A stretch of 64,000 nt of DNA from Heterotrichella gracilis (taxonomy: Eukaryota > Sar > Xanthophyceae > Tribonematales > Xanthonemataceae): assembly GCA_032358255.1 (NCBI GenBank), contig JAULBX010026496.1:124001-188000 (forward strand), read 5' to 3'. Made by a program: the position numbers and the translations under genes. Below are positions 1 to 64,000 of the stretch, one piece after another. The notes beneath the pieces are model-generated. The model searched no databases and was not told where the DNA came from. It was given only the letters and a program-made list of their open reading frames with translations. Position 1 is the first letter of the stretch; every line of letters begins with the position of its first letter.

Positions 1-211
1 GAGGAAAGTATAGACCCTAAAGCGGGTGCATGCGGCGTACCAGCCAGTCGTGTGTAATCTGCACGGGTGGGGATTTGGGTAGGGGGTGGGGGGTGTATTG
101 GAGTAGCATTGAGCATGGGGTCAAAGTGCAGATTGTTACCGCTTGCACGGGTGGAGGGCGGGTTTCATGTGTAAGGTTTGGGTGGTTAAGGTGTTAGGGT
201 TTCCCCATCTG

Positions 212-355
212 TTGATCGATGTCCAATCTTGGCAGCTAACCATGAGCCGCATGGGTTTTGGATTTATACTTAAGGGTTTGGGTTGTTTAGTTGGTAGGGT
301 TTACTTACCGATTGGTCAATGTCCGATTTTGCCAGCTTGACCATGAGGCGCATGA
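212..355 (-). repeat. Two decayed copies of the donor side of SET-gene exon 3
   Basis: The last 45 or so bases of exon 3 (411-455 side), coding MRLMVKL...D.DQS and its donor, recur about every 100 bp further into the intron, near 311-355 (MRLMVKLAKSD, with a good GTAAGT donor) and near 212-255 (MRLMV, then diverged and out of frame). TTTAGGG-like motifs lie between the units. Confidence 0.7.
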
Positions 356-410
356 GGGTTTAGAGTTCCGCATCTGGGGTTTGAGTTGTTAGGGTTTAGG
401 GTTTCCTTAC

Positions 411-1654
411 CGATTGGTCGACGTCCGATTTGGACAACTTGACCATGAGGCGCATGGGGATCTCAAAAATGAGGTCACCTTTCTGCACGGGGGAGCAAAA
501 CGGTTAGCCACCAAAACCCTACTCAAATCCTAGCCAGGGGGCTCTGAAAACCCTAGCCTGGCAGGGTACACCAGGTTGCATATGGGGTGTGTGAGGGATG
601 GGCGCCGTTATTTGGCAAATAACCCTGTTCTCGGACATGGATGTGTGAAGTGGCGTATCAACGCCCCACAAACGACGGCGCAAGCGTGCAGGACACGCGT
701 AGTGCACAGCTTGTCTGCATTGTCTTCGTTTGATTGATCCTGGCATGTGTGCCTGTGTGTGGCTTGGGGAGCATGAGTGGAAAGTTGTGGGTGGTTCGCG
801 AGCTGCACCGGGTGTTTTTGAGAACCATGGACATGTGTGACGAGCATGCAATGCACATAGTTCCCCCTGAAGGCTGCACCCTTTCCTCCCTTGTTACCTC
901 GACGTTGTTGTTTGCCAATGCCCCCCTGATGCAGGTCTCACACGCCCTCCCAATGTCAAAATTGACCTGAGGCACATGCAGCGTTTTAATTTGGTGGCAC
1001 AATGGCTCAATACCTCAATGGCATTACTGCGTTGGGGGCAAAAACCCTATTATGGGTTCAGGAGCAGGGGTTTTAGGGGGGGGCTTTGCACCCTTTGGTG
1101 TGGCCTGCCAGAGCTTTCACAGCTATCAAGGGTTATTGATAGCTGCTCAATAGGTGGCTGATTGGCACCGTCACATGTGGTGCCAGAACCCTACCCAAGG
1201 GTTTGCCGGGACCACGTGCACGTTGTAAGGTTTAAGTTCCCCCTGTTCAGCAGCTGGCCCCTCGCTGGCACCCACCGTGAGTCCATACTTCCCCACCATG
1301 GGTTCACAGGTGGCGCATGTAGGATTTAGGGTCTTCATGCTCATATCAAGACGTGTGCGATTTTGTGATGGCTTTAGGGTTTATCAACATCGTGTGGCTG
1401 TAGGGTTTAGGGAGGTGGGTTCAGGGTTAACCCTAAACCTACATGCTTGATCATTCACATGCCTTTGAGTATCAAAGCATGTTGGTTTAGGGTTTAGGAT
1501 TTAGGTTCCAAGCACGCACCGTCCCGCCGTTTTTTCTCAACCACTCTATGAGCGCCAGCTCAGCATCTGTCGCCTCGCTGGCACCCTCACACAGGCCCAG
1601 GCCAAACATCACCACCAGGGCCACCATCACCACCCTGCCACACTGTTGCTTCAT
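411..1654 (-). CDS. SET-domain protein methyltransferase (Rubisco LSMT/SETD class), N-terminal exons, partial
   Basis: Three exons read right to left: 1520-1654, 898-966 and 411-482, all in phase 0 with GT-AG borders; the gene continues past the left edge. Exon 1 begins with ATG at 1654 and encodes a hydrophobic signal-like N-terminus (residues 8-22, VVMVALVVMFGLGL) followed by ALIEWLRKNGGT. Exon 2 gives IGRACETCIRGAL and exon 3 gives KGDLIFEIPMRLMVKL. The order WLxxxGG, then GR...C.RG, then KGDLIFEIP is the known start of the split SET domain of Rubisco large-subunit and SETD3/SETD6-type lysine methyltransferases, which methylate non-histone proteins using SAM. The catalytic C-terminal half is outside the window, so substrate and activity cannot be judged. 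A secretory-like leader instead of an obvious plastid transit peptide is odd for this class. Family assignment is inferred from these motifs only. Confidence 0.72.
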
Positions 1655-3135
1655 GGCGGCTGGAGGGCCGCCCTGGCGGGGTGGGGGATGGTGGGGTGGG
1701 GGTGCCCGCTGGTGGGGTGGAGGGTTCTTTCCAGCCCTGGGTGGAGCCCGCGTGGGGTAGGGTGGAAGGGTTTTCTGAGTTGGGTGGATGGTGGGTGCTC
1801 AACGCATCGACGTGTATAAAGACGAGTATGTGTGTGGTGGTGGGTTGGGGGGGTGGGGGCGGGAAGAAGTTGTTGGAGGCAAGGCCACCCTGGTGGTGAG
1901 GGTGTGGGGACCGGTGGGGACACGTCCCTCAAAGGTCAGTAAACAGCCACGCACGCTCATATCTTAACTCGATAAAGGGTGCTTTGCGGTATATATACCG
2001 TGTTATAGCCTAATTAGGCCGCTCCAAGTCTACCAACGATGTCATGCACCAAATGCCTGCATTGGAATAGGCGTGCAAACAATGAGTGCATGTAACCAAC
2101 GGTTTCCAACCTGTAGGTAGCAGGACACGTAGTTGCAAATATTGCGTATTGTGCTCTGCACATGCATTGCGCGTTTGTCAAATTGCTGGTGCATGCACAT
2201 GCCAGCAACATACACACCACCAGCTAGCTCCGAGATGACGCACGCACGTTTGGTGGAGCCTTCGAGGCGTGGTCACGCCACGCCGAGCAACAAGACACCA
2301 CCCTTTTTTAGGTGAGTTAGCGACTGAGGTGATCGATCTGGTTTACTAATATCAGTTGTCTGGTCATGAGGGATGGGTGCTTAGTGCGATACCATCCGGC
2401 AAGAGTATGGCAAAACTGGGCTAAGCTGCGGGTTGAGCTGCGCCTGTAAGCTGTTTGCCTGAAAAGAAAACTGTCATTGGCAGAAATATTGTTGCGTTGC
2501 CTGAATGCCAAGCATGGCTGGGTGGCTTTGCCCTAGGGTCCTTGACCAATACCCTGCCCGAGGGTAAAGTGAAGTGGCCCAGTGACTCAGCGGCTGGGCT
2601 CAGCCAGTGGAACCAGCCTGGTACCCCACAGTGCTGTTCCAATGTTGCATTTACAGCACCTGAATCTGATCCGTCCGCCAGTGGCAGACAGGGAGGTATA
2701 TTCCGCCTGTGGTGTGTTATTGAGACTCTCTGAGGCCCATCTGTGTCAAGACTGCTAACACCCCCCAGTGGCACACAAAGTTTGCTTTGCCAGCCTCAGC
2801 TATTATAGCTGATAATATTAGCCCTCTGCAGCCATGGTTCATCAACCAGAAGCCATGTGCACCGAGCTTGTTGCGTGCACCTGATGGTCGGGTTGGACTG
2901 CACCAAACATTGTGCACATGCCATGCATCCCCCGCTGAGGCGCACACAGTGCCCTGGCGCGAGCCAACCCAACACATCACGTGCGTCACTTGATATTCTT
3001 TGCAATATAAATGGGACTTCTAATATACAACAACTTTGCCCATTTCATCAACCTGAATGGTAGGCAACGGACAGGTTCATGTGAAGAAAAGTTCCTAAAC
3101 TCGGCCAAAATCGGGGGGTACAACCCCCTGTCGCC
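1655..3135. other. Intergenic region upstream of the SET gene and downstream of the beta-mannosidase gene
   Basis: No gene recognised. It should hold the SET-gene promoter; a palindromic GGTATATATACC lies at about 1987-1998, some 335 bp upstream of the ATG. Overlapping open frames near 2421-2774 on both strands have no recognisable domain. A reverse-strand TGTAA at 2651-2655 is a candidate poly(A) signal for the beta-mannosidase gene. Confidence 0.4.
2651..2655 (-). terminator. Candidate TGTAA poly(A) signal, beta-mannosidase gene
   Basis: Reverse-strand TGTAA about 480 bp downstream of the stop codon. TGTAA is the usual green-algal poly(A) signal; assignment to this transcript is inference. 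Confidence 0.3.
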
Positions 3136-6100
3136 TCAGTCGCTGCTGCTGACTGCCACCAGCGCCTGCTTCTCATAATCCCTCCCCTGCACCACCTCCT
3201 CCCCCTCAACAGCCGCATCATTTCCCCCCTGATCATCCAGCGGGGCATGATCCGACTTGATCCGACCCGAAAACAAATTGCGTCCAAGGGAGGTATTTGC
3301 AGCTCGATGGAACCCGAAAATCGCGGCACATGCCACAACCGCCCCCGCAAAAAATCCCCCCACAACTGCGCCTACCCCTACAGAACTCCCTCCCTTTTCC
3401 CCTGACTGTGTCCCTTCCTCCCCTTGTGAGCTTTCCCCCTGCGACTCCTCCCGTTGGTTTGCCGATGCAGAGGTTTGCTGCGTGGCATGCGGGGCCGGGC
3501 CGGTGGGTGCTGTAGGCTTCACATTGGGGGAGCCACCATCGTTGACCAGATGGGTATCTAGGTAGTCTTCCTCAGGAGGGGCAGCATCTTTGGAAGGAGA
3601 AGGGGAGGGGTTGGCAGACCTGCAGGGGGGAAATAAGACTGTTGTCGATGCCAACAGGATGGTGAGGTCATACCTGCGGTTACTACCCGGGTTGCCTCAC
3701 CCCATTCAACAACTGTCAGACCACTGTGTATTTGGCAACAATTCACAATAACGCCCCAAGCAAGCCCATCAAGTGCGTACGGCTTCAGTACATAACGAGC
3801 ACCATATTTTTGACACCAAATGCAGCAAATTCCTGCAATGCCACCCCACATTCGGACCTGCCAGGTAAAGCCCCTTGCTCCTCCCTTCCCTGTTCGTTGT
3901 CTTTTGTCCCCCCCTCTGAACCCCCCTCAGTACCCTCCTCACTCCCTTCCCTCCCTGCTGCCAGGTGGACGTCATACATCGAAAAAAAATCGATGGAATC
4001 CCGCAGCCGCGAAGGGGAGAATTTTGCAGGGGAGGTAAAGGTGAGGGTCCTGGTGTCCCAGGGGGTTAGCAGGAAATTGTTGTCGCTGAAGAACCCCGGG
4101 AGAGGGGTTTCCAGGGCCACAAAGGGCGCCACTGCTGTGGCAGACAAGGTGAAAGTGGCCTGCGAGGGAACAAGGGGATGATTATCGAAAGGGCTGTGTA
4201 TGATACTGCGGCTACCCTATTAGGGTTGACAGCTGTGGCTGACGGGGTGAGCAAGGGGCAAAGGGGATATTTCCCCGCACCTACCTCGGTCTCTGTAACC
4301 ATTTCCAGTGAGACTATGGAAATGTTGGGATTGCGGAGGGGGGCGTCCTTCACTGGCCCCATCAGCAGCATTTCCTCCCCGCTGAATATTTCATTGTTGC
4401 TTCCCTGGGACCGGTGCCACTCCCTGAAGGCCTGGGAGACGCTGTGGGAGGCACAGCGAAAGGGTGGATCAGCATGTGTGTGTGTGGGGGGGGGGTTGAG
4501 AAGCGTGGTGCCTTGCGTGACATGCGGGAGGGTTTTTGTCAAACCCTTGTAGGGGGTTTGGGACAAGGGGGGATATAAGGGGTCCACTGTATGGCAGCAG
4601 GTTGCAGGGCAAGGTGGGAGAACAGGTGTAGGTAATGAGATTTTGGATTCTGATCATGTAACTGGACATGGACTAATCATACAGCCTGCCCCCGCCTCAG
4701 TGTGTGGGCTCCTACCACAAGCACAGCGCAGCGCATTGTACCCACACCCCCCACCCCATTCCCCATCTTTCCACTCATTTACCCCCTACATTGCCTAATT
4801 CTTTGTATTACCCCCCCACCTGCTGTTGCACCCCAGCTGAGTCATACTCCCCCAGGTGACCTCCCCTGTATCCTCTTGTGAACATCCGCCACCATTTTCC
4901 CCCTGATCAAATGCCGGCGCAGCATCCCACCTCAATCTGATCACATGGGTCCCGGGGCCTAATTCATGCGACCCCAAAATGTCCCCGAGCGACACATTTT
5001 TGAGCAGGGTGGCTTGCAGGGAGAGTAACGAGAAGGGGACGGTGGCGGAGGGGAGGTCTTTGGGGACGTGGGTGGCGCCCCAGGGGAGCGCTTCAATGGT
5101 AAGTGTGCCTGAAACGGGGAGGGAAAACACTTGATTGGCCTTGCATTTGCCAACAAATGTATTAAACATGTTCATGCTGTGAGTCAACAACGGATGCAGA
5201 CTTTGGCGCATGCGGTACTGGCGCCAGCGTGGGGTTTGTGAGCCAACACCGTGCCTCCATTGGGGATGGGAACCACATTCTTTGCGCATCCTCCTTTCTG
5301 CGCAGAGGACATGCAAAGCAGCATACCAACCAACCCCGCGCACGTGATGCGACTCCTCCCCTCCCCCACCACCACACACACACACCACCACCACCACCAC
5401 CACCACCACCCACCCACCTTTCATGGCCAGCGGCACATCACTGCTGACGTGCAGCGCCAGCACCCGCCCCCCACGCCCCCCACCCACCCCCTCACCCCCC
5501 TCCCATGTGGCCATGGCCAGCAGAGGGGAGAACACTCGGCGGGTGATGTAGTGGAGCAGCTTCCAGGAGCCCCCCGCGTTCAGGCTGCTCCAGGAGGCAC
5601 CCTACAGTAGGGTTTTGGGTCAGGGTGCAATGGTAGGGATCCTGTCTAAGATTGGTGTGGGTGCAATGGTGGGGTTTCATGCCTTCATCTGACTACATAC
5701 GCATGCACTTGTGGGACATCTACACCCCTTGCCTACTCCCCCTTCCCCCTCCATGCGCATGATATCCCCGCCCCCACCCCCACCAGCCACCCACCCACCA
5801 ACCCCCCACCCACCCAGCCACGTCCCTCACACCCCACACACCCACCAGTCACGTCCCTCACACCCCACACCCCACCTGCCACACGTCGTTGAGCTGCCAG
5901 TACAGCACCCCCATGGTCTGCGCCCCCTCCTCCCCCTTGCCCCTCCGCCAGCGCCCAATGGCAGTGGCGTAGCAGGCAGACTGCTGGACCTGCAAGGGGA
6001 GGATGAAGGTTTTAAAAGAAATCTTCAAGGGTCAAGGTTTGGTATTGTAGGGTTTTGAGGCCAGAAGGAGACCATTCAAGGAAGGGAGGGAGGGAGGGGA

Positions 6101-9100
6101 GCCAGGCCGCATCTGGGCACTACCATATCGTTCCACCCATGGGGTCAAAAGTAGGGACCCGCTTGGATCAGATCTGACAAAATCATGGGTGTGACAGGCA
6201 CACGCAAAACAGCGCGATGCGCACCTGTGTGAGGTACAGCCACAGGCGAAACAGCCTCTCCTGCCGGTCGGGGTTGTTGTTGTGGTCCCTGGCAGGGGGG
6301 AGGCAATAATGGCGGGAGATTTGAACGGGGAGCTCGTCGTTCCCCTTGGGATGGCGCATCCTGGGGAGGGGTATTGCAGTGGTTTTTGCACTAGGGGTTG
6401 GGTGGGGCTGGATATCTTTTGTTTTCTAACCTGTGGCAAGCGTTCCGCCTGTTGATCAACTTCTAAAATGTGGATATTGGATATGACCGGGTTGGAAATG
6501 GGTACATTCAGCCACAATATTAACAGTATGCTCAGGGAATACCAGCTGGCTTCCAAAATGGTATGCACCGTACTCCTTGCTGTACTCATTGACACTTGTC
6601 TCCCCTGGCATACAAACAAATATAATTCTCAATATACTGTAGGTATATCCCCACCTGAAATCAGACATGTCAGCATCCCTCGCCCAGTCTTCCTCCATCG
6701 TCACCGCTTTATACTCGCTCCAGGAGGGTAGGGACTGGGACCCAAACTCCGACACAAATTTTCCGGGGGGGTAGGTCCCCGGGTCCTCGCAATCCGCTTC
6801 ATAGTTGTAGAAATGGATGTCGCCAAAGGCGGGGTCGTTGGTGTTGCCCCACCTGCAGGTAAAGCTAAAACCCTTAGGGTTTTGCCTTGTTGGTTCCTGG
6901 AACACCCTTAGAAGTTTGTCGTGGCTTGCTGCATATAACTTGAGGGTTTTGTTGTGCATGTTGCAAACCCCTTCAGATTGTGTCTCATTCATTGCAAATC
7001 AACGCGAGGCGGCCATTTGGAGGGAAAAAGAAACCATCACAACCCCCAGCCCACTACTTACACCATCAAACTTTGTCAATACACTTTGCAAGAGCCAAAC
7101 CTAAACCCTAAACCGTACCCCTAGGAGCCCACCCCCATAGCAGCCAATTCCAACCCACCCATCAACAAGCAATACTCAATCCTTTTTGTTCAATAAATAC
7201 ATGATGCTCCAAGGCGCCTGAGCACCCACCTTTTGACCAGGGGGTCATGCGCCAGGTACTGGTTGGAAGGGGAGGTGTCCAGGTAGGGTATCTCCGGGTG
7301 AACCCTAGCTAGGGTTCTGCCAATCACGTGCTGGAACAGCGCCACGTGGTCTGTGGCGTACAGCAGGGGGTTGGAACGAGACTCCTCGTACCTGAGGGGA
7401 GGGCAAGGGGGGGTGGGCATGGGTCACGGGGTGTAGGAGATGCGGTAGAGCGACAGGAGGCAGGGTAGGCAGGACCAACAAAATGCAGATGGCAGAGCGA
7501 CGATAGGCAGCCTGTGGCATGTGGTATAGCAACAGAAGGCCTGTAGACAGCCTGTGGCATGTGGTACAGCGAGAGAGGGCAATGTCGACAGTTTTTGGTA
7601 TGTGGTAGAGTGGCAGAAGGCAAGGCAGGGGGTGTTGGGGGTTGGCAACGGCGCTTTTACAGCGGTGTTTCCCACCGATGTAAGCACTGTATAAGAGGTG
7701 GCTGGGTGGTGTTTTCACCCTCCTTCACGTCCCCCACCCTTACCAGCCTCTTGTGAACCATAAACCCTAAACCCTACACCCTTACCAGCCCAGTGAGTTC
7801 TCCACCTCATTGTTCCCTCCCCACAGCGCAGCACTCGCATGCCATCCTAGCCTCCGAGCCTGTTCGGTGATCTCGGCAGTGACCTGGGGGCAAAAGGAAT
7901 GAGGGGTGTTGTGATAAAATTAAAACAAACAAAGAAAAGCCTAGTTATAATATAATTAATCTTACCGACTGCGCCACCACATTCATTTCTTCCCCAAATC
8001 AGCATTCATGTGGGGAACAAATGATTTCCAAAAAGCATTCCAATACCCTCCAAAATATTCGCAGCTGGAGTAATTGCAGGTGGTTGACCTGGCCCCCCAC
8101 GGAAGGTTGACCTGGCTGAACGCGTTGTCACCGGGGTTAGGGTATGCAAGGGGTGCCACACAAAGGCTTGCCGACTCCCTGAAACCCCACCTGTTCCACA
8201 AAAGCGGCATCGTGCGGGTAGGGCGCGCATGCAAACGCCGCCTCCAACCACACCATCAGGCCCGCTTCATCACAGGCTGCCATGAAGGAATCGGTGGCAT
8301 ATCTGCCGCCCCCCCACACACGGATTGCGTTAAAGTTCGCCGCAATTGCCGACCGGATTGTTTCCCGCTCGTGCGCGGGGGTGGTATTGGTGGGGAGGAT
8401 GTTCAAGGGGACCATGTTGGCGCCTGGAGGAGGGGAGGGTGAGTGGTGATGCTGGGGTGATGGTGAATATAGGAGGGGTGCATAAGAGGGGGGGGAGGGG
8501 CATGGTTCCAGAGCAGAATAATGGTGGTGTGGGCATGGATGATTTTCAGAGCGGGTCAGCGCAATGGGTGCGGGCTGTGTCAGAAGTCTTTTTGCATTAC
8601 ATAATACATGGCGGAAGATACAAGAAACAACTTGCCTTTTATGAATATGGGTATCCCGTTCACCCGCAGGTAGAAGTTCTCCCCCCCTGGAATGGGCTCG
8701 CGTACAACGTCCACCTGGCGGAACCCTATGCGCCTGCACACCAAAACCCTACTTCGAAAATAACCCTAATTCGGGGCAGGATAGGGTTGGGGCTGTCCCA
8801 GGCAACAAGGGATGCAGGCAATGAAACAATTGTTGGACATCCATATGACCATGGCAGGGCAAAGCCCCATGGCAAAACTGCCGGCATGGAATAGATCACT
8901 GCTTGATTGAAACAGATGGACAAGTACAGATGTGCAGGTGGGCCCAGTAAACCATTGTTGAAAAAATCGCACTGGGATTTTTCTAGGGGTTCTCACTTCC
9001 CATAAGGTTGTTTCTAGGGTTTAACGCTAGGGTTTCACCTGGTCAGAGTGGAGGCCCCACACCCAGTCTCCTTGGGAACCCCCCCTCCCTCCCCTTTCGC

Positions 9101-12087
9101 CTCCTCCCCACCGCCCTTCACTCCACACCCCTTGCTACCACCAAGGGGTATTGGAGTATCGAGTGAAAAGAGGAGGTTCAGGTCGTACAGGGGCTGGGGC
9201 CCATACCCCCGGGGCCACCACAGGCGGTAGGGGGGCGGGACATCAAACTGCATTTAGAGGGGGGCAGGGAAATTGGGTTGCATAAGGCCAAGGGTAATAA
9301 AATAATAATAGGTCCTTGCATAAGGCCCAAGGGCACATGGGCTGCCCACGATACACAACATGTAAATGCTCGTTTAGAAAGGGTACGAACAATATTAGCA
9401 CATGGTCAAGTGGCGCAAACTTGCGCACGCTGACTGCCATTCTGGCGATGCTGTCGATATGCCTGTAACTTGAAATTGTGACACCATATTGAGGGGTCCA
9501 GCAGTACAGAAGGAGTAGAGGAAGCTGAACGCACTGCACCATACACCCTTGCCACATGCTGTATATACGCGCGTGTGTATAAAGTGAGCCCAAAGGGTTA
9601 GACACAAACCCTCCTAGAGCTCATGTCACCCACCTTGCTCGCCAAAATTATGACCCCTCGCCACATTCACAAACACTCATAACCCTTATGACCCATAAAA
9701 ACCTATCCCCTCCCCCACCTTGATCGTCACCACATTCTCCCCCTCATGCAAATTCTGCGTGTGTGGTGTGGCCCCCCAGTAGGCATACCCTGGGAAGCTA
9801 GCGTTTAGGGTCTCACCAAGGGTTTGCATTGTCACTCCAAACAGACTGCATAACTGGAATGCAGGTAAACAACCAACTACTCTACTCATTGAGTTGCCCT
9901 CCCCCCACCTTGATCGTCACCACATTCTCCCCCTCCACCAGGTTCTGTGCGTGTGTGGTGCCCCCCCAGTAGGCATATCCTGGGAAGCTGGCGCTGAGGG
10001 TTCCGCTGAGGCCAGGCGCAGGGGAGCGAATCACAGCATCCACAACGACGGCGATGGTGCCCCCGGAGGAGTGCAGCTGGCGCACATTTGCACCTGAAGA
10101 GGGGGATTTAGCGCGCATTTTAGGGGTTCAAATGTTTGTGCAGTGCTGCAATGGCTGTATGCCGTGACCCGAGAAAGGTATCCAATGGCGATTTCTAAAC
10201 CCGCCAGAAATTTTGCGCTTTATGTGAGACAAAAGTTGCCATTTCGCCAGTTCCGACCCTGATAAGGGTACCTGCTGCACAGCCCCCAACCCTAAGCAAG
10301 GGTTTGTATAATCCCCACCACCGCCACATCCCACCCACCCACCTGTGATCAGGGGGGAGGAAAATGCCACCAGGGAAATGGGGCCCGCCACCCCTTGGGC
10401 CGCAAATGCGGGCCCCCAGTCCCACCCGAAATCTGACGCGGGCTTGCGCAGCATGTTGTAGTTACCCAGATAGCCAGGGCCCTGCACAGGGGGGCTGTGA
10501 AACATGTGCCGCTGATGCAGAAGGGGTTGGGAGGAGGAGGGAGGTTTCCATGTAACCACGCCATCTTTTCTTCATTGACATAGGAAAGTTGTCAGGAAAA
10601 CTTTCTTTAATTATGAATCAAAGTGTGTGCATGATTGTAGCTCAGATGAATGGTGGTGCCACGACAGGCATGGCAGGCATACAAATGGCATTTTCTACAC
10701 AGGCAAAGCTACACTTGCAGTTACAATTACATCCGCATTTGCATTTTCAGTTACACAGATAGGAGACAAGCGCTGAAAATGACAATCTCTGTGGCCAGCA
10801 AGTGAAAAACACTAAGCTTTTCCACCCCTCACCTTGAGGTTGGGCAGGGGGTATGGGTACTCAGCTGCCCTCTTATCGGCCTCAGGGGGTGCGGGGTTGA
10901 TCGTGATCTCGATAACGTTTTCCCCTTGCTTCAGCAGCTGCTTGACTGGTATGTGGTACTCCCTGCAGGAAGGGTTCATTAGGGTTTCATCAAGGTCCTC
11001 CTCTGTATGCAATGCCTGCTTATGGTTCCTGTTGGTGCAGTGCATTCTGGTTGTTGTGGTGCACCTGGACCTTTGCACTCAAACTTTTTACCTTAAACCC
11101 TTGACCACTGCACCACCTAGGGGAGAGGCACGTCCCTAATCAGCATGCAATTTACGCAACACAGCCGCACCAATCGTAAACACTTCACCCTGACGTACCA
11201 AGCAGTACTCGATCCGTATCATGGCCATGGGTGCATACCTCGTTGACCCACCACGAGGTGTTATGCGGCTGTAGAAACCCTAGCAAAACCCTACCGCAAG
11301 CCCTCACACACACACACGCAGCCCCACCTGAAGGCATTCTCCACTCGAGCAGCCACCTCCCCGTTCACCCTGATCTCCGCTATGGTATCCACCCCTTGCA
11401 CCACCAGCTCCACTGTTGTGTGCGCTAGGATGGCCTGAGGGAGTGACACCTGGCGCCGCCACCGCCACTCCTCCCCTCGCACCCACGCATAATCACGCTC
11501 CCCGTACCTGCGCCACAAGTGCGCACCCTTGGCTTGGTCCGGGTGTATCCTAGGAGAGGGTTTTGTGGGGGTGGGGAAGGTGTTTGGGTGGAGGTTTGTA
11601 GGGTTCCAGAGAGGCTACCGCCTGGAAGGGTTGTAAGTATGGGCCAAAGGTGGTGCACATAGTGTGAGCCTGAAGGTGTCGAGAACCCTAGAATAGAGTT
11701 CAAGATGGCTGGGTTGCGCCTCTCGTGTCCCAAGCTTTGCAACCCTGGCAGCATCCACGCGGTGCATAACCTAAAGTAGGGTTTTGCCAGACTTTGGGTA
11801 TTTGCACGAGGTCAGTAGGGGTTTAGGGGCTATGCATGCATACTCAGCGCAGCATCTCATCTCGCAACCAGCTCGTTTCCGCACCTGTACAGCGGGTTGC
11901 CTATGATCCCCGCGCTTCCCAGTGTGGACAGCGCGTATCCTGGGAGCTGCGCGTCCACGCGGATGCTCCCATTGCCATTGCTGAGGGTCCACCCGGGTCC
12001 CGACAGCCGCACCTCCTGAGCGGCGGCCATCGCCGCGCATACATACACCGCAAGAGCCGCCCAGGCCCCGCGTAACGCCGCGGGCAT
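3136..12087 (-). CDS. MANBA: Beta-mannosidase, glycoside hydrolase family 2, secreted or membrane-anchored
   Basis: Eighteen exons (right to left): 12087-11885, 11507-11328, 10962-10833, 10481-10343, 10093-9909, 9247-9039, 8733-8636, 8423-8191, 7883-7786, 7391-7230, 6852-6655, 6288-6225, 5989-5876, 5601-5418, 5108-4861, 4431-4285, 4159-3858, 3619-3136; 1,125 residues, all phases match. It would release terminal beta-mannose from mannan or N-glycan oligosaccharides. Signal peptide at residues 1-24. Family motifs in order: [57 protein letters not shown] (acid/base Glu about 485), FVSEFGSQS (nucleophile Glu about 581), [14 protein letters not shown] and [15 protein letters not shown]. After the beta-domains that normally end the enzyme come a low-complexity linker and a hydrophobic segment at about 1045-1068, predicting a membrane anchor with a roughly 55-residue tail. 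Intron 7 has a GC donor. The acceptor of exon 16 and the donor of exon 17 are the least certain borders. Confidence 0.9.
5378..5417. repeat. CAC trinucleotide microsatellite next to a splice donor
   Basis: A run of CACCAC units on the plus strand reads as GTG repeats just after the donor of beta-mannosidase exon 14 on the minus strand. Confidence 0.8.
7438..7625. repeat. Imperfect tandem repeat of about 60 bp in beta-mannosidase intron 10
   Basis: The phrase CAGCCTGTGGCATGTGGTA and close variants recurs about every 55-60 bp (three clear units plus degenerate flanks). It lies wholly within the intron between exons 7391-7230 and 7883-7786 and contains no exon sequence. Confidence 0.7.
9719..9812 (-). 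repeat. Partial tandem copy of beta-mannosidase exon 5 inside intron 5
   Basis: The donor half of exon 5 (9909-10093) is repeated about 190 bp downstream: [20 protein letters not shown] here against [20 protein letters not shown] in the exon, with the same ATCAAG|GTGGGG donor. The acceptor half is absent, and a TTTAGGG motif sits where similarity ends. It is probably skipped, because using both copies would duplicate a strand of the beta-domain. Confidence 0.85.
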
Positions 12088-13867
12088 GCCTCACGCATGC
12101 ATATGCGTGCGAAGGGGTGTGGTCACTCACGGCATGCATGCATATGTGTCTGCAGTGGCTAGCCTAAGTCCCCCTCGCTGCCACGCATACACTTGCGTTT
12201 TTACAGACACCAACCAGTACCTCCCTTGAGCCTTAAAAGCGGGTACAGGGTTCTATTCTGCAACACGGTTATAAGTGCGTCAACTGGCTGAGAAAACAGT
12301 GTGTGCACTGGCCGTCTCCTAACGGCTAACCAAACGCAAAGCCTCAGTGAAAGGCAACAGTTGGTGCACAAAAGGTGTTGCGGAGCGTATCTGGAAGAGC
12401 ATTGCTGTGAAGTTTGCTGTCTGTTGATTGCTTGTGGCACTTTTATTGGGGAGGTGGTAGGAGTATTACAAAGCATTGTGCGAGGACGGCACCTGTCACC
12501 TGGTATCCCTCTGTGTTTTGAACGCTGGCATGCTGATTTCTTGCACGTCCAGGTTTGGCTCTCGTAACAAATACCACTCCCTACACCTTGTTCAGCTCAC
12601 TTGGTGCTCAGCCTACCTGTCCCGGGATACTTGTCTCGCCCGCAGGTTACCCCCGTGGCATGCCACACGAGTCTGGTATCATCCCCACCCACGTAACACA
12701 GCGCTTCACCTGCACAGGCGACGGTGGGCACCCGCTAATTTTGTCGTATTCAGCTTGCTCCTTCAACAAGTGGAAGACCCACTGTGTCAGGTAGGCACAT
12801 GAATACGTGTGCGAGCGATACCTTCGATTGGCGAGTACCCACTAATCGCCTCGACATCGACGGTTGCACAACAACAACTCTTGCGCCCAGTTTGGTGCGT
12901 GCAGAGTCGTCCTTGGCACGCTATCTTAGCCTCTTTCTGTTGGGAATGTGCATACCAGCACCACCGGTTCACTGTCTACAATACCAGTGTCATACCCCTC
13001 ATGCCAATGGCACCACCCTACCACCCAAGTGCCGCGCATACATGTGCATACGGCGTACCTGTGCACTTGGCAATGTACCGTTGGTATTACCGTTGCACTG
13101 CATGGTCTGCATCACCCACTCGCGGTCGTTTCTCGACCAGACTGCGTTGCATAGCATGTGTCCCTTCGCCCACACCACCATATCATGATAACACAACCAG
13201 CACTCTTTGCAGGCACAAGCTGTAGCGTGCCCTTTGGGTCCAATAAACGTAGTGAATAGGCCTAAAGTGAAGTAGTTGGGCAACTAGCTTTATAGTGTTG
13301 TTGGGGTGCTCACCACCAGCATCCTAGTCAAGCCCTTCAACCGCATTGGGACATGTGTAGGCAACCAACCTGGTGTTTCTGCCTAGCTCTGGCACTGCAC
13401 TGCTCGCCACTGCATCGAAGTATTGGTGGAGTAGGGTACTGGGTACTTCAGCGCACACCATGCTAGCAGAAGTCACTACCACCCTATCAACCCCCCCACA
13501 AGGCTGTCGCGTATCCTATCCGCCATGTGCATGTTGCACACATACACACAAGGGCAAACCTGCGGTGCAATGCGCTATACCGTCTTCTTATTTTGTCTCA
13601 ACCAAGACTTCCACTTGCTGCAGGACTGAACCGCCCGGGCTCCAAACCCTTCCTTAGGGTTTGCCACACCGTTGTCAAGTCAAACCAGCAGAGTAGCAAC
13701 CCACCCTCCCCAGCCCATACACTCCTCCCCCCCATTGGGCAGAAAGGAAACATGCGCCTCTTGGCATTTCCACCCGGGGAAAGGGCTGTCAGTCACCGAC
13801 TGAGCTAGCAGCCTCCTTCAAGCCCACCACCCACCTTTAAACCGCTGCCCTCCCCCCTGGGTGCCAC
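12088..13867. other. Divergent intergenic region between the beta-mannosidase gene and the disordered-protein gene
   Basis: The two flanking genes are transcribed away from each other, so this 1.8 kb should hold both promoters. I see no convincing TATA box. Overlapping open frames around 12784-13225 on both strands show no domain and no homologous exon pattern. ATGCATGC-type short palindromes occur next to the beta-mannosidase start. Confidence 0.4.
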
Positions 13868-16800
13868 ATGGGTGGGTGTTTCAGCACAAACCATGGGGCG
13901 GGGTCGGACGACGACGAGGACGGAAAACCCTACGGAGGGTCCAAATCCCGGTCCCCCACGAGCAGCAAATCGCAGGCGGAAGAGTCCGAGGCCTACAACC
14001 CCCAGAGGGTGGTCACCTTCCCCGACAACCAAAACCCTTTCCTAGGGTCTGGATCCGAAGATGACAGCGCCAGCTTGGCATCAGTGAGCTCTGATGATGA
14101 CAGCAGTGACATTGCTTCCAACGAGTCCTCATCCACCCTCCCCTCCCTGGATCGGTCCAGTGAGCACCCCAGCGCGCGCGCGCCCTCAGAGGTTTCATCA
14201 GCCAGGGCGCCCTCTTCAGCCGCCGCCACCACCAATTCCTACTACGCTTCGGAGGGCAAGGGGGTGAAAAAACCGAAGAAATCTCGAGCCCTCCCACCCG
14301 AACCTGAGCCAGAACCAGCACCCCTTCCAGAGATTACCATACCTGAACCCAAGGTTACCCTACCGGAACCTACGATTACCCTACCTGAACCCTTGGTGAT
14401 ACCGGTGGCAGCCACCTCACCACCATCCCCTCCCCCCCCACGGCCGGAAGCACCCGCATCCACTTCCGCGGCCGATGGCGGTGGCGGCGGCGGCGGCGGC
14501 GGTGGTGGTGGTGGTGGTGGTGGTGGTGGTGCGACGGGTGGGGGGTCAGCGGCGTCGTTTTACAACAGCAGCCCTGGGAGTACGGCCAGCGTGGGGATGG
14601 GCAGTGGAGGCAGGGGGGTGGCGGCGCTGGTGGCGGGGATGTCAACCGGGGATGATGACGTGCGAGGTAACTGACTGGAAAATTTAATGCGCCTTGGGTT
14701 CCTGTTGCTGCTCCATCATCTGACATAGTGCATGCCCCTATTGGGATGCATCTACATAGTGACTCCCTTTCATGTGAGCTTGAATTGGATCTGGCGTTGT
14801 TGCTAATAACGAGTGAAGCAATGCCGTAGTGGGTGTCAACGCCAAGCATTACGCCGACACCCCCCACCCCCCCGCACTCCTGCAGTCCCCGCCACCATGG
14901 GTTCCTCAACCAGCCCCGCCACCCTGCGCTCCCAATCAGCCAAAGATTTCAAACCCCCGCAAGCGCAAGGCGCATCCCCAGCCAACCGCCGCTCCTACTC
15001 CCTCTCCGGCCCCAGCATCGACCTCCCAAGGGGGGCGGCAGGGAAAGTGAAACGGAGGCTGACGCTGGATGCTGCGGCTGCGAAGCGGCAGGCGGGGGGG
15101 GTTGCGCCAGAGAGTGCGTACCCTCGCACACTGGATGATGACTTTGTGGACGAGGATTTGCCTGAGGAGGTGCCCGAGGTGAGAGGAAGGGTTTTGGTGT
15201 CAACCCTAGCTGATGTACGCCCTAGCGTGAACCCGAGTGTGACCCCTAGGAGTTGCCGGAGGTGAGGGGGAGCTTGGTATAGGGTGTCAGTGTAAAATCC
15301 ATGTGCCCTTTCAGGTTGCATGGACGCATTATTACTGGGTGGAGGGTACAAAACGGGACCAGGAGCGCGTCATAATATTAGTTAGCAACCCTTTATTCGC
15401 GCTATGTGCGCCATAAGAAATTACACAATGGGAATTTGACTGCTAACAAGTGGGTAATGAAGTGGCTTTCTTATTCATAACCATGATGACAATCCTATGT
15501 CTGAATATAAGCGATAAAATCCGCCTCCCCAGGTGCGCATGCCCCGCGCCATCAAGCTGTCCTCCGAGGCCCTCAAGAAGGAGGAGCAGATCAATGCCAT
15601 CGCCCTGCGCGCACTGGAAACCAAGATGGCGCAGGCGGCTGTCCAAGCAGCGCAGCAGCCCCCTTCACAACCCCAGCCAAGGGTCCGGCCAGAGCCCGAG
15701 GAGCGGGAGGACGGGGGTTCCGACATCCACCGGGTGGATTCTTCCCTACAGGAGGCTATCGCCTTTGCGAAGGCTGCGGATCAGGAACAGGCGGCTGCGC
15801 TTGAGGCTGGTGGTGCGGAAGCGGGTGTGGATGTGGGTGTGGATGGGGATGGGGATGCGGGTGTGGATGTGGGCGGGGATGTGAGTGGGGACGCGAACGG
15901 CCCACCACCTGCAAACGAAGCCGACGCCCCGCCCTCCCCTCCACCCCCACCGCCGGTACTGGCGCCGGTGGCTGTGTCTCGGGTGGGTGGTGTGCGGGGG
16001 CGGGTGGGTGAGGGGGACAGCCCCATGGGCCGCCACATGTCGCCCCACGACCTGCCCACCTCAGCAGATAGCCCTATGGGTCGCCAGGTGGCGCTCCACG
16101 GGAGATCCGCCTTTGCAGATAGCCCAAACGGTCGCCAGGTGGCATCCTCACAGGGCTCTGCAGCCAGCCCCACGGCCCGCCACGTGGCGGGGCCACATGC
16201 ACCCGACCCGCTGTCAGACAGCAGCCCCACCACCTCGCCCACCTCCGCACCACCCACCGCCAAGGCCCCCCCCCGCCACCACCACCACCACCACCACCAC
16301 CCCGGGGGCGCCGACGCGCTCCCCACTCTGCCCGAATCCTCGGCGGTGGTTCACTCCCTCTCACGCCAGCCCAGCAACGCCTCCCTTGCCTCCACCCGGA
16401 GCGCCTTCAGCCAGATGAGCCAGTCCAGCAGGGGGGGTGGGAATTCCTCCCCTCTCACCAAGCTACTCAAGCAGGAGAGCCTAAAGCTGGCCAAGGCTGC
16501 GCATGTGGTGGGCGCCATGCAGGTGAGTGTAGGGTTTAGGGTTTAGGGAACCAGTGTGGTGGGCAGCGTTCATGTGAGTTTGGGGTTCAGGGAACCAGTG
16601 TGGTGGGCGCCATGGTGAGGTTGAGACCAGGGCCAGGTGAGGATCGCCCAAACAATTTTGCAGAAGCCTGCTTCGTTTTGGACATTTTTATCACCGTGCT
16701 ACCGTTTATACTTGCGCACGATCCAGCGGTACAGCCAGATCAGCAGTGTGTCCTACATGCCTTGCGCCCACCAGCCTGCTGCCATTTCGCAATTTATTGG

Positions 16801-17825
16801 TGGAAATAATAAAGCGGTATTTTTAAAAAATGGCAAAGATAGGTTTAGAGTGGACCCCATTTGGAAATAATTGCTTTTTTTAGCTAAGGAAACGGCATTA
16901 AAATCAGGAGGACTTTAATATGTCAGTGATATGTTAAAATCCTGCTGTTAAAATCCTCCCCTTTTCTGAGCGACATTTCTCCATGATGCTAAAAATCACA
17001 ACCCCCCTTCTTTACCCTTACAGGAGCTTGTGGCTGAGCGCAGCGCATCCGTGGCCTCTGCCGCCTCTGTCCCCACCGCCATCCCCACCACCCCCACCGC
17101 TCCCCTCGGGGACCCTGTGGGGTCCCCGGGGCCAGGCGCCACCGGGTGGGAATTTGTGCGGCGGGTGGCTGTGGCGGAGCACCACCGGAGCGCTTCTCGT
17201 GATGGGATGAGCAACGCCAGTCCCAACGGATACGACACCGCGTCCCAGCGCAGCTTTTCTTCGTCCATCCCCGGGTCGCCACTGGATGCGCACCCCTCGC
17301 CCCAGGTGGGTGGTGGGTGTGGGAGGGAGGGGAAGGGGGTTAAGGATTTATGTGCATGTGGTGCATGGCATGGCAATCAACTGTAAGGATACTTTCTTGC
17401 TGTCATGCGCTCCAGCAGTACAGCCAGATTTGCAACTGTGGGATAGATTGCATTACACCAAGACCCATCACCCCACTGGAAGCAGCTCCCATCCCTCCTT
17501 TTCCCTAGATCATAAGCTTTAAACCCTAAACCCTACTGGTTTAAGCCTGCCCCTGCGCCCTGGTCCCTGACCTCCTTGCTCCCAGTGTCCCTAACTGCCC
17601 TGCAAACCCCCTGCTCCCAGCATGCCTAATCGCTCCTAGTATTCACACTGCCCCCAGTATCCGTAATTGTCCCGCAACCCCCCTGTTCAGGTCCAACGCA
17701 CCCGGTCCTGGCTGGCATCAAAATCCCCCTCCATTTCCCGGGCCTCCTCCCTCCGGGGCCTATCTCGCACATCCTCCATGGCTGGGGGATCGATGCTGGA
17801 CGCCAGTGAACAAAGACCCTACTAG
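13868..17825 (+). CDS. Large intrinsically disordered protein with N-myristoylation signal
   Basis: Exons 13868-14666, 14886-15178, 15533-16522, 17024-17305 and 17691-17825; 832 residues, phases consistent. No catalytic domain is recognised. The N-terminus MGGCFSTN fits N-myristoylation at Gly2 plus palmitoylation at Cys4, suggesting peripheral membrane attachment. Exon 1 is acidic and Ser-rich, then carries PEP repeats (LPEPTITLPEP) and a poly-Gly run. Exon 3 has a short helical, possibly coiled-coil stretch (ALKKEEQINAIALRALETK), Val-Asp-Gly repeats, three or four diverged repeats of the type ADSPMGRQVALHG, and a His run. The C-terminal part is rich in RSxS motifs (SRASSLRGLSRTSS), likely phosphosites. 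It could be a membrane-tethered scaffold or signalling adaptor; this is inference. The start is chosen because the MGGC context is meaningful and the frame is open from there. Confidence 0.75.
14475..14530 (+). repeat. GGC/GGT microsatellite coding poly-glycine
   Basis: A run of GGCGGC then GGTGGT codons in exon 1 of the disordered-protein gene encodes about 18 consecutive glycines, a likely site of length variation. Confidence 0.85.
15820..15890 (+). repeat. Short coding minisatellite (GTGGATGTG/GGGGATG units)
   Basis: Six-base GTGGAT/GGGGAT units in exon 3 code for alternating Val-Asp-Gly residues in the acidic linker of the disordered protein. Confidence 0.75.
16540..16620 (+). repeat. 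Two donor-side echoes of disordered-protein exon 3
   Basis: The end of exon 3 (TGTGGTGGGCGCCATGCAG, then GTGAG) is repeated near 16556-16580 and near 16597-16620, each followed by a GTGAG donor-like sequence and separated by TTTAGGG-derived spacers (AGGGTTTAGGGTTTAGGG starts 11 nt after the real donor). Confidence 0.75.
16897..16960. repeat. Small hairpin repeat, copy 1 (intron of disordered-protein gene)
   Basis: AGGAGGACTTTAATA at 16906-16920 is followed by a partly inverted copy (TTAAAATCCTCC) about 30 bp on. The same 15-mer with an inverted partner occurs in the FkbM gene intron at 46975-47025. This suggests a short MITE-like element. Confidence 0.4.
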
Positions 17826-20245
17826 GGTCTTTGAGCCAGGCGCCCTGCCAGGAGCGCTGCTAGGGTCCTGAGCCAACTGTTTGACTATGGCAAGGGATTT
17901 TGGGCACAGACCCTATATGCTAGGTTAGTGAACATTCTGGGGAGAAGTGGGGTATCAATCAAACCATGTGGAACTGTACAACTTTGTCTATGCTGAGAGC
18001 CTTTGTAGGGTTTTGATCCCGGGGCCCGGCCTAAGGGTGCTGGCCTTGCTGTGGTTGTGCGCTGGGGAATGCTGGAATAGGGCTCGTAGGGCTATCCTTT
18101 GTGGAATTTTGCGTTTGCAGCTGGGAACCCCTGGCAAGGGTTTGTCGTAGCTTGCTGCAAGCTAGGGAGCGGCTTGGCAGGATGCAGAAGCAAGGGGGGG
18201 TGGCAGAATACTGTGCATTGTATACTGGAAAGAGGTTGAGGGAGCTTCCGTGAAATCACTGGCAGCGTTTCAATATCCCTTGGGTGTGGACAGACCTCGG
18301 AGTGGGGCCCGCGAATAATGCTGAGCTGGAGTGCAAACACTGCTGAGCAGATCACCCAGAAATGGATTTTTATCTTGTTGACTTGTGCGAGTATTGAATA
18401 CCGCGTGAGTGGGCGATGTGCAGAATATTAACTGTTGACTGGCGTTGAACTGTATCTGAACTATTCTGCGTCCTGTACTCAAAGGTGATCCCTGTAAATT
18501 ATATTGATTTTTTTTCAATTTTTTGCCTCAAAGGACAGCTGCACCTGTCATCTGGACATCGATGATCACCTTGAGCCAAGCCTTATCAAACTGATACTAT
18601 GGTATCGTACGTAGACTGCAACCATATATAATCGTATGGCAAATGACTAAAGGGCAGTTGCAAGGAACTGCAATTTAAGCGGTTACTACCGTAACGGTTC
18701 ACCAAGCGCTGTTGGTCGCGGCTGGTTTTAATATGAAGCAAACGTGCAAGGGCAACGGTTAATGTTGCCGGGTACTGAGGGTCCTCAACATGTGCCAGGA
18801 CGTAATTGATGGCAATGCAATAGCACTTGCTGCGCCATGGGGGCCACTCTGTATATTTGACTGAGTCACTGGCCCATAACCAGCTGGCCACTTTTCAATC
18901 ACATCTACCCACTGGGGATCCCTTTCAAACACTTGCTTAGGTGGTTCTTTACAACAACAGGACCTGGTAGCAGCTGCTGGCAGATGTTTCAGCCATGTTG
19001 AAGGTGGGAGCGGGAGACCTGGGAGTGTACACTCCTCTATTCAGTGCCACAGCAGGACCTAGTCCCCCTGTGCCGCACTGTGGGCTAAAACTACAATACA
19101 GGTCACAATAATGCCGCTTTCGTGGCCGACACCAGTGTCACAGGCTGGCCTAAGACACTGTCTACTGGTTCTCTGCAATTTGTGAAAAGGGGTCTAGTAT
19201 GGAAGAAACGCTCACTTCTAGGCGTGAGGTACCTGGTTTATAATATATACCACTGTGGGGGCGGAGGAATCACCAGGTGAGAATGGCGCTGGCAAACATA
19301 AAACACTACGCGTGTACACACCAGCAGAGAACCTTCAATTTTCAATTCCTCTCTAGCAGGTTCACTGGTGAACACGACTTGTTCCTAGGGGCTGATCTTA
19401 AAAGGTGCAATACACCTGGCATAACGGGCCAAGTGCTGCAACCAAAAACACATTTCTGCCCATTCAAGACACCTCCTGACTATGTCAACCTATCTCTATC
19501 GAACTCCCCTAACTCCTAGTGCGGTCAAAGTATGTCACACTACGCCTACCAGATCAGTCGGTGTACCCGTCAGCTGCTGCCCAGTATGGGGCAACAGACA
19601 AAAAGCTGCCCTGTGTGGAAGACGGGTGTCAGTAGAATAGTGCTTGCTTCCACAACCTACTAGGTGTTGCAAATTGCTTGCAACCTAGAGAGCCAATCGC
19701 TTGCATCCTAAAGGGTCACAGCTCGGACATTCCAGGGCCGGAAACCACCCTCTGAGAAAATTGCTGTATTGCCAAGCAAGGTTAAGTGCAAAGTCACGAG
19801 TTCTACAAGACTGGCACCTATCCCAACCCAGGGCAGCAAAAAGGTTTGTTTTTCAATTTTCAAGGGCTGTGGAATTGGCAAATAATGAAATTGGCAAAAA
19901 TCAAGTGTATCTAGTTTGTGCAACCATTTGGACTTGAACACGGTGTGCGGCGATGGGCGTGCGGCACTGTGTTGCACTGGAAATGGTGCCATGGCGGGTT
20001 TGTTCGTCATGCTCCTATTTCATCTACCAGGTCAGTCATGGTCTGTGGCATTCGTTGGGTGCTCCCCAGCTGCATGTCACGGTGGGCAGCCAGGGGCACA
20101 AAAAAGCAAGCCTGTCTAAAATCCTACAGAAATGCCCATGGCATCTCACCTACCCAACCCCAGCAACGCAAGGCAAAACAGTTTGCCTCGGATGTGCCTC
20201 CCAAACCCTAAAAAAACGTTTATTGCCCCCCTTCCCAAACCCTAC
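17826..20245. other. Convergent intergenic region (3' sides of the disordered-protein and FIST genes)
   Basis: No gene recognised in 2.4 kb. A TGTAA near 18492-18496 followed by T-rich sequence is a plausible poly(A) region for the plus-strand gene. The small open frames on either strand (for example 18586-18891 minus and 19277-19519 plus) show no domain or splice-supported extension. Confidence 0.4.
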
Positions 20246-23200
20246 TCAATAGTCCCCAAAGCCGTCGATGTCACTGGGTGGCCGCTTGGGCGACTGGCAG
20301 TTGTTGCCCCAGGGCATCTCCTCGTAGGTGGCTGCGCGAGGCACCTCGCACACTCCCGCACGCACCACGCCCGCGGCGCAGCTGAAGGCATGCATGCCGG
20401 TGGCGCCGTTCACCTGGCCGATCTCGCCTGCACACAAACAGGAACTTAAATAAATTGCGCTCAGAGCTTCAGCTGCAAACAGAGGGAAAAGAGGATGCCA
20501 TGAGATGCACAAGCAACGGAGTCTCGCAGGGGATACGTTGCCATCATTGCAGAACAGGACATGTGCAGGTCAGACAGTCACCCTGGTTTTACTGCTGGAA
20601 TGCATGTAGCAAACTAAACCACTGCATTGCGCTCACCGTTGCAGAACATGCCGGCGGTGGGCACATTAGCATACTCCGCAAGCGTGCGGCTATCCCGGTT
20701 GGCCTCGCCAAACAGCCCCTGGCCGCGGCCAGAGCAGCTGAACATGAGCGAGCCAATGGCGGGGGGCAGCGGCTCGCCGATCAGGGTGGCCTGCACAGGC
20801 AGGTGTGGGCACGGGTCATGCATGCACACATCAAGACCAGGCTGCAACAGTTCAAGGGCTTGCATCAAGGCAGAGTGGGCGCTGTTTAGCACATGTATGT
20901 TCACAGCACGCATGTCAGCACTGTTGTGCCAGTGGCAAGGATAGAACCGCTTGATGCCTGCTGACCCAAACCTGGCTGTGTTGCTGAAATGCGCGTCACC
21001 CAACTCAAAAGCGGCACAGGCCATCTCCCTCACCTCAAGCTGCCTGCGCTGCAGGTTGCACCCCTCCAGGGCCATGGACGCAGACGCAATCACCGGGTCT
21101 TTCACCATGAAGCGCAGCCGCTGGCCCACGCGCACGCCGCCACCAAGCGCCAGTGCGCCGCTGCCGTGGTCGGAGCCCAGCAGGGCGCGCACGGCAAAGG
21201 TGTCGGGCATGGGGGCGGCCCCACGCGCGTCGGCCAGCGTGGGCGATGCCAGGCCCATGGCCATGTTGTCCATGGCCTCTTGCCTGCAGAGTGGGTGGGG
21301 TGGGGTCACAGGTCATCCACCATATGGGGCAGACCTTAGACAGCTCAATCCTAACCCCCTAAGTCATCACCACTTCATTTGACAGTGTTTGTGCATGCAT
21401 GGCCCGCAGCTGTGAGCAAGTGTATCGCATCTTGACCGCACCTGACAGACTCTGGCAGCCTGTTGAGCTCAGCCTCCAGCGCCATGGTGGCCGGCATGCG
21501 TGAGAAGCCTGGCGCAGACACCTCCCGCACCACGTTGCCGGAGGCCTTCTCCACAGTCCACACGTTGCCGCTCAGCGGTGCGCAACCCTGCACATACCAT
21601 GCACACTGGTGAGCCACCCACCTCCACAATAAACGCAGCAGGCACGTTGGCACTTTAATAAAATTAGTTACATCATAAAACAAAGCTTTTCAAACGCTTC
21701 GAAGTAAAAGGGAATTAAAGCAACAAATTCTCAGTACATATTTACATTTAATTATTGCAAATTATATATCAGGCATTGTTATGATGATGTCAGCCACTTC
21801 AAAGGACGTTTATAGCTAAAGGGAGTGGTCTGGCCTGTGACTATGAGCACATACCGTGGCCACGATGGGATCAATTGACACTGGTCCCTGCAGGCCCAGC
21901 ATCACTGCCCCGGCGCCGCTCGCCAGACCGCTGCGGCCCAGGCCCCAGAGCGCCTCCTCAGCACTCCACCTACACACAGCGGCAAGGGTCAACCAGGGCT
22001 GACCCACAAAAGCAGAGGTTGTGACAAAATACGGTAATAAAAGAATGCATTCCTTTTTAGGTACACAGGTTGTAGTGGGTGGGCAAGCTGGGAGTGGCAC
22101 CCCTGTAGTCTGCGTGGCCAGAGCTACCCACAGAGCCTAGCGCCTCACCTGAACAGCTGGCCAGAGCCCTGCCTGTGGCTTGCAGACGCCAGACCACCCA
22201 GCACTGAGGCCTGGGGGAACGCGTAGTCCAGACCAGACATAACAGCGTGCAGGCCGTCAAACCCTGCACAAGGAGAACAGCAAGCATTGTGAGTTGGAGG
22301 GTGCAGCAGCAGTGAGCTGTTGCGGGTTGCCTGCATAGCCAGGCAACATTGTGGTTTGCAGAGTGAAACTTGGGTGCAATGTCTGCTTCTCGACGTGTTT
22401 CATTCACCCTGGTATTCGTACCTGGTTGCGCCAGCATAACAAAGGAGGTGCCGCCAGACTCCCACAGGGAAGCACCAGTCAGGGTTTCCCACGCGGCAGG
22501 GGAGGCATCTGCATACAAGGCAGATAGGGAGGTCAACATGGTGGTCAAAGGTGTGGTACATGGACAGCAATCTGGTGCAGCAACTTGTACTCACCAGCAT
22601 CTGGGATCATGTCTTGGTGGACTGCGCAGCTGGAGACTGTGACACCAGGCAGGTGTGCCAGGGTGAGTGACAGCGCACAGGCAGACTCCAGCTCCTCGGG
22701 ACCGTTGGGCCCTGGTCCAACCACACCTGCTCCCTGCACGTTGCCACACAAGCATAGTTGGCACGCGGAGCAGAGAGTTGGGAAAGGCAAAGGGAAATAT
22801 CTGGAAAGATATTTACTGTGTGTGCTGTGCCAGAGAGTAAGTTGTTCACATCATGCAAGTTCGTTGGCACCCAGGTTTTGAGTACCCCTTTCTGCAGCAA
22901 TTGCTTTCACAAAACAGCTGTGCATCACGCTGGCTGTGGTGTCTGGAGCCAGGCACGTACCGAGCAGCCAATCATGTGCTGCAGCGAAGGCACAGCTTCT
23001 CTCAGCGCCCCAACCAGCTTGTGGTATTGGCCATGGAAGGCTGGGGAGAGGAACACAAAGGCCACGTCTGGGGCAGGGCCAGCAGCGGACACCGAGGCCA
23101 GGCAGGACGCGGCAGCCTCAGCCACAGCTGCTTCAAGGGAGGCCTTGCGCGATAGGCCAGACGCCCACTTGTACTCTGCACCAGGAGGGGTTGGTTTTGG

Positions 23201-23580
23201 TTTGTCAGCTGCCTAGTAAGAGTGAGTGCAGAAGGCACAAGGACAGGGTTGACTGGACAGTAGTTGTGAGGTACAGGGTTGACATACGCGTTGTCAAAGG
23301 TAAGGTTCAACAGTAACGTGTGGAAGGCCCGCCCATTACCTGCCGCAACCTCAGCCCCAGAGTCCAGTGCACACCGCAACACCAGTGGTTGCCCTCTTTG
23401 CAAGTGGACTATGCTTCGCTGCTGGAGCCGTACGCGCAGCTTCAGCCCAGCCACCCCTTGTAGGCATACAGCGTTGGCTTGGTGGCGGTGGGAGGTGGAC
23501 TGGTGTGCTGCAGGGGCTGTGCGGTGGTGGGGCAGGCTGGAGAGGACTTGTGCGCCATGGCTACTCCGTGCAACCTCCAT
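20246..23580 (-). CDS. FIST (N and C) domain protein, possibly organelle-targeted
   Basis: Ten exons: 23580-23340, 23175-22961, 22733-22595, 22508-22422, 22263-22149, 21969-21855, 21587-21442, 21283-21034, 20790-20637, 20427-20246; 547 residues, all phases match. FIST modules are predicted small-ligand sensory domains found in bacterial signalling proteins and in eukaryotic F-box proteins such as FBXO22. The FIST_N part spans PDVAFVFLSPAFHGQYH and HMIGCSVR; PQASVLGGLAS follows. The C-terminal FIST_C signature is GRGQGLFGEANRDS, then AGMFCNGEIGQVNG near the end. No F-box is visible. The first exon is rich in Ser, Arg, His and Gln with few acids and could be a transit peptide. The start at 23580 (MEVARSSHG) is uncertain because the frame stays open to an ATG at 23778. 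Biological role unknown. Confidence 0.82.
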
Positions 23581-25540
23581 CAGGAGGCGGAGCCAGCAAT
23601 TAGCTGGGAAGCAGTGGCACTCTGGACACGAGGCAGGGCAACAAGTTTCAGCACAGTGGTTTGACCTCAGGTAGGAGCAGGTACATAGTAGGGATGGGTG
23701 CACTTTGGTCAAGAGTGTTTGCTGAGGGTGAGAGGAAACAGTATCCGAGCTGGAAACGCTAGTTTGACGCTCTGACAAAGACCACGCAACGATATTCTAG
23801 CGATGGCACGGTCAAGCCCAACGGGAAGTGGTCGCCTGTCAAGGAGCAATTGTCAGCCGAAACCGTCAAGGACCCGCGTAACGAGTGTTAGAAGTCAACC
23901 AGGGAAAACAGCGAGGCCCTACGCTATATTTGCAGGGGGTTTGAGCCCAGATGTAGAATCTGACTGGGCAATGTCACCGAGTTGACTGGGGTAGAGTATG
24001 ACCCAAGCTGGTGGGTGTCGGGCGGCGAGCTTTCCAAGCTAAACGCAGCAATGCACACCAATAGTACGCAATGCCCGTGAAAAACGGCGCTGGCACGAGA
24101 TTATGCTCCCAGTTTGCAGACAACTGCCACGGCGCACCCATCGTGCTGACGAGACCTTGGCCAGCCCAAGGACACAGGCATCGCAAACACGGCAGAAACA
24201 GCAAATTACAACAGACAGGAAGAGTGGGACGAGAGAACCTAAGAGAAAGGGGCAGCCGCAAACGAGATCAGGCAGTCACGGGCGAGATTTGATGGGGGAT
24301 TGGCGTCTGACCGGGGGTTACCTGGATTGCGGGTGGACGGCTACACGAGAGCAGGAAACCACACGTCACTAACAAAGCAGGCTTGTTAATTTCAGTTGTG
24401 AGTTTTTGGGGCGTACCGTGCCGTGTCTGTTGGAGGCTCTTGGTAGATTTGGCAGTCAACGGTGGATTCGCAGGTCAACGTGGTGAAACCCTTCAGTCAC
24501 CGCACCGCGTCCACAGCCGTTGGGTATATGTAGACGACTGAGGGAAAGACAGACTAGGTGAGCCCAGTTGGGTGCCAGCGTTCCTGAGTTTAGCCTGCGG
24601 TGGAGCCGTCTGTCCTGATAAGTTCTGTCTGTCAAGCCGTTCAAACAGAAAATTGGAGCATAATTGTTTTTTAAACCAATTTAAAAAAATGACAATTTAA
24701 TTTCCTTTTCTTTTTGGAGTCCAAAAAATGGACTTGATGCTTCAAAGGAACAGGCAACCCCTGATTGACTGTTCAATACTTCGGCTAAGGTGACCTGATC
24801 TAGTTTGCCAAGCGCTTGGTGCCCTCGGCGTCGTCTAGGCTTTGCACCGGGAGCAGGGAGCACTTCTGGCATTGCAGCTGTTCCCAAGGAGGACTAGGGA
24901 GGGCAGTGTGATCAACCTCATCAGAATTCGCAGCAGGTTGGGCGATGTGGCAACTCGTGGCACCATGGTGTTCTGATTGGACGTGGCACCTGGTGCTTGG
25001 CATTGCACCTGGTTGCTTTCGGCAGATCTGCCTATAACTTAATTATGTATCGGCGAGGCGAAAGGCTGCCCACAAGCGGCTTCACTGCTTGCAGAGTGAT
25101 GGTGTCGTTTTTCGTACACTGGGTCTTTTAACGTACTACAATCCTGTCGTGCTTAAAGCTTCTGCATACCTTCGAAACCCTGCTGTTTCAGCTTGCGTCA
25201 TTGGGTATGCGGGCGGAAACGGTGCAGTACCTGTGGCTGCGCAGATCAGCCGAGCTTGTAAACTCATCGGGGGTACGGACTCGATAAAGCTGTGGATTGG
25301 TCGTTGGGTAGCTCGGCTGAAGTCTAGGGTAACAGTGCGTTGCCGGGCTGGTGGTTGCAAGTCTCCGAAACGGATGGCATCCATGCAGGATGTCTCGGAT
25401 AGACCCCGAGAGGCGTGATAACTCGGTGATTGGGTGCACAACCAGGAGCACCGAGAGAACCCATAGGCACTATATATCCTTCTAATTTGCTCCTGGCAAC
25501 CGTTGTACTCTAACATTGCCTTGCTTGGTCTGCAGCAACC
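23581..25540. other. Divergent intergenic region between FIST and first carbonic anhydrase genes
   Basis: About 2 kb with no recognisable gene; it should hold promoters for the two divergent genes. An open plus frame at 25089-25418 ends about 120 bp before the carbonic anhydrase ATG; it shows no domain and is probably chance or leader sequence. Confidence 0.35.
25471..25477 (+). promoter_or_regulatory. Candidate TATA box of first carbonic anhydrase gene
   Basis: TATATAT lies about 65 bp upstream of the ATG at 25541, a spacing compatible with a 5' leader of about 35 nt. Position is seen; function is inferred. Confidence 0.4.
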
Positions 25541-27724
25541 ATGCCGAGGACTTCTTCGAGCCCACGGTGTGACTGCGAAGTGAACGGAGGAGGGGCCTTG
25601 CAACGAGACGACGGTTGGCATGAGGGCGCTTTGGACACAATTATGAGGAACAACATGTGGGTATGCTGCGTCAAGGCACTGTATTGTACGGTAGCCTGCC
25701 GTTTGGGGTTGCAGCTGCAGGCTCTCTCCGTTTGCACTTGCAGGTAGTAGGAGGTAGTAGGTTCCCACTGCACTTTTTGAACAGCTGGTGCTGCAGCTGC
25801 AAGTTCTGCGTTGCAGCTTGGGCTCAACTTGGGGCGTGTGTTGCAAGAATGCAATCAATAGTGGTTCCTCTTTTGCATAGCATAGGCTGTTTGGCCGGTG
25901 TGTGCATGGTCCAGCAGTCTGGTATGGGTTGCAAGCTCACTCCTCCTTCCTTCTGTCCTGTTGCACCATTCTATTCCCAGGAACGCTTGCGCACGCTTGC
26001 CACTGGCCTGCATGGACACGGGCTCCTGCTGACTCGGTGTTTGCTTTGTGTTGTGCAGCGATTGGGCTGAGGGGTGTGTGAAGGAGGACCCCTCCTACTT
26101 CTCCAGCTTGGTGCACGCACAGAACCCCGACTACCTGTGGATAGGCTGCTCAGACTCACGTGTGCCGGTGCGTCTGCTGTGCCGCCCACTGCCTGACACT
26201 CACATGACTCCCCAATAAGCAGCAATACTTGCGCCAAACAAACCATACAGCCAGAGCAGCAGTCCGCCCCACAATGTTGTGCACCAGCCTGTCCTTGTAC
26301 TGCATATGCCATCTCTGCATTGCCTCCCCAATAGTGTGGCGCTTAGTTCGTCTTCCCTTCCTGTGGCAGGCCAACATTTTGTTGGGCCTCAAGCCAGGCG
26401 AGGTGTTTGTGCAGCGCAACGTGGGCAACCTGGCAACCCACAAAGATCTCAACTGCATGGCCTGCATCGAGTACGCCATAGACCAGCTCAAGGTGAAGCA
26501 CATCATCGTGTGCGGGCACTATCGGTGCGGCGCGGTGGAGGCGGCACTGAAGACACCGAGCCGAGCCTCAGGTGGGCACCCTAAACCCCAAAACCCAAAA
26601 CCCTAAAAACCCTAAACAGGGTGGCGTGGCAGTGGAGGGAGCACTGAAGGCACCAAGCCGAGCCTTAAGTGGGTGGCGTGTCACAAACAGCAGTCACCAT
26701 CTGCCCCACGCTAGGAGCCAAGCGCTGACTTTGTCTGTGTCCCGCAGGTATCGTCAACCTGTGGATTCAGGACATTCGGAACGCGCGGAACCTGCATTAT
26801 GAGGAGCTCACGGCAATCACCGACCCTCAAAAGCAATGGGACAGGTGTGCATAGTCATGGTGTATGGTGTGCCTCCCTGCACTGTCAGTGTCCTCACACC
26901 GCACCGCACTGCTTGGTTGCGAGGTCGGCTCAGAGGCAAAGGTACCATGGGGCTGCGTAAATCCAGAGAGCTGCATGGTTGTTGCCTGACTCAACTTTCA
27001 TGCTTGCGTGCCGCCAGTAACTGCCTGCATCTGAGTGAAATCAGGATAAAGGGGGCTGCTGTTTTATGGATTAAAACCCAACCCTGCGTGCCCTGTGATG
27101 CAGGCTGGTGGAGCTCAACGTGGTGTGCCAGCTGTTCAACGTGCTGACCTGCCCTACTGTGCAAGCAGCATGGGAGCGGGGCCAGAAGCTGGCCATCCAT
27201 GGCTTGTGTTACAACCTGCACGATGGACGGCTCATGGTAGGGTATATAGCTGGCGTGGTTGGGTCGGGGAGGAAGCTGCTTTGGTTGTTCATGTGGTTAA
27301 TGCTAGTGTGGTGCGTGGTCACCAGCAGCGTGCTTGTGCATTCAATCATTGAGGCCACGTGGCGGGAACAGGAGGCACAGTGGCTGCGACACAAGCATGG
27401 GAACCTGTGCACACTGGGGGGTGTGGGGAAACGATGAGCATGGAAGTAATTTGGCAGGAGTTTTTGCTGACGACGCATGTACCTGTGGTGTAGGAGATCG
27501 AGGGGCCCATCACAAACAACGACGAGTTTGAGACCTTTGCTGGCCAGCAGTGGGTAGGCAAGGGCGCCAGCGGGCTGCGCGCGCGTGTTGCAAACCACAT
27601 GAGCTTTGAGACCGCCACGAATGGCAGCTCGCCAGTGAAGGGGAGCACTGCCAAGGTGGTGAACGGCAGCGCCATGGTGCCACCCATGGTGAACGCGGAT
27701 TTGTACGTCAACCAAGTGCGATGA
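25541..27724 (+). CDS. Beta-carbonic anhydrase, tandem copy 1
   Basis: Exons 25541-25656, 26059-26167, 26370-26571, 26748-26844, 27104-27236 and 27494-27724; 295 residues. It interconverts CO2 and bicarbonate with a zinc ion. Zinc-site motifs are CSDSR (Cys69, with Asp71 and Arg73 as the family's dyad) and CGHYRC (His125, Cys128). Other family blocks are LKPGEVFVQRNVGNLA, CIEYAIDQLKVKHIIV, NLWIQDIRNARN and WERGQKLAIHGLCYNLHDG. The first donor must be AT|GTGGGT, so that the codon becomes ATC and leads into DWAEGC; the alternative GG|GTATGC would give a stop. No clear transit peptide is seen in MPRTSSSPRCDCEVNGG, so location is open. The last exon adds a Ser/Ala-rich tail beyond the usual fold. 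The next gene downstream is a paralogue with identical exon structure. Confidence 0.92.
26622..26680 (+). repeat. Donor-side echo of carbonic anhydrase 1 exon 3
   Basis: About 50 bp past the exon 3 donor, GCACTGAAGGCACCAAGCCG... reproduces the exon end (GCACTGAAGACACCGAGCCG...), ending AAGTGGGTGG in place of CAGGTGGGC. CCCTAAAC motifs fill the gap between exon and echo. Confidence 0.8.
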
Positions 27725-29315
27725 TCACGTAGGGTTTACTTGCAGGGGTATGCCCTAGTGGGGCGCGCACTAAATTGTGCACTGGGGAGTTGGAAGGGAA
27801 TTTGACCTAGGTACTTGTTGGGGACTGCCACCTCGTTTTCCCTGCTGCAGCGATCAGGTTCCTGATAAGCAGGTTTGTATTTCATTAGACGCCCAGGAGC
27901 GATGGAAAATGGAACTGCAGTCAACTACCCCCATGCCAAGGACAACCAGAATTGACTCGGAGGTTTGCCTAGCCGTAGACTTTATTCTCGCTGACAGTCT
28001 TGAAATTATAGGTTTGAATTCTCCCTTTTTCACGCTGCATTTTTTAAATACCTTAAAAGTCTTGCGTTGTTAGGTAGGTTTACAGTTGTCCTTGACGAGA
28101 TTGCGGCCCCCTCTGCTCACGCTCACGTTTCCTTTCCCTATATTTGCCTATATATGCTTGTGATGTTTTTATCGAGTTTTGGCGGCAGTGGCTGGTTGTG
28201 AACTTCATGGTACTTGCTGGGGATTGGAACTATATCCTGTCCATAATTGGGTGAGGCAATGATTGATTGTTGGTCACTGTCACTCTCCCTGGGCTAGTGT
28301 GTGGCCCTTTTGAGGACACTCTAGGGCAAGCCCCCACTCGGGGCCCCAGACACCTCAGTTGTAACAGTAACTGAAAGTCTCAGGGACAAGGCTTGAAAGC
28401 TACACAAGTGCTCACCAGGTGAACGCTGCACAAATATGTCGTGGATGGCATCCAACTGAGGCTCCACAAGGGAGGTTGCAGCACTATGTAGGGGAGGTCA
28501 GGGTCAATTAATTGCCGGCACTGAGGGGAACAGTCCCGAATGGTGTGTTGACAAGCTTCGTTCGTGATAAGTGATAAGGTGCTTCTCAAATGCGTCTGCA
28601 ACAGGTTGTGGTGCTTTCGTGTGCATCGGCCAGCATTGGCACGTGATGCCGTGAAAACTTCACGTGCCCAGGTCGCATCACTGTGCATGCCCAGGAGTCC
28701 TTCTACCAAGGAGCCACCAACTCCAGAGACCAGGGAGCTTTCCATCAACCTAATCGAGCTGAACATCTGGAAGGCACGAGGCAGGTTGGTGCAACACGTT
28801 GTGGTTAAGTTGTTCCGGGACATATGCCTAGGCTGTGGTCGAACTCCATGCCCTGGACTCGAGAGCAGTTTCGCAACAGCGCGATGTTCTCTTGCCATTT
28901 CGTCCCCTGCCCACCTAAGGTCCTACACTGCTTTTCGCTGTTCGAAAGTTTCAGACGTTGGTTCTCGTAACGGTTGAGCGTGTCGTAACTTTGGGTTCAG
29001 GGTTGGTTTAACCTAACTGACTTGGGTGCTAAGCACTAGTGCAACGGTACGTTTAACCTGTCTTGTCGCGGCTTCTGTCTTGGTAAGAGTATGGGTTGTT
29101 CAAGCCCAGTACGAGGCGCGTCTTGCGCTGGGCCACGTTTGCAAGTACTCTTTTTCGCCCAAAAACCCTAGATGCACTCGGCAGCCAGTGGTTGATGCCG
29201 TCCATCCAACTCGGAAGAAGCACACAACAAGCAACAACAGATTCCCTTGCTTCTTCGAATCTTCAAGTGGTGTGCTGACTGTGCCTGTGCGTTGTTCGCA
29301 ACCTCTGCAGCCACA
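27725..29315. other. Region between the two carbonic anhydrase genes
   Basis: Holds the 3' end of copy 1 and the promoter of copy 2. A 172-codon open frame on the minus strand (28380-28898) has no domain I recognise and no splice context. No TATA box is obvious upstream of 29316. Confidence 0.4.
28360..28364 (+). terminator. Candidate TGTAA poly(A) signal after carbonic anhydrase 1
   Basis: TGTAA about 640 bp after the stop codon at 27724; assignment is inference. Confidence 0.3.
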
Positions 29316-31847
29316 ATGCCACGGCCATCTTCTAGCCCACGTTGCGACTGCGAAGTGAACGGAGGGGCCTCGCCGCTGTTCCGGGAGAACAGTTGGCATG
29401 AGGGCGTGCTGGATACTATTATGAGGAACAACATGTGGGTATGCTGCACCAAGGGAGCATGTTATAGCGCTTGGTGCACTCTTGTTGCACTTGAAGTTGT
29501 AGGTTTTAACTGCACTTTTTGAACTGAAAGTGCTGCAGCTGCAAACCTACGTTGCAGCTTGGGTCGCACAACAGTTGGCAAGGACGCAGTGCTGTGAACA
29601 CAGAGTTCAGCAGAGGCTGTTTGGCCCAGCCTGCATCCGCCTCCTCACCTTGAAACCAGCATTGTAGCCATCACCAACCCACTAACCACTTGGTCCTTCA
29701 AACTTTGGCTTCAACGTGGTACTCCTGCTCCCTCCCGTTAAAACGTTTAAACTTCAGAAATTTGCACTCAGCAGCCGTAGTGCCTGCACACACTTGGCAA
29801 CAACTGTATGCTCAACTACTGCCCTCTCAGTGGTAGCCCCTGTGTTGTGCAGCGAGTGGGCTGAAGGGTGTGTGAAGGCGGACCCCTCCTACTTCTCCAG
29901 CTTGGTACACGCACAGAACCCCGACTACCTGTGGATAGGCTGCGCAGACTCGCGGGTACCGGTGCGTGCTGTGCTGTGCCCCCCACACACACACACATCC
30001 TGCCACACAACCGAGGCCCAACCTGCTGCAGCAATACAGGCAGAAGAGCGGTCAGCTCTACAGTCCCTGACCCAGCCAGCCCTGTCCTGGTTCTGCATAT
30101 GTTATTGTTGCAAGCACACAACCCTGACTGCTTGTGGGTCGGCTGCGCGGACTAAGGTGTCGCAGTGTGTGCTGTGCCCCACTCCCTGCCACCACAACTG
30201 GCCCTTCAAGGCATGTGGCCTGCACAACCTGAGACGCGTGGACTGAAACTCCATTCACTAAAACTCCATTCTAAAACCCCATTCACTAGAAATCCCACTG
30301 AGTGGCGTTAGCCTCAGCTACAATTCCTGTCCGGTGCAGGCCAACACCCTGCTGGGCCTCAAGCCAGGCGAGGTGTTTGTGCAGCGCAACGTGGGCAACC
30401 TGGCAACCCACAAGGACCTCAACTGCATGGCCTGCATCGAGTACGCCATAGACCACCTCAAGGTGAAGCACATCATCGTGTGCGGGCACTACAACTGCGG
30501 CGCGGTGCAGGCAGCGCTGAGCCTACCAAGCCGTGCCTCAGGTGGGAACCCTAAACCCTAAAACTATAAACCCTAAAAACCCTCAACAGGGTGGTGTGCC
30601 ACCAACATGCAGCTCTTGTCTGCAGCATGTGCTCCACTCTGTGCACCAACAGGACCTGCACTCATAGATACAGCGTACATGCGTGCCCCAGAAGCCAAGG
30701 ATTTACGGTGTAGGGCTCTGAAAGGGTTCAGGTTGTAGGCTAGGAGGTAGGGCATGCACCGGCTGGGCACCTTTGTCAGGGCTGATCCTTTCTCCCGTGC
30801 AGGCATTGTGAACCTGTGGATCCAGGACATCAGGAACTCGCGCAACATGCACTCGGAGGAGCTCAAGCGGATCACCGACCCACAGAAGAAGTGGGACAGG
30901 TGTGCATGCACCTGCGCATTTCCACGCTGTGCATCCCTGCACTGCCCAAATTGCATCACCCCCTTTGCATTCGCATCCAAGACCTAAGCTGTCTTGCGCA
31001 TTCAGTTCAGCATCATTGGCTCCAAATGGCCTACCTCCAATTAAGTAGCTGCATGCAACTGATGACCAACGAAATACAGCAGCCATGCTGTACTGGAGCA
31101 CAAACACCGAACCTATGTGCGTGTGCTGCAGGCTGGTGGAGCTGAATGTGGCGTGCCAGATGTTCAACGTGCTGACCTGCCCTACTGTGCAAGCAGCATG
31201 GGAGCGTGGCCAGAAGCTGGCCATCCACGGCTTGTGCTACGATCTGCATGATGGCAAGCTCATGGTAGGGTGCATGGCTGCTGCAGGAAAAAAATGAATA
31301 TAAATAACAGGTGTTGCATAATTATCAGGTTTGTAGATTTTAAAATCAAATTTTGAAAAGAAACCACCTTGTTGGCGCATGCTGTTTTGCAACCTGCTGC
31401 ATGGTTTGTTATGAGATGCAGCCAGTCAGTGGATCACTGGCCGGGCATTGCAGCATTGTGAGTCGGCGGGATGAGACAGACCAGTTGTACACTGGCTGGC
31501 AAGTCAGCATGCAATAAAATCCAGGATATATTGCTAGAACGCATTTACCTAGGTAAATACCCAGAGTTGCTGATGATGGGTTGATTGTGCTGTAGGAGAT
31601 CGAGGGACCCATCAGCAATCCCGCGGAGTTTGAGGCCTTTGCCGGCGAGCAGTGGGCAGGCAAGCGCGCCAGCGAGTGCCAGGCGCAGTGCCTGCGCGCG
31701 CGCGTGGCGAACCACATGAGCTTTGAGGCGCACACCACTGGCGTGAGCGCAGCGCCGGCGATGAACGGCAGCATCAAGGCAGTGAGCGGAATCGCCATGT
31801 TGGCGCCACCGATGGTGAATGCGGACTTGTATGTGAAGTCGACCTAG
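29316..31847 (+). CDS. Beta-carbonic anhydrase, tandem copy 2
   Basis: Exons 29316-29434, 29853-29961, 30340-30541, 30803-30899, 31132-31264 and 31596-31847; 303 residues. Same exon phases and same AT|GTGGGT first donor as copy 1. Zinc motifs are CADSR (Cys70) and CGHYNC (His126, Cys129), so Ser-to-Ala and Arg-to-Asn changes beside the ligands distinguish it from copy 1. The core is nearly identical to copy 1, while the N-terminal dozen residues and the C-terminal tail (EAHTTGVSAAPAMNGS) have diverged and the tail is a few residues longer. Parts of intron 1 (TGCACTTTTTGAAC and CTGCAGCTGCAA) are also shared, so the duplication is fairly recent. Neither copy has a clear targeting peptide; partition of roles is unknown. 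Confidence 0.92.
30108..30180 (+). repeat. Donor-side echo of carbonic anhydrase 2 exon 2
   Basis: AACCCTGACTGCTTGTGGGT...GGCTGCGCGGACT followed by GTGTGTGCTGTGCCCC mirrors the end of exon 2 (AACCCCGACTACCTGTGGAT...GGCTGCGCAGACT) and its downstream intron start, about 180 bp into the intron. Frame and arginine codon are lost. Confidence 0.8.
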
Positions 31848-33419
31848 GCGCGAGGCGGGATTGCCAGATTTGAGGCGACGTCGCCCTGCTGCAGCTAGGT
31901 CACCTTTGAAAAAAGAGCACTGGTGAGCTGGTATCGTAGAAATTGGGCTGCAAGAAATGCCTTGCCCGAAAGGGCTGGAAATATCACCTGCCACCCATTT
32001 TCACCCATGCCTCGCAGTTCACATCCAAACACAGAACTTGGCTGTAGATCATATTGCTTGGATGTAGATTATTACTGCATTTGGTACTGGGAAATTTATA
32101 TCTGTTGTGGATTTGCTTCGTTCCCCTTTGAAAGAAAATGTTCATCATTGCTCAGTCGCGTTAGTGTTTGCATCTTTTGGCTGACCCGCTTCGGGTTGCT
32201 TCCCCCAGGTCACATACTTGTCTTGTTCCCCGCCTTGTTATGCTTGCATGCAAAAGCTGTATTTATCAAAATTATAAAGTTTTGCTGTGATGTTTGTTTG
32301 GTAGTGAGTTGCCGTGCAACAGGTTGTGTGCTACGGCTGCTGTGCAGGGGTGGATTTCACACTAATGCACGGTGCCAGGTTCATGTTTCCTCTCGGTTGC
32401 TTTTGCTTTGGTACTTTTCATGCGCCCTTTGCCGCTTTAGCGCTGTCTTTGACTTTGTTCCTTATGCGTCGCTTCATCAGGACTGTGACAACTCGATCAT
32501 CGGTTTTCCCTCAGTGGCAGTAGTTTTACTGCGGGAATTGGATCTCATTTTCTTCCGTTCTGACGCCACTTAGTGCACAGGCAGGCAATGGCACTGCTAG
32601 TATACTACTGTACGTACAGACTTTGCAGTGCCGCCAATTCTTGCAGCTACTGGCACACATGCGGTCCATGGTTTGCATGTAGTCCTTAGCGCAGGACAAA
32701 GCACCACCATATACTGCAACCTTGAAGTTCATCTGCTGGGCTTATTAGCATGGTGCTTTTCCTGTAGTATATCACCATTTTATTTGATCGGGTTGATTTC
32801 AAAAATGTTTCCCCCATTGTTTCTTGATGCATGGTTATATTTTTTACGATGGTTATAAGGCTTATGAATTGTCATTGATGTGTAGCTGCCCCAGGGCCTG
32901 GAGCCTTTGAACTTTCGATGTACGTAATCTATCTTGGCTTCCAGGCATGCCGCTCAAGGTGGTGTATCCAGGGCCTGTAAATGTCTCAGACGAGAGCCCT
33001 TGTATCCGATATATGTACAGGTGTGCATGAAGATCAAAAAAGCACAGCCAGTGGCAATCGGATGGCATGCATGCTCAGCAGAGGCTGAATTGGCTGCACT
33101 GCAGTTCCCCTTTTCTTTTCTGAGGGGCGAGGTGTTAATGCAATATGCAGGGGAGGTCACTCAGTGTGGTGGCGCCATCTTTTGCACGCAAACGATAGAT
33201 GGATGGTTGATAGGTCCATAAGGCAAGTCCTTTCTCTTCAAATATTATCAAAGGGTAACCTGTTGTGTATTGGCAGGCATAGTTCGGGTAGACCTCGTGG
33301 CTGCCAGCACTCCGTGGCTATTATTAGTCACCTGCTGCAACACGGTCAAAACGCTGAAAAGCGAACCACACAGCACCTTGATTGGCTTAGTAAGCCCAGA
33401 AACCTTTATTTTGGTACCG
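31848..33419. other. Intergenic region between carbonic anhydrase 2 and PTOX
   Basis: T-rich 3' region, then the presumed PTOX promoter. The 216-codon frame at 31923-32573 is Cys/Phe/Leu-rich with no domain and looks like untranslated sequence. No TATA box is evident near 33420. Confidence 0.4.
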
Positions 33420-36400
33420 ATGGCGACTCTATCTGTTGGCCTGCGGCCGTGCGGTATAGGCAGGAGCCAACTACGGCTGCAGCCGTTGAGGGGGCATGCA
33501 TGCAGGTAAGCTTTGCGATCTAGCCTGGCGATGCTGGTGGTACCTTGGAAGCTTTGTGGCAAGATCACCTGGGTACCGACCGCAAGGTTTATGCTGTGGT
33601 GGATGCTGCTATGGCGTGCTCAGTGACACGGCATCAGGCCTTGATACCGTGACGTCAACCAGTCCAGTGTTGCATGTTATGCTCAGTGGGCTGCTGCTGT
33701 CCAGTAGCCCCATCCCCATTGTTGTACTGTGACACTGTTTTTGGAAGCCAGCCTGTTGCACTTGGACCTTGTTTCCACTCAAGGTGCTTGCTGGTGTGTG
33801 CCACAGCAAGTCATCCCTGGGTGCTGTGTTGGGCACTCAGTGGACCACAGCTAAGCCAGAGCTTGTGGTAGCTCCCCTTGTGTCTCTATCCAGCTGATCA
33901 CTTATTCACCATAGCGCAGTAGTGTGCTGGTGTTTGTGTTTGCTGTGGAAAGTCCGGCTCTACCCTTGGCATGTCATTCTTTGCTTAGCTCCGCCTTTCG
34001 TGTCAGCGACCTCCATGGATATGTTGAATATGCAATTCCTCCCCATCTCTGTCAGTCTGGCAAGCCTGCTTCTCTTGTGCAGGTCCATGAACGTGAGGAG
34101 CAAGAGGGCCACGCTGGTGCAAGCTGTCATCAAGACACCTCCCACTCCTGAAGAGGACATGTAGGTCGCTCCTTGCATCCCTCATACATGCGGCTTGTAG
34201 AAGTCTTTTCTAAGGACGGTGCAGCACAATCACCTCTGCCCTCCGCATGTCGCTCACACATAGCAATATTTTAGGGTTTAGGGTTTTATCATGTACCCTA
34301 ATCCGTTCAACTTCAACCTTCAGCTCCTGTTTGGCTGTGTTGAAAGATATCCCACTGGTGTAGTTGCGCAGGGTTTAGAGGAAGTCAGCAAACCCACCAC
34401 CTGCCACACCAGCCTTTGCCTCTGACACTTAAGTCAGCAAAGCCACCACTTGCCACAGCCACTGAGTATCGCAACAAGGTCCTAAACCCTAAACCCTCCT
34501 TGGTGTGTGCAGGGCCCAGGCAACTCCACTGGCCAAGCTCACCCCCGCCGCAGCCGCGTATGTGCAGGAGGAGACCATCGCACAGCCACAGGCCTCGTCA
34601 GCTGATGACGGTGGCAACGACCCTGTGTGCGAAGTGTTTGTGGAGGCGGATGGGGAGTTTGTGACGGTGCGTGGCAGACTGGCGGGTGGGAAGGGGGTAG
34701 GAACGCAGTTGGAGAAACCAGCATTATGTCTATCCAGTATGCTTTGCCCTCGTGTGGGCAGCAACTCTGCATGTGACCTCCCCTGCAGCTGCCCCCTGGC
34801 CTTCGCCATGGCCTCTTTTCAGTAAGTGTCTTGCTCAATGACTCTGTTAGTAATCACGAGGTGGTGGGCAATCCTTGTATGATAAAGCTCAACTTGGGTG
34901 ACTTGACCATGTGTGTGGTGTTCTGGCTGGTCCTTGAGCCTGGGATCCCCTGCCCAACCAGCAACACCATCAATACTGGCGAGGTTTGTCAATTTTTCAG
35001 TAAGGATGAGAGGATGGTTAGCTGCAAATCAACAATATAATCGTTGTCCACTGTAACGGGTGGCGCTGCTGCTGTCCTGTGCAGGCGCTGTGCTTTGACT
35101 ATGGCTTCCGCAGCGGCACCGGGCGCATCTACATGGACGGATACGGGGACATTCCAAAGGGAGCCTTTGCACTGGTAAGGCTGCGGTGCACGGGTGGGTG
35201 TGACATACAGCAGCCCACTGTTTTCATGCATGCATCTGCCTTCTGATGCATGGGCCGCCTGCCTTATTCCAGCCTCATCATGGCCTCATGCAATGCAAGA
35301 ATGGACATGTCACATACACCAGGGGTGCCGATTACCGCATGCTCCTCCCAAACAATGGAGGGTGTCGCGCCACTGCAACTCCCCTTGTCTGCATTCTCCT
35401 GTATATTACCTTGTTAATAAGTTATCCTCGTATTATTGAATACAATTTCCTGCAAAGCCTTTACGTTGTGGGTGTTGGTGGGGAGGGGGGGGGATTTTCG
35501 CTTTTCTAAGTGAACAAATATACCCATTAAACTGCTACAATTCGAGCCAATAGTCAAAGATTAAATGCAGCAGTTCCACATGTTGCTCAGTTCCACCACG
35601 CCCCTGCAGGCCGCTGAGAACTTCCAGGCGGAGCTGCTCGCGCTGCGCCGCTCTGTGCGCTTCAATGAGTACGCCGAGATTGCACAGGCCTCCGCGTCAA
35701 CCGGCCTGGTGGCTCGCGCTGTCAACTCGGTCAGCGACAAGCTGGTCACACTGCTGACTAAGGTAAACCAATCCCTGTACCTACACCTTACAGCCTGTAC
35801 CCTAAACTCCCTGAACCTTACACCGTAAATCCACTTGTCGCAGGTGAATGCTCCTGTAGGTGCTACTTCCTCCCTTCCCCTGAGCTTTGAATCCCAAACC
35901 CTAATCCCACTTGCTGCAGGCGGACCAGTTCCTGTAAATACTAATTCCTCCCCTTACCCTGAACCTTAACCCTGACCCCGCCTGGTGCAGGTGGATCGCA
36001 ACCTGGTGGAGCGGGGTTGGCTGAAGGAGGTTGAGCCGGTGGCGCTGGCCCCCGAGGTTCTGGGGGCGGACGGGAAGATCAACCCACAGGTCAAGGAGGT
36101 GCGTTGCGGGGGTTGGTGTTGGGTGCATGGGTTCCATTTGGGTGCATGCATTACCTGTCCCGATGGCAATCCAATCTCGGGACTGGGTGCGTTCCCAGTC
36201 ATTCGCATTTGGTGTGGCGGGGTCAAACGATTCAAGCAGCCAGACCAAAACCGTCCAGAAATCAAACCATCACCGATCGCGGTGCGCAAAGCAAACTCCC
36301 TGGAAAATATTTTCTTTTTGCTTGATTATATTGTTTGGTGGTTTTCACTCAGATTCGTGAGCGGCTGGCTGAGCTGAAGCTGGACGATGCCCGGGTGAAC

Positions 36401-38812
36401 AAGCGGGAGGAGGCGCGCAGCAGGGGGCCTAACAAGATCAAGTCCACCTGGCCCGTGCGCTTCACCTACGACGCCCTGTGCTTTGTGCTGGACACCGTGT
36501 TTGCAAACAGGCCAATCCAGGTGCGCGGGGGATGTGTGGGGTGGGAACGGGTTGCATTGTGTTTAAATGTATCCAAGTAATGTGCTGGGGGTGTTTGAGG
36601 GGGGTGGAGCTTGGGGATGGAATATGCTGTCTTAATGTGCACACCACCGTCCATGCGGGTGGTGGCCAAGGAGGGGGGCACTAAGATAGCAACCCCATGC
36701 ATTGCCGCAAACTCCCATGCCAATTCTTTAGCATATTCATTCCCCTTGACGCATTGATTGCACCATGGGTTCATGTCCGACTCACACTCACACCAGACCC
36801 CTTCCTGCCCTCTTGCTTGCCACATCGTGTCCGCGGCTGACCTCCATGCCCCCTTGCCTGCAGCGGTTCTGGTTCCTGGAGACTGTTGCGCGCATGCCCT
36901 ACTTTGCCTACATCTCCATGCTGCACCTGTACGAGAGCCTGGGCTGGTGGAGGGCAGGCGCGGAGCTCAGGAAGGTGGGGGGGTAGCTGGTCTATTGTGT
37001 GCACTGTGAACCTTTAAGTGGTATAGTTAGTGTTGTAGTAAGTGTTATCATACATGTTGCATTTATAGATAAGAATTACCATCAGTTTAGAGATTGGTAC
37101 ACAGTGCATTGGCATTGAATTAGAGTTGGGTTGAGGTGAGATATGCACTAAATGCATGCATTGCAAAGCACTCGCCAGGCGCACCACTCCGGCACCCCCC
37201 CTCCCACCCATCCACTGCGCCCACCCCTCCACCCCCCGCAGGTTCACTTTGCCGAGGAGTGGAACGAGCTGATCCACCTGCAGGTCATGGAGTCGCTGGG
37301 CGGTGACCAGAAGTGGATTGACCGCTTCCTTGCGCAGCACGCGGCTGTGTTCTACTACTGGGTGCTGGTGCTGGCCTACCTGCTGGCGCCCTCGCTGGCG
37401 TACAACTTCTCAGAGCTGGTGGAGGTGGGTGGGGGGGGTGGGTGTGTGGGAGGGGGGGTAGCCAAAAGGGGAGGGATCAAACAAACGGTTAGATGGTGGT
37501 GGTAGTGAGGTGGGTGGGTGGTGGTGGTGGCAGTGAGGAAGGCACAACTGAGTTTTTGTCAAAGCATATTAGTTGTCAGGTGCGTGTTGGGGCTTGTTGA
37601 AGGGGAGTGGGGTTGGGTGATTGGACAGGTACTGCCAGCAGGGGTATTCACGCCCGCCTCCCCCGACTACGGACCACAGAAAGCGTGGCAAAGCATGTGG
37701 ACCTGCACACATTTCTTATCACCACCACCACCCACCATTACCCCTCATCATCAGCACCAGCACCACCCGCACGCCCATGTGACAGAAGGCTACGCCAAAT
37801 CTGACCCCTACATACCCCCCACCACTCATTACCAACCCCACACCACCCACCATTAATTCACATCTGTAGGCCCATGCGACCGATACCTATGCGGAGTTTG
37901 CCGAGGCCAACGAGGCGCTGCTGAAGGAGCTGCCACCCCCCCTGGTGGCAATCAACTACTACCGGGGAGGGGACCTCTACTACTTTGACGCGTTCCAGAC
38001 CAGCGCCTGGGAGCAGCCGCGCAGGCCGCAGTGCAAGTGAGTGGTGGGGGAGGGGGGCGAATAAGGAATTTCAAAAAGTAATGAAATTTTTTTTGGGGAA
38101 AGGAGGTAGCGCTTTGGAGCAGCCGCGCAGGCCGCAGGGCTAGTGTGTGGGGGGTTGGGGGGCAAGCAGTGAACTTAAAAACAAATATTGAAGATTTCAG
38201 GAGAAAAGGAGGTAGCGCATGGGAGCAGCCTCTCAGGTGGCAGTGCAAATGGCTGTGGGTGTGCAGGCGCAGATCAGGACCGGTGACCCCTCCCTGTGGA
38301 ACCACTTCGTCAGGACTGTTTGCCTGCCCAATCTAGACCGCAGTCGTACCTTCACAGGAAATGGGTTCCAGCACCCCTGTTACATTCCTTCCGCCTGTGA
38401 CCACCCCCACCCCCGCCCCTGCAGGAGGCTGTACAGCGTGTTCAACAACATGATTGCCTGTCCTGGAACCCCATTGTCTTCACAGGAAATGTCTTTGAAA
38501 GCAGTTTGGTAGCATTCAACCCACTGCACTCCCTGTGACCACCTCCACCCCCACCCCCCGCAGGAGCCTGTACGACGTGTTCTGCAACCCATTGCACTAC
38601 TAGCAGTGAACATGCACCATTGCATACCTCTTGTGACCACCCCCACCCCCACCCCCCGCAGGAGCCTGTACGACGTGTTCTGCAACATCCGCGACGACGA
38701 GGTGGAGCACATGAAGACCATGCACGCCTGCCAGGACAACAGCCTCATGGGGGACATCGAGAAGAAAAGCCCATTCATACGGGCAAGGGACCTGCGCAAG
38801 GGGGGGAAGTGA
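33420..38812 (+). CDS. PTOX: Plastid terminal oxidase (PTOX / IMMUTANS-type plastoquinol oxidase)
   Basis: Exons 33420-33505, 34083-34160, 34513-34666, 35085-35174, 35610-35762, 35991-36098, 36353-36520, 36864-36974, 37242-37424, 37870-38036 and 38662-38812; 482 residues. It oxidises plastoquinol and reduces O2 to water at thylakoids, serving carotenoid desaturation and chlororespiration. Di-iron ligands are visible: Glu285 in [11 protein letters not shown], Glu325 and His328 in [15 protein letters not shown], a Glu in the [14 protein letters not shown] region, and Glu446/His449 in [11 protein letters not shown]. The PTOX-specific block before the last helix (YFDAFQTS...RRPQCK) separates it from mitochondrial AOX. 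The first two exons give a classic transit peptide: [19 protein letters not shown] and later [14 protein letters not shown] chose this start because the GTAAGC donor at 33506 joins in phase to a TGTGCAG acceptor at 34082. An acidic extension follows the transit region. Confidence 0.92.
35840..35945 (+). repeat. Two acceptor-side echoes of PTOX exon 6
   Basis: The unit CTTGTCGCAG|GTGAATGCTCCTG (about 35835-35856) and CTTGCTGCAG|GCGGACCAGTTCCTG (about 35911-35935) precede the real TGGTGCAG|GTGGATCGCAACCTG at 35991, spaced about 75 bp. Each is followed by a similar CTCC-rich, CCCTAA-containing spacer. Confidence 0.6.
38112..38255 (+). repeat. Two donor-side echoes of PTOX exon 10
   Basis: The exon end GGAGCAGCCGCGCAGGCCGC...(38010-38036) recurs at about 38116-38143 (with GGGCTAG replacing GTGCAAG) and at about 38221-38252 (GGAGCAGCCTCTCAGGTGGC...). 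Period is about 105 bp, with AAGGAGGTAGCGC spacers. Confidence 0.85.
38405..38602 (+). repeat. Two acceptor-side echoes of PTOX last exon
   Basis: CACCCCC..CTGCAG|GAGGCTGTACAGCGTGTTC at about 38425 and CACCCCC..CGCAG|GAGCCTGTACGACGTGTTC at about 38564 precede the real acceptor at 38661, with their polypyrimidine tracts intact. Both keep frame with exon 10: the first would code [12 protein letters not shown] and the second [12 protein letters not shown] before a stop, losing the last di-iron Glu and His. Confidence 0.85.
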
Positions 38813-40431
38813 GCTGGTGACAGGGGAGGTCCCTTGGATGGGGTGGGGCAATCCGAGGGACAGAGAGACCATGAGTCCATGTCATACAGGCAAGGGGGGG
38901 AGGGGAGGGGTCTGCAGACATCTGCTATTATTACATGAATTCTACAGGGACAGGGTGTACATCCCTAGGTAGGGTCATGATCAGGCTGCTTGAGCGTTCC
39001 CTGGCGCCTGATCCAGTGCTCGGCATGTATGGTAGGGAGGGGCACAGATGGGGGAATGGGGAGGGTGCCCAGGGGGGGAATGGAGCGGGTAGGCTGGGGA
39101 GAAGGATCAATTGGGATGGGGAAATTGGGGCGTGCATTGCCCACTGCTGTTCTAGTGTGGGTGTGGATGGGGTGGCATATTGCTGTTGTGGCGGCCTCAC
39201 CGGAGTGTATGGTAGACAGAGTAGACTGCCATGTATAGAGATTGATGATATGGCATACTGGGGCAATGGATATGCCACAGCGATGTATTGGGGTCTCCTA
39301 GTGCGCACCACAAGTATTTTTATTGCGTATATAAACTGGACTGCAGGCAATTGGGCATGGCATATAGCCATTTGTTTGGACAGCATGTTGGCAGGCTGTA
39401 CGCAGTTTCTGTGATTTTGTTTGCACTGACTGGATCGCACTTAGTTTACTGCAGTACTAGTAGGCCTCAGTGTTTTGAATCCTTGGCAGAGACATTATCA
39501 ACGAATGTGATTAGTCTAAGACGTATTTTCATTATAGCAGAGCAGCACTGCAGTAACCATGGTTTCACCCACTGGCTGGCAGGACTGTGTGGGGTGGGTT
39601 TAATACGATATGCATTTTCCTAGCAGCTTGTACATTGCAGGCTACGCTGGATTGAAATTATCTCAATTGATTAATGACATTTTGTCATTACTATTGCCAA
39701 TGGATACGGTTCTATGACCTGGTAAAAAACAGTTTACAACAGTGTTGCCCCAGACTGGTCAATTTATAGCCCCCAAATTGGCCCCAATTGTGGTGCCCTG
39801 GTGCAAGCCAGTGGCCCCCTGAACTCCGCCTTTGTGCGTCCCCTTTCTTTCTTTCTTCTTCACCGACTGTCAACACCATGTCGAAATCGAGTCGACATAG
39901 ATCCACCTGACAGGACTACATATATATTGTTGCAAGAACGAAACTCCCTGTCAGTGAGGGTCAGAGCCCACACACCACGTAGTATGCACTCAGCAATGTC
40001 ATCATATGGCATTATGTAAATTGCTGCTGCATGGTCCCCATGCAAACTTTGCAGGCTTTCGTCATCATGTCATTGATTCCGAGAGGCATCCGATGTTTGA
40101 ATTAAATTAACAGCACGTTGCGTTAAATAGCATGCTCATCCATGACTTTGGGTCTGAACCCCACACATTGTCAACACAGAACTCAAGTGATTGTGCTCAA
40201 ATTATTTAAACAGCTGCTCAGCGCATGTGCGGCACTTGAAAAGTTTAACTACACTGATTGTCTGACAGAAAATAGCAGCATCAGCTTGCCGCCGCGGCGC
40301 CGCGGCGCAATGCTGCCGCACAGTTTGGTAGGCAATTGGTGCGGCACACACTGCAACAGTCGCAGTGATTGAGGCAGCTGCCTCATGACGAGGCAGCTGT
40401 GGAAAATGCATGCATGCGTTCCATGATGGCA
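38813..40431. other. Intergenic region downstream of PTOX and of the first F-box gene (convergent)
   Basis: No gene recognised. Open frames at 38931-39440 occur on both strands and carry no domain. A reverse-strand TGTAA at about 39734-39738 could serve the minus-strand F-box gene. Confidence 0.4.
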
Positions 40432-42383
40432 TCAGGTCCTGCTACCCTGGGATGACGTATCGTAACATACAATCTCATATGCATGCTGCTTGGTATCCCT
40501 GGCCATGGCACGCGTCATGACCCTTGTACCCCGGGTATGGGCCTTGGCTGCAGCACCCTGCAGCTGCGCCACATGGCCCTGCGCCCACCGCAAGGCGTCC
40601 AGCCTGCCACCGTCGTCCACCCCCGCCACCCCCGGCACCGGCTGCCCAACTAGCTCCTCAACGCTGACGCGCCTCCCCTGGACTCCAGGCTGGAGCTGCA
40701 TGCCTGGCTGGTGAAAGCTGTCGCTCTCTACCGCTACCTCCCACCCCTGCCCAACCACCCGCACCTGCTTGTCATGCTCCATGACATGAAAACCAGGATT
40801 TAGCGGGGCGGTGAGGGTCACGCCAGGGCACCGGGGAGCACACAGGCAGGTGAGGTTGGGCAAGGCTGGGAGCTGAATATAATCCTGGTCTATGAATTCT
40901 TCGTATGAGTCTTTGCCGCACATTCTGACACTGAGCTTCTCGACCGCGGAGGGCGTGTGGGGCAGCAAAAGTGCCGCTAACGCCTGAGAGCCACTGAACC
41001 GCAAGCCCAGGCTAGGCACAGGTGGCAGGAAGCGAGCCCAGTCATCCTTCGCCACCAAAGGCGCCTCGAGGAGGCTTGCTTCCTTGGGGGCGAAGAGCAG
41101 CTCGACCTTCTCCAGGGTAGCGGGCCACCAGGGAGCGCCCTGTGGCAGCGCCAGCGTGGCGTTGGTGTGGAAGATGGCGAGGGCGGTCAGCGCGGTTGCT
41201 GGGCGCAGGTCCAATGTGAAGTGTGCGTTCATCACTATCAGCGCAAGGTTGCGTAGCTGGGGCAGGCTGCTGAGGGGTAGGCGCCACGCGGGTAGGTGTT
41301 CGGGGTTGGTGTTCCTGAAGCACCCCACGCTGAGCTGCGCTTGAAGCACCGAGGGTAGGGGTGGGAATGGGTGGAGGGTGGCAAACGCAATGGCAGGCCC
41401 GGAATCATGCACCAGGTTCAAAGTGAGGCTGGTGAGCGCTGTCAGCTGGCTGAGGGGTGCATACATCGCTGCCAAGCTCTCGTCCCCCACTGCAGCATCG
41501 CTCTGTTGATCGCCAGATAGTATGGTCCCAGTTATGTCCAACACCTGCAGCTGGTGCAGCCGCCCAACAGCAGCAAACAGCGTCCCGAAGCACCGCAGCG
41601 GCGCTGCCTCGGAGGCCTTCTGCACTTGAAGGCGCAGCAGTTGCGCGCGTGCAGGCGCCATAGCTGTCACGATGGGCAAGGCCTCCTCAAGCTCGCACTG
41701 GAATCGCAGGCAAAGCTCCCTTGTGCGGTGCAGGTACTTGAGGAGCCTGTCGGTTGGGCACACCTCATCCTGCTTCTCGCCCACCCGTTCCCACAGCACG
41801 CCTTGGTTGTGCAGCAGGTTGTGCCAGCGCTTGCACACGGTGGTGGCGCGGGTGCGTTCAGGCATACCCAGGCACAGCAGCACCTGCGGCGACAAGAACA
41901 ACGCTGTTATTGCTGTGCCACTGTCTTAGTGTGTGGCGTTGGTACCACTGTCAGAAAGGTAGCACTTTCCCAGGAGCCCAGGAGAAAGAGCGGCGCATGA
42001 CCAATGCACTGCCAGGCACAGTACATTCGCATACATGTATTGATGCCACCTGGTCGCAGCAATTGTGGCATCTCCACTCCGTATCTACTGTGGCAGAAAC
42101 TAGTGCGACAAATAGCTTGCTACCTTCAATGTGGGTAGTCACTGGGGGCTTGGTTCCCCACTGGACAGTGCAGGGTCTAATAGGTTGCTGGAAAGTGTCC
42201 TGAACCATGAGGGCAGGTGGACTAGAACAGTGAACAATGCAGTTCATAGTTATACCACACAGTACCCTATCACGCGCAAGCAACTTTGCAAGGCAGTCCT
42301 ACCTGTGCCAGGGCGTCATCAGGCAGGCTGTGGATGTGCCCTCGAGCAGACTGCGATCCCCTTTCAGAAGGGTTTAGGGCCAT
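40432..42383 (-). CDS. F-box protein with leucine-rich repeats, tandem copy 1
   Basis: Two exons: 42383-42303 (27 codons) and 41883-40432; 510 residues. The F-box is split by the intron: IHSLPDDALAQ, then VLLCLGMPERTRATTVCKRW. This motif binds SKP1 in SCF ubiquitin ligases. The middle carries irregular LRR-like segments (QLTALTSLTLNLVH, LPLSSLPQLRNLALIVMN, LPALPNLTCL) that would choose the target. The C-terminal 130 residues (EHDKQVRVVGQGWEVAVES onward) have no fold I know but are conserved in the neighbouring copy. The start is the first in-frame ATG ahead of the F-box. The next gene upstream (43651-45561) is a paralogue with the same two-exon plan. Target unknown. Confidence 0.82.
41785..42302 (-). 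repeat. Conserved block shared by the F-box pair: intron plus start of exon 2 (copy 1)
   Basis: The intron (41884-42302) and the first about 100 bp of exon 2 match 44970-45474 with only about fifteen substitutions and three small indels counted by eye over the intron. The downstream coding sequence is far more diverged. Confidence 0.85.
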
Positions 42384-43650
42384 GGCGGGCTGCTGCAGAT
42401 GTTGGCTGCGAAGCTAGGCTGCCGGAGGAAATAGCAGGCTGTATCCTAGTTAATTACATATTGAGTTTCGAGTCAGCTGGGCTGCGTTTTGCATGCATGC
42501 ATGTGCATGTGGACAGGGTTGTGGTACCTTTTGCTTTGGACTTAACGCGATATAACATGCACCTTTGGGTTAGAGAGCAAAGTGTGCCAACGTTTGGTAA
42601 AGCTGAGGTGTCAGTGGGGTTTGTAAGCCTAACAATAGGCAAGTGGGTGTTCAGAACGCTGTGTCCCAAAGGGGGGTTGTGTATGAGAAATGGTATTTGA
42701 AGAGGACAACCAGATTAATCCTGCCAATTGGGTGGGTTATTGGGGGCCCGTTGCCGCAACAGGCTGTTGTTGCACACTCGGTGTCATTAAAGAGCTTCCT
42801 CAGGACACTGGCCATACGAGTCGAAAAACTTAAAAAAAGGTTGAAAATAAAGCCTCAAGTGCCCTGCCAGGTTCTTGATGAGTCCATTGGATTCACTCCA
42901 GCTGGATGGCAACCCTCTGTGTCCACATCCCTCTTTAATTCAGGGACAACGGTTACCCGCACCCGCAAAAGCATTGGCACCATACTGCGCGTCGAGGGGC
43001 TGGCTCCCTGACTGGGTGAACAACCTGATCTTGGCGTGTAATGTACGTATTTATTGCAGTTGTGCCATCACATTGGCACACTTGCTTCTCCCGCACCGCC
43101 CGCTGTAGGATTTCAAAACATGACAAAGCACAAACTGTAGCAATAATATTTGGTCGACTTGTACTGAATGAATGGTGTTTATAGTACTGGTCAGCACAGG
43201 CCACAGGCAAAATCAATCATGGTGCCAAATTCAATGCTGAGCACACTTTGTGGCTAAGCAGCAACTGTGAGGGTGGGTACAACCTGAAATCTACCCACCA
43301 TGCTGATCACCCTGATACGCGCTGACACGCACAGTCCCCGTTCAAACACCTTCCCACATCCCTGTGCGTCGCAAATTGCAGGCACAGTGCCAGCATCATG
43401 AGGTAACCAGCATGCTCACCCCCGTGACTCCCCATACAACGAAATTGAAATTGAATTGTTGTGCCTTTTCATCTTAATTGAATTTGATTGTGCGGAAAGC
43501 TGGCAGAAAGCACTGGTGAACAACGCACTGGCAGAACCTGGCAGAAACTGGCAAAGCTACCGCACAAAACTTGGTCAGCAACCACCACCACTGAGGCAGC
43601 TGCGGCATGTGAAAAAAACACGCCAGGATCAGGTCTTGCTACGCCGTAGG
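42384..43650. other. Region between the two F-box genes
   Basis: Holds the presumed promoter of copy 1 and the 3' end of copy 2. Open plus-strand frames such as 42131-42700 overlap the F-box intron or exon and are not supported. No domain seen. Confidence 0.4.
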
Positions 43651-45561
43651 CTAGGATGGCGTATCGTAACATACTATATCATATTCATGCATGACGTCGT
43701 TGGCCATGGCCTGAGACTCAGTCGTGATCCCTGCATCCACATGCGCCTTGGCTTCAAGCCCACGCAGCTGCGCCACATGGCCATGCACCCACCGCACGGC
43801 AGCCAGCCTGCCACCGTCATCCACCTCCGCACCACCCGCCTGCCCCACTATTTCCTCCATGCTCATGCGCCTCCCCTGGGGCTGTCTCTCTGGTGGCCGG
43901 TCGCTGCCGCTCTCCACCGCTATCTCCCACCCCTGCCCAACCACCCGCACCTGCTGATCGTGCTCCGTGAGGCGAAATCCAGGGTGCAGGGGGGCGGTGA
44001 GGGTCACGCCAGGGCACCGGGGAGCATGCAGACGGGTGAGTTTGGGCAACGCCGGGAGCTGAATGTAACCCTGGTCCGTGCATTGCTCGTGTGAATCATT
44101 TTTTGTCACACTCAAGTGCTGCAGCGTAGTTGGCGCGTGGGGCAGCAGCAGTGGCGCTACAATCCGAGAACCGCTCCACCACAGGCATAAGCTGCGCAGG
44201 GGTGGCAGGAGGCGAGCCCAGTCATCCTTCACAAGTAAAGGTGTCTCGAGCATGTATGAATACTGGGAATCGACGTGGAGCTGGAGTTTCTCTAGGCCAT
44301 CGGGCCACCAGGGTGATGCGCCATGTGGCAGCTTCAGTGTGGCGTCGCTGACATACAGTGTCAAGCTGGTCAGCGCGGCTGCAGGGCGCAGGTCCAATGC
44401 AAACTGCGTATTCATCACTGAGAGAGTCAGGCTGCGCAGCTGGGGAAGGCTGCTGAGGGGAAGGCACCGCATAAGTGGAATTAGGAGGTTGACGTGCATC
44501 ATCGCACCCACGCTGAAATGGGCGTCAAGCACCGATGGCAAGTGTGGAAGAGGGCGCAGGGTGATGTAAGCTGGGTCAGGCCCGGAGAGGTGCACCAGGT
44601 TCAAAGAAAGGCTGGTGAGCGCTGTTAGGTGGCTGAGGGGTGCATATACCGCTCCCCATCCCTCATTCTCCGCTGTAGAATTGCTACGTTGTTTGCTACC
44701 ATATGCGACCCCGGATAGATCCAACACCTGCAGTTGATGGAGGCGTGCGACCGCCGCAAAGAGCTCTTCAAAACACTGCAATGGCGCTGTATCCGAGACA
44801 CAGCGCACTCCAAGCTGCAACACCTGCGCGTGTGCCGGCGCCATAGCTGTCACCATGCGCAAACCCTGCTCAAAGCTGCACTGAAAACGAAGGCAAAGCT
44901 CTCTTGTGTGGTGCAGGTACTTGTGCAGGCTGTCAATCGGGCACAAGTCATCCCGCCTCTTGCCCACCAACTCCCACAGCACGCCTTGGTTGTGCAGCAG
45001 GTTGTGCCAGCGCTTGCACACCGTGGTGGCGCGGGTGCGTTCAGGCATACCCAGGCACAACAGCACCTGCGGCGACAAGAACAACGCTGTTATTGCTGTG
45101 CCACTGTCTTAGTGTGTGGCGTTGGTACCACTGTCAGAAAGGTAGCACTTTCCCAGGAGAAAGAGCGGCGCATGACCACCGCAGCACAAGGCACAGTACA
45201 TTCGCATACATGTATTGATGCCACCTGGTCGCAGCAATTGTGGCATCTCCACTCCTTATCTACTGTGGCAGAAACTAGTGCGACAAATAGCTTGCTACCT
45301 TCAATGTGAGTAGTCACTGGGGGCTTGGTTCCCCACTAGACAGTGCAGGGTCTAATAAGTCGCTGGAAAGTGTCCTGAACCATGAGGGCAGGTGGACTAG
45401 AACAGTGAACAGCAGTTCATAGTTATACCACACAGTACCCTATCACGCGCAAGCACCTTGCAAGGCAGCCCTACCTGTGCCAAGGCGTCATCAGGCAGGC
45501 TGTGAATGTGTTTTTCTGGGACAGGCTGCGATGCCTCCTCCTGTGGGTTCACAGAGCCCAT
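43651..45561 (-). CDS. F-box protein with leucine-rich repeats, tandem copy 2
   Basis: Exons 45561-45475 and 45066-43651; 500 residues from MGSVNPQ, or 23 more if the in-frame ATG at 45630 is used. F-box halves IHSLPDDALAQ and VLLCLGMPERTRATTVCKRW are identical to copy 1. LRR-like stretches are HLTALTSLSLNLVHLSG and LPLSSLPQLRSLTLSVMN. From about residue 70 the two proteins diverge to roughly two thirds identity by eye, mostly in the putative recognition region, while the intron and the first part of exon 2 are almost unchanged. It likely acts as an SCF substrate receptor; target unknown. Confidence 0.82.
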
Positions 45562-46397
45562 GGCTCGGGCTGCTGCAGTTGTTGGCTGCAGGTTTAAGCT
45601 ATCGAAGGAACCAGCTAGCTGCATCAACAAGTATTTTGGGCTGACCTAGTTACATCGTGGCAGTTGTATTTGTGCTGACTCTCGGGACGCACAAAACTGT
45701 ACTGGAAAGGACCCACGTTCCAAATGTCACACACAGAGGACCACTTGCCGACAAGTCGTCGTGCATAGCTTTTGTGATACTTGAGCTCAGACGTCAAAGG
45801 CTGTGCGGGGCCCAACCTTCAACAGCCATATGCATGCATGCATGTTTACTGTATCCCTTGTACCTACAGGGGTTTGTGGAGAACCCTTGTCTTTGGGCAC
45901 GCGGTTCTACGAACTGTGGGTTGAAGTTTATAGAGAGTAATTCAGTTTAGGTGGAGGGCTCGGTACTATTTGCAAGGAGCATCAGGGTCGCCTGGGTGGG
46001 TGTAACAGGGCACTGCTGAAACCCTTAGCTAGGGTTCTGGTAAGGTTCCTCAGGTTATCCAGTCCAGGGATGCACCTGCAGCTACCTGCTTGGCTGAAGA
46101 GATTAGCTAGGGGTGAAGACGGGATCCATCCATGGTCATTGTAACTGTTGTAGTTGCACACTAAGGAAGAAAGAAAGAATGAGAATGCACAAAGGCGGAG
46201 TTAGGAGGTCGGCTCGCACCATAACCAGAACCAGCCAAAACTGAGGTCATTAAATAACCTATGCCATGACGGAAAATGGGCATATGTACACCTAGTGCTT
46301 GTTTAACCCCCACATTGAAAAGTAAAAGGATATGCACCTTCCCTGACTGATATTGAACTCTATATCTTTGAAACACCTCGCCCTGCACAGCGCCCCC
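45562..46397. other. Intergenic region between F-box copy 2 and FkbM gene
   Basis: Nothing recognised apart from an ATGCATGCATGCATG run near 45830 and CTTAGCTAGGG-type short palindromes near 46022. Confidence 0.4.
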
Positions 46398-49039
46398 CTA
46401 CGCCTTCCACGCAAAAACGTCCACCACATCCTCTGCCAGACCCGACATGGGAGCATCCCTGTCCAACACAAAGTCAGGCCCGCTGAAATCGTTCTTGCTC
46501 ACGTGGTACCCCGCTAGGGTAAACAGCTGCAGGGTGCGCGCAGCCTTTGCCCGCTCAGTCAGCCACAGCTTGACCACAAAGTAGGGTATCCCCGAGTGCA
46601 GCAGGGTGTGGTTCCCCCCCTCCAGGATCTGTGATTCGTACCCCTCTGTGTCCATCTTCACCATCCCGATGTTCATGGTGTCCAAGGGGGCCACGTTATC
46701 CAGGGGGAGGACCTCGTCCAAGCGGCTGGTCTGCACGTGGTTCTTGACTCGGAAACCATCCGGGATGTGGCCTGTCATCTGGTCCACGCAAAGAGAAATA
46801 AGATGAGAAAACACGCAAATGATTGGATGGATGGCGTCAGTAAATAGGGTTGCAAGTGGAGCCTGTCCTAGGACATGCACGTTACTCCTTATGTGGCGCC
46901 TACATTATTACTAATGTAAGTCCGGGACATTATACACAACTGCTATCATGTTTATTACTGTCCAAATACAAGGTACCAGCAGGAGGACTTTAATACATCA
47001 CGTGTGATTTTAAAGCCCTCCTGGTATCAGCAACCCATTGGCAACAATCACTTGCGAAACATTTCTGCCTCAAAAGAGAGGATGCTTGACGGGCAAACAA
47101 TCCAAAATAGAATTTAAAAATAACCAAGCCAGAACAGGTTGTAGGCAGTCCCCATCTCCCCCACCTGGTCATCGCAGGCTGTGCGCGCGTCCGCGTGCTT
47201 GTTGGTGTGTGAGTACATAACGCACTCTGCACTGCGGTCGCCCAGCGCCTTGTTGACCAGCACGATGTGGTGCGCAAAGTCTGGGTTGAGGCACAGCGAG
47301 GAGCGGAACATCATCTCGTTGTCCACCATGGGCTCAAAGGCTATCACCTGCAGGGCGACCATCGAACCGATGTCGGAAACCGCGTAAGCAGAGCCGGGAG
47401 GCAAACAAATGGCGCGCGTTTGTACGCCAGAATGTATTGGGTTGCGTTGCATGCGCTCCAGCTTCACAATCTGTAAGCTAGATGTACTGCTGGAATGCAC
47501 TGCTAGAATGCACTGCACTGCGTTGCATTACATTAAATGCGCAGAAAAAAAGAGTCTGGGTTGAGGCACAGCAAGGAGTGGAACATCGTCTTATTGTCAA
47601 CCATGCGCTCAAAGGCAATGAGCCTAGGGGAGGGAAACACATTCAAAAGTGCCGGACCGCCAAGGGCATTGCCTGGTGGTGGCGTAGGCTTGTGAAAGGC
47701 TGCAGAATGCAGTGTCACTGATGAATACATTACTTAATAACCCCAAAATATTTTACCTTGTATCCCACACTGGCCATGGACAGCGAGAACCAGCCCGTGC
47801 TTGCGCCAATGTCGAAAAAGGTGACGTGCTGCGGGGGCAGGCTGTGCGCGGCCGCATACTTGGCCAGGGCCCCCTGCATCTTGTGCAGCAGCGGCACCTC
47901 TGAGCTCCCTTGGAGGAGGATGTCTGATGAGGTGGCGTCGTTGGAGTCGTACACATACATGGTGAAGGGCTGGCTGACGTTGGGTATGAGGATGGGGTGG
48001 CGGTCCAGGACCAGCTTGTAGTAGGGCGGGGGGCGGCGCTTCACCTCGGGGAACACGCTGCGGCAGAAGAGAACAAACGAGAACCAATTGAACTTAACAT
48101 ATTTAGAATGTTTATTTTATTATTATGATATAATTGTAGAGCCTGTCTTTGATTGTGCTTCATTTGAGTACAAATATACGCAGAAATAGCTAAACAGTTA
48201 CACTACGGAACTGTTCTCAAACAGGCGCGCAAGACATTAAAACGAAGATGAAGGTGGTGCCCCTCGCTCACACTACCCCTAATGCCCATTACCTGTGGCA
48301 GCAAACAGTTGCACCTTAAAGCCTACACCTTAGACCCTAGACCCTTACCTGTGGCAGTAGAAGTTGGGCTGCGTGAGCGCGTCCCTGAACAGCTCGGTGT
48401 GGCAGTTGACGTTACACCCTAAACCTAAAACCTAAACCCTGTTAACCTACCCCCTCGACCGTTACCTGTGGCAGTAGAAGTTGAGCTGCGTGAGCGCGTC
48501 CCTGAACAGCTCGGTGTGGCGCAGCACGCTCAGCCATTCGTGCTGCTTGGCCACATGCCGGTGCACAACGTGCTGCGCGGCTGCGTCCCGAATGCTGATG
48601 GCCGCCTTGGTGGCGTTCACGTGGCGCTTCTGCAGGGAAAAATAAATTAGTTGATGATTATTTCAATACATATATTATCAAATATAATGTAGTTGCGCAG
48701 CCTGTCCTTGAACAGGCGCATTTGTTGAGGAAATGGGGATAGCGAAGGAAGGGGAGTTTCCCTCCCCACCACCACCATCACCCAGAAGGGGCATCGCCCT
48801 CGTGTCCATTACTTTCCCACCTGGAGAGACAGGCCCTGAGCTGCCGCGGTCTCTCGATCCTTGGTCAGCTTGTCGATCTGCGTGCGGTTCCCCGCCAGCA
48901 TCTGGTCATGTGCGCGCGCAAGGTCTTCGATGGTCTGCGCCAACCTGCGCCCCCGGTGGGGCAGGTGTGCTGCGCTGCCAGCTGTCAGCAGGCATGTGAG
49001 GAGGAGGTGGGCGAGGAGGGCGGTGGTGGCGGCTGGCAT
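46398..49039 (-). CDS. FkbM-family SAM-dependent methyltransferase, secretory
   Basis: Exons 49039-48821, 48629-48466, 48057-47757, 47347-47165 and 46778-46398; 415 residues, all phases match. FkbM enzymes typically O-methylate sugars or polyketides; here a sugar or glycan in the secretory pathway is inferred. The N-terminus (MPAATTALLAHLLLTCLLTAGSAAHLP) is a signal peptide or anchor, followed by a predicted helical stretch (LARAHDQMLAGNRTQIDKLTKDRE). SAM motif I is FFDIGASTGWFSL (Asp210), motif II VIAFEPMVDN, and the FkbM hallmark is GMVKMDTEGYESQILEGG (Asp332, Glu334). The protein ends DVVDVFAWKA. Its neighbours do not share an evident pathway, but a GT34 glycosyltransferase and beta-mannosidase in the window are also secretory glycan enzymes. 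Confidence 0.87.
46975..47025. repeat. Small hairpin repeat, copy 2 (FkbM intron 4)
   Basis: ACCAGCAGGAGGACTTTAA at 46975-46993 is followed 16 bp later by TTAAAGCCCTCCTGGT (47010-47025), its near-complete inverted repeat. It shares the 15-mer AGGAGGACTTTAATA with 16906-16920. Confidence 0.55.
47556..47622 (-). repeat. Acceptor-side echo of FkbM exon 4
   Basis: Minus-strand reading CCTAG|GCTCATTGCC... codes LIAFERMVDNKTMFHSLLC, against VIAFEPMVDNEMMFRSSLC in the real exon about 270 bp downstream. It ends after NPDS, where similarity stops. Confidence 0.85.
48347..48405 (-). repeat. Donor-side echo of FkbM exon 2
   Basis: CHTELFRDALTQPNFYCHR with a GTAAGG donor repeats the end of exon 2 (RHTELFRDALTQLNFYCHR, donor GTAACG) about 120 bp into the intron. 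CCCTAAACCTAAAACC separates the two. Confidence 0.88.
48650..48722. repeat. AT-rich dispersed intron repeat with CCTGTCCTTGA core
   Basis: An AT-rich stretch ending GCGCAGCCTGTCCTTGAACAGGCGCAT. Related sequences lie at about 48090-48232 (GCCTGTCTTTGA ... CAAACAGGCGCG) and 56860-56995 (GCAGCCTGTCCTTGAAGGGGGCG), all in introns. Confidence 0.45.
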
Positions 49040-50977
49040 GCTGCCGGGCTTTGGAGGGGGTGGGTGGATGGTGTGGTGGGGTCGGAGGGGTGCACTGGTG
49101 GGGGGTGGGTGGGGTTGCCGCATGGCTGTGGGTCTCCCTGAGGTGGCGGATGGTGGTTGTGGTGCACGGGTGGGGAGTGGGGGCAACCCTCGGTGACCTG
49201 GAGGTGGGTATGCACAATTCCCTGGTCGTAACTGTCCAACCTTGGGGATTATTGTCCACTACTGGTGACCTGTGGGAGGGACAGTGGACCCTTAAATGCA
49301 ACGCACTTGGCATGGCACGGTGTGCGGGAGTTGGAAATACGTGCTGTGGTGTTCTCAAAGGAATATGCACACAGGAGTACACATGCTTGCACAGCGTGCT
49401 GGTGAGACTCAAGGCTTGGGCCCTATATGAGGGTCAGCGGTGCACTGGGAGGCATCCCACAAGTCTGGTTGATGGTGCAAAATGTGCAGGAATGCATTCA
49501 CGAGAAACGAGCGCGCTTTTTGGTTCAAGATTTCTTTGCAAACGGACGGAGGGGTGACCGAGCAGACAGTGGCCCAACTTGGCACGGGTACTGGCAAACG
49601 ATCCGGGGGCAAGTTCGCCGATTCTGTGTGATACCGTGGATTTAAGGCAACGTATAAAGACAAGAGACGCAACATAAATCAGTAAAACATTGGACACTGC
49701 CTTTCAGACCGTTGCTGCCGAAGGATCGCGCGTGATCTTGGGCTAGGTTATGCATGCATGCATCTGTATTGCATGCATATGCCACGAGCCTCACCAAAGC
49801 CAGTTAAACTCCAAACCATATTGCGCCTCGGCTTTTCCTTATTAATAACTGTAGCTTGTAGGTGGCTGTCGACAGGTGCTGCGTTGGCACTGAAGCCCTG
49901 CTATCGTACAATGTACATACATCTTACTATCCGAAGCCCAGTCACACCAAACCACGACCGCACAAGTGGTTTAAAAGGCAGTTTAGGGGGTTTGAATTGG
50001 GCCTGCGGTAAAGGTCTTTGCGTGCTTTTGACCATGGAAGGCGAAGTGTCCACTCCCCCGCACATCATTGACGCGCGGGAGGTGGGGGTTGCGCCATCGT
50101 CCGCCTACACAGCCGCCGTGAGGGTGCCTGTCGTGGACTGCTTTCGAACAAGCGCTCACGCCTGTTTGCATATTGGTAGCAGCACCGTGCGCGGATGCTA
50201 TCAAGAAGCAGGCAAAAAGCTTGGGCTGGTGGCATATACGTCCGCTCTTTGCATCGCCCACGTTCGTGACCACACATCTATACATGCCCTGAGGCCTAGC
50301 AACCACTAAGCAAACCCCGGTGCGCGTGTGTTCAGTGTGCTGCGGTGCATTGCTAGCAGATTTTACCATCGTTTCCGGTGAAGAGCCAAATCAAAGGCCT
50401 AACAGGCAGACAAGCAGCTCCAAAGCTTGTTTCCTTTGTGCATGCATGCATCCCATCGTACATCTGTCATAGCAGCTGTCACCCGAGTCACCCAACACCG
50501 CCGTCCCAGCTACCTAAGGCATGCACAGAAATTCTCTCTTGCCGTATCAGTTACTCAAATGGGTGCCCATTCAGAACCCTTGCACTCGCATGTACTCTCC
50601 TTTGAACCCCAGCCTGTGTGGCTGCACAGCTTACGGCTGCCCTTGGAGTGGCAGCTGCCTGACTGTCTATGCTGCACATATGCCCCCCCTGCACCCAACA
50701 GGGTCTGTGTGCTTCTGGCACAAGCAGCGCCCCCTCACTGTTAAAGCATCCCTCACCCACCACAATGGGATGTCAACCACCACCACATGTACCACATTGG
50801 TATACCAACCACCACCGCGTGCGCCACCATTGCTCACCAGCACGTGCCACCGTGGGTCATCATCATCCACCACCACATGCACCATTCACCACCACGCACC
50901 ACCCCACACCACCAATCGCCACCAACAACCCCACCCAGGGATACCCACCTTCTTTCGAGGAGCGTAGCGGCGCCAGC
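49040..50977. other. Divergent intergenic region between FkbM and CBP3 genes
   Basis: Likely promoters of both genes. No TATA box stands out. CACCAC-rich sequence at 50770-50930 produces long open frames on both strands that I do not regard as coding. Confidence 0.4.
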
Positions 50978-53877
50978 ATGCGGCGCGCAGCCCAAGCAGC
51001 GCACAGGTGCCTGGCCGCCACCTGGCAGGCGCACCACCACCCCGCCCTCCCCTTCACAATACCCACCGTATCACCCCCTGTAGCGGCGCTCGCCTGCTGC
51101 CCCCACCTGGCGCATGGCTTCGCCACAGATTTCAAGGTACCATACCTCTTGTGCAAACCGCTTGGCAAGGGTTTGTTTGCTGTGCAAAAATCCTTCCCAT
51201 TCTTTTGAAGCACTTGTGACCGTTGCACACCCCACGTACAGCCCTTCTTGGCCCTGTGAACCCTCTGTGAAACCCTCACCCTTGTGCATCCAACCCTCTG
51301 GAAACCCTGGCGGAACCCTCTGGAAACCCTGGCGCGACCCTTGTGAACCCCTTGGCTGCAGTCTGCGCTCTTCAGCGCCCCTGCCCACTCCCTTGCCACC
51401 AGCGTGCCGGTTGAGGTGCCCACCCAACAAGCCGCTTCCAGCTTATGGCAAAGGGGGCTGCTGTACGTGGCTGGCTACTACAGCAAGGAGAGCAGGCTAC
51501 TGAGAGGTGGGTTTAGGGTTTCTGCGTGGCTATAAGGGTTTGTAAAGGTAGAGCAGGCTGCAGACAAAACCCTAGACAACAGGCTGCTACAGCAAAGGAG
51601 AGCAGGCTACTGAGGGGTGGGGTGTTGCATGGCTGGGGTTTTCGGTATGGTTGTGGGGTTTTGCATGGCTGCAAGGGTTTGCGTAGCTTCTGGTAGGGTT
51701 TTGCATGGTTGCAGGGTTGTGCCAGCATCATCTCATTGAGTTTCACACGTGCTGTTAGTACACCGTCAGGCATGAATGTTGACTGGCACATTCTTGCACA
51801 GTGCTTGAACTTTGAGTTTTTGTAATGCTATTTGTAACGTAGGACTTTCATGGCATGGCCCACCGATGACCTTCAATGTGTACTGTCGCCTGCACTCAAG
51901 TGCCAAGAGCCTCTACGTAAACCCTACACCCAAAAGCTAAACCCTAAACCCTAAACCCCATTGCTGTCCAGGTGCCAGGAGCCTCTACGCTTAGACCCTA
52001 AATCCTAAAGCAAAACCCTAAACCCTGATCCGCATTGCTGTCCAGGTGCCAAGAGCCTCTACGCTTAGACCCTACATCCCAAAGCTAAACCCTAAACCCT
52101 AAACCCCATTGCTGTCCAGGTGCCAAGAGCCTCTACGCTGGGGTCACAGACCAAGCCACAGACCCTAGGTTGTGCGAAGGTGAGGACAACATACACTGTA
52201 ACCAGGGGAGGAACAAAATGTTCACCAAAACGGCATGCGCACCCATTTCATTACCAGCTGACCCCCCATCCCCCACTTCCCAACCCTCGCCCAGCCCTCG
52301 CCCAACCCCCATCCCCCACCTCTCGCCGCGCTGCACCCGCCTGCCCCTTCCCTCCACCCCCACCCCCATTCCTATCTCATCCCCATTACCATCCCCCTAT
52401 TCTCCCCCTTGCAGCACTGCACCTGCCCGCCACCTTCCCCTCCACGCACGCCCTGCTTGTGCTGCACCTGTGGCTGCTGCTGGTGAGGCTGCGGGAGGAG
52501 GGGAGCGAGGGGAAGGAGATGGGCCAAATGATGTATGAGATGTTCACGGATGATCTGGAGCTGAGAGTGCGCGCTGCGGGGGTGAAGGTAGGGTTTCTGG
52601 CGAAGGTGTTCGCATATCTCGCGGTGGAAATCCCATGTGCATATTCCGGGGTGGTTACCAAAGTGCATATCTCCTTACCCACTACCCTCTCACCATGCAT
52701 GACCCTGACCCTGCTGTGTGCAGGTACGCATCAACAAGCAGCTCACTGAGCTTGAGAAGATGTTCTACGGGAGCTGCATGGCGTACGACAAGGTGCGTGG
52801 TGCAACCCTAAACCCTGAACCATAGACCCTAAACAAGTTGCGCGGTGCAACCCCTCTTTACCTCCTTGGGTGCACTTGTGACACAGCCCCTTGGCATGCT
52901 GGGCGACCTTGTATGTGCCTCACTGGCATGCACACTCACCTATTCACAACACCCAGCTGCGACGCTTTACAATACTGGGAAGTGAGTTGGCAACATGGCA
53001 TTCACACAGCCCAGCACAGCACAGCAGCATCTGGCGTGACATGGCATGCGTTAGTCAAGTCACATACAGTCAACACAGCCACATGGCATTGCTCCGCATG
53101 GCAGTTACACCAATTGCATCGCAGGACATGCGCAATATGCCCTCACTTGAATCCACATGGCGCGTTAAGGGGGATACATGTGGTGCAGGGTTTGCGCGGG
53201 GTGGAGAAACTATGCGAGGCCCTTAAACGCAACTTGTACATAGCTTAAATGCTGCTGGCGCCACATGCCATGCACATGGCGCATCAGGCGGAATACTCGA
53301 TTTGATGTAATTGGTATACTATTAGGTATTGGGATATTTGGTTATGATTACTATGATTTTTGCCGCAGGGTTTGCGCGGTGAGGAGGACCTGTGCGAGGC
53401 CCTGTATCGCAATGTGTACACAACCGACAGCGGTCCGGAGGGGAAGGCGGCGGCCAAGGTGCTAGAGCGATACGTGCGCAGGTGGGAAATACTATCAAAA
53501 GCAGACATTTAGGTCTGTATGTAACAATGGGGAGGTGTGGGTAATACATACCTAGGGTTTGTGCAACGAGTTTCCGGGTAGGATATAAGCAAACCAATGA
53601 CGTTTTAGGGTTTTGTGTTGCCTGTGCACATGGGCGCGGCTTTACTGTCCCTCTTCAAGCGCATCCTGCCTTGACTTTGTATTGCCTCCCCTGCATTCAC
53701 ATAATGCTCCCCCCTTCCCCCATCAATACCCACCCATCCGGGGCCATTTCAGCTCCCTGTGATTCCCTCGGTTCTTGATTCCCTTCCCTGTGCAGGGAGC
53801 TAGCCTGTTTGGCCAAGACCGACTCCCGGGCGGTGATGGAGGGAGCGCTGCGGTTCTCAGCGCTGCATGCGCAGTGA
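50978..53877 (+). CDS. CBP3: Ubiquinol-cytochrome c reductase assembly chaperone (CBP3/UQCC1)
   Basis: Exons 50978-51136, 51362-51506, 52120-52179, 52415-52587, 52724-52792, 53369-53481 and 53796-53877; 266 residues, all phases match. CBP3 binds newly made cytochrome b in mitochondria and is needed for complex III assembly. The N-terminus MRRAAQAAHRCLAATWQAHH is Arg/Ala/His-rich without acids, a good mitochondrial presequence. The chaperone domain runs from LHLPATFPSTHALLVLHLW through LLVRLREEG, MYEMFTDDLELRVRAAGV, RINKQLTELEKMFYG, GLRGEEDLCEALYRNVY and LERYVRRELACL, ending in a short tail (MEGALRFSALHAQ). Nearly every intron contains copies of neighbouring exon edges, making this the clearest locus for that phenomenon. 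Confidence 0.9.
51580..51614 (+). repeat. Donor-side echo of CBP3 exon 2
   Basis: GCTACAGCAAAGGAGAGCAG...CTACTGAGGGGTGGG repeats the exon 2 end (TACTACAGCAAGGAGAGCAG...CTACTGAGAG|GTGGG) about 105 bp into the intron, after TTTAGGG-containing spacer. Confidence 0.85.
51885..52119 (+). repeat. Tandem acceptor-side echoes of CBP3 exon 3
   Basis: TGTCCAG|GTGCCAAGAGCCTCTACG recurs at 51972, 52045 and, as the real acceptor, at 52120 (period 73-75 bp). A more diverged unit (AGTGCCAAGAGCCTCTACG) lies near 51899. Each unit ends in runs of CCCTAAACCCTAAA-type heptamers. Confidence 0.92.
53180..53245 (+). repeat. Acceptor-side echo of CBP3 exon 6
   Basis: GTGCAG|GGTTTGCGCGGGGTGGAG codes GLRGVEKLCEALKRNLY then a stop, against GLRGEEDLCEALYRNVY in the real exon 185 bp downstream. 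Confidence 0.88.
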
Positions 53878-55281
53878 GCCACCTACCGTAGGCGATATGG
53901 TCCAGCCCATTCTGGTCCCTCGCAGCGATGAATTTGCAACACATGTCACAGCTGCCAGTGGCCCACATGGGTGCCATAGCAGGGGGCTCTTACTATCCGG
54001 ACACCCCTCAAGTCTGCTAGCTTCAGGGCATTCCACCGCGGCCAACCCCCCTTGATGATGGATGGGACTCCAGGCATATTCAGCGCTCCATGCGCAGCGA
54101 CCCACCTCAGACAATATGGTCCACTGGAGCTGGCAGCCCACGTTGGCGCTCATGCCACCCCTGCCAGTGACCCACAGTCGGGGCCATCGGGTGTGTGCCA
54201 GTGGCCCCTCGCTGGCCAGACAACCTTATCCTGAGCGCTCACGGTGTTCCACCATGATCATCCCATTTTGCCATTGTTGTGAATTTGGTATCCCAAGGTC
54301 TTACACCAAGGCTCAAACCCTGGTGGTACAGTGTTTTGCTTGTCTGCTTGACCAACTAGCGACCAGCCTCTCAGGCTGGGTGCGGTGGCTCTGCCCTGGT
54401 GTTGACGTCAGCCCTTTGGCTTGCACTGCAAGGCTTGCGCCCCATAGCTCGGTGCTTGTGTGTTCCCTTTGCTCAGCAGAAGAGTCTTCCTTCGTAAGGG
54501 CCCCTGCACCTTTGATGGTGCATGACCCCAGTCTGCGACCCGCTCCACACCTTGCACAAGCCACTGGCGCTGTCACTCCAAGTTGGGTCCGAGATCACAG
54601 CCTAGGCATTTGTAACATCCTTTGCCTGTCGGACGGTTTTTCCGCCTAACGTTGGTCAGTTCGCCATTGTAAACAGTAACAGCTTGGGCAAGTTGCGCAA
54701 CATAATTTCTTCAAGCCAATTCAATCGGCAGTGCCAACGGGCAGTGTAGCTTCACCTGTGACAGGGACTCCCCGTGCAGCACAATGTGCGCGTGCGTGTT
54801 CAACATGTCATGGCACATCATTGATGGCTGGCACCCTATAGCTAACTTAGGGATGCATGAGTCATTGCAATAACTACAGGTCACTTGAGTGAAGGGAAAA
54901 GAACATATTGGTGTTTAACAACCTGGATCAATATCCATGATGGTTGTTTATTTGCTGTTAAACACATGAACATTGTATGCAACTTAAATTGTGGTGGGTA
55001 ATTTAAAATGTACCGCATGTCTTGTATCCACACGACAGCTGCAAGGAATGCCAAGTATCAGCAGGGATTTCAAAGAGTCCGGATCAGATGCGTGCCTAAA
55101 TGGTTGCCCAATGGGTAGCCCGGCTTCGGGTTCCCAAAAAGCCAAATCATAAATAGAAGTGCGCAAACGTTCTATGCAGTATAGAATAAGCAGCTAAAAT
55201 GGGTCTCAATTGTCATTCTTAGAGAGAGAAAATTGAACAAGACCACTTTGCTCCTGTGGCCCCGTAATTACTGGTGTGCGC
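53878..55281. other. Convergent intergenic region after CBP3 and GT34 genes
   Basis: No gene. The 195-codon frame at 54062-54649 begins in the stop-region echo and has no domain. TGTAA at about 54610 and 54668 are candidate poly(A) signals for CBP3. Confidence 0.4.
54076..54118 (+). repeat. Echo of the CBP3 stop-codon region in the 3' flank
   Basis: TTCAGCGCTCCATGCGCAGC...CACCTCAGACAATATGGTCCA repeats the end of the last exon and its immediate 3' sequence (TCTCAGCGCTGCATGCGCAG, TGA, ...GATATGGTCCA) about 215 bp downstream. Confidence 0.75.
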
Positions 55282-55590
55282 TCAGAGTTCAGGGTTTAGG
55301 GTTTTCGGCTTGGCAGCCGCTGCCTTGAGCACTGCTGCCATTGCCTTGGCTGCCCCCCCCTTGGCCGCCACACCCTCTTTAGAGTTCACCGTAACAACAC
55401 CTGCAGGAACTACCGCCACACCCTCTGTATCGTCTACCGCCATACCCTCTTTAGGGTCTACGGCCACACCCGCTGTAGGCTTTACCGCTACACCCGCTGT
55501 AGGCTTTACCGCTACACCCGCTGTAGGCTTGACCGCCACACCCGCTGTACGCTTTACCACCACATCTTCTCTAGAGCCTACCGCCACGCC
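55282..55590 (-). repeat. In-frame C-terminal repeat array beyond the GT34 stop codon
   Basis: About 24-bp units code TAGVAVKP/DPKEGVAV repeats. The array is in the same frame as the GT34 protein, whose TAA (55591-55593) falls inside a repeat unit where sister units have GAG. The frame then stays open for 100 codons and ends in Ala/Lys-rich AAKAMAAVLKAAAAKPK. Confidence 0.8.
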
Positions 55591-58500
55591 TTATTTAGGG
55601 TCTACCGCCACACCCCCTGCTGCACCCTTCTCAGCTCCCGCTGGCCCACCTTCCCTCCCCTCTGGCATTGGCCGTTGCCTGCCATCGCCCCCCTTGAGGG
55701 TTTCCCCTTCCATAGCTGATGCGCTCCCCTTTCCGTCAACTGCCACGACCACTGCAGCGATATTTGCTTTCTTGTTGGGCCGTCCCTGTACGACTGGGGT
55801 GGCCTCCTGGCCTTTGGACATTGCTGCAGGCATTGAAGCTGCCTCCTTGAGATGCCCACCCCCACCCTCATCCCCATCCCCATCCCCATCGCCGTCCCTA
55901 GCTTGCGGCGGCGGTGGGGATTTTGGCGGCGGTTGGGATTCCGGCGGCGGCGGGGGCCACGTCACATACACATGCTCGGTCCTGTTCCACTCCCTTGTGT
56001 ACCGATCATCCTTCACCCCCACCTTGCCATCCACCACGTGCATGACAAAGTCCCCCGGCTGCCACACGTAGCCGCAGTGGCCAATGGCGTCGTCGTATGC
56101 GTTGATCAGGCGCTGGGGGATGACCTTCACGCGGTTCCTGTGAGCAACAAATTACGGATATAACCAGTGTTGTCATACTGCCAAAAGTCGTTTCACTGTG
56201 AAGGGGCCAAGCGCTTCCAAGTGCTCAGATTGATTGAGTTCCATAAGATGTAGCTTTTTCCATAGCCTTCAACATGCGAGTTGATTACGGATGAGAATGG
56301 CATTGCCCACTTCCCCTGTCATTCACCTGATGGCAGTGACAGGACAAGGCTGCCTGGCTGGCACAAAGCACACACGGCTGATTGGTAGCCTGGCTAAATT
56401 GCTGAAGTGCATGTAACAACACAACCTAATCTAGCGCTACCTAGTGGTCCAGAACATGTTGGTAAGGTCAAGAATATCCAAGTTCTTGCCCAGCCCTAAC
56501 ATTGAATAGGGAGATTTGTCGGCAAAGGGTCACGCTCCTGCCTCCGGAGCCATACCCCCAACAACCCCCATGCAAAACCCTAAACCCTACGCAGTTTACC
56601 TGATGGTGGGGACGTTTGTCCAGAACATGAGCGAGGCTTGCTCCCACCACTCCTCGGTCATGGGCGCATCGGTTTTGGTCCAGATGGCGGCCAGCAGGTG
56701 CACCACCCAGTCGGAGCCGCGCAGCACCAGGCTGCCTGCGTTGATGCCGTTGCAGTCGCTGGCCAGGATGACGTCATAGCGCGGGTCCAGAACCTTATCC
56801 AAGGGTAAGGAGGGCGTCATGATGATGGTGTCCAGGTCCACCTGCAACAAATTACAGACATATAATAAACAAATATAATGAAAGTAATAATAAAATGCAG
56901 CAAACCATTGAATGCGCAGTGGAATCAATATACAAATGATGAAACAATAAAAACAATAAGCAGTAAGTAGATAGCAGCCTGTCCTTGAAGGGGGCGATGG
57001 GGAGTCAGCAAAGATCAGGGTAAGGGTTTAGGGTATACAAATTAGGGTTTCAGGCTGCCCACCTGCCACACCCAGTCATGGCGATACACCTTGTCCATTA
57101 GGGCCAGGATTTTGTGCCAGCTGGGATGGCGGTCAATCCCCAAGTACTGCTCCTCCACATAGAAGTGGTAGCCGTGCAGCGTCGCGTAATCCCGCTTGTT
57201 CTTGATCGACATGATTGCCATCTCGGAGGTCAGATCGGATGAGATCACCATGATGGCGATGCCCCCAATCCTGCCCTTTGGCTTTGGGGGAGGGCGGAGG
57301 AAGCGCACGTGCTCTCCCCCCGCTGATACAGCCAAATCAGCTTGTTAGTATTATTTGCATAGTCAACATGCATTCCATTATTGCTTAGTTTACCTGCATG
57401 CCAGCATTACAGCCAGATCGACAGGCAGCCATGCACATGCGGCGCCAAGCACTTCCTAGCAAGTTGATCACTTCCGTTTCCCCAAAGCGTACTAATAAGA
57501 CAAGCAGTCCATTCTGCAGGTGCATGAGGCAGGTCCCTTATTCCCCCTACAAAGTTTAGTTTAGGGTTTAGGGTTCAAGGGTTTACCTGAGTCAGCCAGG
57601 TACTCATCCACATTAAGCTGGGAGCCAGGCAGATCCATCCAGGCCTTGACCCCATCTTGGATCACATCCAGGGCGCCGAGGGGGAGGGGGGAGGCGCTGG
57701 CGGCGGCCGCCGCTGAACCCTTGTGTAGGGTTTTGAGCGCCGAGAGCAGGGGCATCATCTGGGGCTTGTGCTTGTTTGCGATGAAGTTTGATGAGGTGAG
57801 GTCGGCTGCAAGGGTGGTGATGAAATGCGCCACGCTAGCCTGCAAGTGGGGAGGGAAGATTTGCTGATGGGGACTTTTGTACTTTTGTACTTTTATGCCC
57901 AGACTACAGTGCGCCCAAAGTGTTAAGATGAGGAAGGGACAGGGGGGAGGGGTGATGAAAATGAGTTGTGTGGCACCATAGGCACCTGCCACAGCCATCA
58001 CCAATCCCAGAGAGGTATGCACCCCACATGCGATGGACAAGGAAGAACAAGCATGTTCTGCTCAAAATGCATGCAACCCCTCGCTTACCCCACCCCAAAA
58101 ACCCTACCCGCAGCGTGTCGCTTCCCCCCTCCAGCCCCTGCACTTGCCCCTTTAGCTCCTCCCGCTGCCTGGCGCATGTCTCGGGTGAGGTGGCCAAAGC
58201 TGACACTGACTCCCGCACCTGGGGAGGGGGATATGACAGAATATGTTGCAACAAAACATGATGGAATAAATCAGTAATTGTGGGGGAGGGGGTCGAGGAG
58301 CTGGAGAGGCACCTGAGGCAAGAGGGCTACTCTGAAACTGCTCAACAATCTCCCTCGCATCCAAGTTTGTGGGACCCGAATGATCTTTGTCCTTGCCAGC
58401 GTATTCAAGCCACCATTTTCATTCACCGGTGCATGCATGAAAGAAACGGGTACAGTTCAATAATGCACTGTACCCATTACTTCCGCTGAATTACTCTTCC

Positions 58501-59820
58501 CGGCCCCCACGCACCGTCTCCCTCAGCCGCTCCTGCGCAGGCTCAAACTTTGCCTCAATTGCCTGAGTCACATGCGCCGCCACCCCGCCACGTGTCGCCT
58601 CCAGGTGTCCCGCCACCTGTTCCGCCACCTTGGCTTGGCTGGCGGCCAGGGCCAGTGAGGCGGCCTCAAGGGATGCGCGCATGGCAGACAGGCGGGCAGT
58701 GAGGCCCTGGTGGTGGCGCTGGGAGGCGGTCACCTGGAGAATAAGGAGAATCAAGGTGGATTCTGTTCATAAGCTGTTGGTATTAGGAAGTTTTCCAAAT
58801 GAACTTCCGTCTGGGAAGTTAATCAGAGTAGGTTGCAAATGCAGGTGCTGGCAAATGACCTCAATGGTAGCAAATTACCATAATTAGCAATTGCCAGGGG
58901 TATTGAGGCGGGCGATTGGCCCAATTAATAAGGTACAGGGTGCAATCAATTCTCAGTCAACATGCACTGGTGTCAACATGCACTGTTGTAAGGGAGGTGC
59001 ATCCAGCATGAAAGCAAGGGGGAAACCTGGTGCCACCAGCTCACCAGTTCTGTGCCGTCTACCGATAGTTTGGCATGCGCAGCCTGCAGGAGCTCCTGCA
59101 AAGGGGAGTAAAAACCATCACACAAATGCAAACAAGTAAATTAGCCATGTATACTCCAAAAGATATCATCCGAGAGCGGGGTGAATAGACACATAGCTGG
59201 CACATCATGCACAGCCGCATTCCGCGGATGAGGAATCGGCGCATGGAGTGCTGTAAATGAAGCGGCATCCTACACCCACTGACAAGTGGGTGCACGGCCT
59301 TGCAGTGGGTGTGCAACGGAACACAGAATGCAAACGCAAACCCTAGTCCCTAAACTCACATTTTCTGCCTGCGCCCTGCGCAGCTCAGCGGCTGCATGGT
59401 CCAGAGACACACGCAGAACCTCCTCCTGCAGAGGGGGGAGAGAGTGGGGGGTAAAATGCCAAGGGATGTAACGAGAAGGGAACCACCCGGGTGTGAGCAT
59501 AGAAGAGGCATTGGCAAGCATCTAGCCATTTGCTCAAAGCATGAGTAGCTAGTAGGGTGTGAGGCACGCTCGTGGTTTTCAAGGGGTAAAGCGGCGGTCA
59601 CAAAACCCTGAACATACTCTAAACCCTACACGCACCCTCTCCAGGACCTTGGACAGCAGCCCCGCAGTGGCCAAAAAGCCCTTCACATACCCTAACCATA
59701 GAAACCCTATCCATACCCTACACTTACCCTCTCCAGGACCTTGGACAGCAGCCCCGCAGTGGCCAGCATGCACACCAGCAGGGTACCCAGTACCGCAGGC
59801 GCAGCGGAAGACCACGCCAT
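55591..59820 (-). CDS. Golgi glycosyltransferase, GT34 (galactosyl/xylosyltransferase, GMA12/MNN10) family
   Basis: Exons 59820-59728, 59425-59360, 59095-59045, 58733-58515, 58218-58108, 57839-57587, 57322-57063, 56841-56600 and 56137-55591; 613 residues, all phases match. It should transfer a sugar from a nucleotide sugar onto a glycan in the Golgi lumen, as GT34 members do in xyloglucan, galactomannan or N-glycan synthesis; donor and acceptor cannot be told. Topology is type II: MAWSSAAPAVLGTLLVCMLATAGLL is the membrane anchor, followed by a long coiled-coil stem (exons 2-5, such as SLDHAAAELRRAQAEN and QREELKGQVQGLEG). Catalytic parts are IAIMVISSDLTSEMAIMSIKNKRDY, HPSWHKILALMDKV, the metal-binding VDLDTIIM (Asp353, Asp355), DCNGINAGSLVLRGSDW, WWEQASLMF and KVIPQRLINAY...WQPGDFVMHVVDGK. 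A Pro-rich, Asp-Gly-repeat tail ends at a TAA inside a repeat array. The coiled-coil stem is unusually long. Confidence 0.87.
55860..55895. repeat. CCCCAT hexanucleotide microsatellite in GT34 tail
   Basis: TCCCCATCCCCATCCCCATC on the plus strand codes the Asp-Gly repeat (DGDGDGD) of the GT34 tail on the minus strand. Confidence 0.8.
59630..59676 (-). repeat. Donor-side echo of GT34 exon 1
   Basis: Minus-strand GGCCACTGCGGGGCTGCTGT...CTGGAGAGGGTGCGTG repeats the end of exon 1 (GCCACTGCGGGGCTGCTGTC...CTGGAGAGG|GTAAGTG) about 90 bp into the intron. Confidence 0.88.
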
Positions 59821-61479
59821 GGGTGCTAGCTAGGGTTTTGACAGCTCGAAAACCCTCCTGAGGGTAAATTTGGTCCCGCTCTAGGCTACTCTAGGGATGG
59901 GCGGACGGCGAGGGGAGTGCTGTTGATGCTGTATGGCCATGATGGTGCTGATGTGGTGTTATGTGCTTTGCGCTGAGTGTGGGCAGCCGCGCTGTGTCAC
60001 ATGATACCCTATTGGAGGGTATCCACAGCCCCCTGGCTGACCCAGGTCCTCTCAAGTGTGTTGCCAAGTGATGGTCCCACACAGCCCACACCAGCACAGT
60101 GGTTAATCAACAGCTACAAAGTCGGTGCAATTGGCCTTGCCAGCTCAGCAAGGCCTGGTGGGGGCTGTCTCCTGTGAGTGACCACAGAGAGTCACTTGCT
60201 GTAGCGAGGATGCCACGCCACGCCATGTGGTGGGAATGCCACCAGGAAGGAATGATCCGCAAGTGCCAGTGGTGTAAACAGTCTAAAAGCGGCCCAGAGC
60301 TGTGCGCCTCACAGTGCAACAAGCTCAGTGCACGACAAAGACCAACGGAATGCTGCCGTGCAAGGGTGGGTACCGGGGCAATTGCAGGCGCACTTGCAGC
60401 TGGGTAATAATCAAGAGACTGCATACCTTAACGCTGCGAGCACTCGTGTGTTGACACTGCTTAACTCCCCACGCCTGGTACCGCGCATATGCATGCATAC
60501 ATGCCCTGGCGCACCTTTTGGGGTATCATATGCACGTAGGACTCGCCCTCCGCTTGTGTACAGTTCTATAGCGTTGTTCAGCTGTCACTGTATCACTTGA
60601 CGTAACCCTTTGCAGGACAGGCATGTCCCCAAAGGAGTTGCGAAAGGGTGCACAGCAGCATGCGCATATTGCATCGGCATGTGCGTGCGTTACGGTGCCG
60701 CCAGATAGCAGGCGTGTGTGGGATCTTTTATGGAAAGCAACCCGTGCATTGACGTGCGTCAGACCCTGTAAACACTTTTAGTACTGACTGTTAGCCACAT
60801 TTGTTGGTAATGGGGGAGTTTCTGGAAAATACATTTGTATTTTGGTAGAGGGATGGGCTGTTTCAAATAGGCTGTTTAAGCCTATTTGGAGGGCCCAAGC
60901 CCTGTGTTTTTGGAGTCACAAATGGGGAGTCACAAACAGTAGAATGACTACTTTCATGGATTGGAAGCAGTCACAGGGACTGAGCTTGAGTAAGAAAGTC
61001 GATTGCAGGGGAGTGCGCACATGCATACCGACCACTTGATCAACGGTGTTGGGTCCTAGTGCGTACTGGCCCAGTGTCAAAGCACAACAGCAGCTGCTTT
61101 GGTGTTATCAGTGTTACAGGAAGTTGTGTGCAACAAGTAACCACGGGTCAAGAGCACCAAAAACTCAGGGGGCCTGGATTGTTTGTGCACTCAAAACATG
61201 GTACCATCAGCAGCGCCCAGGGCAGTAACCTTGTCAAGTGGACACTGTCAGCAACTGTTCAGTATACGCTCAACTTTTAAAAAACCTGGCAAGTCCCCTG
61301 GTATGCATTCCCCCATAATAAGGAATAGAAACAAATGGATGTTTGCAATGTGTGGCCAGTGGCAGTCAACGGTCACATTGGTCAAAAAAGAAAATAAATA
61401 GCAATACCACTCAACTGGGTAATCAGTACCAAAGTGTCAACCCTGGCAATGTGCTATTCTACCGGCCCAGGAAACACCT
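59821..61479. other. Intergenic region upstream of GT34 and downstream of the GST-like gene
   Basis: No gene recognised. Reverse-strand TGTAA at about 61114-61118 may be the poly(A) signal of the GST-like gene. Confidence 0.4.
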
Positions 61480-63196
61480 TCATGCCCTCTTGCTGTGCGC
61501 CGCCACCCACCCAGCCACCTTTGGCTGCTGCGCATACGCGCGGTAGAACGCCCGCAGCTTGGGACTGGCCTCCAGATGAGCATCCCCATACACCTCCAGG
61601 TCATCGTACAGCAGACCAAACAGCAGCGCATCCGCAAAGGCGGGCGCATCCCCCACCGCATGCGCACCGCTGGCCCCATACCGCTCCAGCAGGGTCTCGT
61701 AGATCTTGTACATTGAGGGCCTGGTGATGTCTAGGTACTCTGCCTTTGCTGCCTCCCCATTGAACAATGAGGCGACCCACTTTTTGGCCCACTCAACACT
61801 GTTGTCGGACAGCTGCGTGGGGGGAGGAAAGGGGGCGTGAGTGGTGGTAGGTATCAGGGACATGGTTGCTTTTGCAGGCAGACATGTGGGCACAGACTGG
61901 TGAGAGTGCTGGAATGGGGTATGCGTAGTGTGCGTGAGAAAGGAATGGCAACCAGAGTAGAGAGCGTCTACCCTAAACCCTGCACCCTAAACCCTGAGCC
62001 ATGAAATGGGCTTGAAGTAAGCAGCAATGGTCTCGTGTGTGGCAACGGTTTCACGGCAATGATACATAGGGACGGATTTAACCATGTACATGCACGAATG
62101 CTGCGCTTGCCTGCGCATGCAAGGATCCTCAAGGACAACGCAACGGAAGTGCATCAGATAGACCCAGCTAGGCTTCGTGCTGAGTGACTCATTCCAGGCA
62201 TGTAGGCACAGCGATCAACTCACCACGTCTGCCTGGTAGTCCCTCTCCAGGTCCTTCCCGTACAGCCCCAGCTGGCGGGCAAAGCGGCGCAGGATGGCGT
62301 GGTGCTCCGTCAACACCTGACCCGAATACATGTACACCACGGGGAGGTGGCCAGAGGGGTTGGTGCCGGTGGCCACCATCTGCTCCTTGAAGCCGGAGGG
62401 GCCGTGCCAGGTGTCGTCGAGGGCGAGGAGCTCCTGGGAACAAGGGGGGAGGGGTGCTGTGAGGGGAGGGGATTTCAGTGGAAGGGTTTCAGTGGGTTGC
62501 AACTGACAGCTGAACCAGTGGCAGAGGTGAGTGGTGAGGCTGCACTGGGCAGTACACCTCGAGGAGGGGGAAACCAAACAATCCAGGGGATGTTATCTGT
62601 GCATGTGTACGTGTGTGTGTTTACCAGTGCAGCGAAGGCAGGCGGAATGCACAGCATGTCATGGTGAAACATGCGGCCCCGGCTACGAGGGTGCACAACC
62701 ACTGAATAAGGCACGGAACCTCGACAATGAAACAACCACTCCATTGAAAATAAAACGAATTGGTTCCACCAGGTCAATTGCCCACAACTTCGTCAAACAG
62801 GAGAAATACAGGCCTAGCCATGCAAGCGCCACATGCATGCATGCATCCGTGGCAAGCCCTGTGAACGCTGCAAGACAGGTTTTCGTACGAATAACCCACC
62901 TCATCGTGCTCCACCCCGTTTGAAAGCCAGAAAAAGCGAATGGCCCCCCCAGTGCCAACCAGGTTGCCCAACTTGAAGTACTTGAGCCGGAGCTTCCCGC
63001 CAAGCTTGTCTGTGGGCGATGCCATGGCGGAGGAAACGGTCGACACGCGTGCGGGGCGGAAGCAGGCGCAGATGTGTGCGGGCAAGGAACGTACGGTGGG
63101 CACCATGTAGCGGGTTGTGGGTGGGCGTATACGCTGGTGGAGGCTCGGGAACGGGGCTGGGGAGGCGAAAGTGTGTAAGTAGAGAGCAGCAGGCAA
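61480..63196 (-). CDS. Glutathione S-transferase-like protein, probably organelle-targeted
   Basis: Exons 63196-62900, 62433-62224 and 61812-61480; 279 residues from the outermost ATG. The GST N-terminal thioredoxin fold begins at LRLKYFKLGNLVGTGGAIRF; the Tyr-Phe and following loop resemble sigma-type GSTs where Tyr activates glutathione. The fold continues to GHLPVVYMYSGQVLTEHHAI, with the cis-proline in LPVV. Where most GSTs have Glu-Ser to hold the glutathione carboxylate, this has Glu-His. The helical C-terminal domain includes WAKKWVASLFNG, MYKIYETLLERYG and APAFADALLFGLLYD. Substrate unknown. The first about 55 residues are basic and hydroxylated (VPTVRSLPAH, PARVSTVSS), a likely transit peptide. 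A TATA box at 63229-63236 would leave almost no leader for this ATG, so Met31 (63106) may be the true start. Confidence 0.8.
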
Positions 63197-63228
63197 AAAG
63201 TGATGGTTGAAAGAGCGTTGTCGGCTGG

Positions 63229-63236
63229 TTTATATA
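63229..63236 (-). promoter_or_regulatory. TATA box of the GST-like gene
   Basis: Reverse-strand TATATAAA, 33 bp before the outermost ATG at 63196 and 123 bp before Met31. Strong match to the consensus; it favours the downstream start. Confidence 0.5.
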
Positions 63237-64000
63237 CCATTCTGAAAACGGCTGAGACTCTGCAGGCCACAAACCGTCTACTCACTGACCGCCTTCCAGC
63301 ACAAACGCACCAGGCACCCTTGTAGAGGCGCTGTCTCCATGTTTGTAGACTCGACAAAGCCCTCGCGGGGTTTGTAGACTAATGACGTCATAATTTGTCC
63401 CAGAAAAGTGGCCCTTTTCACAGTGCCAAAACTGAGGTCTCCCAACGTATGCAGCCAGTGGATGCGAGGCCAGAAGCGCATTAACTTGTTGCAGGGTCGC
63501 ACTGACACCTTACGTGAGACACGTACAACTCTTCGCGAGGCAAGGACAGTGCCTGCAGGAGGAGGCGGTCCCTAAGTGGAGTGCACTGCACTGATTACAA
63601 TGTGGGGTCACAAGCCTGTTCCAAAGGGTGGTGTTTACAACCTGCAGCTAAACAACTTTGACTTTTGTAACCATAGAAAGTTGTGCCATGGGGTTACAGG
63701 GCCTGGCAGCAGGTCAGCCCACTGCACTTGACATGCAACGGCATGCCGTAGATTCAAAATGGGCATTACCCAAAAAAAATGTAATTACGTAGTAGAGATG
63801 GCCTCCCCACCCAGCAGCAGCAACCCAACAAAAACCAAATAGTAGTGCATTGATAAAGCATGCCAAGCAAATTAACCAAGTCCAAAACAAAAGCCAAAAC
63901 ATGAACAGTGCGTCACTAGAAAGTTGCAGTAAAGCCCAGATAGCACAAAACCAGCCAAGGAAGGGGGGAGTGGTATCAGCAGGACCAAGAAAAATAGTGT
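63237..64000. other. Right-edge flank
   Basis: Upstream flank of the GST-like gene. No coding sequence, repeat array or RNA gene recognised. Confidence 0.4.

Follow-up and report, generated by a model that had tools for sequence, protein, structure and literature searches.

The origin of intron sequence is an old open question. Small duplications have been described in several settings, among them the 'patch-mediated' duplications of plants. In the available portions of two reports on mammals, telomere repeats are inserted during double-strand-break repair, some with target duplication, and direct target duplication is ascribed to staggered breaks (PMC2246262, PMC7215372). Duplication alone is recorded there at 6/130 rodent, 4/25 primate and 3/66 horse loci; 31% of human tracts lie in introns, a share deemed compatible with random insertion (PMC2246262, PMC7215372). 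The accessible text of another study attributes small tandem duplications to 3' overhangs being filled in by CST and Pol alpha-primase, with induced overhangs down to 43 bp (PMC8355091). Intron gain by tandem genomic duplication or break repair is treated in sections of a review (PMC3443670) and in a potato case (PMC4974935).

We analysed 264 kb: the window, a stretch of 64,000 nt, and 200 kb of another contig (C2). Like mammalian interstitial telomeric sequences, this DNA holds short internal telomeric tracts, sometimes target-duplicated; unlike those in the available mammalian accounts, about half of the tracts are flanked by repeats of up to ~100 bp, and the tracts crowd at exon edges (PMC2246262, PMC7215372). 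As in the CST/Pol alpha-primase duplications, a stretch between two putative break points is doubled, with repeats of 16-101 bp here; that system differs in that, in the accessible text, its copies are directly joined and neither telomeric filler nor an exon-edge focus is mentioned (PMC8355091). The intron-gain cases, as far as those sections describe them, share duplicated exon sequence with AGGT-type splice sites beside or inside the intron, but they make an intron within an exon, whereas here an existing junction is straddled and an existing intron lengthened (PMC3443670, PMC4974935). Many introns of one genome are shaped by insertions, as with the introners in the available part of PMC9860276, although no common transposable sequence was seen among the two fillers we searched. 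Mammals are known to show telomeric insertion accompanied by target duplication; what appears to be new here is how often it occurs, how long the repeats are and that it centres on exon edges.

Echoes of coding edges

Ab initio gene models predicted 340 introns; 51 introns shorter than 120 bp were excluded and 289 tested. The terminal 60 bp of each exon were compared with the adjoining intron, and a Smith-Waterman score of at least 18 was counted as an echo. Controls were a length-matched intron from another gene, the shuffled own intron and the reverse complement of the own intron. Low-complexity pairs (9 in the window, 22 in C2) were removed before counting, and when overlapping repeats were realigned, rows aligned to themselves (identity 1.00) were excluded. 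The following features were located in the window.

161-457, minus strand: first gene, putatively 'SET' (the name given in the original prediction; no gene model in the first 3 kb), donor-type echoes of a putative exon
254-355 and 356-457, minus strand: copies in the 'SET' region, with a decayed third from ~161 and a telomere-type spacer (tract 389-404)
9708-9811, minus strand: beta-mannosidase, echo of exon end 9897-10001 (intron from 9908), period 189, 90/105 identical
16523-16608, plus strand: intron start of a low-complexity protein gene (originally 'disordered protein'), in the order donor, tract 16530-16548, repeated exon-edge pieces at 44-bp spacing
26524-26673, plus strand: first carbonic anhydrase, edge 26524-26576, intron from 26572, tract 26578-26607, echo 26620-26673
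29902-30196, plus strand: second carbonic anhydrase, exon edge 29902-29995, echo 30105-30196
38002-38268, plus strand: PTOX, exon edge at the donor 38002-38056, echoed at 38108-38162 and again at 38214-38268 (period 106) in full tandem form
38395-38686, plus strand: PTOX, exon edge at the acceptor 38632-38686, echoed upstream at 38534-38588 (55 bp, 98% identity, abrupt ends) and at 38395-38449
47278-47619, minus strand: FkbM-like gene, exon piece 47278-47344 recurring within its intron at 47553-47619; no junction falls inside the copy according to the gene finder
48313-48520, minus strand: FkbM-like gene, from the exon end with its donor (48452-48520) through tract 48424-48440 to the echo at 48335-48403 (96%)
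48313-48345, minus strand: FkbM-like gene, further telomere-type stretch after the echo
51473-51621, plus strand: CBP3 donor edge 51473-51511, tract 51509-51521, echo 51582-51621
51900-52139, plus strand: CBP3 acceptor edge 52120-52139, prior echoes at ~74 period, telomeric tract in the gaps
52790-52848, plus strand: CBP3 donor with a telomere-type tract of 31 bp, 52804-52834, directly flanked by a 14-bp imperfect repeat
53185-53420, plus strand: CBP3 acceptor edge 53365-53420, echo 53185-53240, just 4 intron bases in common
59604-59765, minus strand: GT34, exon end 59694-59765, echo 59604-59673, telomere-like spacer

All nine gene regions named in the original prediction contained short-range direct repeats matching its description. 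The gene finder called both copies coding at the FkbM-like locus (48349-48520) and at GT34 (59681-59765), where the intronic copy is therefore putative; in these gene models a short intron lies between the two coding copies (48385-48465 and 59681-59727). Pfam/PDB support was found for the two carbonic anhydrases, PTOX/AOX, CBP3 (Ubiq_cyt_C_chap) and GT34, and a PDB match (E 3e-81) for beta-mannosidase, of which a 365-residue piece had no Pfam match. The FkbM-like gene fell narrowly under the Pfam cut-off (21.8 vs 22.7 bits). Searches of the window with Rfam at gathering thresholds and with ARAGORN (bacterial code) gave no match and no tRNA, respectively.

On the donor side, the last 60 exon bp were matched in the own intron in 29/289 introns, compared with 0, 0 and 0 of 289 in the other-gene, shuffled and reverse-complement controls. 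The acceptor side gave 21/289, against 2, 0 and 0. The predicted excess of exon-terminal matches over shuffled introns was thus confirmed, and so was that of junction-spanning duplications over random intron segments. Exon bases 61-120 from the edge were echoed in 4/202 and 1/203 cases in the same test. The pattern extends past the window into C2. Echoes occurred in 44/289 introns, spread over 21/48 genes, and some clustering by gene was seen (7/51 in a single gene).

Echoes were also found at stop-codon edges (8/48 CDS ends) and start-codon edges (5/43 CDS starts). Junctions are indeed duplicated, as proposed, but the duplication is not limited to splice sites. Because stop and start codons are echoed too, coding edges appear to be marked rather than splicing, and splicing is probably not the cause of the echoes. 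A splice-specific mechanism was likewise weakened as a candidate, CDS ends and starts being echoed about as often as splice junctions.

As in small tandem duplications, the echoes consist of two direct copies of one stretch. Copy identity ranged from ~70% to 97%, in line with the prediction of unequal decay. The predicted period of 75-190 bp was too narrow; in the named genes it ran from 44 bp (16534/16578) to 275 bp. Donor copies did lie downstream and acceptor copies upstream, but as a matter of definition, because the copy is the one named intronic. Many copies broke off near the junction and continued as unrelated sequence, and some started or finished exactly at an exon boundary. Introns with echoes were longer (median 388 vs 272 bp; n=46 vs 294; Mann-Whitney P 8e-6). 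Together, the excess over random intron segments, the spread of identities and the longer introns fit intron growth by repeated short duplication at junctions, although plain tandem duplication makes up only part of it, since many copies stop near the junction. That echo sites may serve as alternative splice sites or new introns, as also proposed in the original prediction, is a conjecture.

Telomere-type tracts and their flanking repeats

The 264 kb held 62 telomere-type tracts, 23 of them in the window and 39 in C2, compared with shuffled means of 0.2 and 0.0. Genome-wide, exact telomere-type 21-mers numbered 834 and the reversed string 0. Internal repeats are therefore far above chance, and a telomerase gene is present: the telomerase RNA-binding domain PF12009 is encoded, with two neighbouring matches (E 4.8e-13 and 8.0e-9). 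The telomere type, together with PTOX and the carbonic anhydrases, was taken to suggest a green-algal host.

Tracts were mainly intronic (53/62), and 22/53 intronic tracts lay within 30 nt of a donor, compared with 6.4 expected (P ~7e-8), a departure from the random placement reported for mammalian tracts. This crowding was measured without the need to detect any duplication. C-strand and G-strand tracts were both enriched near donors, and among genome-wide strings a donor followed by a G-tract occurred 143 times, the opposite order 27 times. Near acceptors, 10/29 C-strand tracts were found (4.7 expected) and 2/24 G-strand tracts (4.4 expected). Hexamer density in the last 25 bp of introns was 15.4 per kb for the C-strand and 1.5 for the G-strand. 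Genome-wide, a C-tract preceded TGCAGG 353 times, a G-tract preceded it 185 times and TGCAGG preceded a C-tract 181 times. Echo spacers held 32 telomere hexamers per kb, compared with 13 in matched segments of echo-free introns (P 0.002); only 16/46 spacers held at least two, and the majority of fillers can therefore not be recognised as telomeric.

We then compared the flanks of each tract, T being the target stretch duplicated in the form T-(TTTAGGG)n-T or T-(CCCTAAA)n-T. Flanks aligned at a score of at least 14 in 31/62 tracts (50%; mismatched flanks 3.9%, random positions 11%) and at 20 or more in 34% of the 62 (0.3% and 4.2%). An independent set of 27 tracts, from which locus L001 was excluded as lying within the 200-kb stretch, gave 14/27 at the lower score (mismatched flanks 5.0%, reverse-complement flanks 3/27) and 10/27 at the higher (0.4%, 0/27). 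Half of the tracts in both sets had no flanking repeat. The heptamers that the original prediction noted in spacers are present, but they are not incidental: with half of the tracts lying between two target copies, the tract has the look of an insert whose target duplication is the echo.

Pooling both sets at a score of at least 16 gave 40 cases, several of them from the same arrays, with T of 16-101 bp (median 46.5). The filler was unlike either outer side in 26/40, as expected if the tract had been inserted, rather than copied as part of a pre-existing tract-bearing unit; 14/40 resembled tandem copying of such a unit. At L003, L037, L040 and L041 the repeats were flush with the tract within 2 bp on both sides. 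An insert separates the copies in tract cases, and some cases are full tandem duplications, among them C2 140711-141069 and PTOX 38002-38268. Two non-telomeric fillers, considered as a repeated element or a copy from elsewhere, each matched only themselves in a genome-wide search.

Origin of the duplications

To compare edge-spanning with intron-only duplications, uniform simulations were run on the assumption of repeats 30-110 bp long and fillers no longer than 80 bp. The first uniform null seemed conclusive, but its outcome hinged on event age, and an age-matched test was therefore used, excluding overlapping tandem copies and low-complexity pairs. Edge to intron-only counts were 10:10, 17:21 and 12:2, compared with 27:140, 43:262 and 33:70 in the simulation (Fisher P 0.0012, 2.7e-5 and 1.7e-4), so that edge duplications were ~5x commoner relative to intron-only ones than uniform placement gives. 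With old events only (0.15-0.35 substitutions per site), the uniform model gave ratios of 1.9, 2.6 and 4.2, and the observed all-age ratios were 2.2, 3.4 and 4.4. Just the age-matched test and the tract positions stand against this old-events-only model.

These comparisons bear on the strongest alternative, ordinary tandem duplication by slippage or unequal exchange at random sites, with some units containing telomere-like sequence by chance. Edges would then be conspicuous because, with one copy under conservation, older pairs remain recognisable for longer. The full tandem units such as 38002-38268, the 14/40 cases with a similar stretch outside the repeats and the closeness of the old-events model to the observed ratios all suit this explanation; the ~5x age-matched excess, the crowding of tracts at donors irrespective of duplication and the 26/40 fillers unlike both outer sides do not, and we consider it unlikely. 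Retention of telomere-type repeats near splice sites as splicing aids appears less probable still. The C-rich strand has no AG and could supply CTAAA/CTAAC (as a putative branch point) and pyrimidines before acceptors, and the G-rich strand could supply G runs after donors. Enrichment of the C-strand alone near acceptors, its hexamer density in the last 25 bp and the 353 C-tracts before TGCAGG are consistent with such a role. However, both strands are enriched near donors, the flanking direct repeats are left unexplained, and avoidance of AG upstream of the acceptor may by itself produce the acceptor bias.

An introner-like mobile element inserting with target duplication would account for an insert flanked by direct repeats, but the two searched non-telomeric fillers are single-copy in the genome and the repeats range in length from 16 to 101 bp, which makes such an element very improbable. 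Back-copying of spliced RNA or cDNA into the gene was suggested at first by 8/270 crossing alignments and by the several copies that begin or end exactly at an exon boundary. Exon joining added nothing, however (gain of at least 5 in 1.1% of 264 real joins vs 1.0% of control joins); no copy holding exons in their spliced arrangement turned up among the 264 real joins, and stop and start codon edges echo as well. On the join test this template was rejected, and we give the idea almost no credence. The same holds for an assembly artefact, given that copies are mostly ~3-30% divergent, that echoes occur in 21/48 genes on two contigs and that flanking repeats were seen at 10/20 further tract loci on 8 other contigs.

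We regard it as probable that the echoes are scars of staggered-break repair with fill-in and filler, of which the edge-spanning ones survive. A staggered double-strand break in or beside a coding segment would leave single-stranded overhangs of ~15-100 nt, their polarity being part of this reconstruction. Fill-in of both overhangs would double the stretch T between the nicks, and the ends would be joined with telomeric or other filler between the copies. As about half of the tracts read T-(TTTAGGG)n-T or T-(CCCTAAA)n-T, telomeric filler would probably come from telomerase acting at a 3' end, with the second strand made by the telomere fill-in machinery. Breaks would favour exons. Selection would remove duplications within exons; those spanning an exon edge, stop or start codon would persist, because one intact coding edge and splice site stays in use, and the extra copy would become intron or flank. 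With recurring events, introns would lengthen from their ends. Of this scheme, the sequence itself displays the duplications, the tracts between copies, the concentration at edges and a telomerase gene.

If the 264 kb are typical, extrapolation from 44/289 gives ~11,000 introns with echoes. The genome supplies many natural cases adjoining splice sites, and because the scars are frequent, still legible and often telomere-tagged, one way in which introns grow could be measured for its rate, its polarity and its genetic requirements. We raise only tentatively, as somewhat doubtful, that telomere-type break processing at coding edges is a principal driver of intron growth in this lineage, leaving duplicated splice junctions and telomeric filler that could act as new splice signals, and sometimes giving rise to introns. 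If so, intron length and position would be partly written by telomerase. C-strand repeats would then act as AG-free acceptor tracts, and exon boundaries would shift.

Copies of exon edges in adjoining introns

The sequence analysed, 264 kb in all, comprised the window (bases 124001-188000 of contig C398, in a genome of 68.5 Mb and 903 contigs) together with 200 kb from the start of contig C2. Genes were modelled with a simple, error-prone ab initio gene finder written for this analysis, which predicted 49 genes and 340 introns over the 264 kb, with donors near CAG|GTRNGT, acceptors near TGCAG|G, a median intron of 290 bp and a median exon of 157 bp. Known errors are the absence of the window's first gene and the fusion of PTOX with two carbonic anhydrase genes. 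Genes in the window included:

25390-31828: two Pro_CA carbonic anhydrase genes in tandem, just upstream of PTOX and merged with it in the models
20246-23580: FIST N/C domain gene
61480-63025: glutathione S-transferase C-terminal domain gene
40432-42383 and 43651-45561: two adjacent paralogues whose intron ends are nearly the same; the domain search covered the first gene and identified an F-box there

The original prediction held that exon-intron junctions are copied into the adjoining introns (echoes), and direct repeats were found at the places it named. At a score of at least 18, 29/289 exon ends and 21/289 exon starts matched their own intron, compared with 0-2/289 in each of six control comparisons, so that the copies exceed chance. 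At least one echo was present in 44 introns and 21/48 genes; 37 introns remained at a score of at least 20 and 27 at 25. Introns with echoes were longer (median 388 bp versus 272 bp without); longer introns give more room for matches, a minor effect because controls matched so rarely. The clearest cases in the window were:

FkbM: 69-bp copy, 96% identical, including the donor
GT34: identity over 38 bp of exon, with divergent donors
CBP3, donor side: 37/40 identical
CBP3, acceptor side: period about 74 bp; telomere repeats in the gaps
PTOX: one intron with three donor-side and three acceptor-side copies, the working edge included in each count; two acceptor copies are 98% alike across 55 bp and end abruptly

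A 24-bp minisatellite at window 55360-55643 has eight in-register copies spanning the last predicted exon and intron of GT34.

The exon part of the copies had a median of 48 bp in donor echoes and 52.5 bp in acceptor echoes. Past the junction, in-register donor echoes shared a median of 10.5 intron bases (24 echoes) and acceptor echoes 21 (20 echoes), values inflated by splice-signal conservation in the working copy. These lengths approximate that of the splice signal, and therefore many copies stop near the junction and give way to unrelated sequence. Some other echoes are full tandem units.

Focus on coding edges

With a 40-bp sliding window (score of at least 18), matching was maximal at offset -20 (22/217, 10.1%), fell to 1/156 at 120 bp inside the exon, and was 0.5-3.7% for windows entirely within the donor-side intron. 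When introns of 260 bp or longer were considered, matching at exon edges exceeded that of intron windows 2.2-, 3.4- and 4.4-fold at scores 18, 22 and 25 (gene bootstrap ranges 1.3-3.5, 2.1-6.9 and 2.1-14.0). A null model of uniform duplication, in which events within exons are lost, yielded ratios of 0.47-0.98 in six parameter sets; the same null restricted to old events reached 1.8-4.2, because intron-intron pairs decay faster. As the null's ratio shifts with event age, an age-matched comparison was used.

Edge echoes to intron-only pairs at three identity cut-offs (edge; intron-only)
Measure: at least 90%; 80%, at least 85%; 70%, both at least 88%
Observed: 10:10, 17:21, 12:2
Uniform simulation: 27:140, 43:262, 33:70
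Fisher P: 0.0012, 2.7e-5, 1.7e-4
Simulation minus youngest events: 30:124, 46:271, 33:46
Exon-centred events fourfold likelier: 23:51, 34:102, 26:20
Exon-centred events eightfold likelier: 38:41, 52:85, 45:19

The eightfold simulation came closest. Shuffled introns gave no edge echoes and four intron-only pairs at 70% or above.

CDS ends were echoed within 400 bp downstream in 8/48 cases and CDS starts within 400 bp upstream in 5/43, with none in controls. In the gene-end echoes (C2 135568-135700, 21276-21647, 28975-29349 and five more gene ends), the stop codon recurs downstream together with the beginning of the 3' flank. The gene-end duplications resemble those at splice edges. Since coding edges without a splice site also echo, either the focus lies on coding edges, or breaks prefer coding DNA and only events at edges survive. 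Exonic nucleosomes or RNA-DNA hybrids are speculative reasons for a preference of breaks for coding DNA.

Telomere-type tracts and their flanks

Telomere hexamers occurred at about 18 per kb on either strand in the first 25 intron bases, a density to which the donor consensus itself contributes. The density was 11 per kb in bases 26-50 and 0-9.5 per kb in bins past 50 bp. The last 25 bases before acceptors held 15.4 per kb on the C-rich and 1.5 per kb on the G-rich strand. Among 62 longer tracts of (TTTAGGG)n or (CCCTAAA)n in the 264 kb, 53 were intronic and one exonic. Intronic tracts started within 30 nt of a donor in 22/53 cases (6.4 expected), and ended within 40 nt of an acceptor in 10/29 C-sense (4.7 expected) and 2/24 G-sense cases (4.4 expected). 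Genome-wide string counts agreed with this placement: a G-tract followed a donor 143 times and preceded one 27 times, and a C-tract followed a donor 75 times. TGCAGG came after a C-tract 353 times, after a G-tract 185 times and before a C-tract 181 times. These are not independent events, as overlapping matches within one tract and tandem echoes are included. Donor-plus-telomere strings recur in the genome-wide list with a spacing of 66-169 bp, a pattern resembling multiple donor echoes per place:

C211:207569-207857
C307:19470-19662
C339:6523-6645
C244:223251-223386

A tract often sits between two copies of its target. The flanks of 31/62 tracts matched each other at a score of at least 14 (mismatched flanks 3.9%, random places 11%) and 34% at 20 or above (0.3% and 4.2%). 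A further 27 tracts outside the 264 kb, taken in listing order with three exact repeats each, gave 14 and 10 matches at these thresholds and 13 without a match of at least 14; controls gave 5.0% and 0.4% for mismatched and 3/27 and 0/27 for reverse-complement flanks. Repeat flanks (at least 16) accompanied 19/37 tracts that lay no more than 45 nt from a splice site and 5/16 interior tracts. In 40 cases with a flank match of at least 16, some belonging to one array, the outer sides were unlike the filler between the copies in 26 and like it in 14. The duplicated target overlapped the tract by a full 2 bases, the maximum the slices allowed, in 16/80 tract sides (about 5 expected; counted by eye, sides not all independent). 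The excess merely hints at in-register bases like those reported for mammalian telomeric insertions (PMC7215372).

Possible origin and consequences

The simplest history for a tract between two target copies would be a staggered break whose overhangs were filled in at both ends, with telomeric repeats added onto one 3' end before joining. In mammals, telomeric repeats occur at repaired breaks, sometimes with target duplication (PMC2246262 and PMC7215372). Fill-in of 3' overhangs by CST-guided Pol alpha-primase, which also performs the fill-in of telomere ends, produces small tandem duplications (PMC8355091). Telomeric insertion at breaks and overhang fill-in are each known separately in other systems; we infer that they combine in this genome, which contains a telomerase gene. 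Fewer than two telomere hexamers were present in 30/46 echo spacers, and non-telomeric fillers may have decayed or may have arisen in another way.

The titles and abstract openings listed in searches of the open literature (subscription papers largely outside its scope) on interstitial telomeric sequence, intron gain, introners and patch-mediated or splice-junction duplication held no description of telomere-filled duplications at exon edges. Echo copies retaining GT or AG could serve as alternative splice sites. In the FkbM and GT34 gene models both copies are exonic, with a short telomere-rich intron between them; this structure, as predicted ab initio, is of the kind expected from intron creation. 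At L003, from an independent set of telomere-tract loci outside the 264 kb, the stretch duplicated at the central tract (reverse strand) carries, by eye, two sites separated by a few dozen bp, one resembling an acceptor and the other a donor, suggesting that a whole micro-exon may have been duplicated around the tract.
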